Source: Nitzschia sp. pyKryTriq1 (lineage: Eukaryota; Bacillariophyta; Bacillariophyceae; Bacillariales; Bacillariaceae). From it: a DNA stretch of 64,000 nucleotides. Shown in pieces: positions 1 through 64,000 of this stretch. The stretch's first letter is position 1. The number at the start of each line of letters is the position of its first letter. The translations under genes were made by a program, and so were the position numbers. The notes under the pieces are model-generated. The model ran no database searches. It was given only the letters and a program-made list of their open reading frames with translations, and had not been told where the DNA came from. The stretch lies in the NCBI GenBank assembly GCA_956465555.1, contig OY101119.1, forward strand, positions 2,900,629-2,964,628, given 5' to 3'.

Positions 1-2
1 AA

Positions 3-2195
3 CGAGCCCGAGGAGTCGGGGGTGGTGGTAGTAGTACTGCAGATGCCTTTCGAAAACGATTGTCGAGTAATGGCACTACGAATATCCATAATAATCATGG
101 AGACGATGATGATGATGATGATGACGACGACCAAGTTCCCATGGAGGAAGAACAAGAGGAGCGCCATCCTCCCGCCGAAAGAGGCGCTGCTGCCGCCGCT
201 GCTGGTGTGGACTTGGCCGCCTCTCCCGCTGGTGGACCACCACCGGAAATTACCATGACGAGAGGACCCCGACCTAGTACGGGGACCGCCACTACAGCAC
301 AAACGACGCCTCTTCCTCCATCGCCCTGGCCGGAAGAACAACCAGTTGTACACCAGAAAACTACCAATGCTAGAAGTAGTCGTCCAGCACGATCCACAAC
401 AAGGACTGGGGCCGCCTGGTTGGCTCGTCAACTACTCTATCATTGTCCCTCAACAACAGCAACAGCGGCATCACCACCCTCATCTGCACTGGACATCACC
501 AATGTGCTCATTGCCATTGCTACCACAACCGGGGCAAACGCTGATGATGACGACTCAAGCTCGGCTTATTTTTGGAACGAGGCGCAACTGGTGGAATATC
601 TCTTGCAACAGCAACCACCTGGGGCACTCCCCTACTGGAAACAAAGCTTGACGTGGAGTCGGGCGGCACGGCGGGGAATCTTGCAAGCTATGCAACAATT
701 GGAAGAACAGCAACAACAAGGAGGGGAAGACGAACTAGACGAAGACCATGATGGACGAACGAGGATGCTTGTCGAGGAGACGTCGTCGAAGACAAACCAG
801 CAGCTACCGCAAAGTCGCAACAAGCCTCGCATTCATCGAATGAATCCTGATGGGAGTCGAGGAGATCCAGTGGTCCTTCCTGTAGACAATGCTTCGTCCA
901 GTCGGCGACAGTTGTGGTACACTCCTGGTACAACAAAAGCAACAACAGCAGCTTGGTCTTCAACATTTATGAATCCCCAATCGATTCAGGATTGGGTCGA
1001 CCGTCGATTGGATCTTCACGATCCAGAACATTTGCAATTGTTGGCATTGGTTTTGGAAGATTGTGAGCCACATTCGACTCGAGTTTGGTGGAGTGGGTTA
1101 TTTTCGAGCCTGACTGTGGAATTGATTGGACTGCATGCGCGTCTGACAACAGCAACAACGCGACAACAACAACAACAACAACAACTTCAACAACTGCCAC
1201 TCATACAGCAATCACCACCGACTACCACCAATACTGCTCCTAGTGCCAGTCAAGAACGCCAGCCGCCGCCGCCGCCGCCACAGTATTCTACCAAGAAGCG
1301 AAGCAGCCTTGGCGGTGCTGGTAGTAGTATTGGCGTTACCACTACCACGAATGCGTGGAAGGATCTACTGGGAGGACACGCACGGCGACTCCGATTTCAA
1401 CCACCCACGGTATTCACGACGACGACCACCGGTCAAGACAAATTATTATCGTCGCCCGTTTACCAAGACGATTTACTCTTGGCTTGTTTGACCTTGATGG
1501 AACGATTGATTACCGTGACCGAATTGGATATTTTGGAGAAATGGTATACGGTTAGCCAAGAAGCGCCCAGACAACCCTTTCTCTTGGAAGACCTCTCGGA
1601 TGCTTCCGAGGAATCGGCGCTTTTGTGGATTGGTTTATTGTTGGACGTTATGGAAGGACTAGACTATTATCGGAATGATGATGGTTTTGGTGATCCACAG
1701 CATCATCAGCGTCCCTTGGCGTTGCCAAAGTGGTATCTTCAACTAGTGTCGCTCTTCACTACAATCGGACAGACCAAGGGAGGCATGAAAGCCCTGAGGA
1801 CTCGATTGCCGGATTCTTCCGGGGGAGAAATCATGCACAATGTCCTGGATGCAGCAACGATGCAACTGTTTCATCTTTCTTTGTCAGATGACGACGATGA
1901 AGGCACGTATATCAACGTTCGACATGAGCAACGACTCTTTGTCATGGACTATTGGATTCGTCTGTGGCATCAAGCTCTTTTTTTTGTCACACGAGCGCAC
2001 GCCGCTTTGCGCAACAACCAAAAGACAGCGATTTCCTTTCGGAGTCTACTTCTGGACTTGAAGGACTACTACACGAGTGCCTGTACCCGCATATTGACCG
2101 ACCCCTTTGTCAAACCAGAAATCCAGTCCATGATTCGACTACAGTTGGAAGAATTGGTCATGGATGACGAAGAGCACGACGAATGGAAAGGCTAA
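3..2195 (+). CDS. Unknown protein, 5'-truncated by the window edge
   Basis: The frame is open to the left edge, and the codons before the first in-frame ATG (near 140) read as plausible low-complexity protein (Gly/Ser, then an Asp run), so the true start is probably outside the window. The N-terminal half is disordered, with Asp, Ala/Pro, Gln and Thr runs. From about 960 the protein becomes alpha-helical, with leucine-rich segments such as LHDPEHLQLLALVLEDCE and a C-terminal helical block ending in LEELVMDDEEHDEWKG. I see no transmembrane segment, catalytic motif or known domain, so no function is proposed. Its stop is 275 bp from the stop of the convergent S1P lyase gene. Confidence 0.7.
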   Translation, partial: RARGVGGGGSSTADAFRKRLSSNGTTNIHNNHGDDDDDDDDDDQVPMEEEQEERHPPAERGAAAAAAGVDLAASPAGGPPPEITMTRGPRPSTGTATTAQTTPLPPSPWPEEQPVVHQKTTNARSSRPARSTTRTGAAWLARQLLYHCPSTTATAASPPSSALDITNVLIAIATTTGANADDDDSSSAYFWNEAQLVEYLLQQQPPGALPYWKQSLTWSRAARRGILQAMQQLEEQQQQGGEDELDEDHDGRTRMLVEETSSKTNQQLPQSRNKPRIHRMNPDGSRGDPVVLPVDNASSSRRQLWYTPGTTKATTAAWSSTFMNPQSIQDWVDRRLDLHDPEHLQLLALVLEDCEPHSTRVWWSGLFSSLTVELIGLHARLTTATTRQQQQQQQLQQLPLIQQSPPTTTNTAPSASQERQPPPPPPQYSTKKRSSLGGAGSSIGVTTTTNAWKDLLGGHARRLRFQPPTVFTTTTTGQDKLLSSPVYQDDLLLACLTLMERLITVTELDILEKWYTVSQEAPRQPFLLEDLSDASEESALLWIGLLLDVMEGLDYYRNDDGFGDPQHHQRPLALPKWYLQLVSLFTTIGQTKGGMKALRTRLPDSSGGEIMHNVLDAATMQLFHLSLSDDDDEGTYINVRHEQRLFVMDYWIRLWHQALFFVTRAHAALRNNQKTAISFRSLLLDLKDYYTSACTRILTDPFVKPEIQSMIRLQLEELVMDDEEHDEWKG

Positions 2196-2470
2196 TAATA
2201 TAGGTGAAAGGCATGAATTGCTAGTTCTGTCCCAACCTAGCCCGGTAGGAGTGGAGTCTATTAGAGATACTTGTAGGATTCTTTGCTCTGCTACTTTCAG
2301 TCTATTCATTTAGGGTTGGACTCTTCCGAATGAACGAATGAATCATCATCAATCCAATTCAGGTCCCGTCAAACGGCGACTACAGAGTACGAGTATTGTA
2401 GAGTACGAGTAGAGATGGAGCTTACATAATAGAGTGTACTCTCTCTCTCTCTCTCTACTAGAGAGATTAA

Positions 2471-4357
2471 TTACTGGGAAGGAGTCAGACCCACGTCGAT
2501 GAAGGCCTTGAGCAAATCATTGATTGGTCCTTCGGGTATGCTACCAGTCATGCCATAGATTCCTGCCGTTCCTTGTTTCTTCTTTCGTTTACTTGGATCA
2601 GTATCCCGCATGGCTTCTTGTTCTTCTTGAACTACCAACGCGACCGCATCCTTCAAATCCTGTACGAATTGTTCCGCATGAGGAGCAATCGGCAAGGTGA
2701 GACAAATATGAACGCTAGCAGGATTTTGCAAGCCATTCAACGCCCAGCCCTTCGATTGCATCACATCGGCGACTCGATAAACATCCATTGTATCTGATCC
2801 GAAACAGACCACCATGGTGGGTGACATGTCCTCGGGGCCCAATATGAACAGTTCAGGGATTTCATTTCGAATGCCATTGACAATTGTACGACTGGCCGTC
2901 AAGAGCTGGTGAGTTCGTTCCCGATAGCCTTTCAATCCAATGACGACGAGAGAAGCCCATGCGCAGCCCACCAAAGCACTAGGCCGCGATCCCGCAAACG
3001 TCGGTGTGGCATATATCCCTCCCGTCCATCGAGCGTAACAAAAATATTGAGCATGGCGCAGTCCCTTGTCACGATACAAGACGACGCTTGTCCCTTTCGG
3101 AGCGTAGCCAAATTTGTGCGTGTCAACGCTCATACTGGTGACACCGGGGACTTGGAAATCAAAGATTGGAAAAGTCCCTGGTTCGGCAAATGGCAAGACA
3201 AAGCCTCCAAGACAAGCATCCACATGCAATCCAATTGCATACCGTTGAGCGATCGTTCCAATTTCTTCAACTGGGTCGATCGTCCCTTGTGGATAATTGG
3301 GCGCCGATGCTATAATCATGATAGTGTTGGGAGTGATACGACGTTCCACTTGTTTCGGGCACAGCGTGTAGTTGGTGTTTCGGTCGTTGCAATTGATACA
3401 TACTTTTCGAATTCCAAAGACCTCGCAGGCTTTATCGACCGCCGCGTGGACTGTCGTTCCACACACTAGCTCAGGATGGGTAATACCACGTCGCTTCCCG
3501 TAATAGATCCAGTGGGCTTTGATGGCCAGCATGATACTTTCGGTGCCTCCCGAAGTGGTACAGCCGATCCCCGATCCATGCATGAAATGAGATGTCATTG
3601 CAATCAGCTCACTCTCACATTGTGTCAACTTGGGCCACATGCCAGGATGCAGACTATTGGCGAAACTGTATAATCCATAAACTTCATTCATCAGTTGAAT
3701 ATGCTTCTCGTCTTCCATGTAGACTGTCCCCGATGTCTTTCCTCGCTGCCACGTCTTGTGTTCCTGGGTAGCGTGTTCCGCCAGTTCTTCATAGAGGAGC
3801 CATGGATTCTTCCCTTCTTCGGGCAAGACCAGCATGGTTTCTTCTTGGAGATCCCCACGTCCATAGGATTTTTCAAATCCCGGTGCCATTTTCTCCGCTT
3901 CTTCTTCTAGCTTTCGGGATACTACTGGAATGTGCTGCTTGGCCCAATCAAAGGCTGAGTCCTCCAGCATGACCCGAATTTCTCCCCAAGTAAAATGGTA
4001 GAGACAGTAGCATATCCGGAGGGTTCCAAAGAACACAAAAATTCCGAATACATCCTGAATAATTTGAAAGGAAAAATCGACCCCAGAAAGAACTATCCGT
4101 TCCAAGGTCTCATTCGTCTTCGGGGAGGAGGGGGAGGAGCCGTCCAACGAATAACTCCGAACGCGGTCCCAAACCTCCCGTTGACACCGCTCCACAACAT
4201 ACAACAACCCATCAAGAATGGTGGGATCCTTAGTTCCCTCGATGCCAACGAAGAGGAACCGAAATATACGGTAGAATAGCCATAGCAAGCCTCCTAGGAG
4301 GCAGAAGTTCGGTCGTAGCTTTCGTATGAGCACCACCCAGAACGAAAAGAGTCCCAT
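2471..4357 (-). CDS. Sphingosine-1-phosphate lyase (PLP enzyme)
   Basis: The 628-residue product has the features of S1P lyase, which cleaves phosphorylated long-chain bases to a fatty aldehyde and phosphoethanolamine in the ER, the last step of sphingolipid breakdown. A hydrophobic anchor (FCLLGGLLWLFYRIFRFLFV) lies in the first 45 residues, as in eukaryotic SGPL1/DPL1. The PLP domain follows, with SGGTESIMLAIKAH and the Schiff-base motif SVDTHKFGYAPKG, where the lysine is residue 415. The length is slightly above the animal enzyme (about 570). The start at 4357 (MGLFSFWVV) is the first in-frame ATG; the frame extends upstream only from a TTG. There are no introns. The group II decarboxylase family is broad, but this lysine motif with the N-terminal anchor is specific to S1P lyase. 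Confidence 0.95.
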   Translation of the reverse strand: MGLFSFWVVLIRKLRPNFCLLGGLLWLFYRIFRFLFVGIEGTKDPTILDGLLYVVERCQREVWDRVRSYSLDGSSPSSPKTNETLERIVLSGVDFSFQIIQDVFGIFVFFGTLRICYCLYHFTWGEIRVMLEDSAFDWAKQHIPVVSRKLEEEAEKMAPGFEKSYGRGDLQEETMLVLPEEGKNPWLLYEELAEHATQEHKTWQRGKTSGTVYMEDEKHIQLMNEVYGLYSFANSLHPGMWPKLTQCESELIAMTSHFMHGSGIGCTTSGGTESIMLAIKAHWIYYGKRRGITHPELVCGTTVHAAVDKACEVFGIRKVCINCNDRNTNYTLCPKQVERRITPNTIMIIASAPNYPQGTIDPVEEIGTIAQRYAIGLHVDACLGGFVLPFAEPGTFPIFDFQVPGVTSMSVDTHKFGYAPKGTSVVLYRDKGLRHAQYFCYARWTGGIYATPTFAGSRPSALVGCAWASLVVIGLKGYRERTHQLLTASRTIVNGIRNEIPELFILGPEDMSPTMVVCFGSDTMDVYRVADVMQSKGWALNGLQNPASVHICLTLPIAPHAEQFVQDLKDAVALVVQEEQEAMRDTDPSKRKKKQGTAGIYGMTGSIPEGPINDLLKAFIDVGLTPSQ

Positions 4358-4949
4358 CGTATGTACTCGCACTGACTGACTGAACGGGGGTCGGTGTCTT
4401 GCCTTTCTCTCTACTCTAGAGTAGAATTCAAATATAATGTGCAGGGAGTACAACAACAATTAGTCGTATATCGAGATGGGGCATTTCCTTCCGTCCCCTC
4501 AAAACCTCAACAATGCGATAGCAGCATTACACAACAAGGTTGAAGAAGTCAAAAGTGTAAGTGATGCATACAAGCATCGCAAACACATCTCATCGCATGA
4601 ACGCGCGTGGTTCGTGATATTGGCCGTCGGTATTCTTCGGCAAAATCGATCCATTCGAACCAACTGACTCCCTCGACCACAAAGGCCTATGCCCTGCTTG
4701 CACCGCTTGCCTTCGTACCGGTACGAAGGGCGGGCGACGAGACTTTCAACGTCAAGCCCGCTCTTCTCCAAAAGATTCCTGAGCCAAGAGCTAACAGATG
4801 TAGAGTCCCAAAAGCAAGACTTCTAGCTCTCAGTACCGGTAGAGATTAGATGTTAGAGTAAAGAAGAAAAATGATCCAACTGTCGATTTTCTGTCGCAGC
4901 AGAAGGTCTTCGAGTGAAGAAGTAGCCAGCACATGATTGTCCCAAGCGA
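4358..4949. other. Spacer between two minus-strand genes
   Basis: This holds the presumed promoter of the S1P lyase gene and the 3' region of the receptor gene. Short frames here have no protein-like character. The one notable element is a perfect 20-bp palindrome at 4710-4729. Confidence 0.6.
4710..4729. repeat. Perfect 20-bp palindrome centred on TACCGGTA
   Basis: CCTTCGTACCGGTACGAAGG is identical to its own reverse complement. It is an extended form of the TACCGGTA core that recurs in spacers throughout the window. It lies about 350 bp upstream of the S1P lyase ATG and could be a dimeric factor site or a cruciform; its role is unknown. Confidence 0.6.
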
Positions 4950-7771
4950 TTACGCGTGAACAGTGCTGTTTTCGGAAGGTGCTGTGGTAGTACCAGAAGG
5001 GACGGCTGACGGCTCGTCGCTACTAGGCAGGACCGAGGAGTCCCAATCCTCCATTTGTGCGGGTGGAACAATATCTATCTCGGATGTACCCGTCTTTTCT
5101 GTAGAGGCTTTTGACACTTCTACTCCTCGTGCTGAGGAACGAGAGGCGCCAGATACCAGCAGACTAAACTTTGGCAGTGCCGCATCAACTGGAACGACAA
5201 TGTCGTCTACTCCCTCCGGAATGGCATCTTCATGTTCGGGGGGGATTTTCCGTATCACATTCTTAACTGGTGACAGCGATAGGAAATGCGCACTTGCAGT
5301 TTCCACGGGGCGGCCGATGTTGGATGACACTCCACTGTCTGCGTGACGTGTACTTCTCCGAATTTGCTCCGACATTGCTTTCTTTTGTTCGGCATCCGTC
5401 ATATGGGAAAATTGATATGCCAAAATTATCTTTGGCAAGAATATCAGAACAAGAATGCCCTCAGACAAAACAAAGATCATCAGCGTCAGAACCAAGTAGA
5501 AGGTCCGCGGATCGTCCTTCACGATCACCACAATGGGAATTCCGGTCAAAAATGCTTGAAACAACGACGCCACAGAGTATCCAATGTACCTTGACTCCGA
5601 AAACGCTGACTCGATTCTCCGGCCTTCGAACGCCTGCCAACATGCTATACCAAGAACCACCATGTTGATGATTGCCAATGGCAGCAAGAATGCCAAGGCG
5701 TTGTCCGATCGACACGCGCCGTACGTTTCGATTTCGCGATTCCATAAGTCGGTACCTTCTCCTGAAAGGCGCGTGTACGTCAATGGATCAATCGCCGTCC
5801 AACAAGCCAGAACAATCACATTGCATGTAAAAGTTGCAGCAAAGGGAGCGAGGACATCCATCTGAGAGATCTCAACTCGGGCATTACCTTTTTTGGTATG
5901 AAACAGACGGTTCACTCTCCAGGTCTTGCTAAAGAGAGCCGAAAATATCACGGTGAACCCAGTGAAAGCAAGCCATGGCTGGGACATACAAACGGCAACA
6001 GCAAACTTGTCGCCCATGGTCTCTGGATCACCGCTATCGTCAAACGAAAGCGGAATAATTGTACTCGCAAAGATTATGATCCCTGACACCACCATGATGA
6101 GAAAGAACGGCTGTGCTGAGCGGACGACAATCGCGTTGCGATTCAGAACAGTCCAGATTACACAAGCCATGGCCGTAAGCATAATTAGTCCAAATCCGAC
6201 ATACCCGACGTAAACGAGATTGCCCAAGAGGTTCTGGTCGAGGTTTACCGGCTGCGTTTCATAAAGGTCGAGAGGGATTACGCTGTATGACAGCAATTTG
6301 GAAGCGAAAAGTCTGTCTTTCTCGTTGATTTTCAAAGGAAAGGTCAGCTGACCAAGTGCTAGCTTCGTGAACGTGTCCAACAAGACTTCAGCCGAGCGCT
6401 TTCCCATGTCATAATGAATCTCGCCAACAAGACCATTCAAATGGCCGGAGCCTAACAAGTGAATATTTTGGAGTTCACCTCTTGAGATAAGAGTCAAGTT
6501 ACGAAAGCTGTTTGAGTCAACCCAGTTTGTGTAATTCGGGTTCCTGAGGGGATGTGTAAAGAGGAAAACAAGTGAATCGACATGGGTTTTCGTAACCAAT
6601 CCTTCCATTTGACACTCCTTTGGAGAAGAAAAAGAAGAGGTGTGAGTCTTCTTTCAATTGTTCGATTCGAGAGCAAACCATGAAGTAGTGTCTTACCATG
6701 TGGTGGCATTCGACTGAAAGGTTGTATGGCCTCTCGTACGGATAGCGCTCAACCTCGGTCCAGGTCGCCCTGTCTTCTTGATCACTTGGATTATCAGCCA
6801 TTTCATCGTTGAAACCGTCACGTTGACGGAGGGCTGTAGACGACTCCCATGCCATGACAAACCCATATTTACCTCCATTCGGAGCGAGTTGTTTCAACAC
6901 TCGCGCCATGGTCCTGCCCAAGAATTCATGGTCCGAACCAATATACGCGTCGGCTGAAAGCAACAATGATATTAGTAATACTAGTCAATCGATCGAGTGC
7001 TAGTCCAATAGTCCAAGACACGCTATTTGCAACTCTTACTCACGTTCTGGTTTCCCATAATCTTCATCGCCAAGTTTAGGCGCATTCTTTTCCATCAGAA
7101 ATACTGGGACGCGAAGTTCCCTCGCTTCATCATAGATCTCGGGATGGCGTAGATCGCACTTTGCCGATATGCCTCCTAGCTTGATCAAACCCCGGCGATG
7201 CTCGTCCAGAATTCGCCTGATTTCCCAAGAGCAATGGTGCATGCCCTGGTAGATGCCGGTTCCTTTTGATGATACCGGGACATTCCATTCGCTACTTTTA
7301 ACTATGGGTCGACAGAGGCACTCAATTCCGAGCTTATCGCAGGTATCCCACCAACCATTGCGAGCGTCCTGGAATGAATCACTTCCTCCTTCCTCGACGG
7401 GGATACAGCCACCTGTTTTTCGGAGTGCAATGAAGAGAAAAACAAAAACAAGTCATTACTAAAAACGCGTGGTGGATATCATCATGGGATTGCTGTTGCT
7501 ACGACGAGTAGAGGTTGCCGTTGATCACCCGTCCCTCAAACGTACCTGTCATCATCACGAACGTAGTTTTGTTGGTATCCCCTCCTATATATTTGGGCAT
7601 CCACGGGTTGTAACCCCAGGTCAGGTTCGTCTCACTTAATGTGAGGTTATAGTCGCTCGGATCTGGATATTGAAATTCAGGGAGCCCGCCACGATCTTCC
7701 TCTGAAAAAGCAACTTCCGGTAAAATAATCACCAGCGTCGCCAAAAGCACAGCAACTCCAGGGATATTCAT
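4950..7771 (-). CDS. Class C (GABA-B-like) G-protein-coupled receptor, four exons
   Basis: Proposed exons are 7771-7546, 7412-7044, 6953-6697 and 6617-4950. All junctions use GT...AG (GTACGT, GTGAGT, GTAAGA donors), and the joined frame is exactly 840 codons (839 residues). Residues 1-23 form a signal peptide (GVAVLLATLVIILPEVAFS). The ectodomain resembles periplasmic sugar-binding proteins, with GGCIPVEEGG, WWDTCDKLGIECLCRP and DAYIGSDHEFLGRTMARVLK. Seven hydrophobic segments follow at about residues 415-680, including GLIMLTAMACVIWTVL and WLAFTGFTVIFSALFSKTWR; the last two match the class C pattern. The remaining 150 or so residues are a Ser/Thr-rich cytoplasmic tail. The likely role is sensing a small ligand at the plasma membrane. 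The ligand and G protein cannot be read from the sequence. The last acceptor could instead be three bases later. Confidence 0.88.
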
Positions 7772-8399
7772 CGTTGTGGTAACTTGCAGCAGGTGTCAAT
7801 GGTAGATACGTTATGATCGTGCTATATGGTGGTGAGAACGATTGTAGTGAAGTCCGAGTGCAAGAATAACACAAGCGACTACCATTATCCACAATCCTGC
7901 TCCATCGTCAGACTATACACTATTGCCGCGGTACTCGCGCAACGTGGTACGATAGCACTCGCGGGCCTCCCCTACCTGCTCTGCGATCTACTGTACAGTA
8001 ACTGGCACTTGTACCAGTACGTGTACCGGTACGTACCGGTATGCATTATATTATCCCAGACACGAACGGGACTGACTCTAGGAATGCACGGTCGGCGCGC
8101 GTTGCAGTGCTATGGTGCTGTACCGGTATGCAGTACTGTACCTTGCACCGCGCCGCACCGTACTAACTGTAACAAGGACGACGACGGCACGACGACGACG
8201 ACGAATGACGACTCCTTCGACACGACAACCGAACGCAAATTGAAGTCCTCGTGCGCAGAGGAGCTCTCGAAGATGGAAACTACCGGTATCAGTAGTCTAG
8301 TAGTAGTACTATTAGAGTATGTAGTAGCCGTACGACTAGTACACCCCTATTTTAGCATAAGCATTCATTATTATTATTCAACTGCTTGTTCTTACTAGA
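7772..8399. other. Spacer rich in GTAC/TACCGGTA motifs
   Basis: This is the receptor gene's upstream region and the 3' side of the FAD monooxygenase. It has repeated GTACCGGTAC-type motifs (for example near 8024, 8034 and 8131), one copy of a 26-bp direct repeat (8053-8078) and a GAC-rich simple stretch at 8178-8215. A 190-codon open frame here looks like spacer composition rather than protein. Confidence 0.55.
8053..8078. repeat. 26-bp direct repeat, copy 1
   Basis: The 26 bases are identical to 10029-10054, in the same orientation; the core is ACACGAACGGGACTGACTC. The two copies flank the FAD monooxygenase gene. Confidence 0.7.
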
Positions 8400-9818
8400 C
8401 TACCCGACAATGGCTCTTCTTTTTGTTTGATGATCTGCTGGTGGAACGAACTCTCGTGAGACTTGTCGAGACCGTGCATACAATTCATGAGCGTGTCGAA
8501 TTCCCGACTGACTGTACAACTCAATGGCCTCATCGATCATGATATCACCACCACCATTCGTGTTACTATTAGTAGTAGTAAAGGCTTCTCGCAGCGCCAA
8601 AGCGTCCAAAATGGCTGTATGCGCCCCAACGGCGGTCCGGGGACTCGCCATGTGTGCCGAATCTCCCAGTAGGATGACACGACCACGATGAACTCGTTCA
8701 ATGGCCCCAAATTCGTATTGGGGGTGTGGGTGGATATCTCCGTCTTGTATCATGCATTCGATGAGATTTACCAAGCCGGGAACGTCCTGAAAATTCGTTT
8801 TGAAATGATCCAGGAACCACTCAGGTACTATTGGGGAGGACGATGACAAACACGCCTCGCTGTTGTCCCTGGTGGTGTGTTGTCGACTCGCCCCATTGGT
8901 CTCCTTGTTCCACCATCGTCCATACTTGGATACTAGGTCCTCTTCGGGTGTCGCAATGAACGTACCCATAGTCCAAACATCTTCTCCAATATCTTTGGCC
9001 ATTTTGAGAACAATGGTATCATAAATTCCATTCTTATAGACTCCTTCTTGGATATTCCACAACACTTCTTTCGGTACTGCGGATGCCGTTACGTGACCCC
9101 TCCACACAATGTAACCAGCATACTCGGGCTGCTTCTGAAACCGGGTCGTGGTGGTTCTAGTCGCATCCTCCTTCTTTTCATCCTCCTCGAGAACATACTT
9201 TCGTAGTTTTGAAAATCCCCCGTCGGCAAGAATGACCAAATCATAGTCTTTGCCGTCCACTGTCACGAGCGGTGGTGGTGTCGATGACGAGTTATTGTTG
9301 TTGTTGTTGTTGTTGTCCTTCGCAAGAAATTGTAATTCTTCAATATTTTTCCCAAATTGCACCGTGCCCGACGGTAGTCCTTGATACAAATATTTCCATA
9401 AATCTCGATAATAAAAGGAGCCTTGTTGTCTCGATGCTCGTCGTTGTCGTCGCATCATAAGTGGTGGCGGTGGTTGTGGTGATCTCCCGGCGCCCCCGTC
9501 GGCGGCGGCGGTGCCCCGCAATAAGGCCTCCCAAGCCTGTACATTGACATATCCCAATCCACTTCCTTTTTTATCTAGAGGACCTGGAGCGCGCTCATAA
9601 ACATCAACCTGTTGCCATCCGGCATGGCGCAACGCAATCGCTGCGGCCAGACCTCCCAAGGAACCACCGACAATGGCAGCTGCTGCGCGTTGAGGAGGAG
9701 GGCAAGAATGACCACGGACCGATGATGCCATAGTAGTGGCAGTAGTAGAGACCACCATGAGAATGACGATTAAGATGGGAAGGTGTATGATGGAAGAAGA
9801 TGGTTGGAACATTTCCAT
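8400..9818 (-). CDS. FAD-dependent monooxygenase (salicylate hydroxylase-like) with N-terminal membrane/signal segment
   Basis: The 472-residue protein has the marks of group A flavoprotein monooxygenases, which hydroxylate or epoxidise small molecules using NAD(P)H and O2. The dinucleotide-binding turn is AAIVGGSLGGLAAAIALRH (GGSLGG at residues 51-56), followed by VDVYERAP, the acidic strand end that binds the ribose. The second FAD motif is VILLGDSAHMASPRTAVGAH near residue 400. Residues about 10-30 (IIHLPILIVILMVVSTTATT) form a signal peptide or anchor, pointing to the secretory pathway or a plastid route. Asn and Pro runs interrupt the middle. ATG 9818 was chosen; the base triplet before it is TTG. 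The substrate is unknown. No intron is needed. Confidence 0.85.
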   Translation of the reverse strand: MEMFQPSSSIIHLPILIVILMVVSTTATTMASSVRGHSCPPPQRAAAAIVGGSLGGLAAAIALRHAGWQQVDVYERAPGPLDKKGSGLGYVNVQAWEALLRGTAAADGGAGRSPQPPPPLMMRRQRRASRQQGSFYYRDLWKYLYQGLPSGTVQFGKNIEELQFLAKDNNNNNNNNSSSTPPPLVTVDGKDYDLVILADGGFSKLRKYVLEEDEKKEDATRTTTTRFQKQPEYAGYIVWRGHVTASAVPKEVLWNIQEGVYKNGIYDTIVLKMAKDIGEDVWTMGTFIATPEEDLVSKYGRWWNKETNGASRQHTTRDNSEACLSSSSPIVPEWFLDHFKTNFQDVPGLVNLIECMIQDGDIHPHPQYEFGAIERVHRGRVILLGDSAHMASPRTAVGAHTAILDALALREAFTTTNSNTNGGGDIMIDEAIELYSQSGIRHAHELYARSRQVSREFVPPADHQTKRRAIVG

Positions 9819-9852
9819 CAAAGTAAATGTCGCATGTCGTATGCTTGAATTG

Positions 9853-9897
9853 TCGATCCTCGATCCTCGATCGTCGATCGTCGATCGTCGATCGTCG
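9853..9897. repeat. Tandem heptamer TCGATC(C/G)
   Basis: About six head-to-tail copies of TCGATCC or TCGATCG lie 35 bp upstream of the FAD monooxygenase ATG, so within its 5' UTR or core promoter. Each unit contains GATC and partial palindromes. Confidence 0.75.
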
Positions 9898-10028
9898 GCA
9901 TCGTCATGTTGTTATACCGGTATTAGATTCATACGTAATCGTACCTTCTGAAACACATACAGTAATGTTTCGAACAGTAGCTTTTCCGTCAGAAGCCCAA
10001 ACTGGTTCGATGGAATTCCTGAATATGA

Positions 10029-10054
10029 ATCCCAGACACGAACGGGACTGACTC
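10029..10054. repeat. 26-bp direct repeat, copy 2
   Basis: Identical to 8053-8078. A second shared string, GACGACTCCTTCGAC, follows each copy at about 150-250 bp (near 8207 and 10280), so the two spacers are related over a longer, degraded stretch. Confidence 0.7.
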
Positions 10055-10747
10055 GATGAATAGAATACACTCGGCAGTAAGAGTTATTGAGTCTGTCCGT
10101 CGGCAGTAAGAGTTACATTCTCAGTAAGAGTTACCCAGTACATACTGTAGCTCCAGATACCAGCTGTAACTCTCAACGAGAACTGACTGCACCTGGTACT
10201 CTTGGTACCTGGTACTTGTACAGTACAAGTACTGTACCGTTGTGTACCGACTACGACGACCTTCTATGTACTGTACGACGACGACTCCTTCGACCGTGGG
10301 TAATGCACGGCCAATGCGCCCCGGCCAAAAATGACCCCCGTAGACCTTGGTAGTCATTCTACGGATTCGCCAATGATGTCTCCACTCCAAATTTTGCGAG
10401 AAACACGCCCCAAAAGTACTGTAATATTTTAGCGAAAGACCATGGCCGCCTCTCCTCTCTCGCAATTACAGTTCGTACTGTAGCTATCGGTACGCAAGAA
10501 TCATCATCACCATCCTCTCCTGCAATCTCAAGTAGGAGTAGAGCTCGATTTTGTTGTGTTGTGTTGTGTTGTCTCCTTTGCCTTTCCGTTCCCTGACTTG
10601 CGCTACCGGTACTACTAGCTAAAGAGCTGCGTAGTTCGTTCGTTTGTTGGCTTTCAACAACAACGATACCGCACAGACAGCACCAGTACGAGTACGAGTA
10701 CAAGTAGCACCAGTAGTAGCACCAGTAGCAGTAGCATCAATAGCAGC

Positions 10748-13238
10748 ATGGCTCTCCTCAGCCCGAGTAAAGTCCCCCTGCCTCCCGTTGAAGAATGCTT
10801 GTTTGGACCCTCCCGTCAATGTCCCAAGATTACTCTTGTTTCTACGGGGCCGCTGATGATGGCGGCGGCGGCAAATGGTCGTCACTCGCAGCAAAACAGC
10901 GAGGACTCTTCTTCTTCGGATGCAGCATTAGCCACTACTAGTACTAGTACTACTACCACTACTGCGAAGAATCATCGTCCACTGGAGGGATCATCAGTAT
11001 TATCATCATCCTTGGATGATGGTGATGATAATGACAATGATACTGATGATGATTTTAGTAGTATCATGTACGATAGTTTTCATTTGGGACATTGGGGAGA
11101 AGCCGCGCAGCAACACGATATTCGGATCGAACAACTCCGCAAGATTGCCTCGCAGGGCATTGTCGATGAAGGAAGTTTTCGAGGCATTGCCTGGCGAGTC
11201 TTGTTGAATTATTTGCCCACGACGGATATCCACAAGACGTGGTCGGAACAGGTTCCACCGAAACGGGACTTTTATAAACAATTGGTCGAACAATACTTTC
11301 AAGGCAGTCTGCCGTGTGGAAGAGAATTGAGAGGACAAGAAAGTAAAAAGGTGCGGAATCGTAAAAGCAAGAAAAAACAGTTTACGAGAATGGAACGATT
11401 GGAAGAACAGCAAAACAACAACAATGACAACAACAATGACAACAACAACAGCAACGATGCAGAGTCAACAGCAGGAGCAGCAGCGACAGGAGGTGCAGCA
11501 CCAGAAGACAACAACAACAAGAACACCAAAGAGCAGCCCAGAACTTTTAACAATGGCAACACCCGACGAAGTTACATGATGCACAATGAAGTGGAAGATC
11601 AGCTGCCCGTCAAATTCAAGGAACTCTGGAAGCGATCGGGGATTACACTCGACAAGTTGACGACGGCCACTTCCACCAATACTATCGGCTTGAGATTGAA
11701 TCATTTGGTAGTACCGAGTTTTACGGAAGACTCTCCACAAGATGACTTTCAAGACTTTTTGGAGGATGCCATGCTGTTGGAAGAAATTCGAAAGGATGTA
11801 TCCAGGACCATGCCGCATCTACTCTTCTTTCTCGAACCCACCGATGATTTGGGATTGAAACGGTATGCGGCATTGGAACGAATTCTATTCCTTTGGGCCA
11901 AACTCAACAAGGGTGTAAGTACCAATAATTTTTTCTTGGGCGAGCTGCTGTGATTGCCCAGAATGTACTCAATGAATGTTATCTTTGCGACTCTGCACTT
12001 TTTCGCAGGTGCGATACGTCCAAGGAATGAATGAAATTGCGGGTACCCTCTACTACGTCCTTGCCAACGATCATAACTCGGAATGGGCAGACCATGCGGA
12101 AGCTGATACCTACTTTTTGTTTCATACACTCATGATGGATATTAGAGACGTCTTTGTTCCCGACATGGATTCTCACTCGACGGGGATTCAAGGTCGCATT
12201 GGAAATATGGACCGTCTGTTGCAGACTCATGATCCACTTGTCTATGATCATTTGCAACAACTTGGTATTGATTCTCATTTTTATGCCTATCGATGGCTCA
12301 CGACGTTGCTGTCGAGAGAATTCCTCCTGCCCGATACCATTCGATTGTGGGATTCCATGTTTGCCAGTCCCCACAAGGAAAACTTTTTGCGGTATGTTTG
12401 TGTGACCATGGTCATGATGGTCCGGGACGATCTACTTGAAGGAGACTTTTCATCCAATCTTAGACTGCTCCAGCGGTACCCTCCGGCCAACGTCGATGCC
12501 ATTTTGGAATCGAGTCGGTCCCTCTGGGCGTTTGAAGTGCAAATTGGTCTGGCGTGCCAGAAATTGGGAATTAATTGGCAAGAAGCACTGCAAACCATTA
12601 CCCCATCGCCTTCTATCATCATGGCTTATGGATACAAAGGAGGTGTCCCACCCAATCTCCAACATCGACTGGAGTCTGCTACCGAACAATTGTTGGGACG
12701 GGCCCAACGCCTATGGAGTGGATGGAACAAGGAAGCCGAAACGGCACCTGCTACTACGGCAGCAGTAGCACACCCAGCGCCCGAACCAACCGCAGAGCCG
12801 CCGGCACGGTCTCGATTTTGGAATCGTGGGCGCCGCGGTACCAACGATTCAGATACCAATCTCGAACTCAACAAAGCTGCTACTGCTGCTTCTGCTACGA
12901 GTGCCCCTTCCACTCCTTCCAAGACAACCTTGATCAATGACAGCATTCCGACTACCACTAATTCCAACAGTTCTTCCACTACGACTCGTCGTCGCATTTG
13001 GAGTGACAGCCCCAAATCTCGCACACCCGATGGCAATAGTGCGACATCCGACAGAATTCATGAAGTCCAACTGCCCGATCACGCGGCACCACTACCGACG
13101 TTACAAACCTCCTACTCGGGTAGCAGCAGCGCGACAGCAACACCTCCTTCGTTGGACAATACAAACAGCACTGCTGCCAAGACGGATACTTCCAATAGTA
13201 CCTTTCGTCTTTGGAATCGCACAGCTGCGACATCGTAA
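10748..13238 (+). CDS. TBC-domain Rab GTPase-activating protein (TBC1D13-like), two exons
   Basis: Exons 10748-11914 and 12009-13238 join in frame across a 94-nt intron (GTAAGT...TTCGCAG) to give 798 residues. The junction rebuilds the conserved TBC string LNKG-VRYVQGMNEI, whose YVQG holds the glutamine finger. The arginine finger is in EEIRKDVSRTMPHLLFF, matching the IxxDxxR consensus. The fold begins at FRGIAWRVLLNYLP, and Asn/Ala-rich low complexity interrupts it after VEQYFQGSL. Both catalytic residues are present, so an active GAP acting on a Rab in membrane traffic is expected. The target Rab is unknown. The C-terminal 190 or so residues are Ser/Thr/Pro-rich and disordered. Order and spacing resemble TBC1D13. 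Confidence 0.92.
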
Positions 13239-13503
13239 AAGAGATTGCGATGAAGCATATGCCCAGGCACTATCACAGCAGCAGCAGCAGCAGCAGCACA
13301 ATCTAGATCACTTTATTCCAATCGGACGTACTGCAGAATTACTACTCTAGAGAGCGATGATCGATCGAACGAACTCCACCAACTTTTGGTGACTACAGTC
13401 AGTGAGAAAGAGATCGTTTCTAAATTGTTCTAGCTACCTTTATTGTGAGGTGTTTTCCGCTGGATGCGGGAGCCATCAAGGCAAAAATACACCCTCGACG
13501 ACT

Positions 13504-14520
13504 CTAGGCCGCTACCGCCACATTGGAAACCATGTACACGATACAGGAGACGTTGCGCAAGAATCCATCAATATCGTCGGAATCAAGAAATCTTGTCGGG
13601 CGTCTTGCACTACGGGATCGAGGATCATGGTAACGGCGATCGATTAAGAAGATGATTGCTGTCAAGGCAGAGGTGAAGCACTCCTTCATACTGTCGTGCT
13701 TGCCCAGCTGCCCAAACACAATACCAAGATTGTTGACAGCTGCCAGATCGAAGAGGCACGGCCCCTCAAAATCCCGAAAGTCAGCATTGGCGGGAAGAGC
13801 CAAACAAATCTCGTAAAGCCGAGCAGCTTTGCCTAGAAGAAGGACGGCTCGGGTGTCCACGTCTTCTCCCTCGTCTCCCCCTGAGTTAGCATGATGATGA
13901 CGATCGAGCACGATCATGATGTCACGTGCCGCCATGTGGTGAAACAAGGCAAGATTGAATGTCGCAGCACAGCTTAGAGCCATGCAAACATTCGAGATCC
14001 CACCCGGCGAGCGCTCGATCGATTTGTGATCAAACTTCTTTGATGGGAAAGTGATCGGCTTGTCGTAAACGTAGTCACACGACGTTTCTTGATCTATGGT
14101 CGTCTTCACCGATGATTCAAGGAGGATGCAACTGGCGGTGTCATCGGAACTTTCCCTTGTTCGACGATGATCGTCGTGCCGAGGAGAAATCACACCAGGC
14201 TCCTCCTGTGGCGCTTGGACCTCGACTTGCTTCTTCTTCGAGCTGCTTTTTTGGCCAATTCCGCATGCTCTTGCTGGTGAGGACGTCATGCAGCGATCCA
14301 ATATCTTTATTACCCTGCTACTTAAGACTGGCCGCCTGCTTGATCCGCCAGCATGGGAGTCCTTGGGTAGACCAAGAATCTTCTGGCAAGTCCGTAGCAC
14401 TTTCGACAATGCCGAGACTGCTTGCGAAATGTCGTTGTCCTCTAAGAACTGTTGGACAGCGTCATCGTTGAGGGAGATGGCATGCACGATGGCATCGAAA
14501 GGGCTTTCGATCACCATCAT
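13504..14520 (-). CDS. TPR-like helical protein A
   Basis: This is a 338-residue soluble protein whose C-terminal half has TPR-like helices: FNLALFHHMAARD, LLLGKAARLYEICLALP, LAAVNNLGIVFGQLGKHDS, then GFLRNVSCIVYMVSNVAVAA. The same order of elements occurs in the gene at 58266-59036, so the two are paralogues. The N-terminal part (DISQAVSALSKVLRTCQKILG) fits a first TPR pair; residues about 80-140 are charged and disordered. TPR modules bind peptides, so a scaffold role is possible, but nothing identifies a partner. The start is an ATG pair at 14520. Confidence 0.75.
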   Translation of the reverse strand: MMVIESPFDAIVHAISLNDDAVQQFLEDNDISQAVSALSKVLRTCQKILGLPKDSHAGGSSRRPVLSSRVIKILDRCMTSSPARACGIGQKSSSKKKQVEVQAPQEEPGVISPRHDDHRRTRESSDDTASCILLESSVKTTIDQETSCDYVYDKPITFPSKKFDHKSIERSPGGISNVCMALSCAATFNLALFHHMAARDIMIVLDRHHHANSGGDEGEDVDTRAVLLLGKAARLYEICLALPANADFRDFEGPCLFDLAAVNNLGIVFGQLGKHDSMKECFTSALTAIIFLIDRRYHDPRSRSARRPTRFLDSDDIDGFLRNVSCIVYMVSNVAVAA

Positions 14521-15553
14521 GATGGAGGCACAGTGTACTACTGCTAATCTTGTGAGAAAGTAGACTACTTGTTCGTATGCGGCATGCGGCCTTTCCCTTA
14601 TAAAACCACGTGAGCGTGCGTAGAACCAACGCTCATACTACTGCACTCGTCTGAGTTTTGGCATACGTAGTTCTGAATTTCGTTCTCCTAATTCTTCCTT
14701 TCCTGATTTTGTGATGCACAAAAGCGGAACTTGAAATTTGAACAGCGCATACCATACGACAAAGGCGACAAATGCCCATCCGCCCAAAGCACAGCCATCG
14801 ATCCTAACGGTATGCCAATGCGTACCGGTAGAACCAACGCTCACACTAAAAGTGTTCTGACTTTAGCGGTAGCTCTGAGTTTGGCATAAGACTGCAATAC
14901 GGTACAGTTAGTAGGGCCAGTAGGCAAGAATTTCGTTCTCCTAATTCTTGTGATGCTCAAATAAGACTACCAGTATATATATCGTAAAGTGCTGTGGAAC
15001 TTGAAGTTTGACCAGGGCATATGGTACCAGGACAAAGGTGACAATTGCCCAAAGCACAAAGCACATAATATGCCGGTACATTACCAGCTAGCAGTGCAAC
15101 GTCCGCACTTTTGAACTTGGACTGGATGATGATGTGGAGCTCAGTAGCGGATTATTGATCCAAAAGGTACCAGTACCTGTAGACTATCAGCACCTGCTGG
15201 TACTATGATGTACATACATAGATCATGCCAAAAAGGAGAATTTGAGATAAAGGCAGGTCGCGCCACGCACATCATCATCATACTAATCCCGTACATCCAG
15301 TACCGGTACCGTACTACATCCAGTGCCGTACCGATACCGGTACGTGTATACAGTAAGTAATACTGACTCCATCGACCTCATCAGAGATGATGCCATTGTT
15401 CATTCCAAAGATCCAAAAAAGATGTTGACAATGACCCGATGACCCACCGAAACGAAGTGTCGTCGAAAGCAACGCGAAGGAAGGGAAGTCTAACCAGAGG
15501 AGCAAACTGATGAAAAGGGCAAGTCTTTGTCCACACACAAGAGCGAGACGATC
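14521..15553. other. Divergent spacer containing a degraded tandem duplication
   Basis: Promoters for the TPR-like gene A (-) and the BTB gene (+) lie here. It has a TATAAAA at 14599-14605 (+ strand), a CACGTG at 14607-14612, two diverged copies of a block of about 200 bp (14620-14793 and 14829-15058), and TACCGGTA motifs near 15301-15345. I see no convincing gene. Confidence 0.6.
14620..15058. repeat. Diverged tandem duplication upstream of TPR-like gene A
   Basis: The copies 14620-14793 and 14829-15058 share, in the same order: GTAGAACCAACGCTCA, CTGAGTTTGGCATA (one T more in the first), TTCGTTCTCCTAATTCTT, GGAACTTGAA, GACAAAGG and GCCCAAAGCACA. Indels separate these blocks. No terminal repeats or protein coding are apparent, so it looks like a local spacer duplication. 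Confidence 0.7.
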
Positions 15554-16810
15554 ATGGCATCACCACAACCGAAACGTCAACGTCGGGGCCAGGACCAAAT
15601 CAAGATCGATGTCGGCGGGAGTGTTTTTGTTACCTCCACTTCGACTCTTCAGTTTCATTCGACGTACTTTGCAAGTCGCTTTTCTTCGCAATGGAAGAGT
15701 GATGACAACAGTGATGAAAAAGAAGAAGAAACTTTCTTCCTCGACCAAGATCCTCAAGCGTTCTCCATATTGCTGTCGTACATGAGAACGGGATGCATTG
15801 ATCAAGCCGATCTGACGAAAGCCGTCTTGGCAATGTCCGAGTTTTTGGGCCTCACGGAGCTGATCAAGGCAGTCAAATACACGGCTTTCTGTTATCTGCA
15901 TCCCGAGCAGCTGGTTGACGAAACTGGCAAGATTATCGTAGAGGAGGAAGAAATCTGTAGAATGTTTGATGAGAAGCATGGGGGACTTTTGGATGCCCTT
16001 CGAAGTGGGCTTCTCCCCGCAAGTGTCCAGCCGCCCGAGACGACGAGAGGTCCCAGAGAAGTAGCTCAACTTACGATCTATATGACAAAAATCACCACCG
16101 GAAACCCGATCTGGGGAGATAGTCTATTTACCAAAGTATGTGTTGGGGAGAGTCAATCGATGGTTCCCGGCTGTCATTCTTTTTTGGATGGCCTGAATTG
16201 GCTTCATCGACATGGTTTTGTGCGAAAAGAAAAACGTCCACCAAGCGTTAATGTGATAATTGACAGACATATCAAAAGCCGTTTTTGGTTCTCTCGAAGT
16301 CTCAATGACGAAAATATCTCGAAGATCACTTCGAATTGCATTGTGTTTTCGAAAACTTACGCCAGTCAAAGGTCTTTGCAACGCAAACAGTTTGCGTTGA
16401 CGATGGAGTTTGGTGATGATCAAAATTTTCTGCTCTACGAGGATAAGGGGGCTGATCACAACCGTCTAATAACGTGGGAATGTGACGAGGGTGACGAGTT
16501 CGTGCCTACCCTTCTGGAACGACCGCCTGGTGCGCCATCTACTTTCACGTCTAGGCTTACATGGAAGGAGGCTCGCACAAACGAAGAAATGATTCATATA
16601 AAGGACTTCCTAGCAAAAAGAGGATACACAGATAACAAGGAACCTTGGTTGGAAGAGGAATATAGAGGCTCTTTTCATGCTGCGATGGGTCTGCTGGTAG
16701 GAGACGCACCAAACTCAGAAGAACGGACCAAGTTCTATTCTCGACCACTTCCCGAGTCTGAATACGATACCTACTACCTCAATGATTCCTCCGCTCCAAC
16801 AGTACTATAG
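15554..16810 (+). CDS. BTB/POZ (potassium-channel T1-type) domain protein
   Basis: The 418-residue protein begins with a short basic stretch (PKRQRR) and then a BTB_2/T1-type domain at about residues 15-105: KIDVGGSVFVTSTSTLQ, STYFASRF, FFLDQDPQAFSILLSYMRTG. The rest has no pore helix or transmembrane segment, so it is not an ion channel. Soluble T1-BTB proteins commonly form oligomers and may act as cullin-3 adaptors; which applies here is inference. The C-terminal 300 residues are not recognised. ATG 15554 is used; the nine preceding codons start from a TTG only. No intron. Confidence 0.85.
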   Translation: MASPQPKRQRRGQDQIKIDVGGSVFVTSTSTLQFHSTYFASRFSSQWKSDDNSDEKEEETFFLDQDPQAFSILLSYMRTGCIDQADLTKAVLAMSEFLGLTELIKAVKYTAFCYLHPEQLVDETGKIIVEEEEICRMFDEKHGGLLDALRSGLLPASVQPPETTRGPREVAQLTIYMTKITTGNPIWGDSLFTKVCVGESQSMVPGCHSFLDGLNWLHRHGFVRKEKRPPSVNVIIDRHIKSRFWFSRSLNDENISKITSNCIVFSKTYASQRSLQRKQFALTMEFGDDQNFLLYEDKGADHNRLITWECDEGDEFVPTLLERPPGAPSTFTSRLTWKEARTNEEMIHIKDFLAKRGYTDNKEPWLEEEYRGSFHAAMGLLVGDAPNSEERTKFYSRPLPESEYDTYYLNDSSAPTVL

Positions 16811-17200
16811 CTATCATTCCCCCATTCTTACTCGTGAGCCCAGATGAGTTCATCGTACTCCAAATGGTAGCTAGTAGGAGTAGCTATTGCGTTGTATTGG
16901 ACGCTGTGTTATTGTGGTCGTAAAGTGACTTCTCCTACGGAGGGCTCCCCGCTCATTTCGATTACCACTGAGGTCCTTTTTAGAAAAATCATTCGGGCGA
17001 GGATCTACGATCTACTACTACTACTACTACTACAAGACAAGTTCTGACATATTACTGCTACCAAGCTTGCATAATAAGAAGCAACAAAGAAAATAAGTAC
17101 TAGCAGCGGCTAGCGGACAAAGGGCCCCAAGTCGTAGTTAGTGTTGTGTTAGTGGTGATGGGATGCCAATCAACAATCCAATCAATTCACATCATCATCA
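16811..17200. other. Convergent 3' spacer with CTA repeat
   Basis: The BTB and LRR-like genes end toward each other here. A (CTA)n simple repeat lies near 17012-17033. Nothing else is supported. Confidence 0.5.
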
Positions 17201-18955
17201 TCACCATGCTGGAACCATATAAGGCAAGAACGTGGACTCCTCTTCATGACCGCCTTGCAACAAAATCAAAGACCAATCTTGAAATATCTTGTACATGACA
17301 GAAGCCTGGCGTTGCTGTTGTTGGCTAAGAAGAGTAGTACTTTTAGTATTAGTCACCGCCGTTGATCGTCCGTCTTGTTCTTGTTGAGTCATCGACGAAA
17401 CAACGACGGTCGTCGAGCACCGTTCCAGAATCATGGGCCACAATGCCAAACAAAAATCTTCGTCGACTTTACGGATGGGCTGAGGAACTATCCGATGATA
17501 ATCCAGCAGGAACTGTAGTTGTTCGGTAGTAGTGCCAGAAGTGAACGACGGCGAGGGCGACTCTTCCACCACCAGTGATGGTGATGATGATGGTAAGCGA
17601 CACATATCTTGCAACATGGCTGGAATTTTGGGATGATGAATCGATAAACCAGGTTTGGCTCGAAGCAATCGCATCATATCGTGACAGTGTTGCCGGCATC
17701 GCATTGGATCATGGTGATAGTAGGTGAGATCGTATTCCAAAGAGGCAAAGGTGTTGCATTGATCTTCCACTATGAGAAGACGCAATCGATTACTAGAAAT
17801 GTTGTCCACTCCATCGTCTTGTTGTTTTTTTGGTTCTAGAAACTTTGGAAAACAGAGACTGCTGAGAAAGTTCCCCGAAACATCCAGAACTTCAAGAGGA
17901 TGTCCCTCCCAGAGACCCGACAAGAAAATGTCCACAGTCCGCGTGTTCAAGTGCAAGTTGTGGAGTTTGAGCTTTTCTAGCCGGCAAGTAGGAGAGCACA
18001 ACATCGTCCAAACTAAATGTTGAAATTCATGATATTGATCGACGACCCCCTTCCCTCGATACCAAGGCGCCGTTTCTCCATTTAGAAAAAGTTCGGTAAT
18101 GGCAGGATGATCCACTATCGTATCCTGAATCAGAGACGACGGAATCATTCCCGGAGCCCATAAATGTAGACGTTGAATATGTGGGTTGTTCCGAATACCC
18201 TGCAAGATCAGTTCCATAGCTCGTTCGGCTTGTTGATTGTGAAAGCCGATGGCACTACTCGTCGAAAAGGGGAAAAAATCCACTCGCGTCAAGGAGCTGC
18301 TGCTGGCCGCCACGGCATTACCGAGAGTTTCCGCACTTTCCACCAAACCCGGCCAATCCCCAAGATAATACCCCAATCGAAGAGAAGCCAGGCGTTTGTT
18401 GGTGTGCAGATACCTGGCGATTCTTGTCGCAGCATTTAGCGACCGGAGACTGGAAACGTGGAGTTCTGATACCAGTTCGAGATCGTTGAAAGCATCCAGG
18501 ACTTGAAACAGGGGACGGCAGTCGTCATCACGATCGGTAGCAGAAGAAGATGCCGATGAGGACGATCCTGTCCATTCGACGCGAATGGAAAAATTATAAT
18601 CACGTGACGCCAGCGAGTGCATCGCTTGAATCAACTCCTGCGCCGATTCTTCGCTCGTCTCACAGGTCAACTCAAAGTGACGGACGACGGGCAGCTTTTC
18701 TTGGCTGTTGTTAATAATCGTGATAGAAAACAGGATTCTTGGACGGTTCAATAATCCACCAAGTTGCTCGGCGAGGCTGTCCACTTTTTGTCTTCTTTTT
18801 CCTTCGGAACAGGGAGAAGAAGAAGAAGAAGAAAAATACGACGGCAGCGTTGACGGAATTTGTTCTTGTTCGTCGTTGGTGTCGTCGATTTCCATGGCGT
18901 CCTCCCATTGTAACGACGACGACGACGACAGAAAAATACTGCGCCATTGTTCCAT
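17201..18955 (-). CDS. LRR-like protein, function unknown
   Basis: The 584-residue product has irregular leucine-rich repeats in its middle: LVSELHVSSLRSLNAATRIA, RLASLRLGYYLGDW, HIQRLHLWAPGM, AITELFLNGE, RLEKLKLHNLHLNTRTV and LEVLDVSGNFLSSL. The N terminus is acidic and Ser-rich; no F-box, kinase or transmembrane segment is evident. The C-terminal 200 residues are helical with a Gln stretch. The spacing is closest to the RNI/F-box-type LRR class, which forms curved binding surfaces, so a protein-interaction role is likely. ATG 18955; no intron. Diatom genomes hold many such single-exon LRR proteins of unknown role. Confidence 0.75.
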   Translation of the reverse strand: MEQWRSIFLSSSSSLQWEDAMEIDDTNDEQEQIPSTLPSYFSSSSSSPCSEGKRRQKVDSLAEQLGGLLNRPRILFSITIINNSQEKLPVVRHFELTCETSEESAQELIQAMHSLASRDYNFSIRVEWTGSSSSASSSATDRDDDCRPLFQVLDAFNDLELVSELHVSSLRSLNAATRIARYLHTNKRLASLRLGYYLGDWPGLVESAETLGNAVAASSSSLTRVDFFPFSTSSAIGFHNQQAERAMELILQGIRNNPHIQRLHLWAPGMIPSSLIQDTIVDHPAITELFLNGETAPWYRGKGVVDQYHEFQHLVWTMLCSPTCRLEKLKLHNLHLNTRTVDIFLSGLWEGHPLEVLDVSGNFLSSLCFPKFLEPKKQQDDGVDNISSNRLRLLIVEDQCNTFASLEYDLTYYHHDPMRCRQHCHDMMRLLRAKPGLSIHHPKIPAMLQDMCRLPSSSPSLVVEESPSPSFTSGTTTEQLQFLLDYHRIVPQPIRKVDEDFCLALWPMILERCSTTVVVSSMTQQEQDGRSTAVTNTKSTTLLSQQQQRQASVMYKIFQDWSLILLQGGHEEESTFLPYMVPAW

Positions 18956-19693
18956 CTTGATTGAGGGTACCGGTATGTACTCCAGTACCAGAAGTGAAAC
19001 AAAACACCAAAGTGCAAAAGTGGGATGCTTCGTGGTGGTATTAATCTCCCTTTTGCAGGGAGTTAGACTAATATATTAGTTGTTGTTGACAGAACAAAAG
19101 TTTTTCGTTGTTCTCGAGTTCGATGCGAGAATTCCGATCCATGCAGAAAGTGTCAGTCCGGATGACGCGCGCGCGCTGATCGGATGACCCCTTTTATACT
19201 GCACTCTACCCGTACCGGTACGGCAGGTGGTACCGGTATCCCGTCGCGTAGAGAGCGTTCCCGCACGTGACGCGAGCAAGAATAGTACTTTCTTAGTGTT
19301 GCTGCGTGATGGAACTTCGCTCGCTCGTCGATCATTATTGTTTCTTCGGAGGCATATTTGAATACTTATTGGTGCTGTCCTGTGCAATTTTCTGCGTGAA
19401 GACGATGCTTCTTTGCCTCGCTCTACGCGTGTGCATCATGGGCGCGGTTGGTCCGTTGGTGGTGTGCAAGGTTATTATGGTGGTGTTGGTTCTTTTTTCT
19501 TTTTACTGCCATTTTCGTCCTCGCATCATGCTCCCCGCCAACATAAAAGATAGAACGCGTTTTTAGGTTCATCAAGCGAAAGCATATTATTCACAAAAAA
19601 CAAAATATCCTCTACTCTCGTGCATCCCAATCCTCCTCTCATCACCATCATCAATATTTACTTCCAGCACCGACCACAATACCAAGAAGAAGA
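18956..19693. other. Divergent spacer between LRR-like and DUF6824 genes
   Basis: Upstream sequence for both genes. It contains TACCGGTA motifs near 18969, 19212 and 19231 and an AT-richer stretch just before the DUF6824 ATG. No gene is supported. Confidence 0.5.
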
Positions 19694-20686
19694 ATGCCAC
19701 AGCAGCAAAGTACTAACACCAACAAGCGCCGCCCGCTCCCTAAGAGTTTCCAACCGACGGATCACACTGTCATCATCGGGAAGGGTCGAAACGTCCAAGA
19801 GGCGCCTGGAAACAAGAACCTCAAATCCCTGGTCCGACAGCACCTCGAAGATTATTGTAGTAGTGAGCATGGTGGTGGTGGTGGTGGTGGTGGTGGTGGT
19901 GGAAGCAGCAGAGAAGAAAAGGCTGCGATCATTCGTAGTGTAATTCTGACCATCAAAAAGACCGAGGGGGCCTGTCGTCGTCAACAAGAAGAACATGCTG
20001 GATATGGTCGTGCTGGTGCTGGTGCTGGTGGATTTGTCAAGTTTGATGGCCAGCAATACTGGGAGGCTGATCAGCGAGAAGCCCGAGAGAAAGTATCCAG
20101 GATGTTTCGAAATCAGCTATCGGATATCTACCGAAGTAGCACCAAGATCAAATCGGCACGCCGCCGCTACCGGAAAGCTTTGTTGGTACAAAAAACGAAC
20201 AAGTACAATAAGAAAGCTTCTTCCAGCACCAGCAGTTCCTCCTCATCGTCACCTTCTGTTGAAGATGACGCCCAAGTTGTGATGAACCCACCGCCGGACA
20301 AACGACGACACAACAGCAAGAACAATACCGACAATACTAGTATGGGGGAACAAGAACAAGAATACGATGATGCCGACGAAGAATCGTCGTTTCCGCATGC
20401 TGATCATGATAAGAACGCCACGGAGCAGTACCACGACTGGTTCTTCTTGGGAAACAAAGATTTTTTCGTCGTCGGCGGCGAGGAGGACAATCTCATCCTC
20501 GATGATGCGCTGGCTCTGCTGGAAACGACCACCAACCATCAGCACGACCACCATCACCATTATGATGTTTCCCCGGAATGTACTACTAGTACTACTACAT
20601 CTTCTTCCTGCTCGTCGAGCAATACCGCTCTGCCTCTACTACTACCGTCACTTCAGTTGCGAGAGTCCACTTTCTACTGTATTTAA
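19694..20686 (+). CDS. DUF6824-domain protein (stand-alone type)
   Basis: Residues about 22-165 match the pattern of the diatom domain DUF6824: HTVIIGKGRNVQEAPGNKNL, LVRQHLEDY, an AAIIRSVILTIKK helix, FVKFDGQQYWE and AREKVSRMFRNQL. A run of about 12 glycines encoded by GGT repeats is inserted in the domain after EDYCSSEHG, and a Gly/Ala-rich insert precedes FVKFDG. A basic patch (KIKSARRRYRKAL) follows. The rest is Ser-, Asp- and His-rich and disordered. The family's function is not established to my knowledge; compact, basic and with conserved Trp/Arg, it could bind nucleic acid. Unlike the four other DUF6824 genes in the window, this one has no Sec14-like part. Confidence 0.8.
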   Translation: MPQQQSTNTNKRRPLPKSFQPTDHTVIIGKGRNVQEAPGNKNLKSLVRQHLEDYCSSEHGGGGGGGGGGGSSREEKAAIIRSVILTIKKTEGACRRQQEEHAGYGRAGAGAGGFVKFDGQQYWEADQREAREKVSRMFRNQLSDIYRSSTKIKSARRRYRKALLVQKTNKYNKKASSSTSSSSSSSPSVEDDAQVVMNPPPDKRRHNSKNNTDNTSMGEQEQEYDDADEESSFPHADHDKNATEQYHDWFFLGNKDFFVVGGEEDNLILDDALALLETTTNHQHDHHHHYDVSPECTTSTTTSSSCSSSNTALPLLLPSLQLRESTFYCI

Positions 20687-21581
20687 AGATGGAGGACGAC
20701 TCCTGGAGGGGGAGGGGCGATCGTGGATAGTACTGCTGGTGGGCGCCGCTGGAATGTGCTTGTGCTATGGTGATCCAGCATCATGATTTGTTCTTGAATA
20801 CTACTAGTAGGTACTACTCTACTAGTTTGCTCACCAGGGAGTAATAGTCTACTAGTTGTCGCCAGAGTATTTTAAAATGATGCTAGTGCTGGTCGTTACG
20901 ACCATGATCATCATGATCATCCAGTGTTTCTCTACCAGAACTTCTTGCTAGTAGTAGTACTAGTACTATTAGTAATACTATATCGTAAAGCAGCGAAAAA
21001 GTGCACTGTCTAATTTAGTTTCTACTACCTTGACGGTCGAGAGCAAATAATCTCTCTTACTACTACTATTACTCTACTACTCTACTACTCTACTAGAGTA
21101 GAACGTTATCGCACCCGCGCGTCGCCCGAACCTCGTCTCTCTCCATAATATCTACTAACTATGGTATGTATAGTATCCTTGTCATCATCAACATACTGTA
21201 GAAACCTACTACACAGTACCAGTATTACTGTACCTTCTCTTTACACCCCAACTATGACACCAAGAGCGAAGACAAAACGACTCCAAACCCGATGCTTGGT
21301 ATCCTCTGATGATCATACAGTAACATCCGAGGACCGACACTTATTTTATTCACTGCGTATTTCCTATTACACATACCGCAACATGTGACACTTACTCGTA
21401 CTAGTAGAAGGGAGGAACATGCATTTTATCAATCGTCAGCACGAATACGAGTAAAATACAAAGATACGCCGTCGGAGTGTTGCGGAAGGCGGCGACGCAA
21501 AACGGCACCGGTACGAGTATTACGCGGGGCTCGTTCTGGGCTCTGGCGCCCAGTTCACTAGTGATAGCTCGATCCAGCACT
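20687..21581. other. Convergent 3' spacer
   Basis: Between the DUF6824 and Cys-rich genes. It consists largely of ACTAGT/TAGTAC-type simple sequence (20800-20830, 20945-20985, 21056-21100). No gene or structured RNA is supported. Confidence 0.5.
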
Positions 21582-22952
21582 CTAGATGAGCAACATGAAC
21601 CAATATACTCCAGCACCGAGTGCAAATATCATGTAAGAGACAAGCAGATTCCTCTTCATCCTGCTGCTCGTGGCCGAGGAGGAGGAGTCATCAGGATCTT
21701 CCAACACTTCAAAGACGGCTTTGTCGATACAAGCCATGTAACTGTTGGCAGCATACGTCATATTATAAACCAAAACATTGGTCTCCATCGTGCGTTGGCA
21801 GAGAGCCATGCTGGCTTCTTGCTGGTCCACGCCTTGGTCGGCTTGCAGCTGGCGCTTCTCCTTCATTTTCTGGAGAATGGCTTCCTTGGTTCTGGCACTG
21901 CGTTTGCTGCTGCTGCTGCTGCTGCTTGGAAGACGACGCAAGACCTTGTGAAACGATTCAATGTCGTCTTCGGATAAGTCTCGTTTGCCTCCTTTGCCAG
22001 AGTCGCCTCCATTTCTGGCAACAGCTGTAGAGAAATTGGTCTCGCATTCGACTGTGATGGGGCATGCGGGCAAGGTCTTATTGAGCTGGCGGCCGACATA
22101 TGGAGTGATGACATCATTGATCAAACAATCAATTGTAGCCGCCAACTCGGGCTGGCATTTATCACAGCAGTCATCTCCAGCCTTGCAAGCGGTCTCCACA
22201 AAGTCTTCCAGCAAGGAACAATCGTCCATATCGTCCAAGGCTAGCTTCTCAATGCGCGCTTGAACGTGCTCGAAATCAAACAGATCGCCATCCGACGACC
22301 CACCAAATTTCAAATCATCTTTGACTTCATCCAAGTAGAACTCGTCCCAGCAAGCGGTCCTGGAGCATCCATGGTGACCCGTCTCGTCTTGAACACAGTC
22401 AAACCAAGCTTGAGATGTAGCCGGGAGGCAAGAATCGATACATTGGACGAGGCAAAGTTGAACTTCGGCCATGGTATCTTTACAGGAATTATCAAAGTTG
22501 CAGCATTTCGAAAGATCGTCCAAGTCTTCGATAGTAGTAGTATCTTTGCTGTTATTATCAATGTCGTCCAAGCATTGGTCGAGCAAGGAATTGGTCTGGG
22601 TCACTCCTAATTTATCCACATAGAGAACCTTGTTGCACTCACGGAGACAATCGCGAGCGTCATCAATTTCCTCGTAACATACACCGCAGTCCGCCTTTCT
22701 TGGAACAAAACCATGATAGAGACAAACCAATGTCAGATACAAATAGCTGGAAATGCAATTTGTTATGCACGTGTGCAGTGCGTTCGAATCTAGTACTGTA
22801 GCTCGAAGGGCGCGACGACGGTTGTTACATTGTTCTTTGAATGCACTTACCACTTCTCCAGTTCTACCTCCAAGATGGCGAGAGAGTTCGGCATTACCAG
22901 CCTTCAAGAGCGATACGACGACCAAAGATCCAGATGAATAAAGAAGCTTCAT
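21582..22952 (-). CDS. Cysteine-rich membrane protein, probably with one intron
   Basis: The frame is open for 456 residues, but a likely intron lies at 22850-22695: GTAAGTGC donor after GRTGEV, acceptor CAAGAAAG before ADCGVCYEEI, 156 nt and in frame, leaving 404 residues. The putative intron translates into a hydrophobic segment unlike its surroundings. The N terminus is a signal peptide (LLYSSGSLVVVSLLKAGNA). The ectodomain has many paired cysteines: CGVCYEEI, CLRECNK, CCNFDNSCKD, CLVQCIDSCLP, CCDKCQPEL. The last 20 residues (LLVSYMIFALGAGVYWFMLLI) are a membrane anchor reaching the stop. It is probably cell-surface or in the secretory pathway. The domain is not recognised. An unspliced product is the alternative. 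Confidence 0.75.
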   Translation of the reverse strand: MKLLYSSGSLVVVSLLKAGNAELSRHLGGRTGEVVSAFKEQCNNRRRALRATVLDSNALHTCITNCISSYLYLTLVCLYHGFVPRKADCGVCYEEIDDARDCLRECNKVLYVDKLGVTQTNSLLDQCLDDIDNNSKDTTTIEDLDDLSKCCNFDNSCKDTMAEVQLCLVQCIDSCLPATSQAWFDCVQDETGHHGCSRTACWDEFYLDEVKDDLKFGGSSDGDLFDFEHVQARIEKLALDDMDDCSLLEDFVETACKAGDDCCDKCQPELAATIDCLINDVITPYVGRQLNKTLPACPITVECETNFSTAVARNGGDSGKGGKRDLSEDDIESFHKVLRRLPSSSSSSSKRSARTKEAILQKMKEKRQLQADQGVDQQEASMALCQRTMETNVLVYNMTYAANSYMACIDKAVFEVLEDPDDSSSSATSSRMKRNLLVSYMIFALGAGVYWFMLLI

Positions 22953-23632
22953 GATGGTCGTTTCGGGGCACTGTGTTGTTGTCGTTAAAAGAAGACTTTC
23001 CTATTTTTTCTTGCTAGAAGAACAATATTAATTGTTGATTTGTGATTTTATGGCGGATCTTCAGGAGTGTCAAGAACCGTCTCCTTGGTCCAATCGTGTT
23101 CGTAATACAATTGCATATCAATGCATTGGTAGCTGGGATGGAAAGAGCCTGGTGTCATCGATGTAAAGCTGCATGGATCGATATAGAAGCGAAACGAAAG
23201 ATGAGAGTGTTCCGTTTCGAAATTGTGAGGGTGGATATTCCTGCATGGTGGCCGAAAACGAGAGTTCACGGTTCTCATCCTTGGAGCACGTGCCTCATTC
23301 TCATACAATATCTAAGAGTGGAGTGAAATCGTGCATTATTTTTTTCGCAGATCTGTCATGAACGGCCTTCTTTCCGCCAGATTTTTTTGCGCGTCACGAA
23401 GACGGCGTAAATATATGAAATATGGCCTTCTCTTCGGCGGCGGAGAAAGCGCCAAAACGAACCTAAACCAATCCAAACCGCTTCCCGCTTCCGCCTCTCG
23501 AACCGAAGACCATAAACCGAGCATACCGGTAGTTCAAGAAAATGAGCTTTCACATGATGTGACAATGACAATACCGATAGGAGGGTGACACGGCGTGGTC
23601 TGAATGAGCTGGTTCAAAGGTACAATACCAAC
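22953..23632. other. Divergent spacer upstream of Cys-rich and glycosyltransferase genes
   Basis: Contains the promoters of both genes. Short open frames exist but none has convincing protein features. One TACCGGTA lies near 23525. Confidence 0.5.
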
Positions 23633-24856
23633 ATGAGGAGGGCTTCCAACGATATAGCAACGCAGCGGGACGTCAATAGCAATCAACAAAATGGAGGCAA
23701 TCATCAACGTACTCGCACTGCACAGCAACTCGACTCTGCAAAAAGGTCGTCCAAGTTGCCGGCGGGCAGAGCTAGAGCAATGTTGTGTTCGAAGCTGGGC
23801 TTTTTCTCGTGCCTCCTATGTATCTGGCTTCAATCAAGATATCTTGACCCAGCACATTTTGAACTTGTCACTGAAAACGATATTGATGATGGTGGTGCGC
23901 GTCCCCTCAAATTAGCTCCGGCGCAAGAACTACCACCAATGACACGCCCAACAAGCCTCCAACAAATTTGGGTGCAGCTGACGTTTAGCACCGAGTTCGA
24001 TCAAAAGCTGATGCCTCATACATTGCACCATTATATTTCCACACTCGGTGTGCACCCTTCGCAAATTCTCGTCGCCCTGCACCACACTAATAGAAAAGAT
24101 CCTGCGGTCGAGGAAACGAAAAAGAAGCTAAAACGGGAATTTTCGGTCCAACACTTCTCAACCTGGTTTGGAGAGTATACCTCTGATGGGCTTTGGGAAG
24201 TTCGAGGTAGACACAGAAAGAAGGCTAACGTCAGTGATTGTGATTGGGTGGTACGGTCGGATGCGGATGAGCTACCAGCAATACCCGGGAACGATCTGTC
24301 TCGGTTCTTAGAGTCCGTCGGAAGCAGCGGATACGACGCGGTCTTTGGAACCTTCAACGATCGAGTGGCCGAAGGGGGACAAATTCTCAATATCACAGCG
24401 GAACCTACGATTTCAGAGCAGTTTCCTCTTTCATGTAAAATTACCGAAATGGTGGCGTTTGCTTATACATTAAAAGTCATAGCCTTTCGAGGCTATCATC
24501 GCGAGAATCGGGGAGGGCATGGTCTACTGGACTCCTCCTCCACTCAGAGAACTTTTGATCACCGGACCGATACGGGGACCTCTCATTGCGGATATCCAAA
24601 GTTGCTTCGGATCGATCACTTCAAGTGGACATTTGGCGTGGTAGCAAAACTCGAGAAGCGCTACGAGAAATATCTGAAAGAGAAAATGCACTTTCGCGAA
24701 TCGAAACGTTTATTGGCGCACCTGCAAAACTACAACGGAAGATTGGGGATAAAAGAACTCGGTTGTCACCAAGTACCGGACGCATTTGGTGGTAATGGAA
24801 CATACAGTGAGGGCATGGCATGTAACAAGTTACCCGTGACATGCCCGTCATGGTGA
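23633..24856 (+). CDS. Type II membrane glycosyltransferase-like protein (GT92/GT2-like)
   Basis: The 407-residue protein has a basic N terminus, one membrane segment (LGFFSCLLCIWLQS, about residues 55-68) and a lumenal domain, the usual topology of Golgi glycosyltransferases. The catalytic region has DWVVRSDADELPAIPG; its DADE (residues 210-213) matches a metal- and nucleotide-sugar-binding DxD motif. Further on, LLRIDHFKWTFGVVAKLEKR resembles the conserved His/Trp block of the Glyco_tranf_2_4 and GT92 families. Donor and acceptor are unknown. ATG 23633 is the first in-frame ATG; an upstream GTG at 23585 would add 16 residues. The gene ends with Cys-containing ELGCHQVPDAFGGNGTYSEG, probably a disulphide-bonded tail. 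Confidence 0.75.
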   Translation: MRRASNDIATQRDVNSNQQNGGNHQRTRTAQQLDSAKRSSKLPAGRARAMLCSKLGFFSCLLCIWLQSRYLDPAHFELVTENDIDDGGARPLKLAPAQELPPMTRPTSLQQIWVQLTFSTEFDQKLMPHTLHHYISTLGVHPSQILVALHHTNRKDPAVEETKKKLKREFSVQHFSTWFGEYTSDGLWEVRGRHRKKANVSDCDWVVRSDADELPAIPGNDLSRFLESVGSSGYDAVFGTFNDRVAEGGQILNITAEPTISEQFPLSCKITEMVAFAYTLKVIAFRGYHRENRGGHGLLDSSSTQRTFDHRTDTGTSHCGYPKLLRIDHFKWTFGVVAKLEKRYEKYLKEKMHFRESKRLLAHLQNYNGRLGIKELGCHQVPDAFGGNGTYSEGMACNKLPVTCPSW

Positions 24857-25358
24857 GAGGGGTCTACTGCTGGTGGTGCAGAATTTTCCGGCTTGTGACA
24901 AACGCTTTGCGGGATAGGAAAGGACGCAAGAATATCATGTTCAGCAACGTTGATGTGCCACTGTTCAAAGTTCCGGGTTCTTTCTATTGGCAGTGGTGCC
25001 CGCAACAAGCTAACAGAGAACGCCTGGAGGAGCGAAGATGTATTGCTACCACGGGAAGTCTTGGGATCAACAAGGATGCTCTATTCTTTCATTTAAAACC
25101 GAAACTCGTGGGAAAGTTGGTTATACTTCTCTATAGGACCTGGTACGAGTGGCCAATCACAGTCACGCTCTTCTTTCAGCAACTATTTGTAGACGTATAA
25201 ATATATCACATCATACTACAACAACAGAATGAGGGTTGGAATAAACCTTCACAGTGTTGTTGAGTATCGAGTATAATAGTACAAATTAAGCTTGCTATTC
25301 TTGAGAGTAGTGATATTCCACCGAATATGCAAAACTACTTTGATGGTCTCTCTTTGAC
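24857..25358. other. Convergent 3' spacer
   Basis: Between the glycosyltransferase and the secreted protein. A 119-codon open frame overlaps the glycosyltransferase end but has no recognisable features. Nothing else is supported. Confidence 0.5.
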
Positions 25359-26009
25359 CTATGACTCGGCGACATCCACTACTTCGGTTGCCGGGACAAG
25401 ATCCGAGACGACCGCAGTCGAATTGCAAATGTCCCCAAAGGAGTACGTTCCACTTAGAACATACCACGGCAGAATCGAACTGAGACCGGGAATAGCCGAA
25501 GCACAAATTGATTTATGAACGAGAGCGATGCAAGCGTTGAGGCCGACTTTGAGGGTCAAGCTATCGGGATTCCCCGAAATCAATACGGTAACATCCACAC
25601 CCACATGCCCAATACCCGGGACTGCAATCGCCAAGCCCGGAATGGGAATGTTTCGTTCCTCTCCTGCGTGAATGCCCGCAATCGGAAAATCAATTCCGTG
25701 GTCTCGTTCCGTCACGTCCAAGGATAGGCTCGAACCATCCTTATTGCAGGGATCCAAATCAATTTTCATCCCGATGGTATCATTGAAGTGGGTGCTATTG
25801 AATTCTTTCAGGCATTCAATGATGACTTTGTAGTTTCCTGGCTCACGGCAGGAGCATTCTTCCGGCAAGTCTTCGGGATTAAGGCGCTCGCACAAGGAAA
25901 CATTTTGGAACGACGATAACGCCAGACGATGAGCGGATAAATTCAGACGTGCAGACACGAGACTGATCGGTGCTAATACTAGCGTCAAGAGGACGCGGGT
26001 GGATCTCAT
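25359..26009 (-). CDS. Small secreted protein, unknown
   Basis: The 216-residue product starts at ATG 26009 with a signal peptide (STRVLLTLVLAPISLVSA); the longer open frame upstream is GTAC-rich spacer. The mature part has an N-terminal Cys block (SLCERLNPEDLPEECSCREP), a central Gly/Pro/Ile-rich region (IPIPGLAIAVPGIGHVGVDV) that is probably beta-structured, and NACIALVHKSICASAIPG. Sequons such as NVS and NST suggest N-glycosylation. There is no membrane anchor, so extracellular or vacuolar location is likely. I do not recognise the family. Confidence 0.7.
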   Translation of the reverse strand: MRSTRVLLTLVLAPISLVSARLNLSAHRLALSSFQNVSLCERLNPEDLPEECSCREPGNYKVIIECLKEFNSTHFNDTIGMKIDLDPCNKDGSSLSLDVTERDHGIDFPIAGIHAGEERNIPIPGLAIAVPGIGHVGVDVTVLISGNPDSLTLKVGLNACIALVHKSICASAIPGLSSILPWYVLSGTYSFGDICNSTAVVSDLVPATEVVDVAES

Positions 26010-26722
26010 GTTGTCCTGTAGCAATGGATCTGTTGACAGGTACGGTGTAGAGAGGTAGAGTATGACTTCTTGTTGTGAAAGTTCTTGTTTCTTGTTCGCT
26101 CGTGATGAGAGTGCGAGTACCGGTACTCCTACGGTACCAGGTACTCGTACGAAAGCGTTGAGCCTTGAACTTTCTGTTCTTTCGTTGGGTCGTGCCGGGT
26201 CGTGCGTGCGGTACGTGTACGGTACCTCTACTGTACCAGTATCTCGCTCGCGCGAGGCAGACGAAGAAGAATATCTACCGGTACGTACCCCGGTACACAA
26301 GGTACGGTACTCGTACCGCCTAGAGTACAGGTACAGTACCGGTACTGTACATTTGCACTTCTGTAGTATTGTACTTGTATGCTACGCGGGCGAAGAATGG
26401 GAGACGGACGGAAGGCGTCAGAAGTCAGAATTTAGAATAGAATCGAACGGGTCCGCCAGCCGTACCAGTGGATGTACCGTACCGTAGATAGAGGCAGGAC
26501 ATGACGCATAGCAGCCGTGCGCCGTCCAAGATCCAAGATCGTCATCACGGTAATCTCAGAACTGCGACTAGACTGCTTTACGATATGATCTAAGAATAAA
26601 GAGAATAAAGAATACTTCTACATCTAGCTGGCGCTGCTCTCTTCCGCCTGTTCATTCGATAGGTCAGCATCATACCGGTATATCTATCTATCTCTGGTGC
26701 AACATCCTCAGAATCCAGAATC
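26010..26722. other. Divergent spacer dense in GTAC/TACCGGTA motifs
   Basis: Upstream of the secreted-protein gene and the membrane-protein gene. 26110-26350 is one of the densest stretches of GTACCGGTAC-type sequence in the window. No gene is supported. Confidence 0.55.
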
Positions 26723-28534
26723 ATGATTGGAAGCAATCAACGAACCTATCTAGTGCATCGGCACGAGTGGAGAGCGTGGATTCTGCTCGCAGCTCTGGCA
26801 GCGTACCTTCGCGTTTTCCACTACTCAGGAAGCGTCACTGCGGATCAATCTATCAATAAACTTCAGCTCTTTGAAGGATGCACCCACCCATATGACGTTG
26901 AATTTCGAATCCGTCAAGGTTACTGCTATCGTGACCAGAAATTATTGTGTGGCGATCAAGAATCTTTCGGGTACAATCTGGGCGGCTGCAACAGCATATA
27001 CGGGTATCCGCTTGGGCCACTTATAGGAGTACGACTACCCATGCAAGATCCTATCTTTGGCTCCCGGAACAAATTGCAACACTTCTCCGGCTCTCCGAAA
27101 ACTGAAAATCCTCTGAACTGCACCTTACTAGGACAATTCCCCCCTCTCGTGCAGCATGGCAAAGAAACCACGTTGGGCGAAAACATGCCGACAGAAAAAA
27201 GAGAAAAGGAAAGGCTCAACGATTTGGTGATTGATTTGTTTCTGACGTTATACACTAGACTCCCTGAGCTGAGTACGGAAAAGATGGATGGACTCGTTGA
27301 ATTTTATGTTCGAAAATTGTTCTGTCTATTTGGATATAACAATGAGGATTACGTCCGACCCGTCAAGGCAGGAACAACCTCAACCTCATTCTGGTCCGAA
27401 GGCCCAGATAGGCGTGAAATCTTCCTATCCGATTTGTCGCTATGGACGGCAGAGACATTCTTCCAGCTCTTGCGTGAGGCATTCTCGAATGTCCAGGCTC
27501 AGCTTTTGAAGCCGTTTCTTCACGATCGTCTCATCATCCAGATAGATGAGCCGATGACTTCGGAGCAAGGTGCGAGCCGCCGCAACATTTCTTTCACTAC
27601 TAGTACTACTGACAAGTACCATCAGGACTACCAACGCGCGAACCAGACTGTTCAATATGTAAGATCCCTAACCCTGGCACATAATAAGCTTCAAATGCTT
27701 GCGTTTGCATCCGCAAATCCAGGCGACTTGATCTGCAAGGACGAGACTTGGTACAATTTTTGGGCAGTCCCATCGACCAAGAGCAACCATCTTTATTTCG
27801 AAACTTCCATGATGAATAACTGTATGTTTCAGCAGTATCACTCCGACAGTCCTCTTCTTTCGCAAGGTTGCATGAATGCCCTGAGTGCGGCTCCTGCCAA
27901 GATTAGAGAACTCGAACTGGAAGAAAATGCTTATTTTCTGTTCATATCACACATAATCCTTCTGGTAGTCAACTTGACGTCATGCTTGGCTCTACTCATG
28001 CCCCTCACTTCGATGGCACGCTTTGAAAGACGAATGGATCGTGGTCGACAACGGTTGGAACAAGAGCTAAATGATCCCTTTCTCCGACAGGCTCTCGAAC
28101 GCAAAGCAGAAGAACTCCCCGAAGAAGAAAGGCGCAACTTCATCCCTCGATTGGAAGCCAGGATCGCTTCCTGGGACAGCAAAGCGGCCGCTATCAAGCT
28201 CTTGCGTCGCTATGTACGATTCTTTCGATTGACCCTTTTGTTCACAATGGTCTCCCTTAGCATTGTCTACCTATTTTTGCATCTGTTTCATGTGTCTTCC
28301 ATGTCACAGTACCTCGAAATCCAGACCATGTCGATGACAATGATGGCTGCCTCGCACTGGGCACCCATTGGAGATAGTGCGAAAGAGGAAGAGGCTTTCA
28401 AGCGGCCAGCGGAGATCATGATGGCGAGCGCCACCCACTTCATGACTCTGGACCCTTCCTCGACGCAGGCCTTGTTGGACAAGTCGTCGTCGTCGGAGGG
28501 AGAAGCGAGCAACGCCAAGCATGGTACTGTATAA
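26723..28534 (+). CDS. Membrane protein with large N-terminal ectodomain, unknown
   Basis: This 603-residue protein has an N-terminal hydrophobic segment (AWILLAALAAYLRVF, about residues 18-33), a region of about 370 residues with scattered Cys (GCTHPYDVEFRIRQGYCYR, LLCGDQ, LGGCNSIYG) and NxS/T sites, a membrane span at about 403-430 (FLFISHIILLVVNLTSCLALL), a charged helical loop (ERRMDRGRQRLEQEL, KAEELPEEERRNF) and a second span at about 497-523 (FRLTLLFTMVSLSIVYLFLHLF). The C-terminal tail is Ser-rich. The long charged loop suggests a coiled-coil or cytoplasmic adaptor. No family is recognised. Single exon. Confidence 0.75.
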   Translation: MIGSNQRTYLVHRHEWRAWILLAALAAYLRVFHYSGSVTADQSINKLQLFEGCTHPYDVEFRIRQGYCYRDQKLLCGDQESFGYNLGGCNSIYGYPLGPLIGVRLPMQDPIFGSRNKLQHFSGSPKTENPLNCTLLGQFPPLVQHGKETTLGENMPTEKREKERLNDLVIDLFLTLYTRLPELSTEKMDGLVEFYVRKLFCLFGYNNEDYVRPVKAGTTSTSFWSEGPDRREIFLSDLSLWTAETFFQLLREAFSNVQAQLLKPFLHDRLIIQIDEPMTSEQGASRRNISFTTSTTDKYHQDYQRANQTVQYVRSLTLAHNKLQMLAFASANPGDLICKDETWYNFWAVPSTKSNHLYFETSMMNNCMFQQYHSDSPLLSQGCMNALSAAPAKIRELELEENAYFLFISHIILLVVNLTSCLALLMPLTSMARFERRMDRGRQRLEQELNDPFLRQALERKAEELPEEERRNFIPRLEARIASWDSKAAAIKLLRRYVRFFRLTLLFTMVSLSIVYLFLHLFHVSSMSQYLEIQTMSMTMMAASHWAPIGDSAKEEEAFKRPAEIMMASATHFMTLDPSSTQALLDKSSSSEGEASNAKHGTV

Positions 28535-28969
28535 ACAAAATCATTCCATGGTGCGTGGTTTCTTCCATTATATCTAGTTTGATACACGAAAAATCGTTAG
28601 TCCGCCGGTCTTCAGTCATCGTTCTTCAACGCGTCGTACAGCACGCTTCTGGTAGCGTGGTAAAGAAAGGGCCCAGACGTGGATATTTTCCGGTCGTTGC
28701 TGTCGTCATCTGCCGACCACGCGCATCATCCAGCGCCACCGCCGCTCGCACCGCACGCTACACGCGAGCGTCAAGTCAAAAATCTAACGATGAACGATGA
28801 CGACCACGACCAGCATGCTGGCGACGAAGCTTGCGGTGGATCAACGCCGCGATGAAAAGCTATAAGAATTAAACACCAATAGCCGAAAACAAAGTGACCT
28901 CTTTTGACTCACTAACACAATCCATCCAACGATCCAAGAAGAACGATTACATACTACGGTACTGAAAAT
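28535..28969. other. Spacer between two plus-strand genes
   Basis: GC-rich stretches of coding-like composition but no supported gene; upstream region of the small one-TM protein. Confidence 0.45.
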
Positions 28970-29407
28970 ATGGCTACCAAATTCAAGAATCTTCCCCCCG
29001 ATGTGCAACGAGAGCTTTTGCGACACGTGAAACCAGCACGAGTAGCATCCGCCAAGAGCGACGCAGCCTCCTCATCTTCTCACAGCAAGAAGAATTACTG
29101 GCCCATTGTCGCAGCCTGCACTACCTTTGTCGGATTCGGGGCCTTCTTGCCGTACTGGGCGACACAGACGATTGGAAACTTGACCGATCGAGACGAGGCC
29201 TTGACGGCCGCCCAAGTGAGACGCGGTGCCTTTTTGAATTCGGGGACACATGATGCGGGAAAAGATCCGAATTGGGACTGGAAGAATGGGCGGTATGTTT
29301 ATCCCAAGGGTTTTGCAGAACATTTGAAGCGACAAAATCCAGATGAGACGGATTTAGGGCCAGATATCGGACCTATGGTACAAGAAGAAAAAAAGCGACG
29401 AAATTGA
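28970..29407 (+). CDS. Small one-TM protein, possibly organellar
   Basis: The 145-residue product has a basic N terminus (FKNLPPDVQRELLRHVKPAR), one hydrophobic segment (WPIVAACTTFVGFGAFLPYWA, about residues 44-64) and a hydrophilic C-terminal part with RRGAFLNSGTHDAGKDPNWDW. The size, the single segment with a short basic front and the conserved-looking RGxFxNSG stretch suggest a small mitochondrial or plastid membrane protein; that is inference. I could not assign it to a named complex. Confidence 0.65.
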   Translation: MATKFKNLPPDVQRELLRHVKPARVASAKSDAASSSSHSKKNYWPIVAACTTFVGFGAFLPYWATQTIGNLTDRDEALTAAQVRRGAFLNSGTHDAGKDPNWDWKNGRYVYPKGFAEHLKRQNPDETDLGPDIGPMVQEEKKRRN

Positions 29408-30326
29408 AACCAAGGGAAACGCGAACATTGACCATGCACCGATTCATTCCTTCTATTTCGAATTGGCCTTGCTACTACCGTGCATATACTTCTGCGTATT
29501 CTGCGTAGGGTATCGCATCCACGTACAGCGAGAATGCTACCAGAAAATCAGCTACTGGTGGTCTGAATTCTGAAGTCGTCGCACCACCGGAAAAGCACTT
29601 TTGCTACGAGGATTAACAATTCTACTAGAGAGAGAATCCACGCAAGTACATTTAGTTCCAATCCGCTGTACGGTAGGTATGTACTTCGGAGTATGAAGTA
29701 AGGCTATGGACCACGCTACCGGTACCGTTAGACGACAAAATCAATAGTTGAAATCCTCGTATCAATCGTGTATATGTTCATCTTCAAAACAAGTGTCCAC
29801 TCGGAGCCCATTGAGACGCGGTACTATTGGAATTGTTGATTTTGTTTTTATCCAATAGGGTCCCACTCCGTGATGATGAAGCTTCGAGTGGTGGCATCCT
29901 CCTGGCGGACGACCAAGCTGCGACGGACGAGTTGATGCGCGACGAAACAAATAGTACTCGCCCCCTTTTTGGAAGATAATTCACACGTACAAGAATAGAT
30001 CAAGCCAATACAAGTCAATTATCTTTTTCTATCTAGTATCTTATCTTTTCACAATGTAGATTGGGGTAGTTGATGCTACCGGTACCGCGTCTATTGGATC
30101 AGTTTTTGACTGGTGCGACTAATGTTTTCGAGAGGGGGAATCAATCATACAACCGCCAACTTTCTCCCCCAACTACTACTGTACGTCAACGCTCAAGCAC
30201 GCCGGCACGCCCACGAGCAGCGGCGGGATTGCGTTGATTGACCATGGTGGTCGAAGCAACGTTGTTGAACGAAGAAACAGGAGGAATGAGTCTTCTCATT
30301 CTTTCCGATATTCCTTTGCAAGCACA
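29408..30326. other. Spacer upstream of the SNARE gene
   Basis: AT-rich blocks alternate with short GTAC motifs (near 29717 and 30078). A 31-codon in-frame extension precedes the SNARE ATG from a TTG but has no support. No gene is seen. Confidence 0.5.
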
Positions 30327-30863
30327 ATGTCTGCATCAGTGAACGAGTGGGACAATGAATACGCCCGCCTGGCCCGTATTGCAAGTCAACTGCGGAGCGG
30401 CGGAGCCGGAGATCCCCAGCAGCTCTCGTTGCACTTGAGTCGCTTGGATCAACAACTGAACTCACTCCCCGTCTCTCCCGCGGAAGTCCAGCGTCGCCGT
30501 CGATTGATTCAGCATTTGAATGGAGGAAGTGGAAGTACTGTTGGCTATTCTTCTCCCATGGGTGGTGGTGGGTCTTCTCAGATGGCACTCGCCATGCGGC
30601 AACAAGACGACATGATCGAGGATTTGGCAGTGGGTGTCGGGCGCTTGCGGGATCAAACGCAAATTATTGGAGAAGAGGCACGAATGCATATCAACTTGCT
30701 CAGCGAAATGGAAGGGAATCTCGATGTGGCACATCATGGCTTAGAAGCGGAAACGAGGCGGGCGGCGCAGCTCAAGGAGGATCAATCCGTGTGGCGTCTG
30801 CAGCTCATTTTGGCGGGTTTGTCTGTCTTGTTGGTCTTGTTGATTCTATTGGGCTTGTCTTAG
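30327..30863 (+). CDS. Qc-type SNARE with atypical zero layer
   Basis: The 178-residue protein has a helical N-terminal domain (residues about 5-65, with LSRLDQQLNSLPVSPAEVQ), a SNARE motif at about 91-153 (QDDMIEDLAVGVGRLRDQTQ, IIGEEARMHINLLSEMEGNL) and a C-terminal membrane anchor (LILAGLSVLLVLLILLGL) ending at residue 178. This is the layout of syntaxin-6/8/10 or SYP61-like Qc SNAREs, which drive fusion in the endosome/Golgi pathway. Aligned by its IGxE block, the position normally holding the zero-layer glutamine is His121. ATG 30327 is the first in-frame ATG. A Bet1-type assignment is the main alternative, but the N-terminal domain argues against it. Confidence 0.85.
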   Translation: MSASVNEWDNEYARLARIASQLRSGGAGDPQQLSLHLSRLDQQLNSLPVSPAEVQRRRRLIQHLNGGSGSTVGYSSPMGGGGSSQMALAMRQQDDMIEDLAVGVGRLRDQTQIIGEEARMHINLLSEMEGNLDVAHHGLEAETRRAAQLKEDQSVWRLQLILAGLSVLLVLLILLGLS

Positions 30864-31731
30864 AAGGTCAACCGTTGAATATTTTGGAATGGGTGGACAA
30901 TTGAACCTATTCCTGGCGAGAAACAATCTTCGCCTATCTATAGCAGCGCCATAGGCAGCCGCAACCATTTGAAACTACTAGATTTTACTCTTTACTTGGA
31001 GTACCTTACATCAGCATTATTACATGTATACTGCAGTAGGAATACTACCGGTAGATACCGGTACCGAAGTTTAGCTAGGTAGGCGGATGTAAAGTACGTT
31101 AGCTCCGAATAATCTAGATTTTTTATTCGACGGAATGGAAATAGCAACCCCCTCCCCCCCTCCTGCTATTCATGATGGATAATCTATCGAAATACTACCT
31201 GAGAGCACAGTACCGGGTTCACGCCCAACTGCTCTCAGCCCGCGGGGTGTCTATGACCGCCAGGGTGAGTACGCGAACCTCAGAGCGCAGCCTAAACTAG
31301 ATATTTATTCCATTCGATACCTGAGAGCACAGTATGTCCTGAGTCCATGATATGGACACAAATAGAAAATTGCTTGGTGCTAGTTTTAAACTTTTACATA
31401 CTACTCGTGGTCTACCACCTCCCGAATGTACGAGAACATTCTAACAATGACGAATACAGTAGTAGGTATTGAAGACGTTGCTGTTGTCTGATAGATAAAC
31501 CCAGTGATAAATATAAATGTAGGAGGCAAACTGCAATAAGCTGAAGAATGTGTTGCGATATCAGACATCACCAGACAATGTAATATGCACATACAGGTGC
31601 CGCATGCCCGGAATGCGAATGCGAACAAGATTGTGATGGACTGTGCTTGGTAGTGAGCGAGTGAGTGAGGGAGATATACTCGTTGGTTGGCGATTCTATA
31701 CTGTGCCGTGCCATGGTGTTTGTGGTGGCTC
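30864..31731. other. Spacer with a hairpin and short repeats
   Basis: Contains TACCGGTA motifs near 31048-31064, a possible hairpin at 31199-31240 (CTGAGAGC pairing with GCTCTCAG) and a second CCTGAGAGCACAGTA near 31320. No coding or tRNA gene is supported. Confidence 0.5.
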
Positions 31732-32928
31732 TTATCGTTCGCCGGCTACCAAATGGCGACGGCCATAACGATGGCGTAGTAAGAGTCTTGATTCTTCTTC
31801 TTCCGAGTCGGCTTCTTCTTCTTCTTCTTCGCTAGCGTTGGCGCTACCACTCTCCTCTTTCGATTCACTCTCTTTGGAGCCACTCTCCTCAGACGCGGAT
31901 GCACTTTCATTTTCGCTTTCGGTGTCTTCGGATTCAGACGAGCTACCACTCTCCTTAGAACCAGATGCACTCTCGCTTTCGCTTTCGGTGTCTTCGGATT
32001 CAGACGCACTATCACTTTCCTCAGAACCAGATTCGCTTTCGGTGTCTTCGGATTCAGACTCGCTACCACTTTCCTCAGAACCAGATTTGCTTTCGGTGTC
32101 TTCGGATTCAGACTCGCTACCACTTTCCTCAGACCCGGATGAACTTCCGCTTTCGCTTTCGGTGTCTTCGGATTCAGACTCGCTACCACTTTCCTCAGAT
32201 GCAGAAGCAGACTCTGATGCAGACTCTGATGCAGACTCTGACGCAGACTCTGAGGAAGATCCGGACGCACTCCCCGATCCACTCTCTTCCGACCCGGACT
32301 CATCATCATCCTCGGATGCAGAAACATTCTTACTTTTATTCTTGTTGGTCCTTTCATCGTCAGCATTGGCAGTATATCCACTTCCACTTCCACGTCCATT
32401 TCCATTTCCACTCATCATACCTGATGTACGCAGTTGTTCACCCTCGTCGTCTACTTCATCATCGTCATTGTAGAAGCCGCCATCATCGTCAATGTCGGGT
32501 AGAATTTTGTTGCAATCCAAGTCTCCTGGAGTGCAGTCATCCTCTCCGTCAAATCCCGTCAGATCTTTTGTCCCTTCCGGCCCTAGTCCTTCCGTCGACA
32601 AATCCGGTACAGCGGGCAACGAGTATTTGTCGTTGCTCTTGTTCTTGCTCTTGTTTTTGCCGCCTCCTTGATCAATCGAAGCTTCCTTTTGAGTGTATTT
32701 CAACATGCTTTCCCGAACGGCGGTATCTTGATCCTCGTGCAACTGAGAATGATGGCGTTCCGTCCACTGAATCAAAAAGACCATGCACAAAATACCAAAG
32801 CCGACCGACAACCCGGCCCGCTTGTATTTCGCTTTGGGAGTATCCACCGAGGTGTGATAAGGGTTTTTGTTTTTGGAAGAGGCGCCGCCGGGAGCGGCAG
32901 CAGCAGCAGCATGCGCAGGAGCCACCAT
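31732..32928 (-). CDS. Type II membrane protein with Ser/Glu/Asp repeats
   Basis: The 398-residue protein has an Ala-rich N terminus, one membrane segment near residues 39-54 (GLSVGFGILCMVFLIQW) and then a long acidic region. From about residue 200 this becomes almost pure Ser/Glu/Asp/Gly, with the unit ESESEDTESES repeated. At DNA level the common core (GGTGTCTTCGGATTCAGAC on the plus strand) starts at 31921, 31987, 32041, 32095 and 32161, giving periods of 54 or 66 bp. A shorter 12-bp repeat lies near 32206-32252. The C terminus turns basic (LLLRHRYGRRHLVAGER). Many Ser next to acidic residues are candidate casein-kinase-type phosphorylation sites. A link to silica or cell wall is possible but unproven. 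Confidence 0.75.
   Translation of the reverse strand: MVAPAHAAAAAAPGGASSKNKNPYHTSVDTPKAKYKRAGLSVGFGILCMVFLIQWTERHHSQLHEDQDTAVRESMLKYTQKEASIDQGGGKNKSKNKSNDKYSLPAVPDLSTEGLGPEGTKDLTGFDGEDDCTPGDLDCNKILPDIDDDGGFYNDDDEVDDEGEQLRTSGMMSGNGNGRGSGSGYTANADDERTNKNKSKNVSASEDDDESGSEESGSGSASGSSSESASESASESASESASASEESGSESESEDTESESGSSSGSEESGSESESEDTESKSGSEESGSESESEDTESESGSEESDSASESEDTESESESASGSKESGSSSESEDTESENESASASEESGSKESESKEESGSANASEEEEEEADSEEEESRLLLRHRYGRRHLVAGER
31921..32179. repeat. In-frame 54/66-bp repeats in the Ser/Glu protein
   Basis: Five copies of a 19-bp core start at 31921, 31987, 32041, 32095 and 32161. Two intervals are 66 bp and two are 54 bp; the extra 12 bp adds four residues. Both lengths keep the reading frame, consistent with slippage under coding constraint. 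Confidence 0.8.
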
Positions 32929-33707
32929 GATGATCGATTGCTGATTAATCGATTGATTGATTAATTTATTGATGATACTGGTGTTGTCCTGTGGTTATGT
33001 TGTTGCTGCGGGATCTAGCAACGTTGTCAACGGCACAATGTTTGGAAAGTGGGGAGGTACTTGCGATAGTCTAATCCTGAATACTGTAGTGAGGAGCAAT
33101 GAATGTGGGCCTTGGCACGATCAGGAGTACCGGGGTAGACTACCTAGATGATAGTGGGCATGATGCATGGTGATGGGAAGGTGGTGTGTGGAGCGTGTTG
33201 AGTGTTGATGTGGACCCAGCAGATCATCTCGGACGGAGAATTCGGAAACAGCAACCTACCCGTAATTGGTGTACTGTACAGTACAGTACACCACAGTACC
33301 AGTACAGCACAGTACCAGTACGTAAGATTTACAGTACAAGTAGAGAAGGTGGTACCCCGGAACACGTACGATTCAACAAAGCAACAATCGAAAATAGAAG
33401 TACTTGTACAGCTTTCACTAACAGACTACTACTAGTAGAGCGTCTGAATGATCAGCTATCAGCAAACAGGGTCTGTGGGAGCTTCATCTGTCATTTACAA
33501 TACAATAATTACATCCGAAACTCCCCAGGTCTTGCCATAGATTAAGCAACTTTCCGTGGACGGCCAAGCCCTCAATATAAATAACGTTGAAAAAAGGCTC
33601 AAAACTTGGTGCGCCGCTCGCTTACCGGTACTTCGTGTCGAGAAGAAGACAATCACCTCGAGACTTTTGTCGACACTTCTGGTGGTATAGCATCTACGAG
33701 TAGAACG
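32929..33707. other. Divergent spacer upstream of CRAL-TRIO/DUF6824 gene 1
   Basis: Contains promoters for the Ser/Glu protein (-) and CRAL-TRIO/DUF6824 gene 1 (+), a dense GTAC stretch at 33270-33340 and a TATA-like box at 33576. No gene is supported. Confidence 0.55.
33576..33583 (+). promoter_or_regulatory. TATA-like box, CRAL-TRIO/DUF6824 gene 1
   Basis: TATAAATA lies 132 bp upstream of the proposed ATG at 33708, a plausible distance for a core promoter with a 5' UTR of about 100 nt. Sequence match only. Confidence 0.4.
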
Positions 33708-35732
33708 ATGGAAGATTGGCTCTTTAATGACGAAGATGATTCGCCACTGTATGGCGATGATCATGAAACGACTACGACTGCTATATTTACCGAGGACACG
33801 CCATACAATAATTCACATCTCGATCACCATAATTTGATGACGCCAGTGTCCGATTACAGCAACGACTACATTGGAGATCATGTGAATGGGGTTTGTAGCG
33901 AGGATCCTGGTGGTTATTTTGGTGAAGAACAAGAAGATTTTTCGGAGACGAGCGCCTCCTCGTACTATGCTCCCTCCTCGCCTTCGACGAACTGTTCCTC
34001 GCTACAAGAAGATCACGATGACGACATTGATGCAATCTTTCCTGAAGATATTTCTCCAACCTCTGCCGATGCTGCCACTTACAATCCCGTCGCTCCGGCG
34101 GATATGGACGCTTTAGTAGCCAAACAAATGGCGGAATTGTCCATGAAAGATCGAGAAAAGGTGTATTTTGATATCCATGGTGTGGCTGACGAAATCCCCG
34201 AAACGCCGGAATTTATTGATAACAAATTGCAGGAATTCGACTACGAATTCAAACAACTAATTTCGCCATCCTCCTCCTCCAATCCTGATTGGGTCAAGGC
34301 CTATGAGTTGGCGCATAGCTTGTCACCCGACTATGTTTCGAATCGCGCCTTTCGATTGAGTTTCTTGCGAGCCGATCTCTTTGATCCAGCCAAAGCGGCC
34401 CAACGATTCGCCCGGCACTGGCAAGCCAAGTTGGAATTGTTTGGGCCCGAAGCCTTGGTCCAAAGTATTACTCAAGACGAACATTTGACGCCCGATTCGA
34501 TAGAAGCTCTGTACAGTGGATTGGCCCAATACTTGCCCCTGCGTGATCGGGCTGGACGATTGGTCGTTGTCTCCTTTTATCACCCTGACCATATTTCGTT
34601 ACATGCCAAGCTACAACGAACCTTTTATATGAGCATGGTCAGTAGCGAAGATGAAGATACCCAGCGTAAAGGGAGGATTGCAATTGGCTACTTGGCCGGA
34701 CAACATGTGGAAGGACGGCCCAGAAATGATTGGCAAATAGCCAAGTTACTGAACGCCTTGCCTGTCCGCATGGAAGCCATTCATTTGTGTCATGACACCA
34801 AGACTATTTGGAGTCCCATTTTTGCCGTCTTTAAGTATGTGGCCACCTTATTCACCCGTCTTCGCATTCGGGAACATTATGGCAGCCATCAAGAATGTTT
34901 GATGAGTTTGCAGACCTTTGGAATTCCCATAAAAAATTGCTTTCCATTGGAGGAAGATAAAAATGGTGGATACGCAGCGGTGTCCAATGTCGAGCATTCG
35001 ATATTTTGGCAAAAGCAACGTAATTTAGAACGATTACGGAAACGCCAGGCTGACTTTCCGGGAGAATCGGTACAAGCATCGTTGCAACAAACCATGTTGG
35101 AAATGGAAGCGGGATCAGAGTCCATGACTTCATCTTCCGCGGTAGCCTCATCTACCGCTACGAGCTTTGCGACCGCTCCTAGTATAAAGCCAGTCGAACA
35201 ACGTCCAGCGACTGCTCAAAACACTAACGACAAAAACAACAACAACAACAAGAGCCAGTCGTCGTCAAAAAAGCAGAAAGAGAAAAAACCAGAAGCCCCA
35301 CTCGATCCCCTCGCAAGTCCTATCTTCACACCTGCACTCCATGATGTCCTTTTGGGCCGCGGCAAGGGCTTTTATCAGCACACTGGCAATATTCGCTTCC
35401 GCCATTTCATTGAAACTCGTTCGCAAGCTTACGATCAAGCCATGACATTATCCGAAAAGAAAACCATTACACAACAAGTTATTGAATTGGTAGAGCAAGA
35501 GGGGGGCCGCTTTTTGAAAGATGACAAGACATGTGGATGGGTACAAGTGACACATGAGGCCGCCCGTCAAAAAGTCGCTCATGTCTTTCGTTCGTTGCGA
35601 GAAAGTACCCCTGATGCAAACGCTGCTGGGATTGCGAGTGGTAGTCGTAAGACTGTATTGGCGAAAACGAAAGGTAGCGGTACGCTGGGCGAGCAGCAGG
35701 GTCCAGTAACCTCAAAAAGAATGAGGCGATAA
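33708..35732 (+). CDS. CRAL-TRIO/Sec14-like + DUF6824 protein 1
   Basis: The 674-residue single-exon protein starts with an acidic, Ser-rich region of about 140 residues. Next comes a CRAL-TRIO N-like helical part (YFDIHGVADEIPETPEF; FRLSFLRADLFDPAKAAQRF, about 214-238), then the Sec14-like lobe (LPLRDRAGRLVVVSF, about 275; PVRMEAIHLCHD, about 350; GSHQECLMSLQTFGIP, about 390-406). A Ser/Gln/Asn/Lys-rich linker leads to DUF6824 at about 546-640 (HDVLLGRGKGFYQHTGN, GGRFLKDDKTCGWVQV, KVAHVFRSLRE). Sec14-type lobes bind phosphoinositides, sterols or similar lipids. A lipid-gated regulator is the simplest reading of the fusion, but it is inference. ATG 33708 is the first in-frame ATG. Confidence 0.85.
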   Translation: MEDWLFNDEDDSPLYGDDHETTTTAIFTEDTPYNNSHLDHHNLMTPVSDYSNDYIGDHVNGVCSEDPGGYFGEEQEDFSETSASSYYAPSSPSTNCSSLQEDHDDDIDAIFPEDISPTSADAATYNPVAPADMDALVAKQMAELSMKDREKVYFDIHGVADEIPETPEFIDNKLQEFDYEFKQLISPSSSSNPDWVKAYELAHSLSPDYVSNRAFRLSFLRADLFDPAKAAQRFARHWQAKLELFGPEALVQSITQDEHLTPDSIEALYSGLAQYLPLRDRAGRLVVVSFYHPDHISLHAKLQRTFYMSMVSSEDEDTQRKGRIAIGYLAGQHVEGRPRNDWQIAKLLNALPVRMEAIHLCHDTKTIWSPIFAVFKYVATLFTRLRIREHYGSHQECLMSLQTFGIPIKNCFPLEEDKNGGYAAVSNVEHSIFWQKQRNLERLRKRQADFPGESVQASLQQTMLEMEAGSESMTSSSAVASSTATSFATAPSIKPVEQRPATAQNTNDKNNNNNKSQSSSKKQKEKKPEAPLDPLASPIFTPALHDVLLGRGKGFYQHTGNIRFRHFIETRSQAYDQAMTLSEKKTITQQVIELVEQEGGRFLKDDKTCGWVQVTHEAARQKVAHVFRSLRESTPDANAAGIASGSRKTVLAKTKGSGTLGEQQGPVTSKRMRR

Positions 35733-36248
35733 TAGAACAGCCGGTGATATTAGAAGTGAGATACAGTACTGGATTTCGATAGTTCTCCTTCAAGAATGCA
35801 ACTTGTATCGGCAGCAATAGAGGGACGTTCTAGTAGTACCGGTACAGCGCGAGCAGCTACTAGCAGCAGTCTACTGCACTCAAAAAAGGGATGGATCGAT
35901 ATATGTATCTACTAGTAGCTAGGAATATTAAAATCGATCATATCATGCGAGTACTCACTTTCTTTGGTCGATGTACACACGCTACTTGTACTGACCGTAC
36001 AAAGCGCTTTGAGTGATAGAAAAACACACCTGCACTTTTTACATGTTCATTACTATTATTTCATTTCATTTCTTCTCACTTCTATCTTTCTTAACCCCGA
36101 TCATGACTTCATATTTTTTTCCAATTCTCACTTTTTGTTGTTCCCACTCGCGTGCAAGCTTGGCCGACTTTCTTACTGATGACTGTACGACGTACTATAC
36201 GACTGACCACGACTCCCTCCATATAGTCAGTACGAGTACTATTTACTT
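35733..36248. other. Convergent 3' spacer
   Basis: Between CRAL-TRIO/DUF6824 gene 1 and the bZIP gene. It has pyrimidine-rich sequence near 36040-36130 and a TACCGGTA near 35839. No gene is seen. Confidence 0.5.
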
Positions 36249-37040
36249 TTACACAGCCCCTTGTTGCGCGGGGGCGGGTTGTCCCGCCGCAGCAGCCACA
36301 GCCATTTGTTGTTGTTGCTGCTGCTGCCAAAAGGCCATCATTTGCTGCTGTTGTTGTTGGGGATTCACCATGCCTGGAGCGGGATTACTGGCATCACCGG
36401 CAGCGGGAGCTCCTGGCATCATGGCTTGCATGGGAACCACGTTGGGGTACTAAAAAATTGGAAAGAAAGTGGGGGAGATATAAGGAATGAACAAGTGAGC
36501 GGAAGCGAATCGATGAATGAATCCATGGATGTATAAAGTACAGTGATGCAGGAAGGGACGAACGAACGAATACCTTCACCGGTACAGCACACAACTTGCA
36601 CATGTTCAAATCCGGTATTCTCATGCATCGCTCAATCCTATCATCGTGCATTCAGTACCAGCACTTACTTTGGTTCCAATTTCAATAAGTTGACCCCTCA
36701 ATTGTTCATTTCTATCATTCAAATCCTTGTTTTCTCTGGACAGAGTAATGACGGTTCGTTGGAGTTCTTCTATCATGGTCTTTTTGCGTTTGCGCGATTC
36801 GCGAGCCGAAATACGATTTTGTTCCAAGCGCTCTTTTCGTTTGCTGGCTTTGGCATCAGATGGACCCGAGCCGGAATCATTGCCATCGCTATTAGCACCA
36901 CCGCCAGCAGCAGCAGCAGCCTCGGCTTCTTCTTGAGCCACCTTGTCTCCGATAGCAGCCATTGCGGCCGCGACCACCTTGTCGGCAGCGGCCTTGTCGT
37001 CGGCTTCCGTGGTGGAAGGAGTCGCGCCTTTGTCAGCCAT
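36249..37040 (-). CDS. bZIP transcription factor, two exons
   Basis: Exons 37040-36669 and 36449-36249 join in phase 0 (donor GTAAGT, acceptor TTTTTTAG) to give 190 residues. The basic region KRKERLEQNRISARESRKRK has the invariant Asn-x7-Arg, followed by heptad leucines (IEELQRTVITLSRENKDL, NEQLRGQLIEIG), so it is a DNA-binding dimerising factor acting in the nucleus. The N terminus is Ala-rich and acidic. The second exon encodes a Met/Pro/Gln-rich tail with two Gln runs, probably an activation domain. The intron sits directly after the zipper. Specific targets are unknown; bZIPs of this class often read CRE- or ACGT-type sites. Confidence 0.92.
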
Positions 37041-37895
37041 CTTATTGCGTCTGGTCTGGTCTGGTCTGGTCTGGTCTGGTCTGGTCTGGTCTGGTCTAGG
37101 TAGTCTATTCGACTGCTACTATCTAGGAGTAACTCGTAGACGAGGAAGGGGGAGAGAGTTGTATTGAGGATGAGGAAGTGTCAATCTTCGCCTTGCGCCA
37201 TCGTCGATCAGTCTTCCATCGCGAACATCGCATTCAAAAGCAAAAGCCGTGCCGGCGTGGCGGCGCTGGATCCAACGCATGGGGACAGAGGGACAGACGG
37301 AATTACGGAAAATTGGTCCGTGGTGAAGGACAGACATTCCTGATATCTCTCGCCACAATACGTGTACAAGTACCGGTAGTACCAGCAGCAGTACTACTAG
37401 TAGATTGAAGATAGGACTACTACCAGGAGGTAGTACTAGTACTAAGAAGAGAGAGACTTCTTCTACCGGTACTAGCTTATATCTCAATTACTAGAGAAGA
37501 GCAGAAGGGAAAAAGTCTGCCCATGCCAGCATGCCGCCAGCTAGTAGATACTCGTCGTACCTGCTGGGGTACTCCTCCTCCTCCTCCTGTACTACGTACT
37601 ACCTTCTTCGAGTACTAGCAGTAGTACTAGCAGTACTACTACTAGAGTAGACTCTCGTCCTCTCTGTTTTTCAATCGTACTAGTAGCAGCAAAAATTGCA
37701 TCCACGTTTGTGTGAGGAGGAGCAGCAATTAGAATGAATGCTGCTGATATTGATAGTAGATAATTTCAAGCTAGAGTGGCTGGTCGTGGTGGAGTATCAT
37801 AATATTAGCGGAATCTAGTATGGGATGATGCTGACAATCATATGCATCATTGCCGCATTTTCCATTTATGCTTGTCTAGTAGTACTAGCTAGTAG
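37041..37895. other. Spacer between bZIP and kinase genes
   Basis: The bZIP gene's upstream region, with a 5-bp microsatellite (37050-37097), followed by TACCGGTA/ACTAGT-rich sequence (37370-37690) and the 3' side of the kinase gene. No gene is supported. Confidence 0.5.
37050..37097. repeat. (CTGGT)n microsatellite in the bZIP 5' region
   Basis: About ten copies of CTGGT begin roughly 10 bp upstream of the bZIP ATG, so they lie within its 5' UTR or promoter. Copy number is likely to vary between strains. Confidence 0.85.
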
Positions 37896-38699
37896 CTACT
37901 TGGTAACGATGATTTCATCGGCAAATTCTCGGCAGGGGGCTACAATATCCATGTTTGGAACATCGTTGAATTCGGCACGCTTTCTCGCTCCTTCTTCGCC
38001 TTCCCCCCACATTGCAATCTTTTGTGGGCTCCATGTTTTTAATGACCTCGAAACCAATCGTTCTAGTTGCTCTTCACGATCCGGACATTCGACAAACCAA
38101 GTTTCGTCCCACAAATGGAAGAGTTTGCCCCACTCCTTGTCGTTTTTCATCAATACGTACAAACCTTCCACAATCACAACTTTGTGATTTAGCGATAACA
38201 GTGTACCGCCTATGACTGGATCAGAAATGTCGCGAGAATATGTGGGCAACGATGCTTCGCCTTCTCTTTTCGCCTGGTGAATGTCTCTGACCAATGCTGC
38301 GACGTCAAAGGTCCAAGGCGCCCCGCGTCGCTTCATTCCCTCTTCCCCATACTTTTGGACCAAGTCTTTTTGAGGAGTATGCCAACCGTCCATACTAATG
38401 ACGACGGCCGAATCATGTTTCAATTCATTCAACCGATCGGCGACGGCGTGGGCGACAGTCGATTTGCCACTACCGGGACCGCCAGCAACAGCAATCCAGT
38501 ACTGGTCGTGGCCGAAATCATCATCATCGGCATCATGGTCGTGTTGTTGATGTTGTTGCTGGGAATAAGAAGAAGGAGAATCAGAGTCTTCCAGAAGCAG
38601 ACGGGGTTTAAGTTTAGTCAAAAGACGACTATAGGTCGCTTCCATACTGTTGATGGAGTGACCGTTGTTGTTGGTGTTGTTGTGTTGGTTGCTGGTCAT
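37896..38699 (-). CDS. P-loop kinase, uridine kinase/phosphoribulokinase family (YFH7-like)
   Basis: The 267-residue protein has YWIAVAGGPGSGKSTVAHAV (Walker A, GPGSGKST at residues 74-81), VVISMDGWHTPQ (acidic residue after the second strand), VVIVEGLYVLM (Walker B-like strand) and VECPDREEQLERLVSRSLKT, a lid-like region with arginines. This order is that of the PRK/uridine kinase superfamily and looks closest to yeast YFH7 and plant homologues whose substrate is not settled. It probably phosphorylates a small sugar- or nucleoside-like metabolite. The first 65 residues are disordered. ATG 38699 was chosen; an in-frame ATG at 38804 would add 35 residues with a hydrophobic stretch that could be an organelle signal. 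Confidence 0.85.
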   Translation of the reverse strand: MTSNQHNNTNNNGHSINSMEATYSRLLTKLKPRLLLEDSDSPSSYSQQQHQQHDHDADDDDFGHDQYWIAVAGGPGSGKSTVAHAVADRLNELKHDSAVVISMDGWHTPQKDLVQKYGEEGMKRRGAPWTFDVAALVRDIHQAKREGEASLPTYSRDISDPVIGGTLLSLNHKVVIVEGLYVLMKNDKEWGKLFHLWDETWFVECPDREEQLERLVSRSLKTWSPQKIAMWGEGEEGARKRAEFNDVPNMDIVAPCREFADEIIVTK

Positions 38700-40230
38700 G
38701 AGGATTAATAATAAATGGCTGGAAATGTTCAACAGTTGGTAAATGAAATTGTGACTAGTACTACTCGTTGTGATTGATGTGGTCGTTGCCGCCACCCCCC
38801 ACATTGAGATACAGTATTTCTTTTTTAAATATTCAGCAGGAGAGAGCGGTGTCAACAACTACATACTAAAGATCATGGCGAATGATGATGTTGTGATTCA
38901 GTGGCTTGACCACCATAGGTCTTGCGTTGTTGGAAGGAAGCGAAGATCTTTTGCGTTGGTGGACATGCATCATGCATCATGGTGCGGTTGATGCGGTGGA
39001 TGCGGTGGATTGTGGATTATAATATATTGGTATGGGGTCGTGGTTGACGCAGCAGCGCATCTGACGACGCTGCGGCGCGCAGATCGATGATGCCTCTGCA
39101 TACGCCTCTGCGCTGCGCACCGACGCGAGGCTCCGAATCCCTTTTGGAGTTTCTAGTTCTCGAACCCCTTACGCCTGCGCCCTTCTCTACGGTGTGTCAG
39201 TTGTAGTGTGTCGGAACGTGCTAGTATTGATTGGGCGTGACCGTGGCTCCGTGTTACCGGGGCGCGGTTGACCCAAGCGACCTGAGAGATCGCCCGGGTG
39301 GGTGGGTGGCCTTAAAATTTCTATTGGCTTACTCGTAGAGCAAGCTTTTCAACTAATGTAATATCTCGATCTCGATGGTCGAAAGATTTGTGTGCCATCG
39401 TCACTGCTCCTTTTCGTTGATCTTCTGTTTTGGTAATTTCCAACGGATGGCAGAAATGACCATTTTGGGACCAGGTGACTCGTTCGAGTCCTCACCACTT
39501 CCAATCTCTTCAACGACGCGAGGCTCCGAATCCCTTTTGGAGTTTCTAGTTCCTCTCGAACCCCTTACGCCTGCCCTTCTCTATGGTGTGTCAGTTGTAG
39601 TGTGTCGGAACGTGCTAGTATTGATTGGGCGTGACGGTGGCTCCGTGTTACCGGTGCCCTATGCACGAGGTAGTCGATCGGCCCAGGATCTTGATCTTTT
39701 CTACCGAATGGTCCATGATGAAGAGAGCCATGGCTGCCCCGGACCTGACTGATCTTGACCCAAGGTTTTTGGGTCCGAATCCGAATCTTTGTTTGCCACC
39801 TTTGATTCTACACTTTGACCTGAGAATCTGGGCGACCCTGTCGGACGTGATCTGATTTGTGTGCCATCGTCACTGCTCCTTTTCGTTGATCTTCTGTTTT
39901 GGTCATTTCCAACGGATGGCAGAAATGACCATTTTGGGACCAGGTGACTCGTTCGAGTCCTCACCACTTCCAATCTCTTCAATCATCGGTGTGATGATGC
40001 GTCCACCAACTGTAGAAATGACGAGAAAAACAGCAGAAGTCATTTGGGGGAAGTTGCTGTACATAAAATACAGTACGGGTATTATCCCAAAATTTGCGCG
40101 GTTTGCCGCAAGCAAGGGGTTTTGCTGGCGTCTTCGTCGACCGACCGACCGCAGAGTGCGTTTTTACGCAGGAGCAGCAATAGTCGTACCATATACATAT
40201 ACAAGTAACAACAACAACAACAACAACAAC
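38700..40230. other. Spacer carrying a duplicated two-part repeat
   Basis: Between the kinase gene (-) and CRAL-TRIO/DUF6824 gene 2 (+). It holds a GCGGTG-type simple stretch near 38985-39015, the A-B/A'-B' duplication (39121-39982), and an (ACA)n leader at 40208-40230 immediately before the gene 2 ATG. The gene 2 frame stays open upstream into the repeat, but this looks like spacer. Confidence 0.6.
39121..39982. repeat. Tandem duplication A-x-B / A'-x'-B' with unlike middles
   Basis: A (39121-39260) is nearly identical to A' (39514-39654), and B (39385-39513) to B' (39854-39982), with only a few substitutions and small indels. B runs straight into A'. The middles (39261-39384 and 39655-39853) differ in length and sequence. 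No long terminal repeat, primer-binding site or transposase is visible. Confidence 0.85.
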
Positions 40231-41756
40231 ATGAGCCATCCGCCTGTACAAGTAGATCAACAGAGCGTGGAGGCATCGTCGCAGTCCACCACACCCTTGT
40301 CCGCTACAAGTACCGATGATGTCCGGCGGGTGACTCGAATGTTCGCCGAACAAAACCTTCACGACATTCCGGCTTGTAGATTCCAAGAAATGACCTCCAG
40401 TGAACGGGTAGCAGCCTTGCAAGATTTGCATGGGGCATTGGATATTGCGGAGGAGACGCCGGAGTTGATCGAGACCAAGCTGAACGAGCTGGATGCCGCG
40501 TTGGAAGAACTGGAGCCCGAGAAACGAGTGGCCTTGGAAGAGGCGATGCGACGGAACGCCCAATATGTTCAAGGCTTGCGCTTGGCGTTTCTTCGAGCGG
40601 AAGATTTTGATGCGAAGAAAGCAGCGGTCCGCATGACGGGTCATTTTACTACTAGGTTATCCCTGTTTGAGACACCCGAGGTCTTGGGCAGAGATTTACG
40701 TTTTTCGGATTTTAACGACGAACGAGACATGCTTGCTCTCAACACCGGGATAATCCAACTTTTGCCGCATCGGGATCGAGTGGGGCGGCCGGTGATCTTC
40801 ATGAATCCCACAGCGGTAGGGGAAGAACCCTTTCACTTTCCTTCGATGGTAAGATTTTTTCGGAGCGCGATCTGCTACAGTATACTCCGAATACGATGCT
40901 CATATTTTCCTTGATTATTTATTATGTATCCCGGTAGGTGCGAGCTCTCTTTTGGATGACTTGTCTAGCCTCGAAGTTGGGAAAAGATGCCCAGCAAAGG
41001 GGTTTTGTGGGAGTTTGTTACGGCATCGGAGCCAGACAATTCGCTGGCCGTGTTGGACGGGGACCACGATTCGTAGAACTCTTCACCGTGTCGGCAATCA
41101 AAGCAACCTCCATACATGGATGCTTTGACGACCCCCAGATGGTCCAAACATTCAGTGAGATTGCGGCAAATGCTGGGTCACGGCTTGTGGCTCGTTTGCA
41201 ATCTCATCTTGGCAGTCATACGGCATGTCTAGGAAATCTGCGGTCGTTTGGACTTCCGCGGGAAATTCTTCCAATTTCCGCAGAAGGAAAGGTGCATACT
41301 GCCGAAAAACAAAAATTCATCGAGCAGCTACAACGACAGGACTTGGCCATGTCCGATAGTGACGATGGTAATTCGGAGTATGACGAAACGGCAGATGACG
41401 GGGACGCTCCGAGAGAAGAATTGATTGATGCACCAGGCCCAATGGATGTGGTCATGGGCCGCGGTCGTCGTGGCGTGAAATTGCCAGGCAATGTCTTGCT
41501 TCGGCGATTGCAAGAGGAACACTATGACGCCTACAACAGTATGGGTTCCAAAGTTGACAAGACCTGTATTTCCCAGGTAATTCTATCTGGAATGCGGCAG
41601 GCTGGGTGCCGCTTTTTGGTGCCCGTCTACGAAGAAAATGGAAAAATGCATAGGGGTCGACCCGTCCCTAAAGGATGGAGAGAGGTCGACGATGATTCAG
41701 CTCGAGATCGAATTGGGCACGGATTTCGCAATCTGAGACAGGCCAACAAGGGCTAG
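40231..41756 (+). CDS. CRAL-TRIO/Sec14-like + DUF6824 protein 2, two exons
   Basis: Exons 40231-40848 and 40938-41756 (89-nt intron, GTAAGA...CGGTAG, phase 0) give 478 residues. Residues about 38-140 form the CRAL-TRIO N-like helices (ALQDLHGALDIAEETPEL, LRLAFLRAEDFDAKKAAVRM). The Sec14-like lobe follows (LPHRDRVGRPVIFMNP, GVCYGIGARQF, SIHGCFDDPQ, GSHTACLGNLRSFGLP). After a short acidic linker comes DUF6824 at about 373-470 (PMDVVMGRGRRGVKLPGNVL, GCRFLVPV, IGHGFRNLRQANK). The layout and intron position match the gene at 47123. (ACA)n lies directly before the ATG. Probably a cytosolic/nuclear lipid-binding regulator; ligand and target unknown. Confidence 0.88.
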
Positions 41757-42979
41757 CCCACTATAGTGGTATTGTGTTCTTCTTGATGGCTCTTTTCGTA
41801 TTTCTCTTACGCAGAATTGACGATCGGTGTTTTCGGCGATTTTTGCAACCGATGGCTTTCATTTTAGAAGATTCAAGTTAGGTACAGTCAGTCAGTGGAT
41901 ACAACTTGGGCATTGTAACTTAATAAACCGGTACAGCAAGTCCTTCAAGTGCAATACTTATCAACTGCTAATACTCGAAATCTACTGCAGTTTCTGTGCT
42001 GATGTACGGGAGGCATACTGTAGTAGGAACCCTGCATTAGTAGTAGAGTTAGCTGTTACTTGCTACTACTCTTGATTTATGATTGAGCTCTTCGAGCTTC
42101 CGTGGGGAGTGGGGAACAGGAACGCACCAGAACATCATAGCACATACAACAAACATGCAAAAGTGTACTCGTAGTCTAGTGTTCACAAAAAGTGGCTCCC
42201 TGCTGCCCATAGGGGTGGATGGAAGCGTAACGTGTACGGATTGACGTCTGCCCGTTGTACTGAATCCAAGTAGTCAATAGACATTGACAGCATTTTTGCT
42301 GCCATGAAAAAAGACCTGCAGGAAGTCATTGAGAAGTGGGAGGCTAGCGGACGAGTGTGGGCATTGTGCCATGGTCGATCGACGTATATATTTGATGGAT
42401 TTCGTCGTGATCTTGCGCGAGAAAATTCCTCGAGCTCTTGCGAAACGCGAGGTCTGGAGCGCACGTAGATTCTACTGCGTCGGCACCCATAGCAGCCTCT
42501 TGTGTCGCCCCTCTTGAGTCACGGCCATTTGAGTCTTGGGACACGTGTAGGGGCGTCGGGGCGTCCCAATACATTTGTGTATCTTCATATATTATGTCCT
42601 CCCCATTCGATGTGGCCGGCCATCTGTTTGGAAAAATAATGTAGGGATAGAATGCGCCCTGCGGATTTCCGGATTTTCTGCGTATGCGATGATGAGTGAT
42701 CAATGTTTTCGGGTGTGCGCTTCTTCCGTCTTCGTCCGTCAACCCCGCATCACTCGACTAATATTCATTCTCCTCGTTCTCTCTTCGCTAGATGATGATG
42801 ATGATTCATAATTCACCCCCCCCCTTCTCTCGGTCGCCCACCGCATTCCTTCGTTTGGCATCTCCAATATCAATACTGGTACAGTCACAGCTGTCTTCTT
42901 CTTGCACTCTCTTTTCAGAGTAAAAACCGCATGCATGGACGCATTTATTTCGATTGTTTGTGGATCGCGTTGAGAGAAA
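41757..42979. other. Spacer; possible minus-strand remnant near 42.2-42.7 kb
   Basis: Two overlapping minus-strand frames (42183-42464 and 42344-42742) have moderately protein-like composition but only non-ATG starts and no recognisable domain. They could be a degraded gene or mobile-element relic. The right end (42750-42979) is upstream sequence of the ATPase gene. Confidence 0.4.
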
Positions 42980-45900
42980 ATGAAGCTATACTCCAAAGAA
43001 CAATCGTCTGCTGCAAGAGCTTCGTCTGGCGAGCGCGATTTCTTTTCTTTAGCAGAATTGAATCTGGATGACAGCAACAGCAATGATCTAACACTTGATG
43101 AAACAACCTCGGGCGGTGGCTCGCGCTTGGCTCCGTATCCTTCTTCGGAGGGGAGACTGATTGGTAATGCAACATCATCACGGGGAAAAGGAACATCGTC
43201 ACAGGCTCTACAACCAGTTTCCAGCCGAATGACATCTGCAAATCGTCACCATGACCTCCAACAGATCAAGAGCCTTCGGCTTGACACAAATGAGCGGCTG
43301 TTTGGAAGAGACTCTCAAGTGGCAGAACTTGCTGACCGACTTGAAACTGCGCGAATTAACTCGAAAAGAGAACTAGTGTGGGTCTCTGGAGAATCTGGGA
43401 CGGGAAAGACGGCACTTGTGAATTGGCTTAGGAGATCACACATGCCTCGCCAGCAGCACTCCTCGTTCGAAGCCTCCTTGTTCTACTTTTCTGGAAAGTT
43501 TGACTTGCAGCATCAATCGACTCCTTTTGGAGGGTTTGTCGAGGCGTTTGGATCCCCCCTGGCGGCGTTGATTGGTTCGAATCAGGACTTGAGAGACGCT
43601 ATACTACGGGACTTGGAAGAAGATCTAGGAACACTGGTGCGCCTTGCTCCTGGCCTTGGTACCCTACTCCCATCGTCTACTCACGATCAGCCGAACGAAA
43701 ATGAGAAACCAGTTGAAGAAGATAACGAGGAACCAAGAGAAGGAGAAACATCGACACAATCAGAGGAGACTGGCTTTATCCAATCGCTAAATCGTCTCAA
43801 GTACGTCTTCCGTAGGTTTGTGCGCATCCTTGCACGCCTTGGGACGCTGGTCCTAACTTTTGATGACTTGCAATGGGCCGATCATGGCTCCTTGGACTTG
43901 ATTGAAACGTTGTATAGTGATTTTAAAAATACAAGTGGCATTTCAATATTGTGCACTTGTCGCAGAAATGAAATTCAAGTTGACGGTCTCCTCGATCAAC
44001 ATCGACAAGCGATTGTGGAGTACGCGGTCGCTGAAGATGTGGCAGACTTCCATGAGATTCAATTGGGTAACCTTGAAGTGAAAGACATATCCGATCTTGT
44101 TGCTGAGCTTCTCGATACTGATCCGCAAAAGACTTTAGACCTTGCCAATCTACTAAAGAAACGGACCATGGGTAATCCCTACTTTATCATCGAAAGCATT
44201 AGATCCCTCGAGGCCAGTAGGCACATCCACTACAACGTTGGGTTATGCAAATGGACGTGGAAAATTAATGACATTGAACAAAAAATGCCGCTCGCAAACA
44301 ATGTGATTTCACATATGATGGCAAAAGTGAACCAATCAAGAGCCTGTGATGCGTTGCAGATCTTAGCGTGCTTGGGTGCGTCCTTTAGCAAAGGTCTTAT
44401 CACCAAAGTTTCGATGCGCGAAAGGGAAGGCGGCGAGAGCCAAATGCTTGCATGCATGCATGCTAATCCCGATTGGCTGCAGGACTGTATAGACGATGGC
44501 TTTGTCGAGCAGATTGAAATAAGCAATTGCGATTTCTATCGCTTTGTCCATGACAGTGTCCAAGAAGCTGCGTTTCTTTTGATCGAAGGAAATAAAAAGC
44601 GATTCAAATTCAAATTAGGATTGGTTCTCTGGAAGCACTTGAAGCAGGACGAGCTTGACCGTATTCTATACAGCCTTGTCGATCTCCTGAACGACGTTGA
44701 GGTTAGTGCAACACTGGTGGGACTGCTTCCCACAGCGACATTGCTGAGTTCTCTGAATCTTTCTGCTGGTATCAAAGCAAAGAAAGAGGCAGCGCATCAT
44801 ACCGCCTACGACTACATTACCCGCGGAATCAATGCTCTCCCTGAGCTACATTGGGAAGACCATTTCGATTTGAGCATGGAACTCTACAAATCAGCGGCAG
44901 AAACATCACACAGCTGCGGCAAATCAGCGGATACGATGAAGTATTGCGATGCAATTTTGAAGCAACCTAATTGCCCTCTTCTATCGAGAATGTCCATAGA
45001 ATCGATGATCCTCGATATAATGATGGCTAATGGCGAGGCCAGAGGCGCGGTATCGCTTGCCTTGAGTGTTCTTTCCATTGCGGGGTGCAAGTTTCCAAAC
45101 AAGCAAATGGCCCTCCTGCACGTGGGAAAAGAATTCCTCAAAACCAAGAGGATGTTACGTGGAAAGTCCCGTGAAGACTTATTGTCGCTGCCACGGGCAA
45201 CTGATCAAGATACCATACTTATGATGGAGATTCTCAGCAAGCTCGCTCGTAGCTCTTATATGTCACAAGATTTTGGCCTGCTCTTTTTGGCGCAGATTCG
45301 ATTGACACGGTATGTATTGAAATATGGTATTTCTGAATCATCGGCTGTTGCCTTTTGCGGCTACGGTTTCTTCCAAACGGTCGTACTTCAAAATCTGAGA
45401 GAAGGAAGCTTCTACGCTCAATTATCACTTGATTGGCTTCGAAAGCTGAAGTCTCGTGCCATGGCCTCGCAAACTTGCCTAGTGTCGCACCTATTTGTTT
45501 TGCACTGGACGACGCCTACTCCACTGATGCTTAAAGCTTTTCTGAAAGCGTACCAAGTCGGGTTTTCGATGGGAAATACCTTTAATGCTGGTGCACTTCT
45601 TAACCAATACCTCGCATTGGCTCTAAACGTTGGTCGCCCGTTGCCTGCCTTGGTAGAAGACATCCGCGCTGCATGCAAACAGATGCTGGAATACAACCTA
45701 TCGGTGATGCAAATTTCGCTGGTTGTTTACTTGCAGTATGGACTCAATTTAATGGGCAAGTCGGAGGTACCCTACCTGCTGAAGGGGGAGGCCATCGACC
45801 AAGACGCAGTATTCCCAGAAAGTAACAGCGAAAATGGTTTCTTGCAAAAGGTATACATAATTGTCTACCAGCTGCGTCTAACGTACTTTTTTGGACAGTA

Positions 45901-46417
45901 CGATCTTGGCAAGAAACTTATTAAGAAAAGTGAAGAAGCTGATGTTGTCAAGGCTCTCACGAGTCAGTTGCCATTGATTCCAACCGCCGTTTTCTCCGGC
46001 TTGATTTACTACGCCCTGGCACGACGAGATGGTCGCCGCAAATACATCAGAAGAGGCAACCGATTCCTTTCCAAGCTTCAAAAATGGAGAAAGATGGGCT
46101 CTCCAAACTGCGATCACTACCTGTCACTGCTCCGGGCGGAAGTAGCCGACCTTTCGGGCAAGCCGGATGAAGCCAGAAAACTCTACGAGACTTCCATGGC
46201 CATTTCGAGCCGCCAAGGCCTCATTAATGATGGTGCTCTCGTGAACGAGTGTCTGGCTATTTTCTATTTAAGACATGGCGACCAAGAGAACTCAAATTTC
46301 TATATGCGTCGCGGCCATCGCCTCTACACTGAGTGGGGCGCACTTGCCATGTCTCGGCGACTTGAGCAGTTGTACCCGGAGGCATTTTTGCCCGGTGAGG
46401 GGATAGGAACCAAATAA
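42980..46417 (+). CDS. Large STAND-like ATPase with TPR-like C-terminal region
   Basis: The 1145-residue single-exon protein has a disordered N terminus, then a nucleotide-binding domain: LFGRDSQVAEL (entry motif), WVSGESGTGKTALV (Walker A, residues 137-144) and RLGTLVLTFDDLQWADHGSL (Walker B near 288-300), ending at GNPYFIIESIRSLE. This matches the AAA_16/ORC-like ATPase found next to adenylyl cyclases, kinases and transcription factors in STAND signalling proteins. From about residue 560 onward there are helical repeats (SMELYKSAAETSHSCGKSAD, LLRAEVADLSGKPDEARKLY) typical of a TPR-like scaffold. No catalytic output domain is present. Likely a switch or scaffold that responds to ligand through ATP binding. 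Confidence 0.82.
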   Translation: MKLYSKEQSSAARASSGERDFFSLAELNLDDSNSNDLTLDETTSGGGSRLAPYPSSEGRLIGNATSSRGKGTSSQALQPVSSRMTSANRHHDLQQIKSLRLDTNERLFGRDSQVAELADRLETARINSKRELVWVSGESGTGKTALVNWLRRSHMPRQQHSSFEASLFYFSGKFDLQHQSTPFGGFVEAFGSPLAALIGSNQDLRDAILRDLEEDLGTLVRLAPGLGTLLPSSTHDQPNENEKPVEEDNEEPREGETSTQSEETGFIQSLNRLKYVFRRFVRILARLGTLVLTFDDLQWADHGSLDLIETLYSDFKNTSGISILCTCRRNEIQVDGLLDQHRQAIVEYAVAEDVADFHEIQLGNLEVKDISDLVAELLDTDPQKTLDLANLLKKRTMGNPYFIIESIRSLEASRHIHYNVGLCKWTWKINDIEQKMPLANNVISHMMAKVNQSRACDALQILACLGASFSKGLITKVSMREREGGESQMLACMHANPDWLQDCIDDGFVEQIEISNCDFYRFVHDSVQEAAFLLIEGNKKRFKFKLGLVLWKHLKQDELDRILYSLVDLLNDVEVSATLVGLLPTATLLSSLNLSAGIKAKKEAAHHTAYDYITRGINALPELHWEDHFDLSMELYKSAAETSHSCGKSADTMKYCDAILKQPNCPLLSRMSIESMILDIMMANGEARGAVSLALSVLSIAGCKFPNKQMALLHVGKEFLKTKRMLRGKSREDLLSLPRATDQDTILMMEILSKLARSSYMSQDFGLLFLAQIRLTRYVLKYGISESSAVAFCGYGFFQTVVLQNLREGSFYAQLSLDWLRKLKSRAMASQTCLVSHLFVLHWTTPTPLMLKAFLKAYQVGFSMGNTFNAGALLNQYLALALNVGRPLPALVEDIRAACKQMLEYNLSVMQISLVVYLQYGLNLMGKSEVPYLLKGEAIDQDAVFPESNSENGFLQKVYIIVYQLRLTYFFGQYDLGKKLIKKSEEADVVKALTSQLPLIPTAVFSGLIYYALARRDGRRKYIRRGNRFLSKLQKWRKMGSPNCDHYLSLLRAEVADLSGKPDEARKLYETSMAISSRQGLINDGALVNECLAIFYLRHGDQENSNFYMRRGHRLYTEWGALAMSRRLEQLYPEAFLPGEGIGTK

Positions 46418-47122
46418 CCGCAGCATCATTCGTGAAATAATCCGCTCGATCTCATAGTCCTTACGCTGTCAGCCGATGTCGCTTTGACTAGAGTGGGACC
46501 ACTTCCTTAGTCCCGCGTCGTATGACAGTGTTTTGTTGATAGTATAGTCTGCTAGGGTAGTTCGTCTGCTCTTCCGAAGCACGAACCTATCTCAAGTAAA
46601 GTGAACTTGATACAATGAATGTCTCAAACGGCTACTTGTAGTAGTGTGAGACTACTACTAGAGAGGTGTCAACTGCGAGTATGATTTTAATGTTGAAACT
46701 ACTGTACGCACTTTCCGAGTATTTTGGCAGGATCCCGCTTCGATGATCTCGGGTTATCAATCCGGCTAGTCGGAACTAGCCGCAATTATACGAATATGTA
46801 CCGGTATACCGTTTGGTACACACTGACCACGCCACATCATGAATCATCATGAAGCGCATACATCATATTTTTTATTACCGGTACCTGGTACAGAGGCAGC
46901 ATCACAACAACTTGAAACTTGGGCCATATTACTCGGGTACTGTACCGGTACCTGGTACCGGTAATGTACTGTACTCGTTTTTTATGCCTGTCCGAAGCTC
47001 CATTTCAATCACAATCCAGCGTATTACTTGGTAACTGGTACTGTACCGGTACGGTCCGAGTATATGAATATTGTCTACTACCGTATTGCAAATCCCCGAT
47101 ATAATCAAGATAGAATAATAGC
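46418..47122. other. Upstream region of CRAL-TRIO/DUF6824 gene 3
   Basis: Contains several TACCGGTA cores (46798, 46878, 46942, 46957, 47043), one of the densest clusters in the window, and AT-rich sequence before the ATG at 47123. No gene is supported. Confidence 0.55.
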
Positions 47123-48734
47123 ATGATGGAGGAAGAAGTTCCGATGGTATCCGAATCGTCAAGTTTTCAAGCCAACGATGATGATTCTTCTTCAGGCGTA
47201 AAATCTGTGACTAGCCTGTTTGCACAGACAAACATTCACACGGTTCCTTCTTTTCGGCTCCACGAGACATCGCCCGAAGAACGAACGGAGGCCCTTCAAG
47301 ATTTACATGGAGCCTCTGATGTGATAGAAGAGTCACCCGAGTTTGTTCGAGAGAAGCTAGTGGCGCTGGATCTGGAATTGTTCTTATTTGACAACATGGA
47401 GACGCGAGAGGCTTGCGATGAGGCGGTATGCCAGAACGAAGGATATGTGCGAAATTTGAGACTAGCTTTTCTGAGAGCGGAGAAATTCAACGTTGCCAAG
47501 GCGGCCCGTCGTATGATGGCACACTTCACGAAGAGGCGGGAATTGTTTCAAGACCCGGAGCTTCTAGGGCGTGATATCCGACTTTCTGACCTCCAGAACA
47601 ACGAAAGCGATGTTCAAGGGTTGAGAACCGGAAAATTCCAACTCTTGACACACTGCGACCGTGCTGGAAGGCCTATAATGTTCCTCTATCCAGCCGCAGG
47701 TGCATCGAAAGCAGTCCATCCTGTGGATTCCTGGGTGAGTAAATGCATGCGAGCGTATAAAAATTCCAGCCAAATCCTCGCATTCATGGTTATTAGGCCG
47801 AGCAGCTCATCCATATTCAAATTTTTTGTTCTCTCTCCGGTGCACGCCTTTGACGTATTCTTGTAAAAAGGAGCGCATCGTTATGTGGCTCAGTATTCTA
47901 GCAGCAAATTCGGGGGAAGAGGTTGAAAAGAAAGGGTTTGTGGTGATCTGGTATGGCCTTGGAATGCCATATGGTCCTGCGCATACATATTACGGACCCA
48001 GATGTTTTGAATCATTGCAGATTATGCCCATTGGTTTGAGATCGGTCCATATTTGTTTCGACAATCCTGGTTTCACCGAGGTTATGGAAGAAATTGCCAG
48101 AGAATCGAATTCCAAAAGTGTCTTTCGAATGCGCTCCCATTGCGGGGGTCATATCGAATGCCAGACAAGCTTGGCGACATACGGAATACCACGTCTCATC
48201 CTACCAGTCCAACCCAACGGCTCCATCAAACTACAGGAACATGAACGATTCCTAAATCGAATCATCGAGGACCAAAATCGGCAGCAACGACTACTGGATC
48301 CTTCCGACAATAGCGAGAACATGTCCGACACGTCATCACTAGCACAATCGGTACCAGAAATCAAGAACGAAGAAAGGACTCCTCGGCTAGTGGCCTCCCC
48401 TGGTCCCATGGATGTGATTTTAGGTCGAGGCCAAAGAGGATACAAGTCACCTGGTAATGTCTTGCTCCGACGACTTCTCCAGGAAAACTACGAAGAATAC
48501 AACGCTTGTTCGAGAGCACAGAAACCGGTCATTTCCCAACGGATTTACCGACGCATGAAGGAAGAAGGATGTCGATTTCTGGCGCCGCATGAAAATGGCG
48601 AGAACGAGAAAGCAATTGTCAAAACGTCGGTGGATCGTTCCTATTGTCCCGAAGCGTGGGCTGAAGTGGACGAGAAAGCGGCCCGAGATCGAATTTCCCA
48701 TGGTTTTCGGAACATGCGGCATACTAAAAACTAG
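47123..48734 (+). CDS. CRAL-TRIO/Sec14-like + DUF6824 protein 3, two exons
   Basis: Exons 47123-47734 and 47871-48734 (136-nt intron, GTGAGT...AAAAAG, phase 0) give 491 residues. The order mirrors protein 2: ALQDLHGASDVIEESPEF and LRLAFLRAEKFNVAKAARRM helices; LLTHCDRAGRPIMFLYP; then in exon 2 VVIWYGLGMPYG, SVHICFDNPGF and ECQTSLATYGIP; finally DUF6824 at about 382-485 (PMDVILGRGQRGYKSPGNVL, EEGCRFLAPHENGENEK, ISHGFRNMRHTKN). The intron interrupts the same point of the Sec14-like lobe as in gene 2, so the two share a recent intron-bearing ancestor. Function as for gene 2. Confidence 0.88.
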
Positions 48735-48980
48735 CAATACGTTTTCATGGCTGATAGACTTCTACCCGTAGTCAAATATCATGCCTTGTCTTCGGCTCTT
48801 CTCTAAACGTATAATAGCGAGCTTGTGGTGTTATCTACTACGTGATGAAGCAACGATGGTTAAAATACGAACTCGGGAGTAAGTAGACTATATATAGTCG
48901 GCTGGAAGTTATCTAAGTATGAAGTATTCGCGCGCCTTCCTTGGTCAGACTTTTAGAGCGTGTGGTGTTTTAGAATAATG

Positions 48981-50702
48981 CTATAAAGTATTGCCGTTGT
49001 TGTTGATTTCTTCGGGTTGCTTTTCTTCTCCATTCCCGGAACAACTCGCGTCGTCTTCAACCACGCCATCCATTCGTATCCGAAAGGATCGCGACAGTGG
49101 CAAAGAAGGACATTCTTCCAGATGAGCAATGTTCTCGTCTTCCGGATAAGGTTCCTTGGCTTCTTCCACATTCACTATTGAATGAATTGTTCTTGTATCG
49201 TCTATTTGTGTGTTTTCTTGACTGTGATCATCCTTTTCGGCATACGCCAGCTCTTGAGGCATGGCAAGACTGCTTGCTTCTTCTTCGTCTTCTTCCACTA
49301 CCGGAAGAGTCGTAGAAAAGCCAGCACTAGGAGAACTCGTGGACCGTCCGGAGGAAGACAACACATGTTGAGCACAGGCGTTGTAGTATTCTTCCGGATG
49401 TTGTGGAAAGTACGAGACACCACCAGAGCCGGTACCATTGCAAGCAGCAGAGGATGAAGTATGCTCAAAGTCAGCATCGTCCTCGACGGTTCGTTGGTCG
49501 ATTTTACGTGTAATGTCCGCTAGCCGCGGAATCTCCGTGTCAAAGCACGCCCTTCGAAGAGCTGCCCATGCAGAGAGCTCCGGGTCAGCGGCACGAATCC
49601 GACGGTAGTTGGGACGGTTGTAGACTAACATGTTGAAGAATCCTTGAAGGGGCAAGCACATGGATTGCACCAACAGGAGTGGAAAGACCTTGGAGTCATC
49701 TACGTCTTCCACCAAGTGTTCCACTAATCGAAGTGCCACGGCAGACCAGTAGGAGAAGAAGAACGTACCAACGTAAAGGAAGCCTTGAGTGGCAACTTCC
49801 TTGATTTGCGCTTTGCGTACATCGTCTGCCAAGGCTTGTTTGGCTCTTTCGTGTTGTTGACTGGCAGCACCCGCCGCTCCAAAAGAAGTGGAACCAGTTT
49901 GGGGTGATCCTTCACCCCTGCTATCATTTCGCCGAAGGCTTATTCGAACGTAGCGATAAATAACAATGTTGTTGATCAACAGCGAGCCGAATGCAAATGC
50001 CAAAGGGAGTACGCCAAAGACATACCCCCAAATGTGAGCCGTGCACTCATCGCCCTCACAGTTCTCGGGATAATTTGTAGTCCAGCAGCCAAACCCCACT
50101 TCGAGCTCATGAAAGACACCAAAGGCTGCTCCGATCGAAGCCGTTACCAAGGGAAATAAAATGGCGCAACCGTGCATCCATCGTTCGTAGCGCGCCATCT
50201 TGTGGCGTTTCACACCAAACCGCACCGTCAGGAGATAGTAGTAACTCAAGACGCCGTTGTAGAGCAAGGCGGCAAAGCTCAACTGCGTTAAAAAGCCAAG
50301 AAAGGCGCAAGTCGCATAGTTTCCAATGGCCCATACTCGCTTCGAAGTCCCGGCGGGTAGTAAAAAGGGCCACATGGCATATGTAAAGCTCGCTATTATA
50401 TCCGACGAGCTCAAGCCGAGCATCAGTCGATCATACGGTGAAGCCTTGGATCGATTGCAGAGCACCTTGATCACTATTGTGGAACTCCCTACGATAGAAA
50501 ATCCCGCCGAAATCACAAATAATATCGACAGCAGCATTTCCTGAGCGTCCGATAGAGTCGACGGGTACATGGTGCTGTGCACATTGGAGGAAGAGTCGCC
50601 GATGTGGTTGTCCAGGCCCGCTATTGAATGGTTCCTTGGATACGATTGGCTCGTCTCCTCATCGTACAGCCCAGTGGCGCCTATTGAGGTCCATTCTGCC
50701 AT
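48981..50702 (-). CDS. Seven-transmembrane receptor (class A-like)
   Basis: The 573-residue protein has an extracellular N terminus with NxS sites and seven hydrophobic segments: LLSILFVISAGFSIVGSSTI, RLMLGLSSSDIIASFTYAMW, CAFLGFLTQLSFAALLYNGV, MHGCAILFPLVTASIGAAFG, YVFGVLPLAFAFGSLLINNI, GFLYVGTFFFSYWSAVALRL and LLVQSMCLPLQGFFNMLVYN. TM7 ends with NMLVYNRP, similar to the NPxxY motif. The layout is that of rhodopsin-like/cAMP-receptor-like diatom GPCRs. The C-terminal 230 or so residues are a disordered, acidic, Ser-rich cytoplasmic tail that could be phosphorylated. The ligand is unknown. Single exon; ATG 50702. Confidence 0.85.
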   Translation of the reverse strand: MAEWTSIGATGLYDEETSQSYPRNHSIAGLDNHIGDSSSNVHSTMYPSTLSDAQEMLLSILFVISAGFSIVGSSTIVIKVLCNRSKASPYDRLMLGLSSSDIIASFTYAMWPFLLPAGTSKRVWAIGNYATCAFLGFLTQLSFAALLYNGVLSYYYLLTVRFGVKRHKMARYERWMHGCAILFPLVTASIGAAFGVFHELEVGFGCWTTNYPENCEGDECTAHIWGYVFGVLPLAFAFGSLLINNIVIYRYVRISLRRNDSRGEGSPQTGSTSFGAAGAASQQHERAKQALADDVRKAQIKEVATQGFLYVGTFFFSYWSAVALRLVEHLVEDVDDSKVFPLLLVQSMCLPLQGFFNMLVYNRPNYRRIRAADPELSAWAALRRACFDTEIPRLADITRKIDQRTVEDDADFEHTSSSAACNGTGSGGVSYFPQHPEEYYNACAQHVLSSSGRSTSSPSAGFSTTLPVVEEDEEEASSLAMPQELAYAEKDDHSQENTQIDDTRTIHSIVNVEEAKEPYPEDENIAHLEECPSLPLSRSFRIRMDGVVEDDASCSGNGEEKQPEEINNNGNTL

Positions 50703-51616
50703 TATATTGCTGTTGCTATTATGATAAGACTGTACGAGACAACAACGTTCGCATTACAAGGATAAACGCAGATTGAGACGAGATGTTGTTGTTGTTGTTG
50801 TTGTTGCCAGTTTCCACAATCCACAAAAAGAATGTACCGGGTCGGGTACCGGCAAAAAACGATCTCTACTTCGTATTCGTAGTAGAGACTACTACAGCAC
50901 GTACACCTACCGGGTACGATAATGTACGATTGTCTTGCTTGAAGCGCATCCCACTACGAGTACACTTGTTGTTTTAAACAAACGTTGGTGTTCCAAATGC
51001 TTCGTCGAGCGATATGGACTATGAGTAGCGGAATACGACGTAACAAAGACACGGTCCATTTAATTAACGAATGGTCGCCTTGGGGACATCCACAAGTATT
51101 GTTTCGACGCACGTAAAGAAGGAAAGGAGAACTCGCGGGGAAAAGACCCTTCGAAGAAGGTCGTAAGCCTTCCAACACGCATGCATGCAGTTCGCGAGGG
51201 TTCTAATCGAGAAAGTGGGGATCATTCGGGCTTATACTAAATATTCGTGCAAGTATGGAGACGTGCGAATGTGCTGTATTTTTTATCGTGTGTGGTACTG
51301 TGCAGGTACTGTTTGTGGTCGGCTGCATACAGGTAAGGTTGGTTTTTGCCGCCCTTTCGCGTCCTTTCTTCGTTTTCTCCTCTCTTTGCTTCTTGATGGT
51401 TCTTGGTTGTTGTCACATCATTCATACTGCTACTAGACTACGAGTACGGTACTGTACAGGAAGAGAAGACACGACCTTCGTCGTTATGTATTCCAAGAAG
51501 GTCATCATCATTCCAATACGCATTCATTCACTACAAGTATGATATGAAAAAACGAGGAGAAAGTGGCGAGTACAGGGTGTCAAAGCACCGCTTACGGTAC
51601 CAATACTGTATTGCCC
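50703..51616. other. Spacer between receptor and small membrane-protein genes
   Basis: Upstream region of the 7TM receptor gene, with a GTT run (50783-50806) and GTAC motifs near 50837-50850 and 50910. Short frames look like spacer. No gene is supported. Confidence 0.5.
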
Positions 51617-52060
51617 TCATCTTTGTTTCTGAGTGGATGGTACACGGAAGCCTGCACGGAACATTCTCACCATTATCAAAATGATAATCAAAGTTCCAGT
51701 CGACAGAGCAATCATGCTACCGATCCGCCAACGCTCCAGCTCGTCGTCCTTCTTATTAGATGATTCTTCTCGTCTTTGTTTATTGTTCTTGTTCAGCCGC
51801 AGTCTCTGGTCGAAATCCTTCGCTGGGAAACCGAAATATGTCTTATTTTTATAAATATTGGAGGGAAATACCATCGGCTTCTTTCCTCCACCACCACGCA
51901 ATAGTGAGATATCTTCCTTGCGGTGCCATCCCACTTGATCCTTCCATTCGTCGCGAACACCTTGATCTTCGGCTGGATTTTCGTTCAAGACTTGCTGCAC
52001 CAGGGCCTCTCCATCGTCGTTCGTTCCATTCAGAATTTCTTCTTTGCTGCTTTTCTCCAT
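51617..52060 (-). CDS. Small C-terminally anchored membrane protein, unknown
   Basis: The 147-residue product is hydrophilic and charged except for one segment near the C terminus (IGSMIALSTGTLIIILIMVRMF, about residues 113-134) followed by a short basic tail. The central part has Gly (RGGGGKKPMVFPS) and KNKTYFGFPAKDFDQ. Such a tail-anchored topology fits an ER, mitochondrial or plastid membrane protein facing the cytosol. No domain is recognised. ATG 52060. Confidence 0.6.
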   Translation of the reverse strand: MEKSSKEEILNGTNDDGEALVQQVLNENPAEDQGVRDEWKDQVGWHRKEDISLLRGGGGKKPMVFPSNIYKNKTYFGFPAKDFDQRLRLNKNNKQRREESSNKKDDELERWRIGSMIALSTGTLIIILIMVRMFRAGFRVPSTQKQR

Positions 52061-52981
52061 GGTACTGTATTATCAATCTATAGTACACGTTGCATTGTCG
52101 GGACCTATTTTTTGTAGGTCGATTGAAGGATTGTTCTTCTCATTGTGGTCGTGGGGGTGAAATTTTTATTTGTGGTGTGTGGTGGTTCTACCGGTAGTGT
52201 GTTCGCACTCGTAGAGCTGATACGAGTATGCTCCTGACACCACCGATTGCAGACAGGCAACGATTGAATATGCATGACTGAAAATATTTTTTCTTTGCTT
52301 ATTATCGCGCACCGCGGGACCCCTAACGGTTCGCCGAAAACGACGTCTACTAGTAGTATTAATACTACGAACCGTTGAGATACTAGCCTATCGGTATTTC
52401 CGATTGTTGTCCACAAGTGCTGTTTTAGCTACAGCAGTACTACCAGTAATTTCAATCACCAATCAATTGCTACTGCTATAGCTATTCTAGTAACTCCATC
52501 CACTTACTACTCATAGTTGGTAGAGCTAGGGAGCTCTCTAGTAGTAGTAGCTCTCTACTAGAGAGATAGCAGCGATGCCACTGTCTGTCTGCTTGTGACT
52601 TCTTCTTCCATCTCTCTCTACCGGTAGAGTGCAAGCTAATACTATTACTACTAGAGGGTCATCATAAGAGAAAATGCCGCAGTGCTATAGCAAGAAGTTC
52701 TTCTGCGGTACAAGTAGAAAAATTCTGCTCTCCACTAGTAGAGGAGTAAAATAACTCAGGAGCAGCAGTATATGCATCTTCATTCATCCGTTAGCTAGCC
52801 ATGGATTGATTTACTACTCCGCGCAGAGAGAGAGCAAAAGATATCTCCTATCAAGTCGATCTAGCTGGACTAGCTAGGCCAAGAAGTAGATGGTGTCTTC
52901 TATTGATTGATTTGATCTATTTCTTTCGTCTATGTTTCTATGGTCTCTAGTTTGGTTGTCAATGGCCGCTTTTGCGGTGCA
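52061..52981. other. Spacer rich in CTAGTAG/CTCTCTA repeats
   Basis: Simple sequence such as a partly inverted CTCTCTAGTAGTAG / CTACTAGAGAG block (52534-52566) dominates. TACCGGTA occurs near 52190 and 52620. No gene is supported. Confidence 0.5.
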
Positions 52982-53662
52982 TTACAAAAGCGCTGATTTG
53001 ACATAGGTGGATGAATCCTCCCAGTTGGATTCATCCAGCGAAGTAGTTTGCTTGCGAGATGGCATTGTGGATCGTACTGGCATTTCCTTCTTGGCGGTGA
53101 GTTCGGGCCAGTGAGATCGGCAAAAGTCTTCCCAGACATTGGCTGCCACGATGTTCTCGTCAGTATTGTATTGTTCGATCGAGGCCCTGTGCTCGGTCTT
53201 ACTGGACGTTCGGGAGTACGCCGTGCAGCGTCCCCACTGGTCCTCCGGCTCGGGCATAGAATGCTCGCCGTCCCACAAGCAGAGCGGACGAGAGGATGTG
53301 CACAAGCTTGAGTCCGCCAGAAGATCGTCCAAAGTGTGCAAGACACGTCCGCAGGATGCTCCCATGCGACCGGTGTCAGGCTGAACGGGCCACGAGACCA
53401 CTACCCCGCAGACACGGTAGTCCTTGGCGAGCGTTGCCAAGCGCTCCTTGCATTCCTTGGTGACACGTCCCCTCTTCGCAAGAGGAATATCATCCAGAGA
53501 AACGGCCTTGCCTCCGAATGAAGGATGCGAAGCAATGGCCAAGCCGATGCGATCCTTGTGGATGTCAAGACTCAAAACGGATCCGTTCAATTTCTTCCAG
53601 TCCAGAGCGGACGCAATTTTGGAAGGCGTGGTAAGAACTTTCATCAATGCTTTCGACGACAT
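52982..53662 (-). CDS. YqgF/RuvX-like nuclease-fold protein
   Basis: The 226-residue protein has the start of the YqgF/RuvX RNase H-like fold: VLSLDIHKDRIGLAIASHPS (Asp33 in the position of the first catalytic acid) and later VCGVVVSWPVQPDTGRMGAS, corresponding to the conserved GxPxxxDGxxG-type turn. RuvX proteins act in Holliday-junction or pre-16S rRNA processing in bacteria; organelle or nuclear-encoded diatom versions are not characterised to my knowledge. The C-terminal 80 residues are disordered and the later acidic residues are not obvious, so activity is uncertain. ATG 53662; no intron. Confidence 0.7.
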   Translation of the reverse strand: MSSKALMKVLTTPSKIASALDWKKLNGSVLSLDIHKDRIGLAIASHPSFGGKAVSLDDIPLAKRGRVTKECKERLATLAKDYRVCGVVVSWPVQPDTGRMGASCGRVLHTLDDLLADSSLCTSSRPLCLWDGEHSMPEPEDQWGRCTAYSRTSSKTEHRASIEQYNTDENIVAANVWEDFCRSHWPELTAKKEMPVRSTMPSRKQTTSLDESNWEDSSTYVKSALL

Positions 53663-53831
53663 GGTGATCTAAGAATATTGGTGTTTGAGGTTGTAGTAGA
53701 TTGGTGCTAATGCTAGCAAGAGGATCATGAGGTAGGAATCATTGATGCTCTTGTATGGAGATTACTAATTTTGTGAGTTGTGAGCAGTGAGATGTCTGCT
53801 TCTTTTTTTTGACTGTGCACGGATTCGAGAT

Positions 53832-54203
53832 TCAGTCGGTCACCTCTTCCAGAACACCGAACGAAAGACTGGAAATAGGCGACGCAACTTCCAGTCTTTC
53901 TAAATGATTCTTGTAGTCTTCTCGCATATTGTCCCAATCAACATGTGGAACGGACATCGACGGCGACACCGGTGTTCGTAAAAAGCCCACTCCGAGGGGT
54001 GATTCGTTTACAGGACCTCGCAAACACCCAAGATTCACGTGTGGGGCGACATCCCTTGTTCCACGCTTCGTCGGAGTCGCAGTCATGCGTTTCCAGCGTT
54101 CATCCAGAGACGTCTTTACGTAGCCCGAAATCCTGTAGTTCGTATTGCTGCTCGAAGAATCGCCAAAATGCGAAGGATCGCCTTTGGCGCGTCGGGCGGC
54201 CAA
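53832..54203 (-). CDS. Possible small protein, start uncertain
   Basis: A 123-codon frame opens at a TTG; an in-frame stop lies 14 codons further upstream with no ATG between, and the first internal ATG is at 54086 (84 residues). The composition (SLDERWKRMTATPTKRGTR, PHVNLGCLRGPVNESPLGVG, DWDNMREDYKNHLERLEVAS) looks like real protein, so it may be a small gene with an unseen first exon. No function is suggested. Confidence 0.4.
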   Translation of the reverse strand: MAARRAKGDPSHFGDSSSSNTNYRISGYVKTSLDERWKRMTATPTKRGTRDVAPHVNLGCLRGPVNESPLGVGFLRTPVSPSMSVPHVDWDNMREDYKNHLERLEVASPISSLSFGVLEEVTD

Positions 54204-54669
54204 TGATTTTGGAAAAGACGAGAAGCAAGAAGGGACGATGCATCATGGAGTGAAGCCGGCATCACCAGCATCCATGATCGATGCGAGAGAGATCATCACG
54301 ATGCTCTTGTTCGCATCTTGAATCTTGACCTCGTCCACTGATTGTGATGACATCAAGCAATCGGCGTCAAAAAGTGCTGGTGCGTAACCGTTACTACTGC
54401 GTTGCAGCGCTTCCACCTATTGCTTGCCTACCAGCCTAAGATTTTTCTAATCGTGCGAGTCGAAGGCGAAGCCCAAAATAAAATAATGACCGCATGGATC
54501 TCAGATCCCTTATTGTCTTGTGTTATTGGCAGTAGTACCGGTAATGTACATAGTTGGCATCCACCTAATACATACAACAAAGAATCATAACCACAACGCA
54601 GTCATCGTACCGGTACATTGGATCGGTGGGCATGGCCCCGTTCCATTTTACAGTTCTACTAGCAGCAAG
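54204..54669. other. Upstream region of the LCAT-like gene
   Basis: Contains TACCGGTA cores near 54537 and 54608, between the divergent small gene and the acyltransferase. An open frame runs upstream of the chosen ATG through these motifs; I treat it as 5' UTR. Confidence 0.5.
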
Positions 54670-56834
54670 ATGTTTTCCTTTTTGTCACGGACATCTGATG
54701 ATACCAAGGATGTTGAAAAAGCCGCCTCCGCCAGGAGGCTTCCGATTTTAATCATTCCAGGTTTCATGAGTTCGGGCCTGCGAATAGAAGAGTCCTTCGA
54801 AAAGCCGAATTGGAAGGGTAAACGGCTGTGGCTCAACATTGGCAGTTTGGGCGTGGGCAAATTGTCTAGTAGGGCACGGAGACCGTGGGAAGCCTTTCAT
54901 CGAGCAGTGAGTGACGTTGGGAGTGATATTGGCGTCGAGCGGGATGGAGTCTCCTTTCCAATATCTGGCGACGAGGCCGATCAACAGCAACAGGCAACCA
55001 TTCGGTCATTGTGGCTACGACACATGATGCTCGACGACGATTGCACATCGGAGCGACCCGGCGTCCGAGTGAGAGCGATCTCAGGATTGGATGGCGTCAA
55101 TTACTTGTATCCTTCTTTTCTGACCAACATGATCACCTACGTCTTCGGTCCATTGATTGACTTTTTGGTTCAAGAAGGGGGATATACGGCCGAAAAAGAT
55201 CTCCAAGCAGCTCCATGGGATTGGCGGATTCCTCCTTGCGAAATGGAAGCTCGAGATCAGTATTTTACCAAAACCATACAACAAATCGAGGACATGTATC
55301 AAGCTTGTGGAGGTCAAACCCCGGTTGTACTCTTGGGGCATTCTTTGGGATGCAATGTTGCCCACTATTTATTAAACTTTGCCTTGAAAGAAAAAGGGCA
55401 AGCCTGGATCGATCAGCATATACATACGTACATGCCAGTCAGTGGGACTCATCAGGGGGTGCCAAAATCGATCAAACAGGCTGTATTGGTGGATCATTCC
55501 TGTTTGGATCCCTTCTTGACCTTTGAAGAAGAAGTTCAGTTTAGTCGGAGCCTCGGGAGTACGGCTTGGATGTTTCCAACCCAACTGCCATCCGAAAGCC
55601 CACCAATTGCGTGGGTGAAACAGCAAGCAATACTTGAAATTCGAATCACTCAGCCCATTGAGGTTCAGCAGGCACTACTGAAGAATCGCCGCCCTAGCGA
55701 CCGTCCCCAAGAATATCAACTGCAGGTTGTTCTTGGCAATCCAAACAAGAAATCTAGTATCCGACTCTTATCCACACGCTTTTTGGAAGACAATATTGAG
55801 GCCAAGGCCGATTTTGCAGCCGAAACGTTTTGTTTTGTACTGCCCTCAAAAGTGGACTCTCCCCAAGCGTTGGATGCGGAACACTGGAATCTGCAGTTTT
55901 ATCTTCGAGAACCTGGCTGGACTCAATCGGGGAAGGATCGAATTACACAAGAGGGGGCAGTGTTGGCGAAAGCCTTCTCATGTTTTGAATGGATCAATCG
56001 AATACTGGGTGTTCTTTTTGAATTGGTCTGTTGTGTGTATGATATCGCCATCTTTCCAATCAAAGTTATCAATCAAATGACTGTGGAGGTCTCAGCCGTA
56101 TTGGCCGTTTCAGAGCCGCTTCCTCTCCAAGGACTCCACCCCCAAACAAGTCGGAACGAGATTCTGGAGCTGATCCATGTCCACGACTCGCATGGAAGCT
56201 GTTTTCTTACTCCTCACGAGAAACGACAAACCGAACTGCACGTCCATGTCGCTTGGAAACCCTATGACGCATCCCTGCTGCCCACGGAACAACTCTGCTC
56301 CAACGTGGCATCACCTCACCCTGATCACAACTACTTTCAAGTAGTCGATACTCTCTCCGGTGAAACATTTCAAGCCTTATCTGGACATGACTTCATGTAC
56401 AAGGAAGGTCCCAAAACCCAATCCTGTCTCAAAACCATTCACGATTCGTACGACAATGATCCATTCGGCCCACGTACAACGAGTTCTTTGGGGGCACCAC
56501 CGGTCAAGCGAGTGCACGCAATTCATGGAATCAATATCCCTACCGAAGTCGGTGCCTTTTATCGACGTGCCGATGCCTGTCTTTCAACCAAACAATCCTT
56601 ACCCACCTATCAACTCGACCCGAGCCCCCAAATCAACCTGACGACGAACAGAAAGAACAGTACGCTTGGGGATCGATACAAGGTCGATGGCTATTTATTG
56701 AAAGAAGTCCCCACACCCGATCATCCTACTGGAGATGGAACCGTTCCGTATTGGAGTTTGGCCTGCGTCCAGAATTGGAAGGGTTCGGTAGAAAGCTTGA
56801 CCGTAGTAGAGCTAGACCAAGCGGAACATCGAGA
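54670..56834 (+). CDS. LCAT/PDAT-like acyltransferase or lipase, interrupted by the assembly gap
   Basis: About 721 residues are readable before the N run. The fold of lecithin:cholesterol acyltransferase and PDAT is clear: LPILIIPGFMSSGL, WLNIGSLGVG, DGVNYLYPSFLTNMI, LQAAPWDWRIPPCEME, VVLLGHSLGCNVAH (Ser225), the Asp in GDGTVPYWSL (Asp689) and EHR (His720). Asp-His spacing is 31 as in human LCAT, but Ser-Asp spacing is about 464 rather than about 164, so about 300 residues are inserted in the cap. The enzymes transfer or hydrolyse acyl groups on phospholipids; PDAT makes triacylglycerol. A hydrophobic stretch (ILGVLFELVCCVYDIAIFPI) lies in the insert. The end lies in or beyond the gap. ATG 54670 was preferred to 54544, which lies in GTAC spacer. 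Confidence 0.85.
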
Positions 56835-57234
56835 NNNNNNNNNNNNNNNNNNNNNNNNNNNNNNNNNNNNNNNNNNNNNNNNNNNNNNNNNNNNNNNNNN
56901 NNNNNNNNNNNNNNNNNNNNNNNNNNNNNNNNNNNNNNNNNNNNNNNNNNNNNNNNNNNNNNNNNNNNNNNNNNNNNNNNNNNNNNNNNNNNNNNNNNNN
57001 NNNNNNNNNNNNNNNNNNNNNNNNNNNNNNNNNNNNNNNNNNNNNNNNNNNNNNNNNNNNNNNNNNNNNNNNNNNNNNNNNNNNNNNNNNNNNNNNNNNN
57101 NNNNNNNNNNNNNNNNNNNNNNNNNNNNNNNNNNNNNNNNNNNNNNNNNNNNNNNNNNNNNNNNNNNNNNNNNNNNNNNNNNNNNNNNNNNNNNNNNNNN
57201 NNNNNNNNNNNNNNNNNNNNNNNNNNNNNNNNNN
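56835..57234. other. Assembly gap, 400 Ns
   Basis: Exactly 400 N bases, so the true length is unknown. The gap cuts the 3' end of the LCAT-like gene just after its predicted catalytic histidine. The sequence after the gap (57235-57378) stays open in one frame, but nothing shows it is coding. Confidence 0.95.
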
Positions 57235-57378
57235 GACGACGACAGCTCCTCCTCTCCCGACTATACGATATCGATCCACAACAATCCACAACTAGTCCGT
57301 AGAAGTAGTACCATCAATGATGTGACTATTCGAACTTTTAAACTACTACCACCAGTCATTTTATTAATAAAAGGCTGA

Positions 57379-58265
57379 GGCAAGATGGTAAAAAAATATA
57401 TACAAAGTCTATTTATTACCGACACCAGGGGAGAACAAGTCCGGCCAGCAGTCGCTGTTTTCGAATTTGTGCGTACATGTTAGCATTACCCTTTCCAATG
57501 TTTCTTTTCTTTTCTTTCCTGCGTTCGTCTCTCTACAGTACTATCTTTAATCTCTTCTTTTGTGATGTGATGCGTTTTGGGTTGGAAGCAACAAGTTCTG
57601 TGGTGGTTGGGAAGATGGAATGGGCCGCGCGGGTACAGTAATGCAGTAATGGTAATGTTTCAACGCAAGACGTACGAATGGTGCATGCAGTTTATTTTTA
57701 TCGATTATTAGAACGCCCCGAAATCTGGCCATCGTAATCGTAATCAGATGATTATTAAGCCTCACAGTTTGACAACACTCATATATAAGCCTAATAATTA
57801 TCAAAGGCGGAGAAGGTATTCTCATGGGCCTCTCGCTCGCTCGTTTGTGCCGGTACATACGAGCAAGGTACGAGTAACGTGGTACCGGTACAGTACCTGT
57901 ACAAACGCACGGTCGGTGCTTGTTGACCCAAGGTTGAGGTTGAACGGGTCGAAGAATAGGCGAGTAATCTTGTCGCTCAACGTGCGAAACAATACCTGGG
58001 TAATAGAGAAACTATCCGATCTACAACTAACTCATCTTTCTTTCTTTTTTCATCATCCTCAAACAATCACTTCTAGAGACTAGATGCCTCTATATTATAG
58101 TGGAGTAAGTTATAATTAAAAATCCTCAGAGTTTATGTGGTTTGTGTTTTTTTTTAAATTGTTTGATCAAAATGGTAAAAATGGTGCGAACATGGGTTAA
58201 AAATCCTCGCAAAAACGATAGCATCGGAAAAGGTGTGTAGTGTAGTGTAGTGTGGTGAAGTAGGC
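57379..58265. other. Convergent 3' spacer
   Basis: Between the gap-interrupted acyltransferase and TPR-like gene B. It contains AT-rich stretches, a GTGTAGTGTAGT-type repeat near 58236-58255 and TACCGGTA near 57884. No gene is supported. Confidence 0.5.
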
Positions 58266-59036
58266 TTAAGCGGCTGGAGCCGCTTGAGACTTTTGAATTT
58301 GGGAAGTGGCGTTTCGGAAGAATCCATCCAAGAAGGCATGACGTTCTCCGTTGCTGTTCGCAAGGTACATCAAAGTGCTCAAAAGGTACTCAAAGCACTG
58401 ATCGGCTGCCTTGCGGTCGTTCAACTGAGAGTGAATCAATCCCAAGTTGTTGACGGTGGCAAGCGTAAACAAAGTGTTCTGGTCAAACTCCTCCTCTTGT
58501 TGCATGCTGAAGGCGAGTTCGTACAACTTGGCGGCCTTGTGCAACATCGATTTGGGGTCTGCCGCAAAGCCTGACACACTAGTCAACTGCTGGGCCAGCG
58601 CCAGGTTGAACGTGACCATGGTGGACACCATGACACACGCGCGGTAGTTGGATCCCAGATCGAGTGGAATCCGAATGGCTTGCTCGTACAAATAACGGTC
58701 TCCGCGGGGAATACACGGATTGGTCTTGCAAGCGAGACGCGACGCCTCCATACAAGCATCCAAACTGGTGCTCATGGGAGCCTGGAAATCATCCGCCTCG
58801 TCCATGATCTGGCGGCACATTTTCAGGGCTCGAGAAAAAGACTCCAGGGCAGGCACCTGCTCTCCCTGTTCCATCAAGGCCACGCCGTAGTTGCTCAAAC
58901 GAATCGCCGTGCTCTGGCGGAGCAGACGTTCGTCCTCAACAACAGCAGAACTCATTGAACTTGTAGCGTTGCTATACGAGCAACCCACATAGGACTCATG
59001 GAACACTGGAAAGGGAACAGTCAACGTATCTTGCAT
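58266..59036 (-). CDS. TPR-like helical protein B, paralogue of protein A
   Basis: The 256-residue protein shows TPR helices: LSNYGVALMEQGEQVPALES, FSRALKMCRQIMDEAD, FNLALAQQLTSVSGFAADPK, LHKAAKLYELAFSMQ, LATVNNLGLIHSQLNDRKAA and CFEYLLSTLMYL. The order FNLAL / KAAxLYE / AAVNNLG (or ATVNNLG) / C-terminal FFRN helix is the same as in 13504-14520, so both are copies of one family, about 44 kb apart on the same strand. Protein B lacks the charged central insert of A. Ends with AAPAA. ATG 59036 is the first in-frame ATG; the codons upstream run from a TTG. Interaction module; partner unknown. Confidence 0.8.
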   Translation of the reverse strand: MQDTLTVPFPVFHESYVGCSYSNATSSMSSAVVEDERLLRQSTAIRLSNYGVALMEQGEQVPALESFSRALKMCRQIMDEADDFQAPMSTSLDACMEASRLACKTNPCIPRGDRYLYEQAIRIPLDLGSNYRACVMVSTMVTFNLALAQQLTSVSGFAADPKSMLHKAAKLYELAFSMQQEEEFDQNTLFTLATVNNLGLIHSQLNDRKAADQCFEYLLSTLMYLANSNGERHAFLDGFFRNATSQIQKSQAAPAA

Positions 59037-60841
59037 CTTGGATCGTTGCTGAGGTTGATAACAATTGAGAGCCAACACCGGAAACAAAAACGTTCAAAAT
59101 TGGTGTGGTTACAAAATTGTGAACCTCTGCTCTTAGCTACAAAACTGGTACTGTACCGGTACAGTACCGCGTACTGTGGCTGTACGAGTATGCGAGTACG
59201 CGAGTATCTGGCTTCGCAAGGCTCGCTGACTTCTTCCTCCTTCCTTCTTCTTGCTTGACTTCTCTCTTATTCTGCATTCACAGGCGAAGGCGACGGAAGT
59301 CGGAACAGTTGAAGCAGTAGGATAGTGAAGTCCTCCCAGAAGCTTGTTCGACAGAATTTCCAGTGCACACGAATGGAGCTTCCGTAATGAGAGACAGTAC
59401 TTTTGACGTGCAGAGGACAAAGGATCTCGCTGACGTTGATCGTTTAGTCATTGTGAAGGGAGGGAGGCATATATAAATGACAATTCTGGAAGCGAGCCCC
59501 AAAAGAAGTGCCCTGCGTGTCTTGCTTCTCAAGGCTTGTGAACCAACAACCGGTAGAAGAATCATCTACGCCCATCCAAAATGGAAGATGTGAATAGCAA
59601 GATTCATTCATACCACCTTGTCGGCCACCACCTACCGACGACCGACCTCCACAACTGCCCAGTTAGTTGAAAGCGATCGGTAATCGAATTCCGAAATTCA
59701 GACTACAGTAGGATAGTAGACTACTCGCACTCTAGTATCAGGGAGGCTACCGGTAGCTTGACCAGGTTACCGCGGTACCGGTACTTGTACAATTAACTTG
59801 CGAAGCTAGTAGCACTCTAGTAGTAGGTCGGAGGAAAGCTTGAACGGTACGTACACACATCGCTTCATCGATCAATAAAAAATAAAAGCAACCTTCTTCT
59901 TGCTTCGCGAATTCCCTAATTATTTATCATCTTGTTCTTAGAAGCATGAGAATACTCAGTCTTGATTGGCGGGATGCCTGACGGTCCGATAAAAAAATTA
60001 AGAAGTTGCACCAGTAGTCTCTACTCTCTTCTCTACAGTACCAGTACTCGTACTTCTACTAGCTACTGCACCGGTACCGGTACCCGAGAGAGTGCTGCTT
60101 CCTTGGAATTTAGGATTGTGAAGGCCCAACGGATGCGCTATTGAGCTGGTAGTGAAGCTATTTAATAAAAGGGGTTTCAATGCTACTTGAAGCATGATTG
60201 AAGCACACAGTTCAAGTGCCAGTACTTGAACAGCAACACATCGGTACAAACAATCAGTGCGGACTGCAACGTGGGGTAAAAGTAACTGCATTAATTATTT
60301 GACTCATACGACTTAAAGTTCAACGCACGCGTCAGGCGCCAGGGCCCTGCGACGAGCGCGGCCCGCCTACTCTCTATTTCATGTTGGACCGTTATTCAAC
60401 GGCAGGCCCGAGAGGTAGAATGACCTTCATGTTGACCATGCGTCCGATCTCTACCAATAGACTACGAGGTCGTAAATTTTATTTGTCTGCCCTTTAGTCC
60501 TTCCGTGCACCAAAAGCACGACTCACCATCGCGGAAACACAATAAAAACTCAAAAACACCTAAAACTGCACAGTCTGAATTCCATCATTCGGTGTTATCC
60601 AACGATTTTCTTTACCGGTAGAGCCCCTTTGTATCCACTTCTTTACGAACAATTTCATCAGCAGAGAAACTAATTCTAAGGTTACACTTCTACATGTTCC
60701 TGTACGATAATCAAAATCAGACGGCAGCATACTGAACTCGTAGCTTGGTCGACGACCTGGGGAGGGGAGGGCTCGGCTCGATCAAGGGTATGCAATCGTA
60801 AAGGTGCCCCCCTTTTGGAAAGGAATTAGGAATCTCAAAAC

Positions 60842-60918
60842 GAATTCAGACATTTGTCTGAATTCAATTCAGACATTTGTCTGAATTCAATTCGCAATTC
60901 AGACATTTGTCTGAATTC
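60842..60918. repeat. Three copies of a 23-24 bp palindrome
   Basis: Three near-identical palindromes lie at 60842-60865, 60866-60888 and 60896-60918. Each is GAATTCAGACA, two bases TT, then its reverse complement TGTCTGAATTC, apart from the outermost base in copies two and three. The first two abut and the third is 7 bp further on. Each could form an 11-bp hairpin or bind a dimer. Confidence 0.85.
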
Positions 60919-61003
60919 CGTCCATGGAAATCAGCCTGTGCAGTTTTCAAACGGGACGGGGTTGGCTCCGAATCATCAAAGCCGCGCGACTCAGCCATGA
61001 CCG

Positions 61004-61011
61004 TGACGTCA
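61004..61011. promoter_or_regulatory. CRE-type site TGACGTCA
   Basis: The perfect 8-bp CRE palindrome lies about 90 bp after the triple palindrome and about 30 bp before TATAAATG (61040). CRE/ACGT sites are bound by bZIP proteins, and diatom CO2/cAMP-responsive promoters use TGACGT cores. Which gene this would control is unclear; the nearest annotated gene starts 600 bp downstream. Confidence 0.45.
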
Positions 61012-61411
61012 GCTGCCGGGAGCTCGAACATGATGCACGTATAAATGGCCCGGGCTTGACGGCTCAACGTCAGCAATTGGCACGCATAAGAATGGCTTTG
61101 CAGGCGCGAAAACCGTTACTTTTTATGTGTGTTCTTCAAAAAGCCGACAGGATAGAACATCAACACGACAGATGGCTATTGAGTCGATTGGGTCGATCGC
61201 GCAGTCACGTGTATTTACCCCACGTTGCTGTACTTGTGCAGTACCGGTACAAGTAACGGTACCGGTACTCGTACCAGGTACAGTTAGTACCGGTATGTAT
61301 GTTTCATATATAATAATTAGCGTGGGAAGGATCCAGTCCAGTCAGTCAATGATAATAGTCGAATTTGTCAATTTAGTCGCATTCAAAACGGTAACATTCC
61401 TCTCAAAATTC

Positions 61412-61440
61412 CTCTCTCTCTCTCTCTCTCTCTCCCTCTC
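61412..61440. repeat. CT microsatellite
   Basis: A run of CT dinucleotides, with a second CT run near 61460-61476, 130-190 bp upstream of the alpha/beta hydrolase-like ATG. Polypyrimidine tracts of this kind are common in the window's spacers. Confidence 0.8.
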
Positions 61441-61602
61441 GTGAGGTAATTGTACCGATACTCTCTCTCTCTCTCTGATGCTCAGCATTCAATGATGATC
61501 AATCAATGATTTCCCAACTACAGTCAGCTCGTACTGATGACTAAACTACAGTAAAAGCAATGTGGAAGGGAAGTACTAGCTGGTACTGGTAGTGCTCCTC
61601 GC

Positions 61603-63099
61603 ATGGTGCAGGTTCATAGGAGCTCAAGCAGACTTCCATGTCCTCATCGATCTTGCTTGGATATTTCATGTTTGGTCCTGGTCAAGAAGCAAGTATATAT
61701 AGTAGGGCAGCTCCTCTTCTCATGTCTGATGCTGTTGGGCCTCCTCTCCTGGTGTTGGATGATAATATTGCTGATGTCGATGAATAATAACACGGTGGAT
61801 TCTATGGCGGCGAGCATGATGAATAAGAATCAACTTGATCATTTGAATCCATCAAAGTCCCCACTTCTTGGAGAAATCGTACCGACCACGGATAATTTTA
61901 GTCGCAGGGCAGCAGCACAACCTATCTATGGAATCCGCCGTTTGATTCCAGTGCCGTCAAACAATTTCAAGAACTTGGATCTAGGAGCGTCATCATCATC
62001 ATCGCAGCAGCAGCAGCAGCAGCCGGTGGAAGTCGTGTACTCAAGGATGCATGATTCTCCAAAAGGAATCGCATTGCTGCTTCATGCTTGCACCCATAAT
62101 GCTCTCAAATTCTTCTCGCCCAGTCCCTCCACATGTCGTCAATGCGTGGGGTTGGCGGAAGAACTTCGGATCGTTCGTTTAGTGCAAGAAAGAGGCTATG
62201 TACCAGTGGCAGTGACATGTGTTGACTCCGAGAGTGGGTGCTGGTCGGATCGAGATCTCCCACGGCTGCAGCAAGTCTTGAGGACGTTTCAAGAGGAGCT
62301 ACGACCGTCAAATACTACTACTAAAAATAGCACCACGATACTCCTCCCTCCTCGAGCTGAAATGCGTTTACCTGTCATTGCAATCGGAGCGAGCTCGGGG
62401 GGACATATGGCGGCCAAGGTCGCTGCCGAGGGTTTGGCGGATGCCGCCCTCGTCATGGTAATGGGCTTGAAACCAGCATTGCAAGAGCAACTTGTAAAAC
62501 AACAGCCTCCCTTGTACTTGGCGCCCATGCCTCGGGATCAAAGGACTTTGAAGCGAAATCGAGAAAACTACCAGGCTCTTGTCGCAGCAAATTACAACGC
62601 TGCTGGAGATGATCATGAATCAACAACAATCAAGAAGAATGATTTATCTGTTACTACCAGCAGCAGCTCGTCCTCCATCCTCTCTGATCGAGTCATTTTG
62701 GACGAGAAATCGTGTGTGCCATGCCCCGTAACGGTCGACTATTTAGTGGAGCGTGTTCCTGGAATCACACGAGACCATGCCGCACGAATCATCCTGGCTT
62801 TGCAAAATAGCGGGCATTTGGGTAGTGAGGACCAGTTGTTTCGAAAAGACCCTACGGTATCGGACTGGCGCAACGCGCTACTTGCTCTCAATCCAACACC
62901 AGATTCACAACTTCAATCTCAAAATCAACAAGAAGGAGCTAGGGGACATCCTACCGACGAGATTCTATGGGGAAAATTTCCTCTCACACGAGGCCAATCT
63001 CCATTGGCGAAAGCCTTCCACAGGGCTTGGGCCTTCCACGAGTATTGCTCCGAGTCTGTGCCACTTGCTCTTGACTTCTTTGAGCGCTTCCTTCTGTAA
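61603..63099 (+). CDS. Membrane-anchored alpha/beta hydrolase-like protein
   Basis: The 498-residue protein has an N-terminal hydrophobic segment (GQLLFSCLMLLGLLSWCWMI, about residues 36-55). The lumenal/soluble part has IALLLHACTHNALKFFSPSP, CRQCVGLAEELRIVRLVQER, and VIAIGASSGGHMAAKVAAEG, a nucleophile elbow of the GxSxG type (Ser264) of alpha/beta hydrolases. A Gln run and Ser runs occur before and after. A catalytic Asp and His cannot be fixed with confidence. The family reads as conserved in algae but without assigned function. ATG 61603; single exon. Its stop is 97 bp from the stop of the convergent CRAL-TRIO/DUF6824 gene 4. Confidence 0.7.
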   Translation: MVQVHRSSSRLPCPHRSCLDISCLVLVKKQVYIVGQLLFSCLMLLGLLSWCWMIILLMSMNNNTVDSMAASMMNKNQLDHLNPSKSPLLGEIVPTTDNFSRRAAAQPIYGIRRLIPVPSNNFKNLDLGASSSSSQQQQQQPVEVVYSRMHDSPKGIALLLHACTHNALKFFSPSPSTCRQCVGLAEELRIVRLVQERGYVPVAVTCVDSESGCWSDRDLPRLQQVLRTFQEELRPSNTTTKNSTTILLPPRAEMRLPVIAIGASSGGHMAAKVAAEGLADAALVMVMGLKPALQEQLVKQQPPLYLAPMPRDQRTLKRNRENYQALVAANYNAAGDDHESTTIKKNDLSVTTSSSSSSILSDRVILDEKSCVPCPVTVDYLVERVPGITRDHAARIILALQNSGHLGSEDQLFRKDPTVSDWRNALLALNPTPDSQLQSQNQQEGARGHPTDEILWGKFPLTRGQSPLAKAFHRAWAFHEYCSESVPLALDFFERFLL

Positions 63100-63196
63100 C
63101 ATTGTCGGCATTTGCGGACAGTACCATCACCAGCAGGAGAATATCCAGTCGAAGGAAGAATTCACGATGGATTCGGTGTCGAGGCGAACGTACCAC

Positions 63197-64000
63197 TTAC
63201 TTCGTAGTACCACTGGAATTGCTTTCACGCAAATTTCGAAAGGCATGCGAAATCTTCTGTCGCACTCTCTCCTCGGACACCTCGACCCACCCCCCAGAAG
63301 GATCTCCAGATGCTTTGATGAATCGGCAACCTCTCTCCTTCAGAAGTTTGGATACGTGGTCAGCCACCAATATCTTTTCGTAGTTGGTGGCACTTTCGTA
63401 CTTGGGACTGTATTTTAAAAGCAGCTGCTTGTACAGTCGGTTGCCTTCCGATTTCTGGCCCCGTCGACCCCGTCCCATGATTACATCCATCGGCGAAGGC
63501 GTGATTGCCTCCCCAGCAGCAGTTGCAGCTGGAGCTACTGACGAAGAAACACTGGAAGACGCTGGTGAGGGCATTGAAGCCACTGCACTGCTGCTACTGG
63601 GCCTTGTTCGTTGCTGACCCAAGGACTGAAACCATTTATACAAATGTGTGGTATTGATGACGCCGTCATCTGACAAGGGAAATGTGTTTTTGTCGATAGG
63701 TATACCAAACGTTCGAAGGCGATCCTGGCATTCGGCATGGGTCCCAGAATGAGTGCGAAATCTCACGAGGCATTCCGAGGTCATACTATGGCTAGCAATG
63801 TCGAAGAGTCTCGCCAGCGACGGATTGTCGTAACAGGCATGGGCACCTTCAATTCTGATCGGCAGAGAGGAGCATATATCCAAGCATCTGTCAGGCTGTT
63901 CCTGAGAAAACTTTTTCTGCCCAATCCCATAGTAGATCAGCACGACACCAGTCTTTTGTATACCCTCATCCTTTGCCACCAAAGTGGTACCGACAAAGAA
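63197..64000 (-). CDS. CRAL-TRIO/Sec14-like + DUF6824 protein 4, 5'-truncated by window edge
   Basis: The frame is open to the right edge, so the N terminus is missing. Visible: the second half of the Sec14-like lobe (GVVLIYYGIGQKKFS, RIEGAHACYDNPSLARLF, GTHAECQDRLRTFGIP), a Ser/Ala/Pro-rich linker, and a complete DUF6824 (PSPMDVIMGRGRRGQKSEGN, LLKERGCRFIKASGDPSGGW, VRQKISHAFRNLRESNSSG). The layout matches the genes at 33.7, 40.2 and 47.1 kb; DUF6824 here is closest to genes 2 and 3 (MDVIMGRGRRG). It is on the opposite strand from the others. Confidence 0.85.
   Translation of the reverse strand, partial: FFVGTTLVAKDEGIQKTGVVLIYYGIGQKKFSQEQPDRCLDICSSLPIRIEGAHACYDNPSLARLFDIASHSMTSECLVRFRTHSGTHAECQDRLRTFGIPIDKNTFPLSDDGVINTTHLYKWFQSLGQQRTRPSSSSAVASMPSPASSSVSSSVAPAATAAGEAITPSPMDVIMGRGRRGQKSEGNRLYKQLLLKYSPKYESATNYEKILVADHVSKLLKERGCRFIKASGDPSGGWVEVSEERVRQKISHAFRNLRESNSSGTTK

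Follow-up and report, generated by a model that had tools for sequence, protein, structure and literature searches.

Four genes lying within 31 kb of one another in the diatom Nitzschia sp. pyKryTriq1 raise the question of whether a lipid-binding module has been joined, in single polypeptide chains, to a second domain of possibly regulatory nature, DUF6824, and of what such proteins might do in the cell. The window analysed here is the whole 64,000-nucleotide stretch of DNA that carries them. An earlier note on this DNA had described a common layout for the four genes, and it is borne out: each codes for a CRAL-TRIO/Sec14-type module (the lipid half), then a variable linker, then DUF6824 at the C-terminus (Table 1). 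The GRG(K/R/Q) and FRxLR/FRNMR motifs of DUF6824 are present as claimed. The lipid half of gene 4, of which position 63197 is the stop-codon end on the minus strand, had been taken to be cut by the window edge, and its remainder was found just past the window end. The fifth copy at 19694, said to lack a lipid part, does so, and its DUF6824 is matched in Pfam at 5.6e-7. Genes 2, 3 and 4 have one predicted GT-AG intron each, which interrupts the lipid half at a shared alignment position, unlike gene 1 which is predicted to be intronless. No signal peptide was apparent by eye at the amino-termini of genes 1 to 4.

Table 1. Coordinates of the fused genes, their domains and the stand-alone copy.
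Feature	Position	Strand	Remarks
Gene 1, single-exon CDS, 674 aa	33708..35732	+	Acidic N-terminus first and basic tail last; CRAL-TRIO half, long linker and DUF6824 in between, in that order
Gene 1 CRAL-TRIO/Sec14-type half, conserved core	34140..34958	+	Profile match spans 33849-34958
Gene 1 DUF6824	35328..35594	+	Predicted structure model spans 35328-35624
Gene 2 exon 1	40231..40848	+	N-terminal part of lipid half
Gene 2 exon 2	40938..41756	+	C-lobe of lipid half, linker, DUF6824
Gene 2 DUF6824	41433..41732	+	
Gene 3 exon 1	47123..47734	+	N-terminal part of lipid half
Gene 3 exon 2	47871..48734	+	C-lobe, linker, DUF6824
Gene 3 DUF6824	48399..48713	+	Insert ahead of conserved W
Gene 4 exon 2	63197..64000	-	C-lobe, linker, DUF6824; exon start 12 bases beyond window end
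Gene 4 exon 1	Outside window, in adjoining segment L009 2814..2104	-	Holds remainder of lipid half
Gene 4 DUF6824	63233..63502	-	
Stand-alone DUF6824 gene, 330 aa	19694..20686	+	Domain 19751-20113; no lipid half nearby

The assignment of the lipid half to the CRAL-TRIO/Sec14 superfamily is well supported, because a profile built from the four spliced window copies matches the retinaldehyde-binding protein CRALBP (5.7e-11) and the alpha-tocopherol transfer protein alpha-TTP (3.1e-7) in alignments that cover approximately 190-230 positions and run through the core. The Pfam check of both halves, proposed earlier, was positive for DUF6824 in all four genes while the lipid half stayed below the curated cut-offs. 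None of the four window copies reaches the cut-off of PF00650 (CRAL_TRIO) or PF03765 (CRAL_TRIO_N): gene 1 has no match in its lipid half, genes 2, 3 and 4 score 13.8, 15.4 and 16.6 bits with PF03765 (cut-off 23), and PF00650 matches gene 2 only (19.2 bits; cut-off 22.6). These scores mark the detection limit of the Pfam model and are not a structural criterion. Two fused relatives, C6:2517793 and C6:2520468, exceed the PF00650 cut-off with 26.9 and 25.6 bits when translated through the stops of probable introns. Canonical PF00650 matches numbered 46; five of them overlap the 89 lipid-half loci identified, and two of these five are fused. Within the superfamily (CRALBP, alpha-TTP, Sec14p) the window family is distinguished by the addition of DUF6824 and by conserved residues of its own, H98-G99 and R326-x-H328-x-G330 in profile numbering.

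The two halves belong to one protein. The C-lobe and DUF6824 are found in one open frame across 22 distinct linkers, those of the four window genes included, and this continuity led us to reject adjoining separate genes. The linker often opens with a basic helix-like motif close to HLxWIxxRRxxE. Among 35 genes, the pairwise distances in one half correlate with those in the other (r=0.578; none of 2000 label permutations, applied without further correction for phylogeny, was as high), and nearest neighbours are concordant between halves in only 18 of the 35. The dN/dS ratio was measured for nine close pairs picked by hand, each lipid half being represented by its longest piece, and dS exceeds 1 in several. 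Three of the nine are saturated; in the remaining six the ratio lies between 0.10 and 0.41 for either half. Both halves thus look constrained in the six measurable pairs. Profile E-values, co-divergence and constraint together led to the rejection of four unrelated chance similarities. Another reading is that the CRAL-TRIO half has lost lipid binding and now acts as a scaffold, for dimerisation or for binding protein, in a nuclear factor built on DUF6824. The strong divergence from PF00650, with the single sub-cut-off match among the four window copies, would agree with such a loss, as would a mean distance of 0.69 between paralogues and the closed pocket reported for the Sec14 module of the multidomain protein Kalirin (PMC9823006). 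We nevertheless consider this reading unlikely, given that close pairs show signs of purifying selection and that the core aligns with CRALBP and alpha-TTP, both of which bind ligands.

The earlier note had proposed a family, which was confirmed and proved larger than the four genes, with about 68 fused genes in the genome. DUF6824 lies downstream at ~68 of the 89 lipid-half loci, a figure that derives in part from the DUF6824 matches listed (at least 150). The DNA was read for 44 loci (40 plus the four window genes) and the other 45 were judged from those matches. At least nine of the loci read in DNA have no DUF6824 downstream, so the pairing is not obligatory; the remaining 12 of the 89 were not read in DNA and have no pairing among the matches listed. 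Listed matches paired 58 loci, 55 of them with a gap of 1 kb or less, and the pairing at C6:343800, where the gap is 2.1 kb, is doubtful. By simple arithmetic, random placement of the 150 DUF6824 matches listed would pair about 0.4 of the 89 loci. The same genome encodes silicon transporters, as befits a diatom.

The grouping of four genes within 31 kb exceeds chance: only one of 1000 random placements of the 89 loci reached this density, and no second 31 kb stretch among them contains four lipid-half genes. In the DUF6824 tree, genes 2, 3 and 4 form one group (support 93) joined by the 19694 copy (support 64), while gene 1 falls outside with a weak placement of its own (57). A single tandem array was rejected on the basis of this position of gene 1 and of the unrelated genes that intervene between the four.

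DUF6824 (PF20710) was matched in all 35 copies scanned, with E-values of 4.1e-23, 3.4e-15, 4.3e-17 and 4.4e-18 for genes 1 to 4; bit scores are 56.7-82.1 in these fused genes and 30.4 in the 19694 gene, all above the cut-off of 27. The 35-copy alignment was drawn from 38 distinct near-complete domains, after 41 of 54 matches had passed a length filter, and excludes L006, L035:2445 and L047:3696. Its copies share with the Pfam family the GRG, GN, RFL, W and FR motifs; in most fused copies a GRGK-type loop and an FRxLR end replace the GRGG-type loop and QALRE end. The domain had been described as short, basic and reminiscent of a DNA-binding fold. Its basic character stands for most copies, since 29 of 35 have a positive net charge calculated from the sequence (median pI 9.4) and four alignment columns hold K or R in 34 or 35 copies, while the remaining six, every one fused, have a net charge of 0 or -1. 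The likeness to DNA-binding domains was not recovered by sequence: in Pfam and ncbifam no DNA- or RNA-binding family recurs across the 35 copies, single weak matches being found (e.g., zf-H2C2 at 0.064 in one copy). A Sigma70_r4 match below cut-off was obtained once (gene 4, 0.0073) and in none of the 35 isolated domains, so that a Sigma-70 region 4 identity is not supported across members. A PDB sequence search provided no useful relative (best 0.28).

The structure of the gene 1 domain was predicted with confidence (pLDDT 86) and displays the order beta-alpha-alpha-beta-beta-alpha, which is that of type I KH domains. The domain could accordingly be read as RNA-binding and the fusions as lipid-responsive post-transcriptional regulators, in keeping with its mostly basic character. 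This strikes us as quite improbable. Pfam gives no KH match among the 35 copies, the GxxG which in KH domains sits between the two helices has no conserved counterpart between the first and second core helices in the alignment or the model, and the conserved glycine loops of DUF6824 (GRG, HxGN) are found between the first strand and the first long helix, unlike in KH. The 19694 copy carries a glycine run where the KH GxxG would sit.

The stand-alone proteins offer a view of DUF6824 without the lipid half. None of the eight scanned has a further domain above the Pfam cut-off. Outside DUF6824, Q/N/S/P/G make up 26-46% of their sequence (raw composition without control) and K[KR]x[KR] motifs occur in six of the eight frames (a raw count without chance control), that of the L002 frame preceding the first ATG. 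One frame holds, by eye, at least three DUF6824 repeats with basic low-complexity stretches in between. From motifs and composition some of these proteins look nuclear. Fused and stand-alone copies are set apart in the tree with support of 74 (8 stand-alone copies) or 99 (7 copies), a sample that is biased because those eight are the best Pfam scorers. Searches with two short peptide patterns, weak evidence of absence, found no DUF6824-like sequence in viral contigs or in GTDB genome contigs, and the domain is absent, by name or accession, from the full text of 5.39 million open papers.

A different reading makes the fusions membrane-signalling adaptors, in which CRAL-TRIO docks on phosphoinositide membranes and DUF6824 binds protein with no direct role in transcription. 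It would fit the six non-basic copies, the lack of a recurrent match to a nucleic-acid-binding family and the membrane recognition that plant multidomain SEC14 proteins are described as guiding (PMC7674337). The conserved basic positions and the nuclear look of the stand-alone proteins (raw counts, uncontrolled) speak against it, and we regard it as somewhat unlikely.

The explanation we tentatively prefer, though at somewhat less than even confidence, is that these proteins belong to a large family of nuclear regulators in diatoms, which would respond to lipids and work like the plant HD-START factors. The N-terminal CRAL-TRIO module may hold a lipophilic ligand or sense one at a membrane, as its superfamily suggests, and DUF6824 would most likely be a nuclear nucleic-acid-binding domain. 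The ligand state could alter localisation, stability or dimerisation, and hence the output of DUF6824. Duplication, often local, has given the ~70 versions of the fusion. DNA binding by DUF6824 would be compatible with the data; that it is an unrecognised diatom transcription-factor domain, and the ~70 members with a Sec14-type ligand module lipid-gated transcription factors, is possible but a claim we would not lean on.

To our knowledge, the combination of CRAL-TRIO/Sec14 with DUF6824 has no prior example, and in the portions of the literature retrieved no earlier case of a fusion between Sec14 and a transcription factor was evident. The proposed gating resembles that of START domains in the plant HD-ZIP IV factors ATML1 and PDF2, where the ligand is reported to alter turnover and dimer level (PMC10126025). 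The logic of a lipid-binding domain fused to a regulator would be common to both, but HD-ZIP IV factors use START and a homeodomain, with DNA and lipid binding established. Kalirin, a RhoGEF, and plant SEC14-GOLD proteins likewise place a Sec14 module ahead of other domains in a larger protein; there the module is accompanied by spectrin repeats and catalytic domains, or by GOLD, in place of DUF6824. In the benthic diatom Seminavis robusta, a passage on clade-signature genes reports 40 CRAL-TRIO genes and suggests a role in phospholipid metabolism (PMC7335047). The string "DUF" has no occurrence in the main text of that paper, and these genes may belong to the same family as the window fusions.

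If the preferred reading is true, the ~70 fusions, with a second half for which no function has been described, would form a large unstudied regulatory layer. Should DUF6824 bind DNA, it would define a transcription-factor family matching the heat-shock factors (HSF) in size in this genome (237 versus 213 candidates in first-look counts), and the lipid-gated repertoire would play in diatoms the part of nuclear receptors or HD-START factors. Diatoms are major primary producers of the ocean and makers of lipids, and the fusions could let the cell switch genes according to its lipids.

The window (C5:2900629-2964628) belongs to a genome of 40.65 Mb in 20 contigs, which is identified as that of a diatom by eight matches to the silicon-transporter family (best 6.9e-266). 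Four of its genes had been described in the earlier note as fusions of a Sec14/CRAL-TRIO lipid half, a linker and a C-terminal DUF6824 (PF20710), and this layout was borne out by Pfam for DUF6824 (4.1e-23, 3.4e-15, 4.3e-17 and 4.4e-18 in genes 1 to 4, respectively) and by profile comparison for the CRAL-TRIO-type half. Pfam itself left the lipid half below cut-off: CRAL_TRIO_N scored 13.8-16.6 bits in genes 2-4 (cut-off 23), CRAL_TRIO 19.2 bits in gene 2 (cut-off 22.6), and the lipid half of gene 1 had no match at all. Against the PDB, a profile built from the four spliced lipid halves matched retinaldehyde-binding protein (CRALBP) at 5.7e-11 and alpha-tocopherol transfer protein at 3.1e-7, both within profile positions 100-335, and yeast Sec14 weakly (0.23). 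By sequence comparison the lipid half is thus a CRAL-TRIO module that has diverged, scoring closer to the first two proteins. The predicted introns of genes 2-4 share one alignment position in the lipid half, which supports these gene models. The fifth copy, at 19694, carries DUF6824 (5.6e-7) with no lipid-half match nearby, as had been noted.

Genes carrying both halves and other features of the window
Feature	Position	Strand	Remarks
Gene 1	33708-35732	+	one exon
Gene 2	40231-40848, 40938-41756	+	one predicted intron
Gene 3	47123-47734, 47871-48734	+	one predicted intron
Gene 4	end at 63197, start beyond window	-	frame read from adjoining genome sequence
Ser/Glu-rich protein	31732-32928	-	long repeat; no Pfam family at E 0.01
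bZIP transcription factor	36621-37115	-	1.5e-13; adjoins gene 1
AAA_16 ATPase domain protein	42974-46417	+	1147 aa; 8.8e-25; between genes 2 and 3; perhaps STAND-like
Seven-transmembrane receptor-like protein	48981-50702	-	7tm_1 0.00046, below cut-off; adjoins gene 3
LCAT-type lipid acyltransferase	54520-56800	+	1.3e-40
N run	~56.83-57.24 kb		directly downstream of the LCAT-type gene

The family is much larger than these four genes suggest. Genome searches with two of the lipid halves yielded 101 and 131 matching stretches, merged into 89 loci, and the DUF6824 search yielded 237 candidates; the 150 scored and listed among them all exceeded the cut-off. At 58 of the 89 loci one of those 150 lies downstream on the same strand, no more than 2.5 kb away, and in 55 of these cases at most 1 kb away (the pairing at C6:343800, at 2.1 kb, is doubtful). 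Reading of fetched DNA found the domain at 31 of 40 loci, nine more than among the matches listed. No DUF6824 was found in the DNA of the other nine (L010, L011, L012, L015, L032, L033, L036, L038 and L040); L015, L038 and L040 overlap with canonical CRAL-TRIO matches. Together with gene 2 the domain is present at about 68 of the 89 loci, a count for which DNA was read at 40 loci and the four window genes, 12 loci without a listed DUF6824 lying outside this set. Two loci on C3 are apparent copies of two on C1, within a duplicated block. Matches of three families recur with equal or nearly equal scores between C1 ~4.23-4.64 Mb and C3 ~3.09-3.50 Mb, which would point to duplication of a large block lying close to the ends of both contigs, or else to an artefact of assembly.

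Another lipid-half locus lies within 31 kb of 52 of the 89, against a mean of 11.4 for random placement made regardless of contig limits and gene density. The window is the sole 31 kb stretch holding four loci, a number reached in 1 of 1000 such random sets.

The two modules are fused in single open frames with 22 distinct linkers (30-123 residues). In many of them a helix-like sequence close to HLxWIxxRRxxE opens the linker, and a loose post hoc pattern fits 15 of 22. This stretch may form the final helix of the lipid module or act as a coupling element. The halves have diverged jointly: their pairwise distances correlate among the 35 genes with both (r=0.578, reached by none of 2000 label permutations, whose maximum was 0.215), and the nearest neighbour is the same for both in 18 of 35. 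Both look constrained: dN/dS is 0.10-0.41 in each half for six of the nine pairs chosen, saturation affecting the remaining three. In L016/L017 and L041/L046 the dS of the longest lipid-half piece (0.14 and 0.16) is far below that of DUF6824 (0.31 and 0.89), which suggests gene conversion restricted to the lipid half. A tree of 44 DUF6824 domains separates eight stand-alone copies from 35 fused ones (support 74, and 99 for seven of the eight). Those eight had the best Pfam scores, and none is closer than 187 kb to one of the 89 loci. Genes 2 and 3 form a pair (support 99) that gene 4 joins at 93, while gene 1 falls outside; the 19694 copy groups with genes 2-4 (support 64) and may therefore have lost its lipid half.

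DUF6824 was modelled by AlphaFold2 from an alignment of the five window copies (pLDDT 85.9, pTM 0.74). Predicted elements are a strand (7-9), helices (13-16, 19-37, 41-57), two strands (62-66, 70-73) and a helix (76-93), an order also found in winged-helix domains that carry a C-terminal helix, as well as in type I KH domains; the model's two helices look long for either. Scans of 35 copies matched no other family repeatedly (Par3_HAL_N_term in three, best 0.013), and a sequence search of the PDB gave no match.

A nuclear role of DUF6824 is likely, though the signs, from its composition and context, are indirect. Among 35 copies the median pI is 9.4 and the median net charge +4; 29 are net positive, the six at 0 or -1 are all fused, and at each of four positions 34 or 35 copies have K or R. 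The eight stand-alone members scanned have no further domain above the Pfam cut-off and, outside DUF6824, 26-46% Q/N/S/P/G (no control). K[KR]x[KR] occurs outside the domain in six of eight stand-alone frames, once before the first ATG, and in the linker or tail of 18 of 25 fused frames, duplicates included, both counts being without a control. One long open frame (L050:3-4037, in G000:C6:2425800-2431000) holds, by eye, at least three copies separated by low-complexity, basic stretches such as KKRKAAK. First-look genome candidates number 237 for DUF6824 and 213 for HSF, to our knowledge the largest known diatom transcription-factor family.

A full-text search of the open literature found no mention of DUF6824 or PF20710. 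The Seminavis robusta genome paper, in its passage on clade-signature genes, puts the CRAL-TRIO superfamily at 40 genes and points to possible differences in phospholipid metabolism (PMC7335047); the string DUF does not occur in its main text. As far as that passage goes, these genes may be of the same family as the Nitzschia lipid halves, so the CRAL-TRIO expansion may be partly known. The fused architecture may already stand in diatom annotation databases.

In the proposed mechanism, the lipid half would bind a ligand, DUF6824 would bind nucleic acid, and the first binding would be coupled to the second. Plant HD-ZIP IV factors are the nearest working analogue: their START domains are described as binding ceramides and governing turnover and dimer level (PMC10126025). 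Kalirin is a warning that a Sec14 module within a multidomain protein may be closed, with lysolipids bound weakly in a surface groove (PMC9823006). That these diatom fusions act as lipid-responsive regulators is a plausible, unproven idea, which we hold tentatively.
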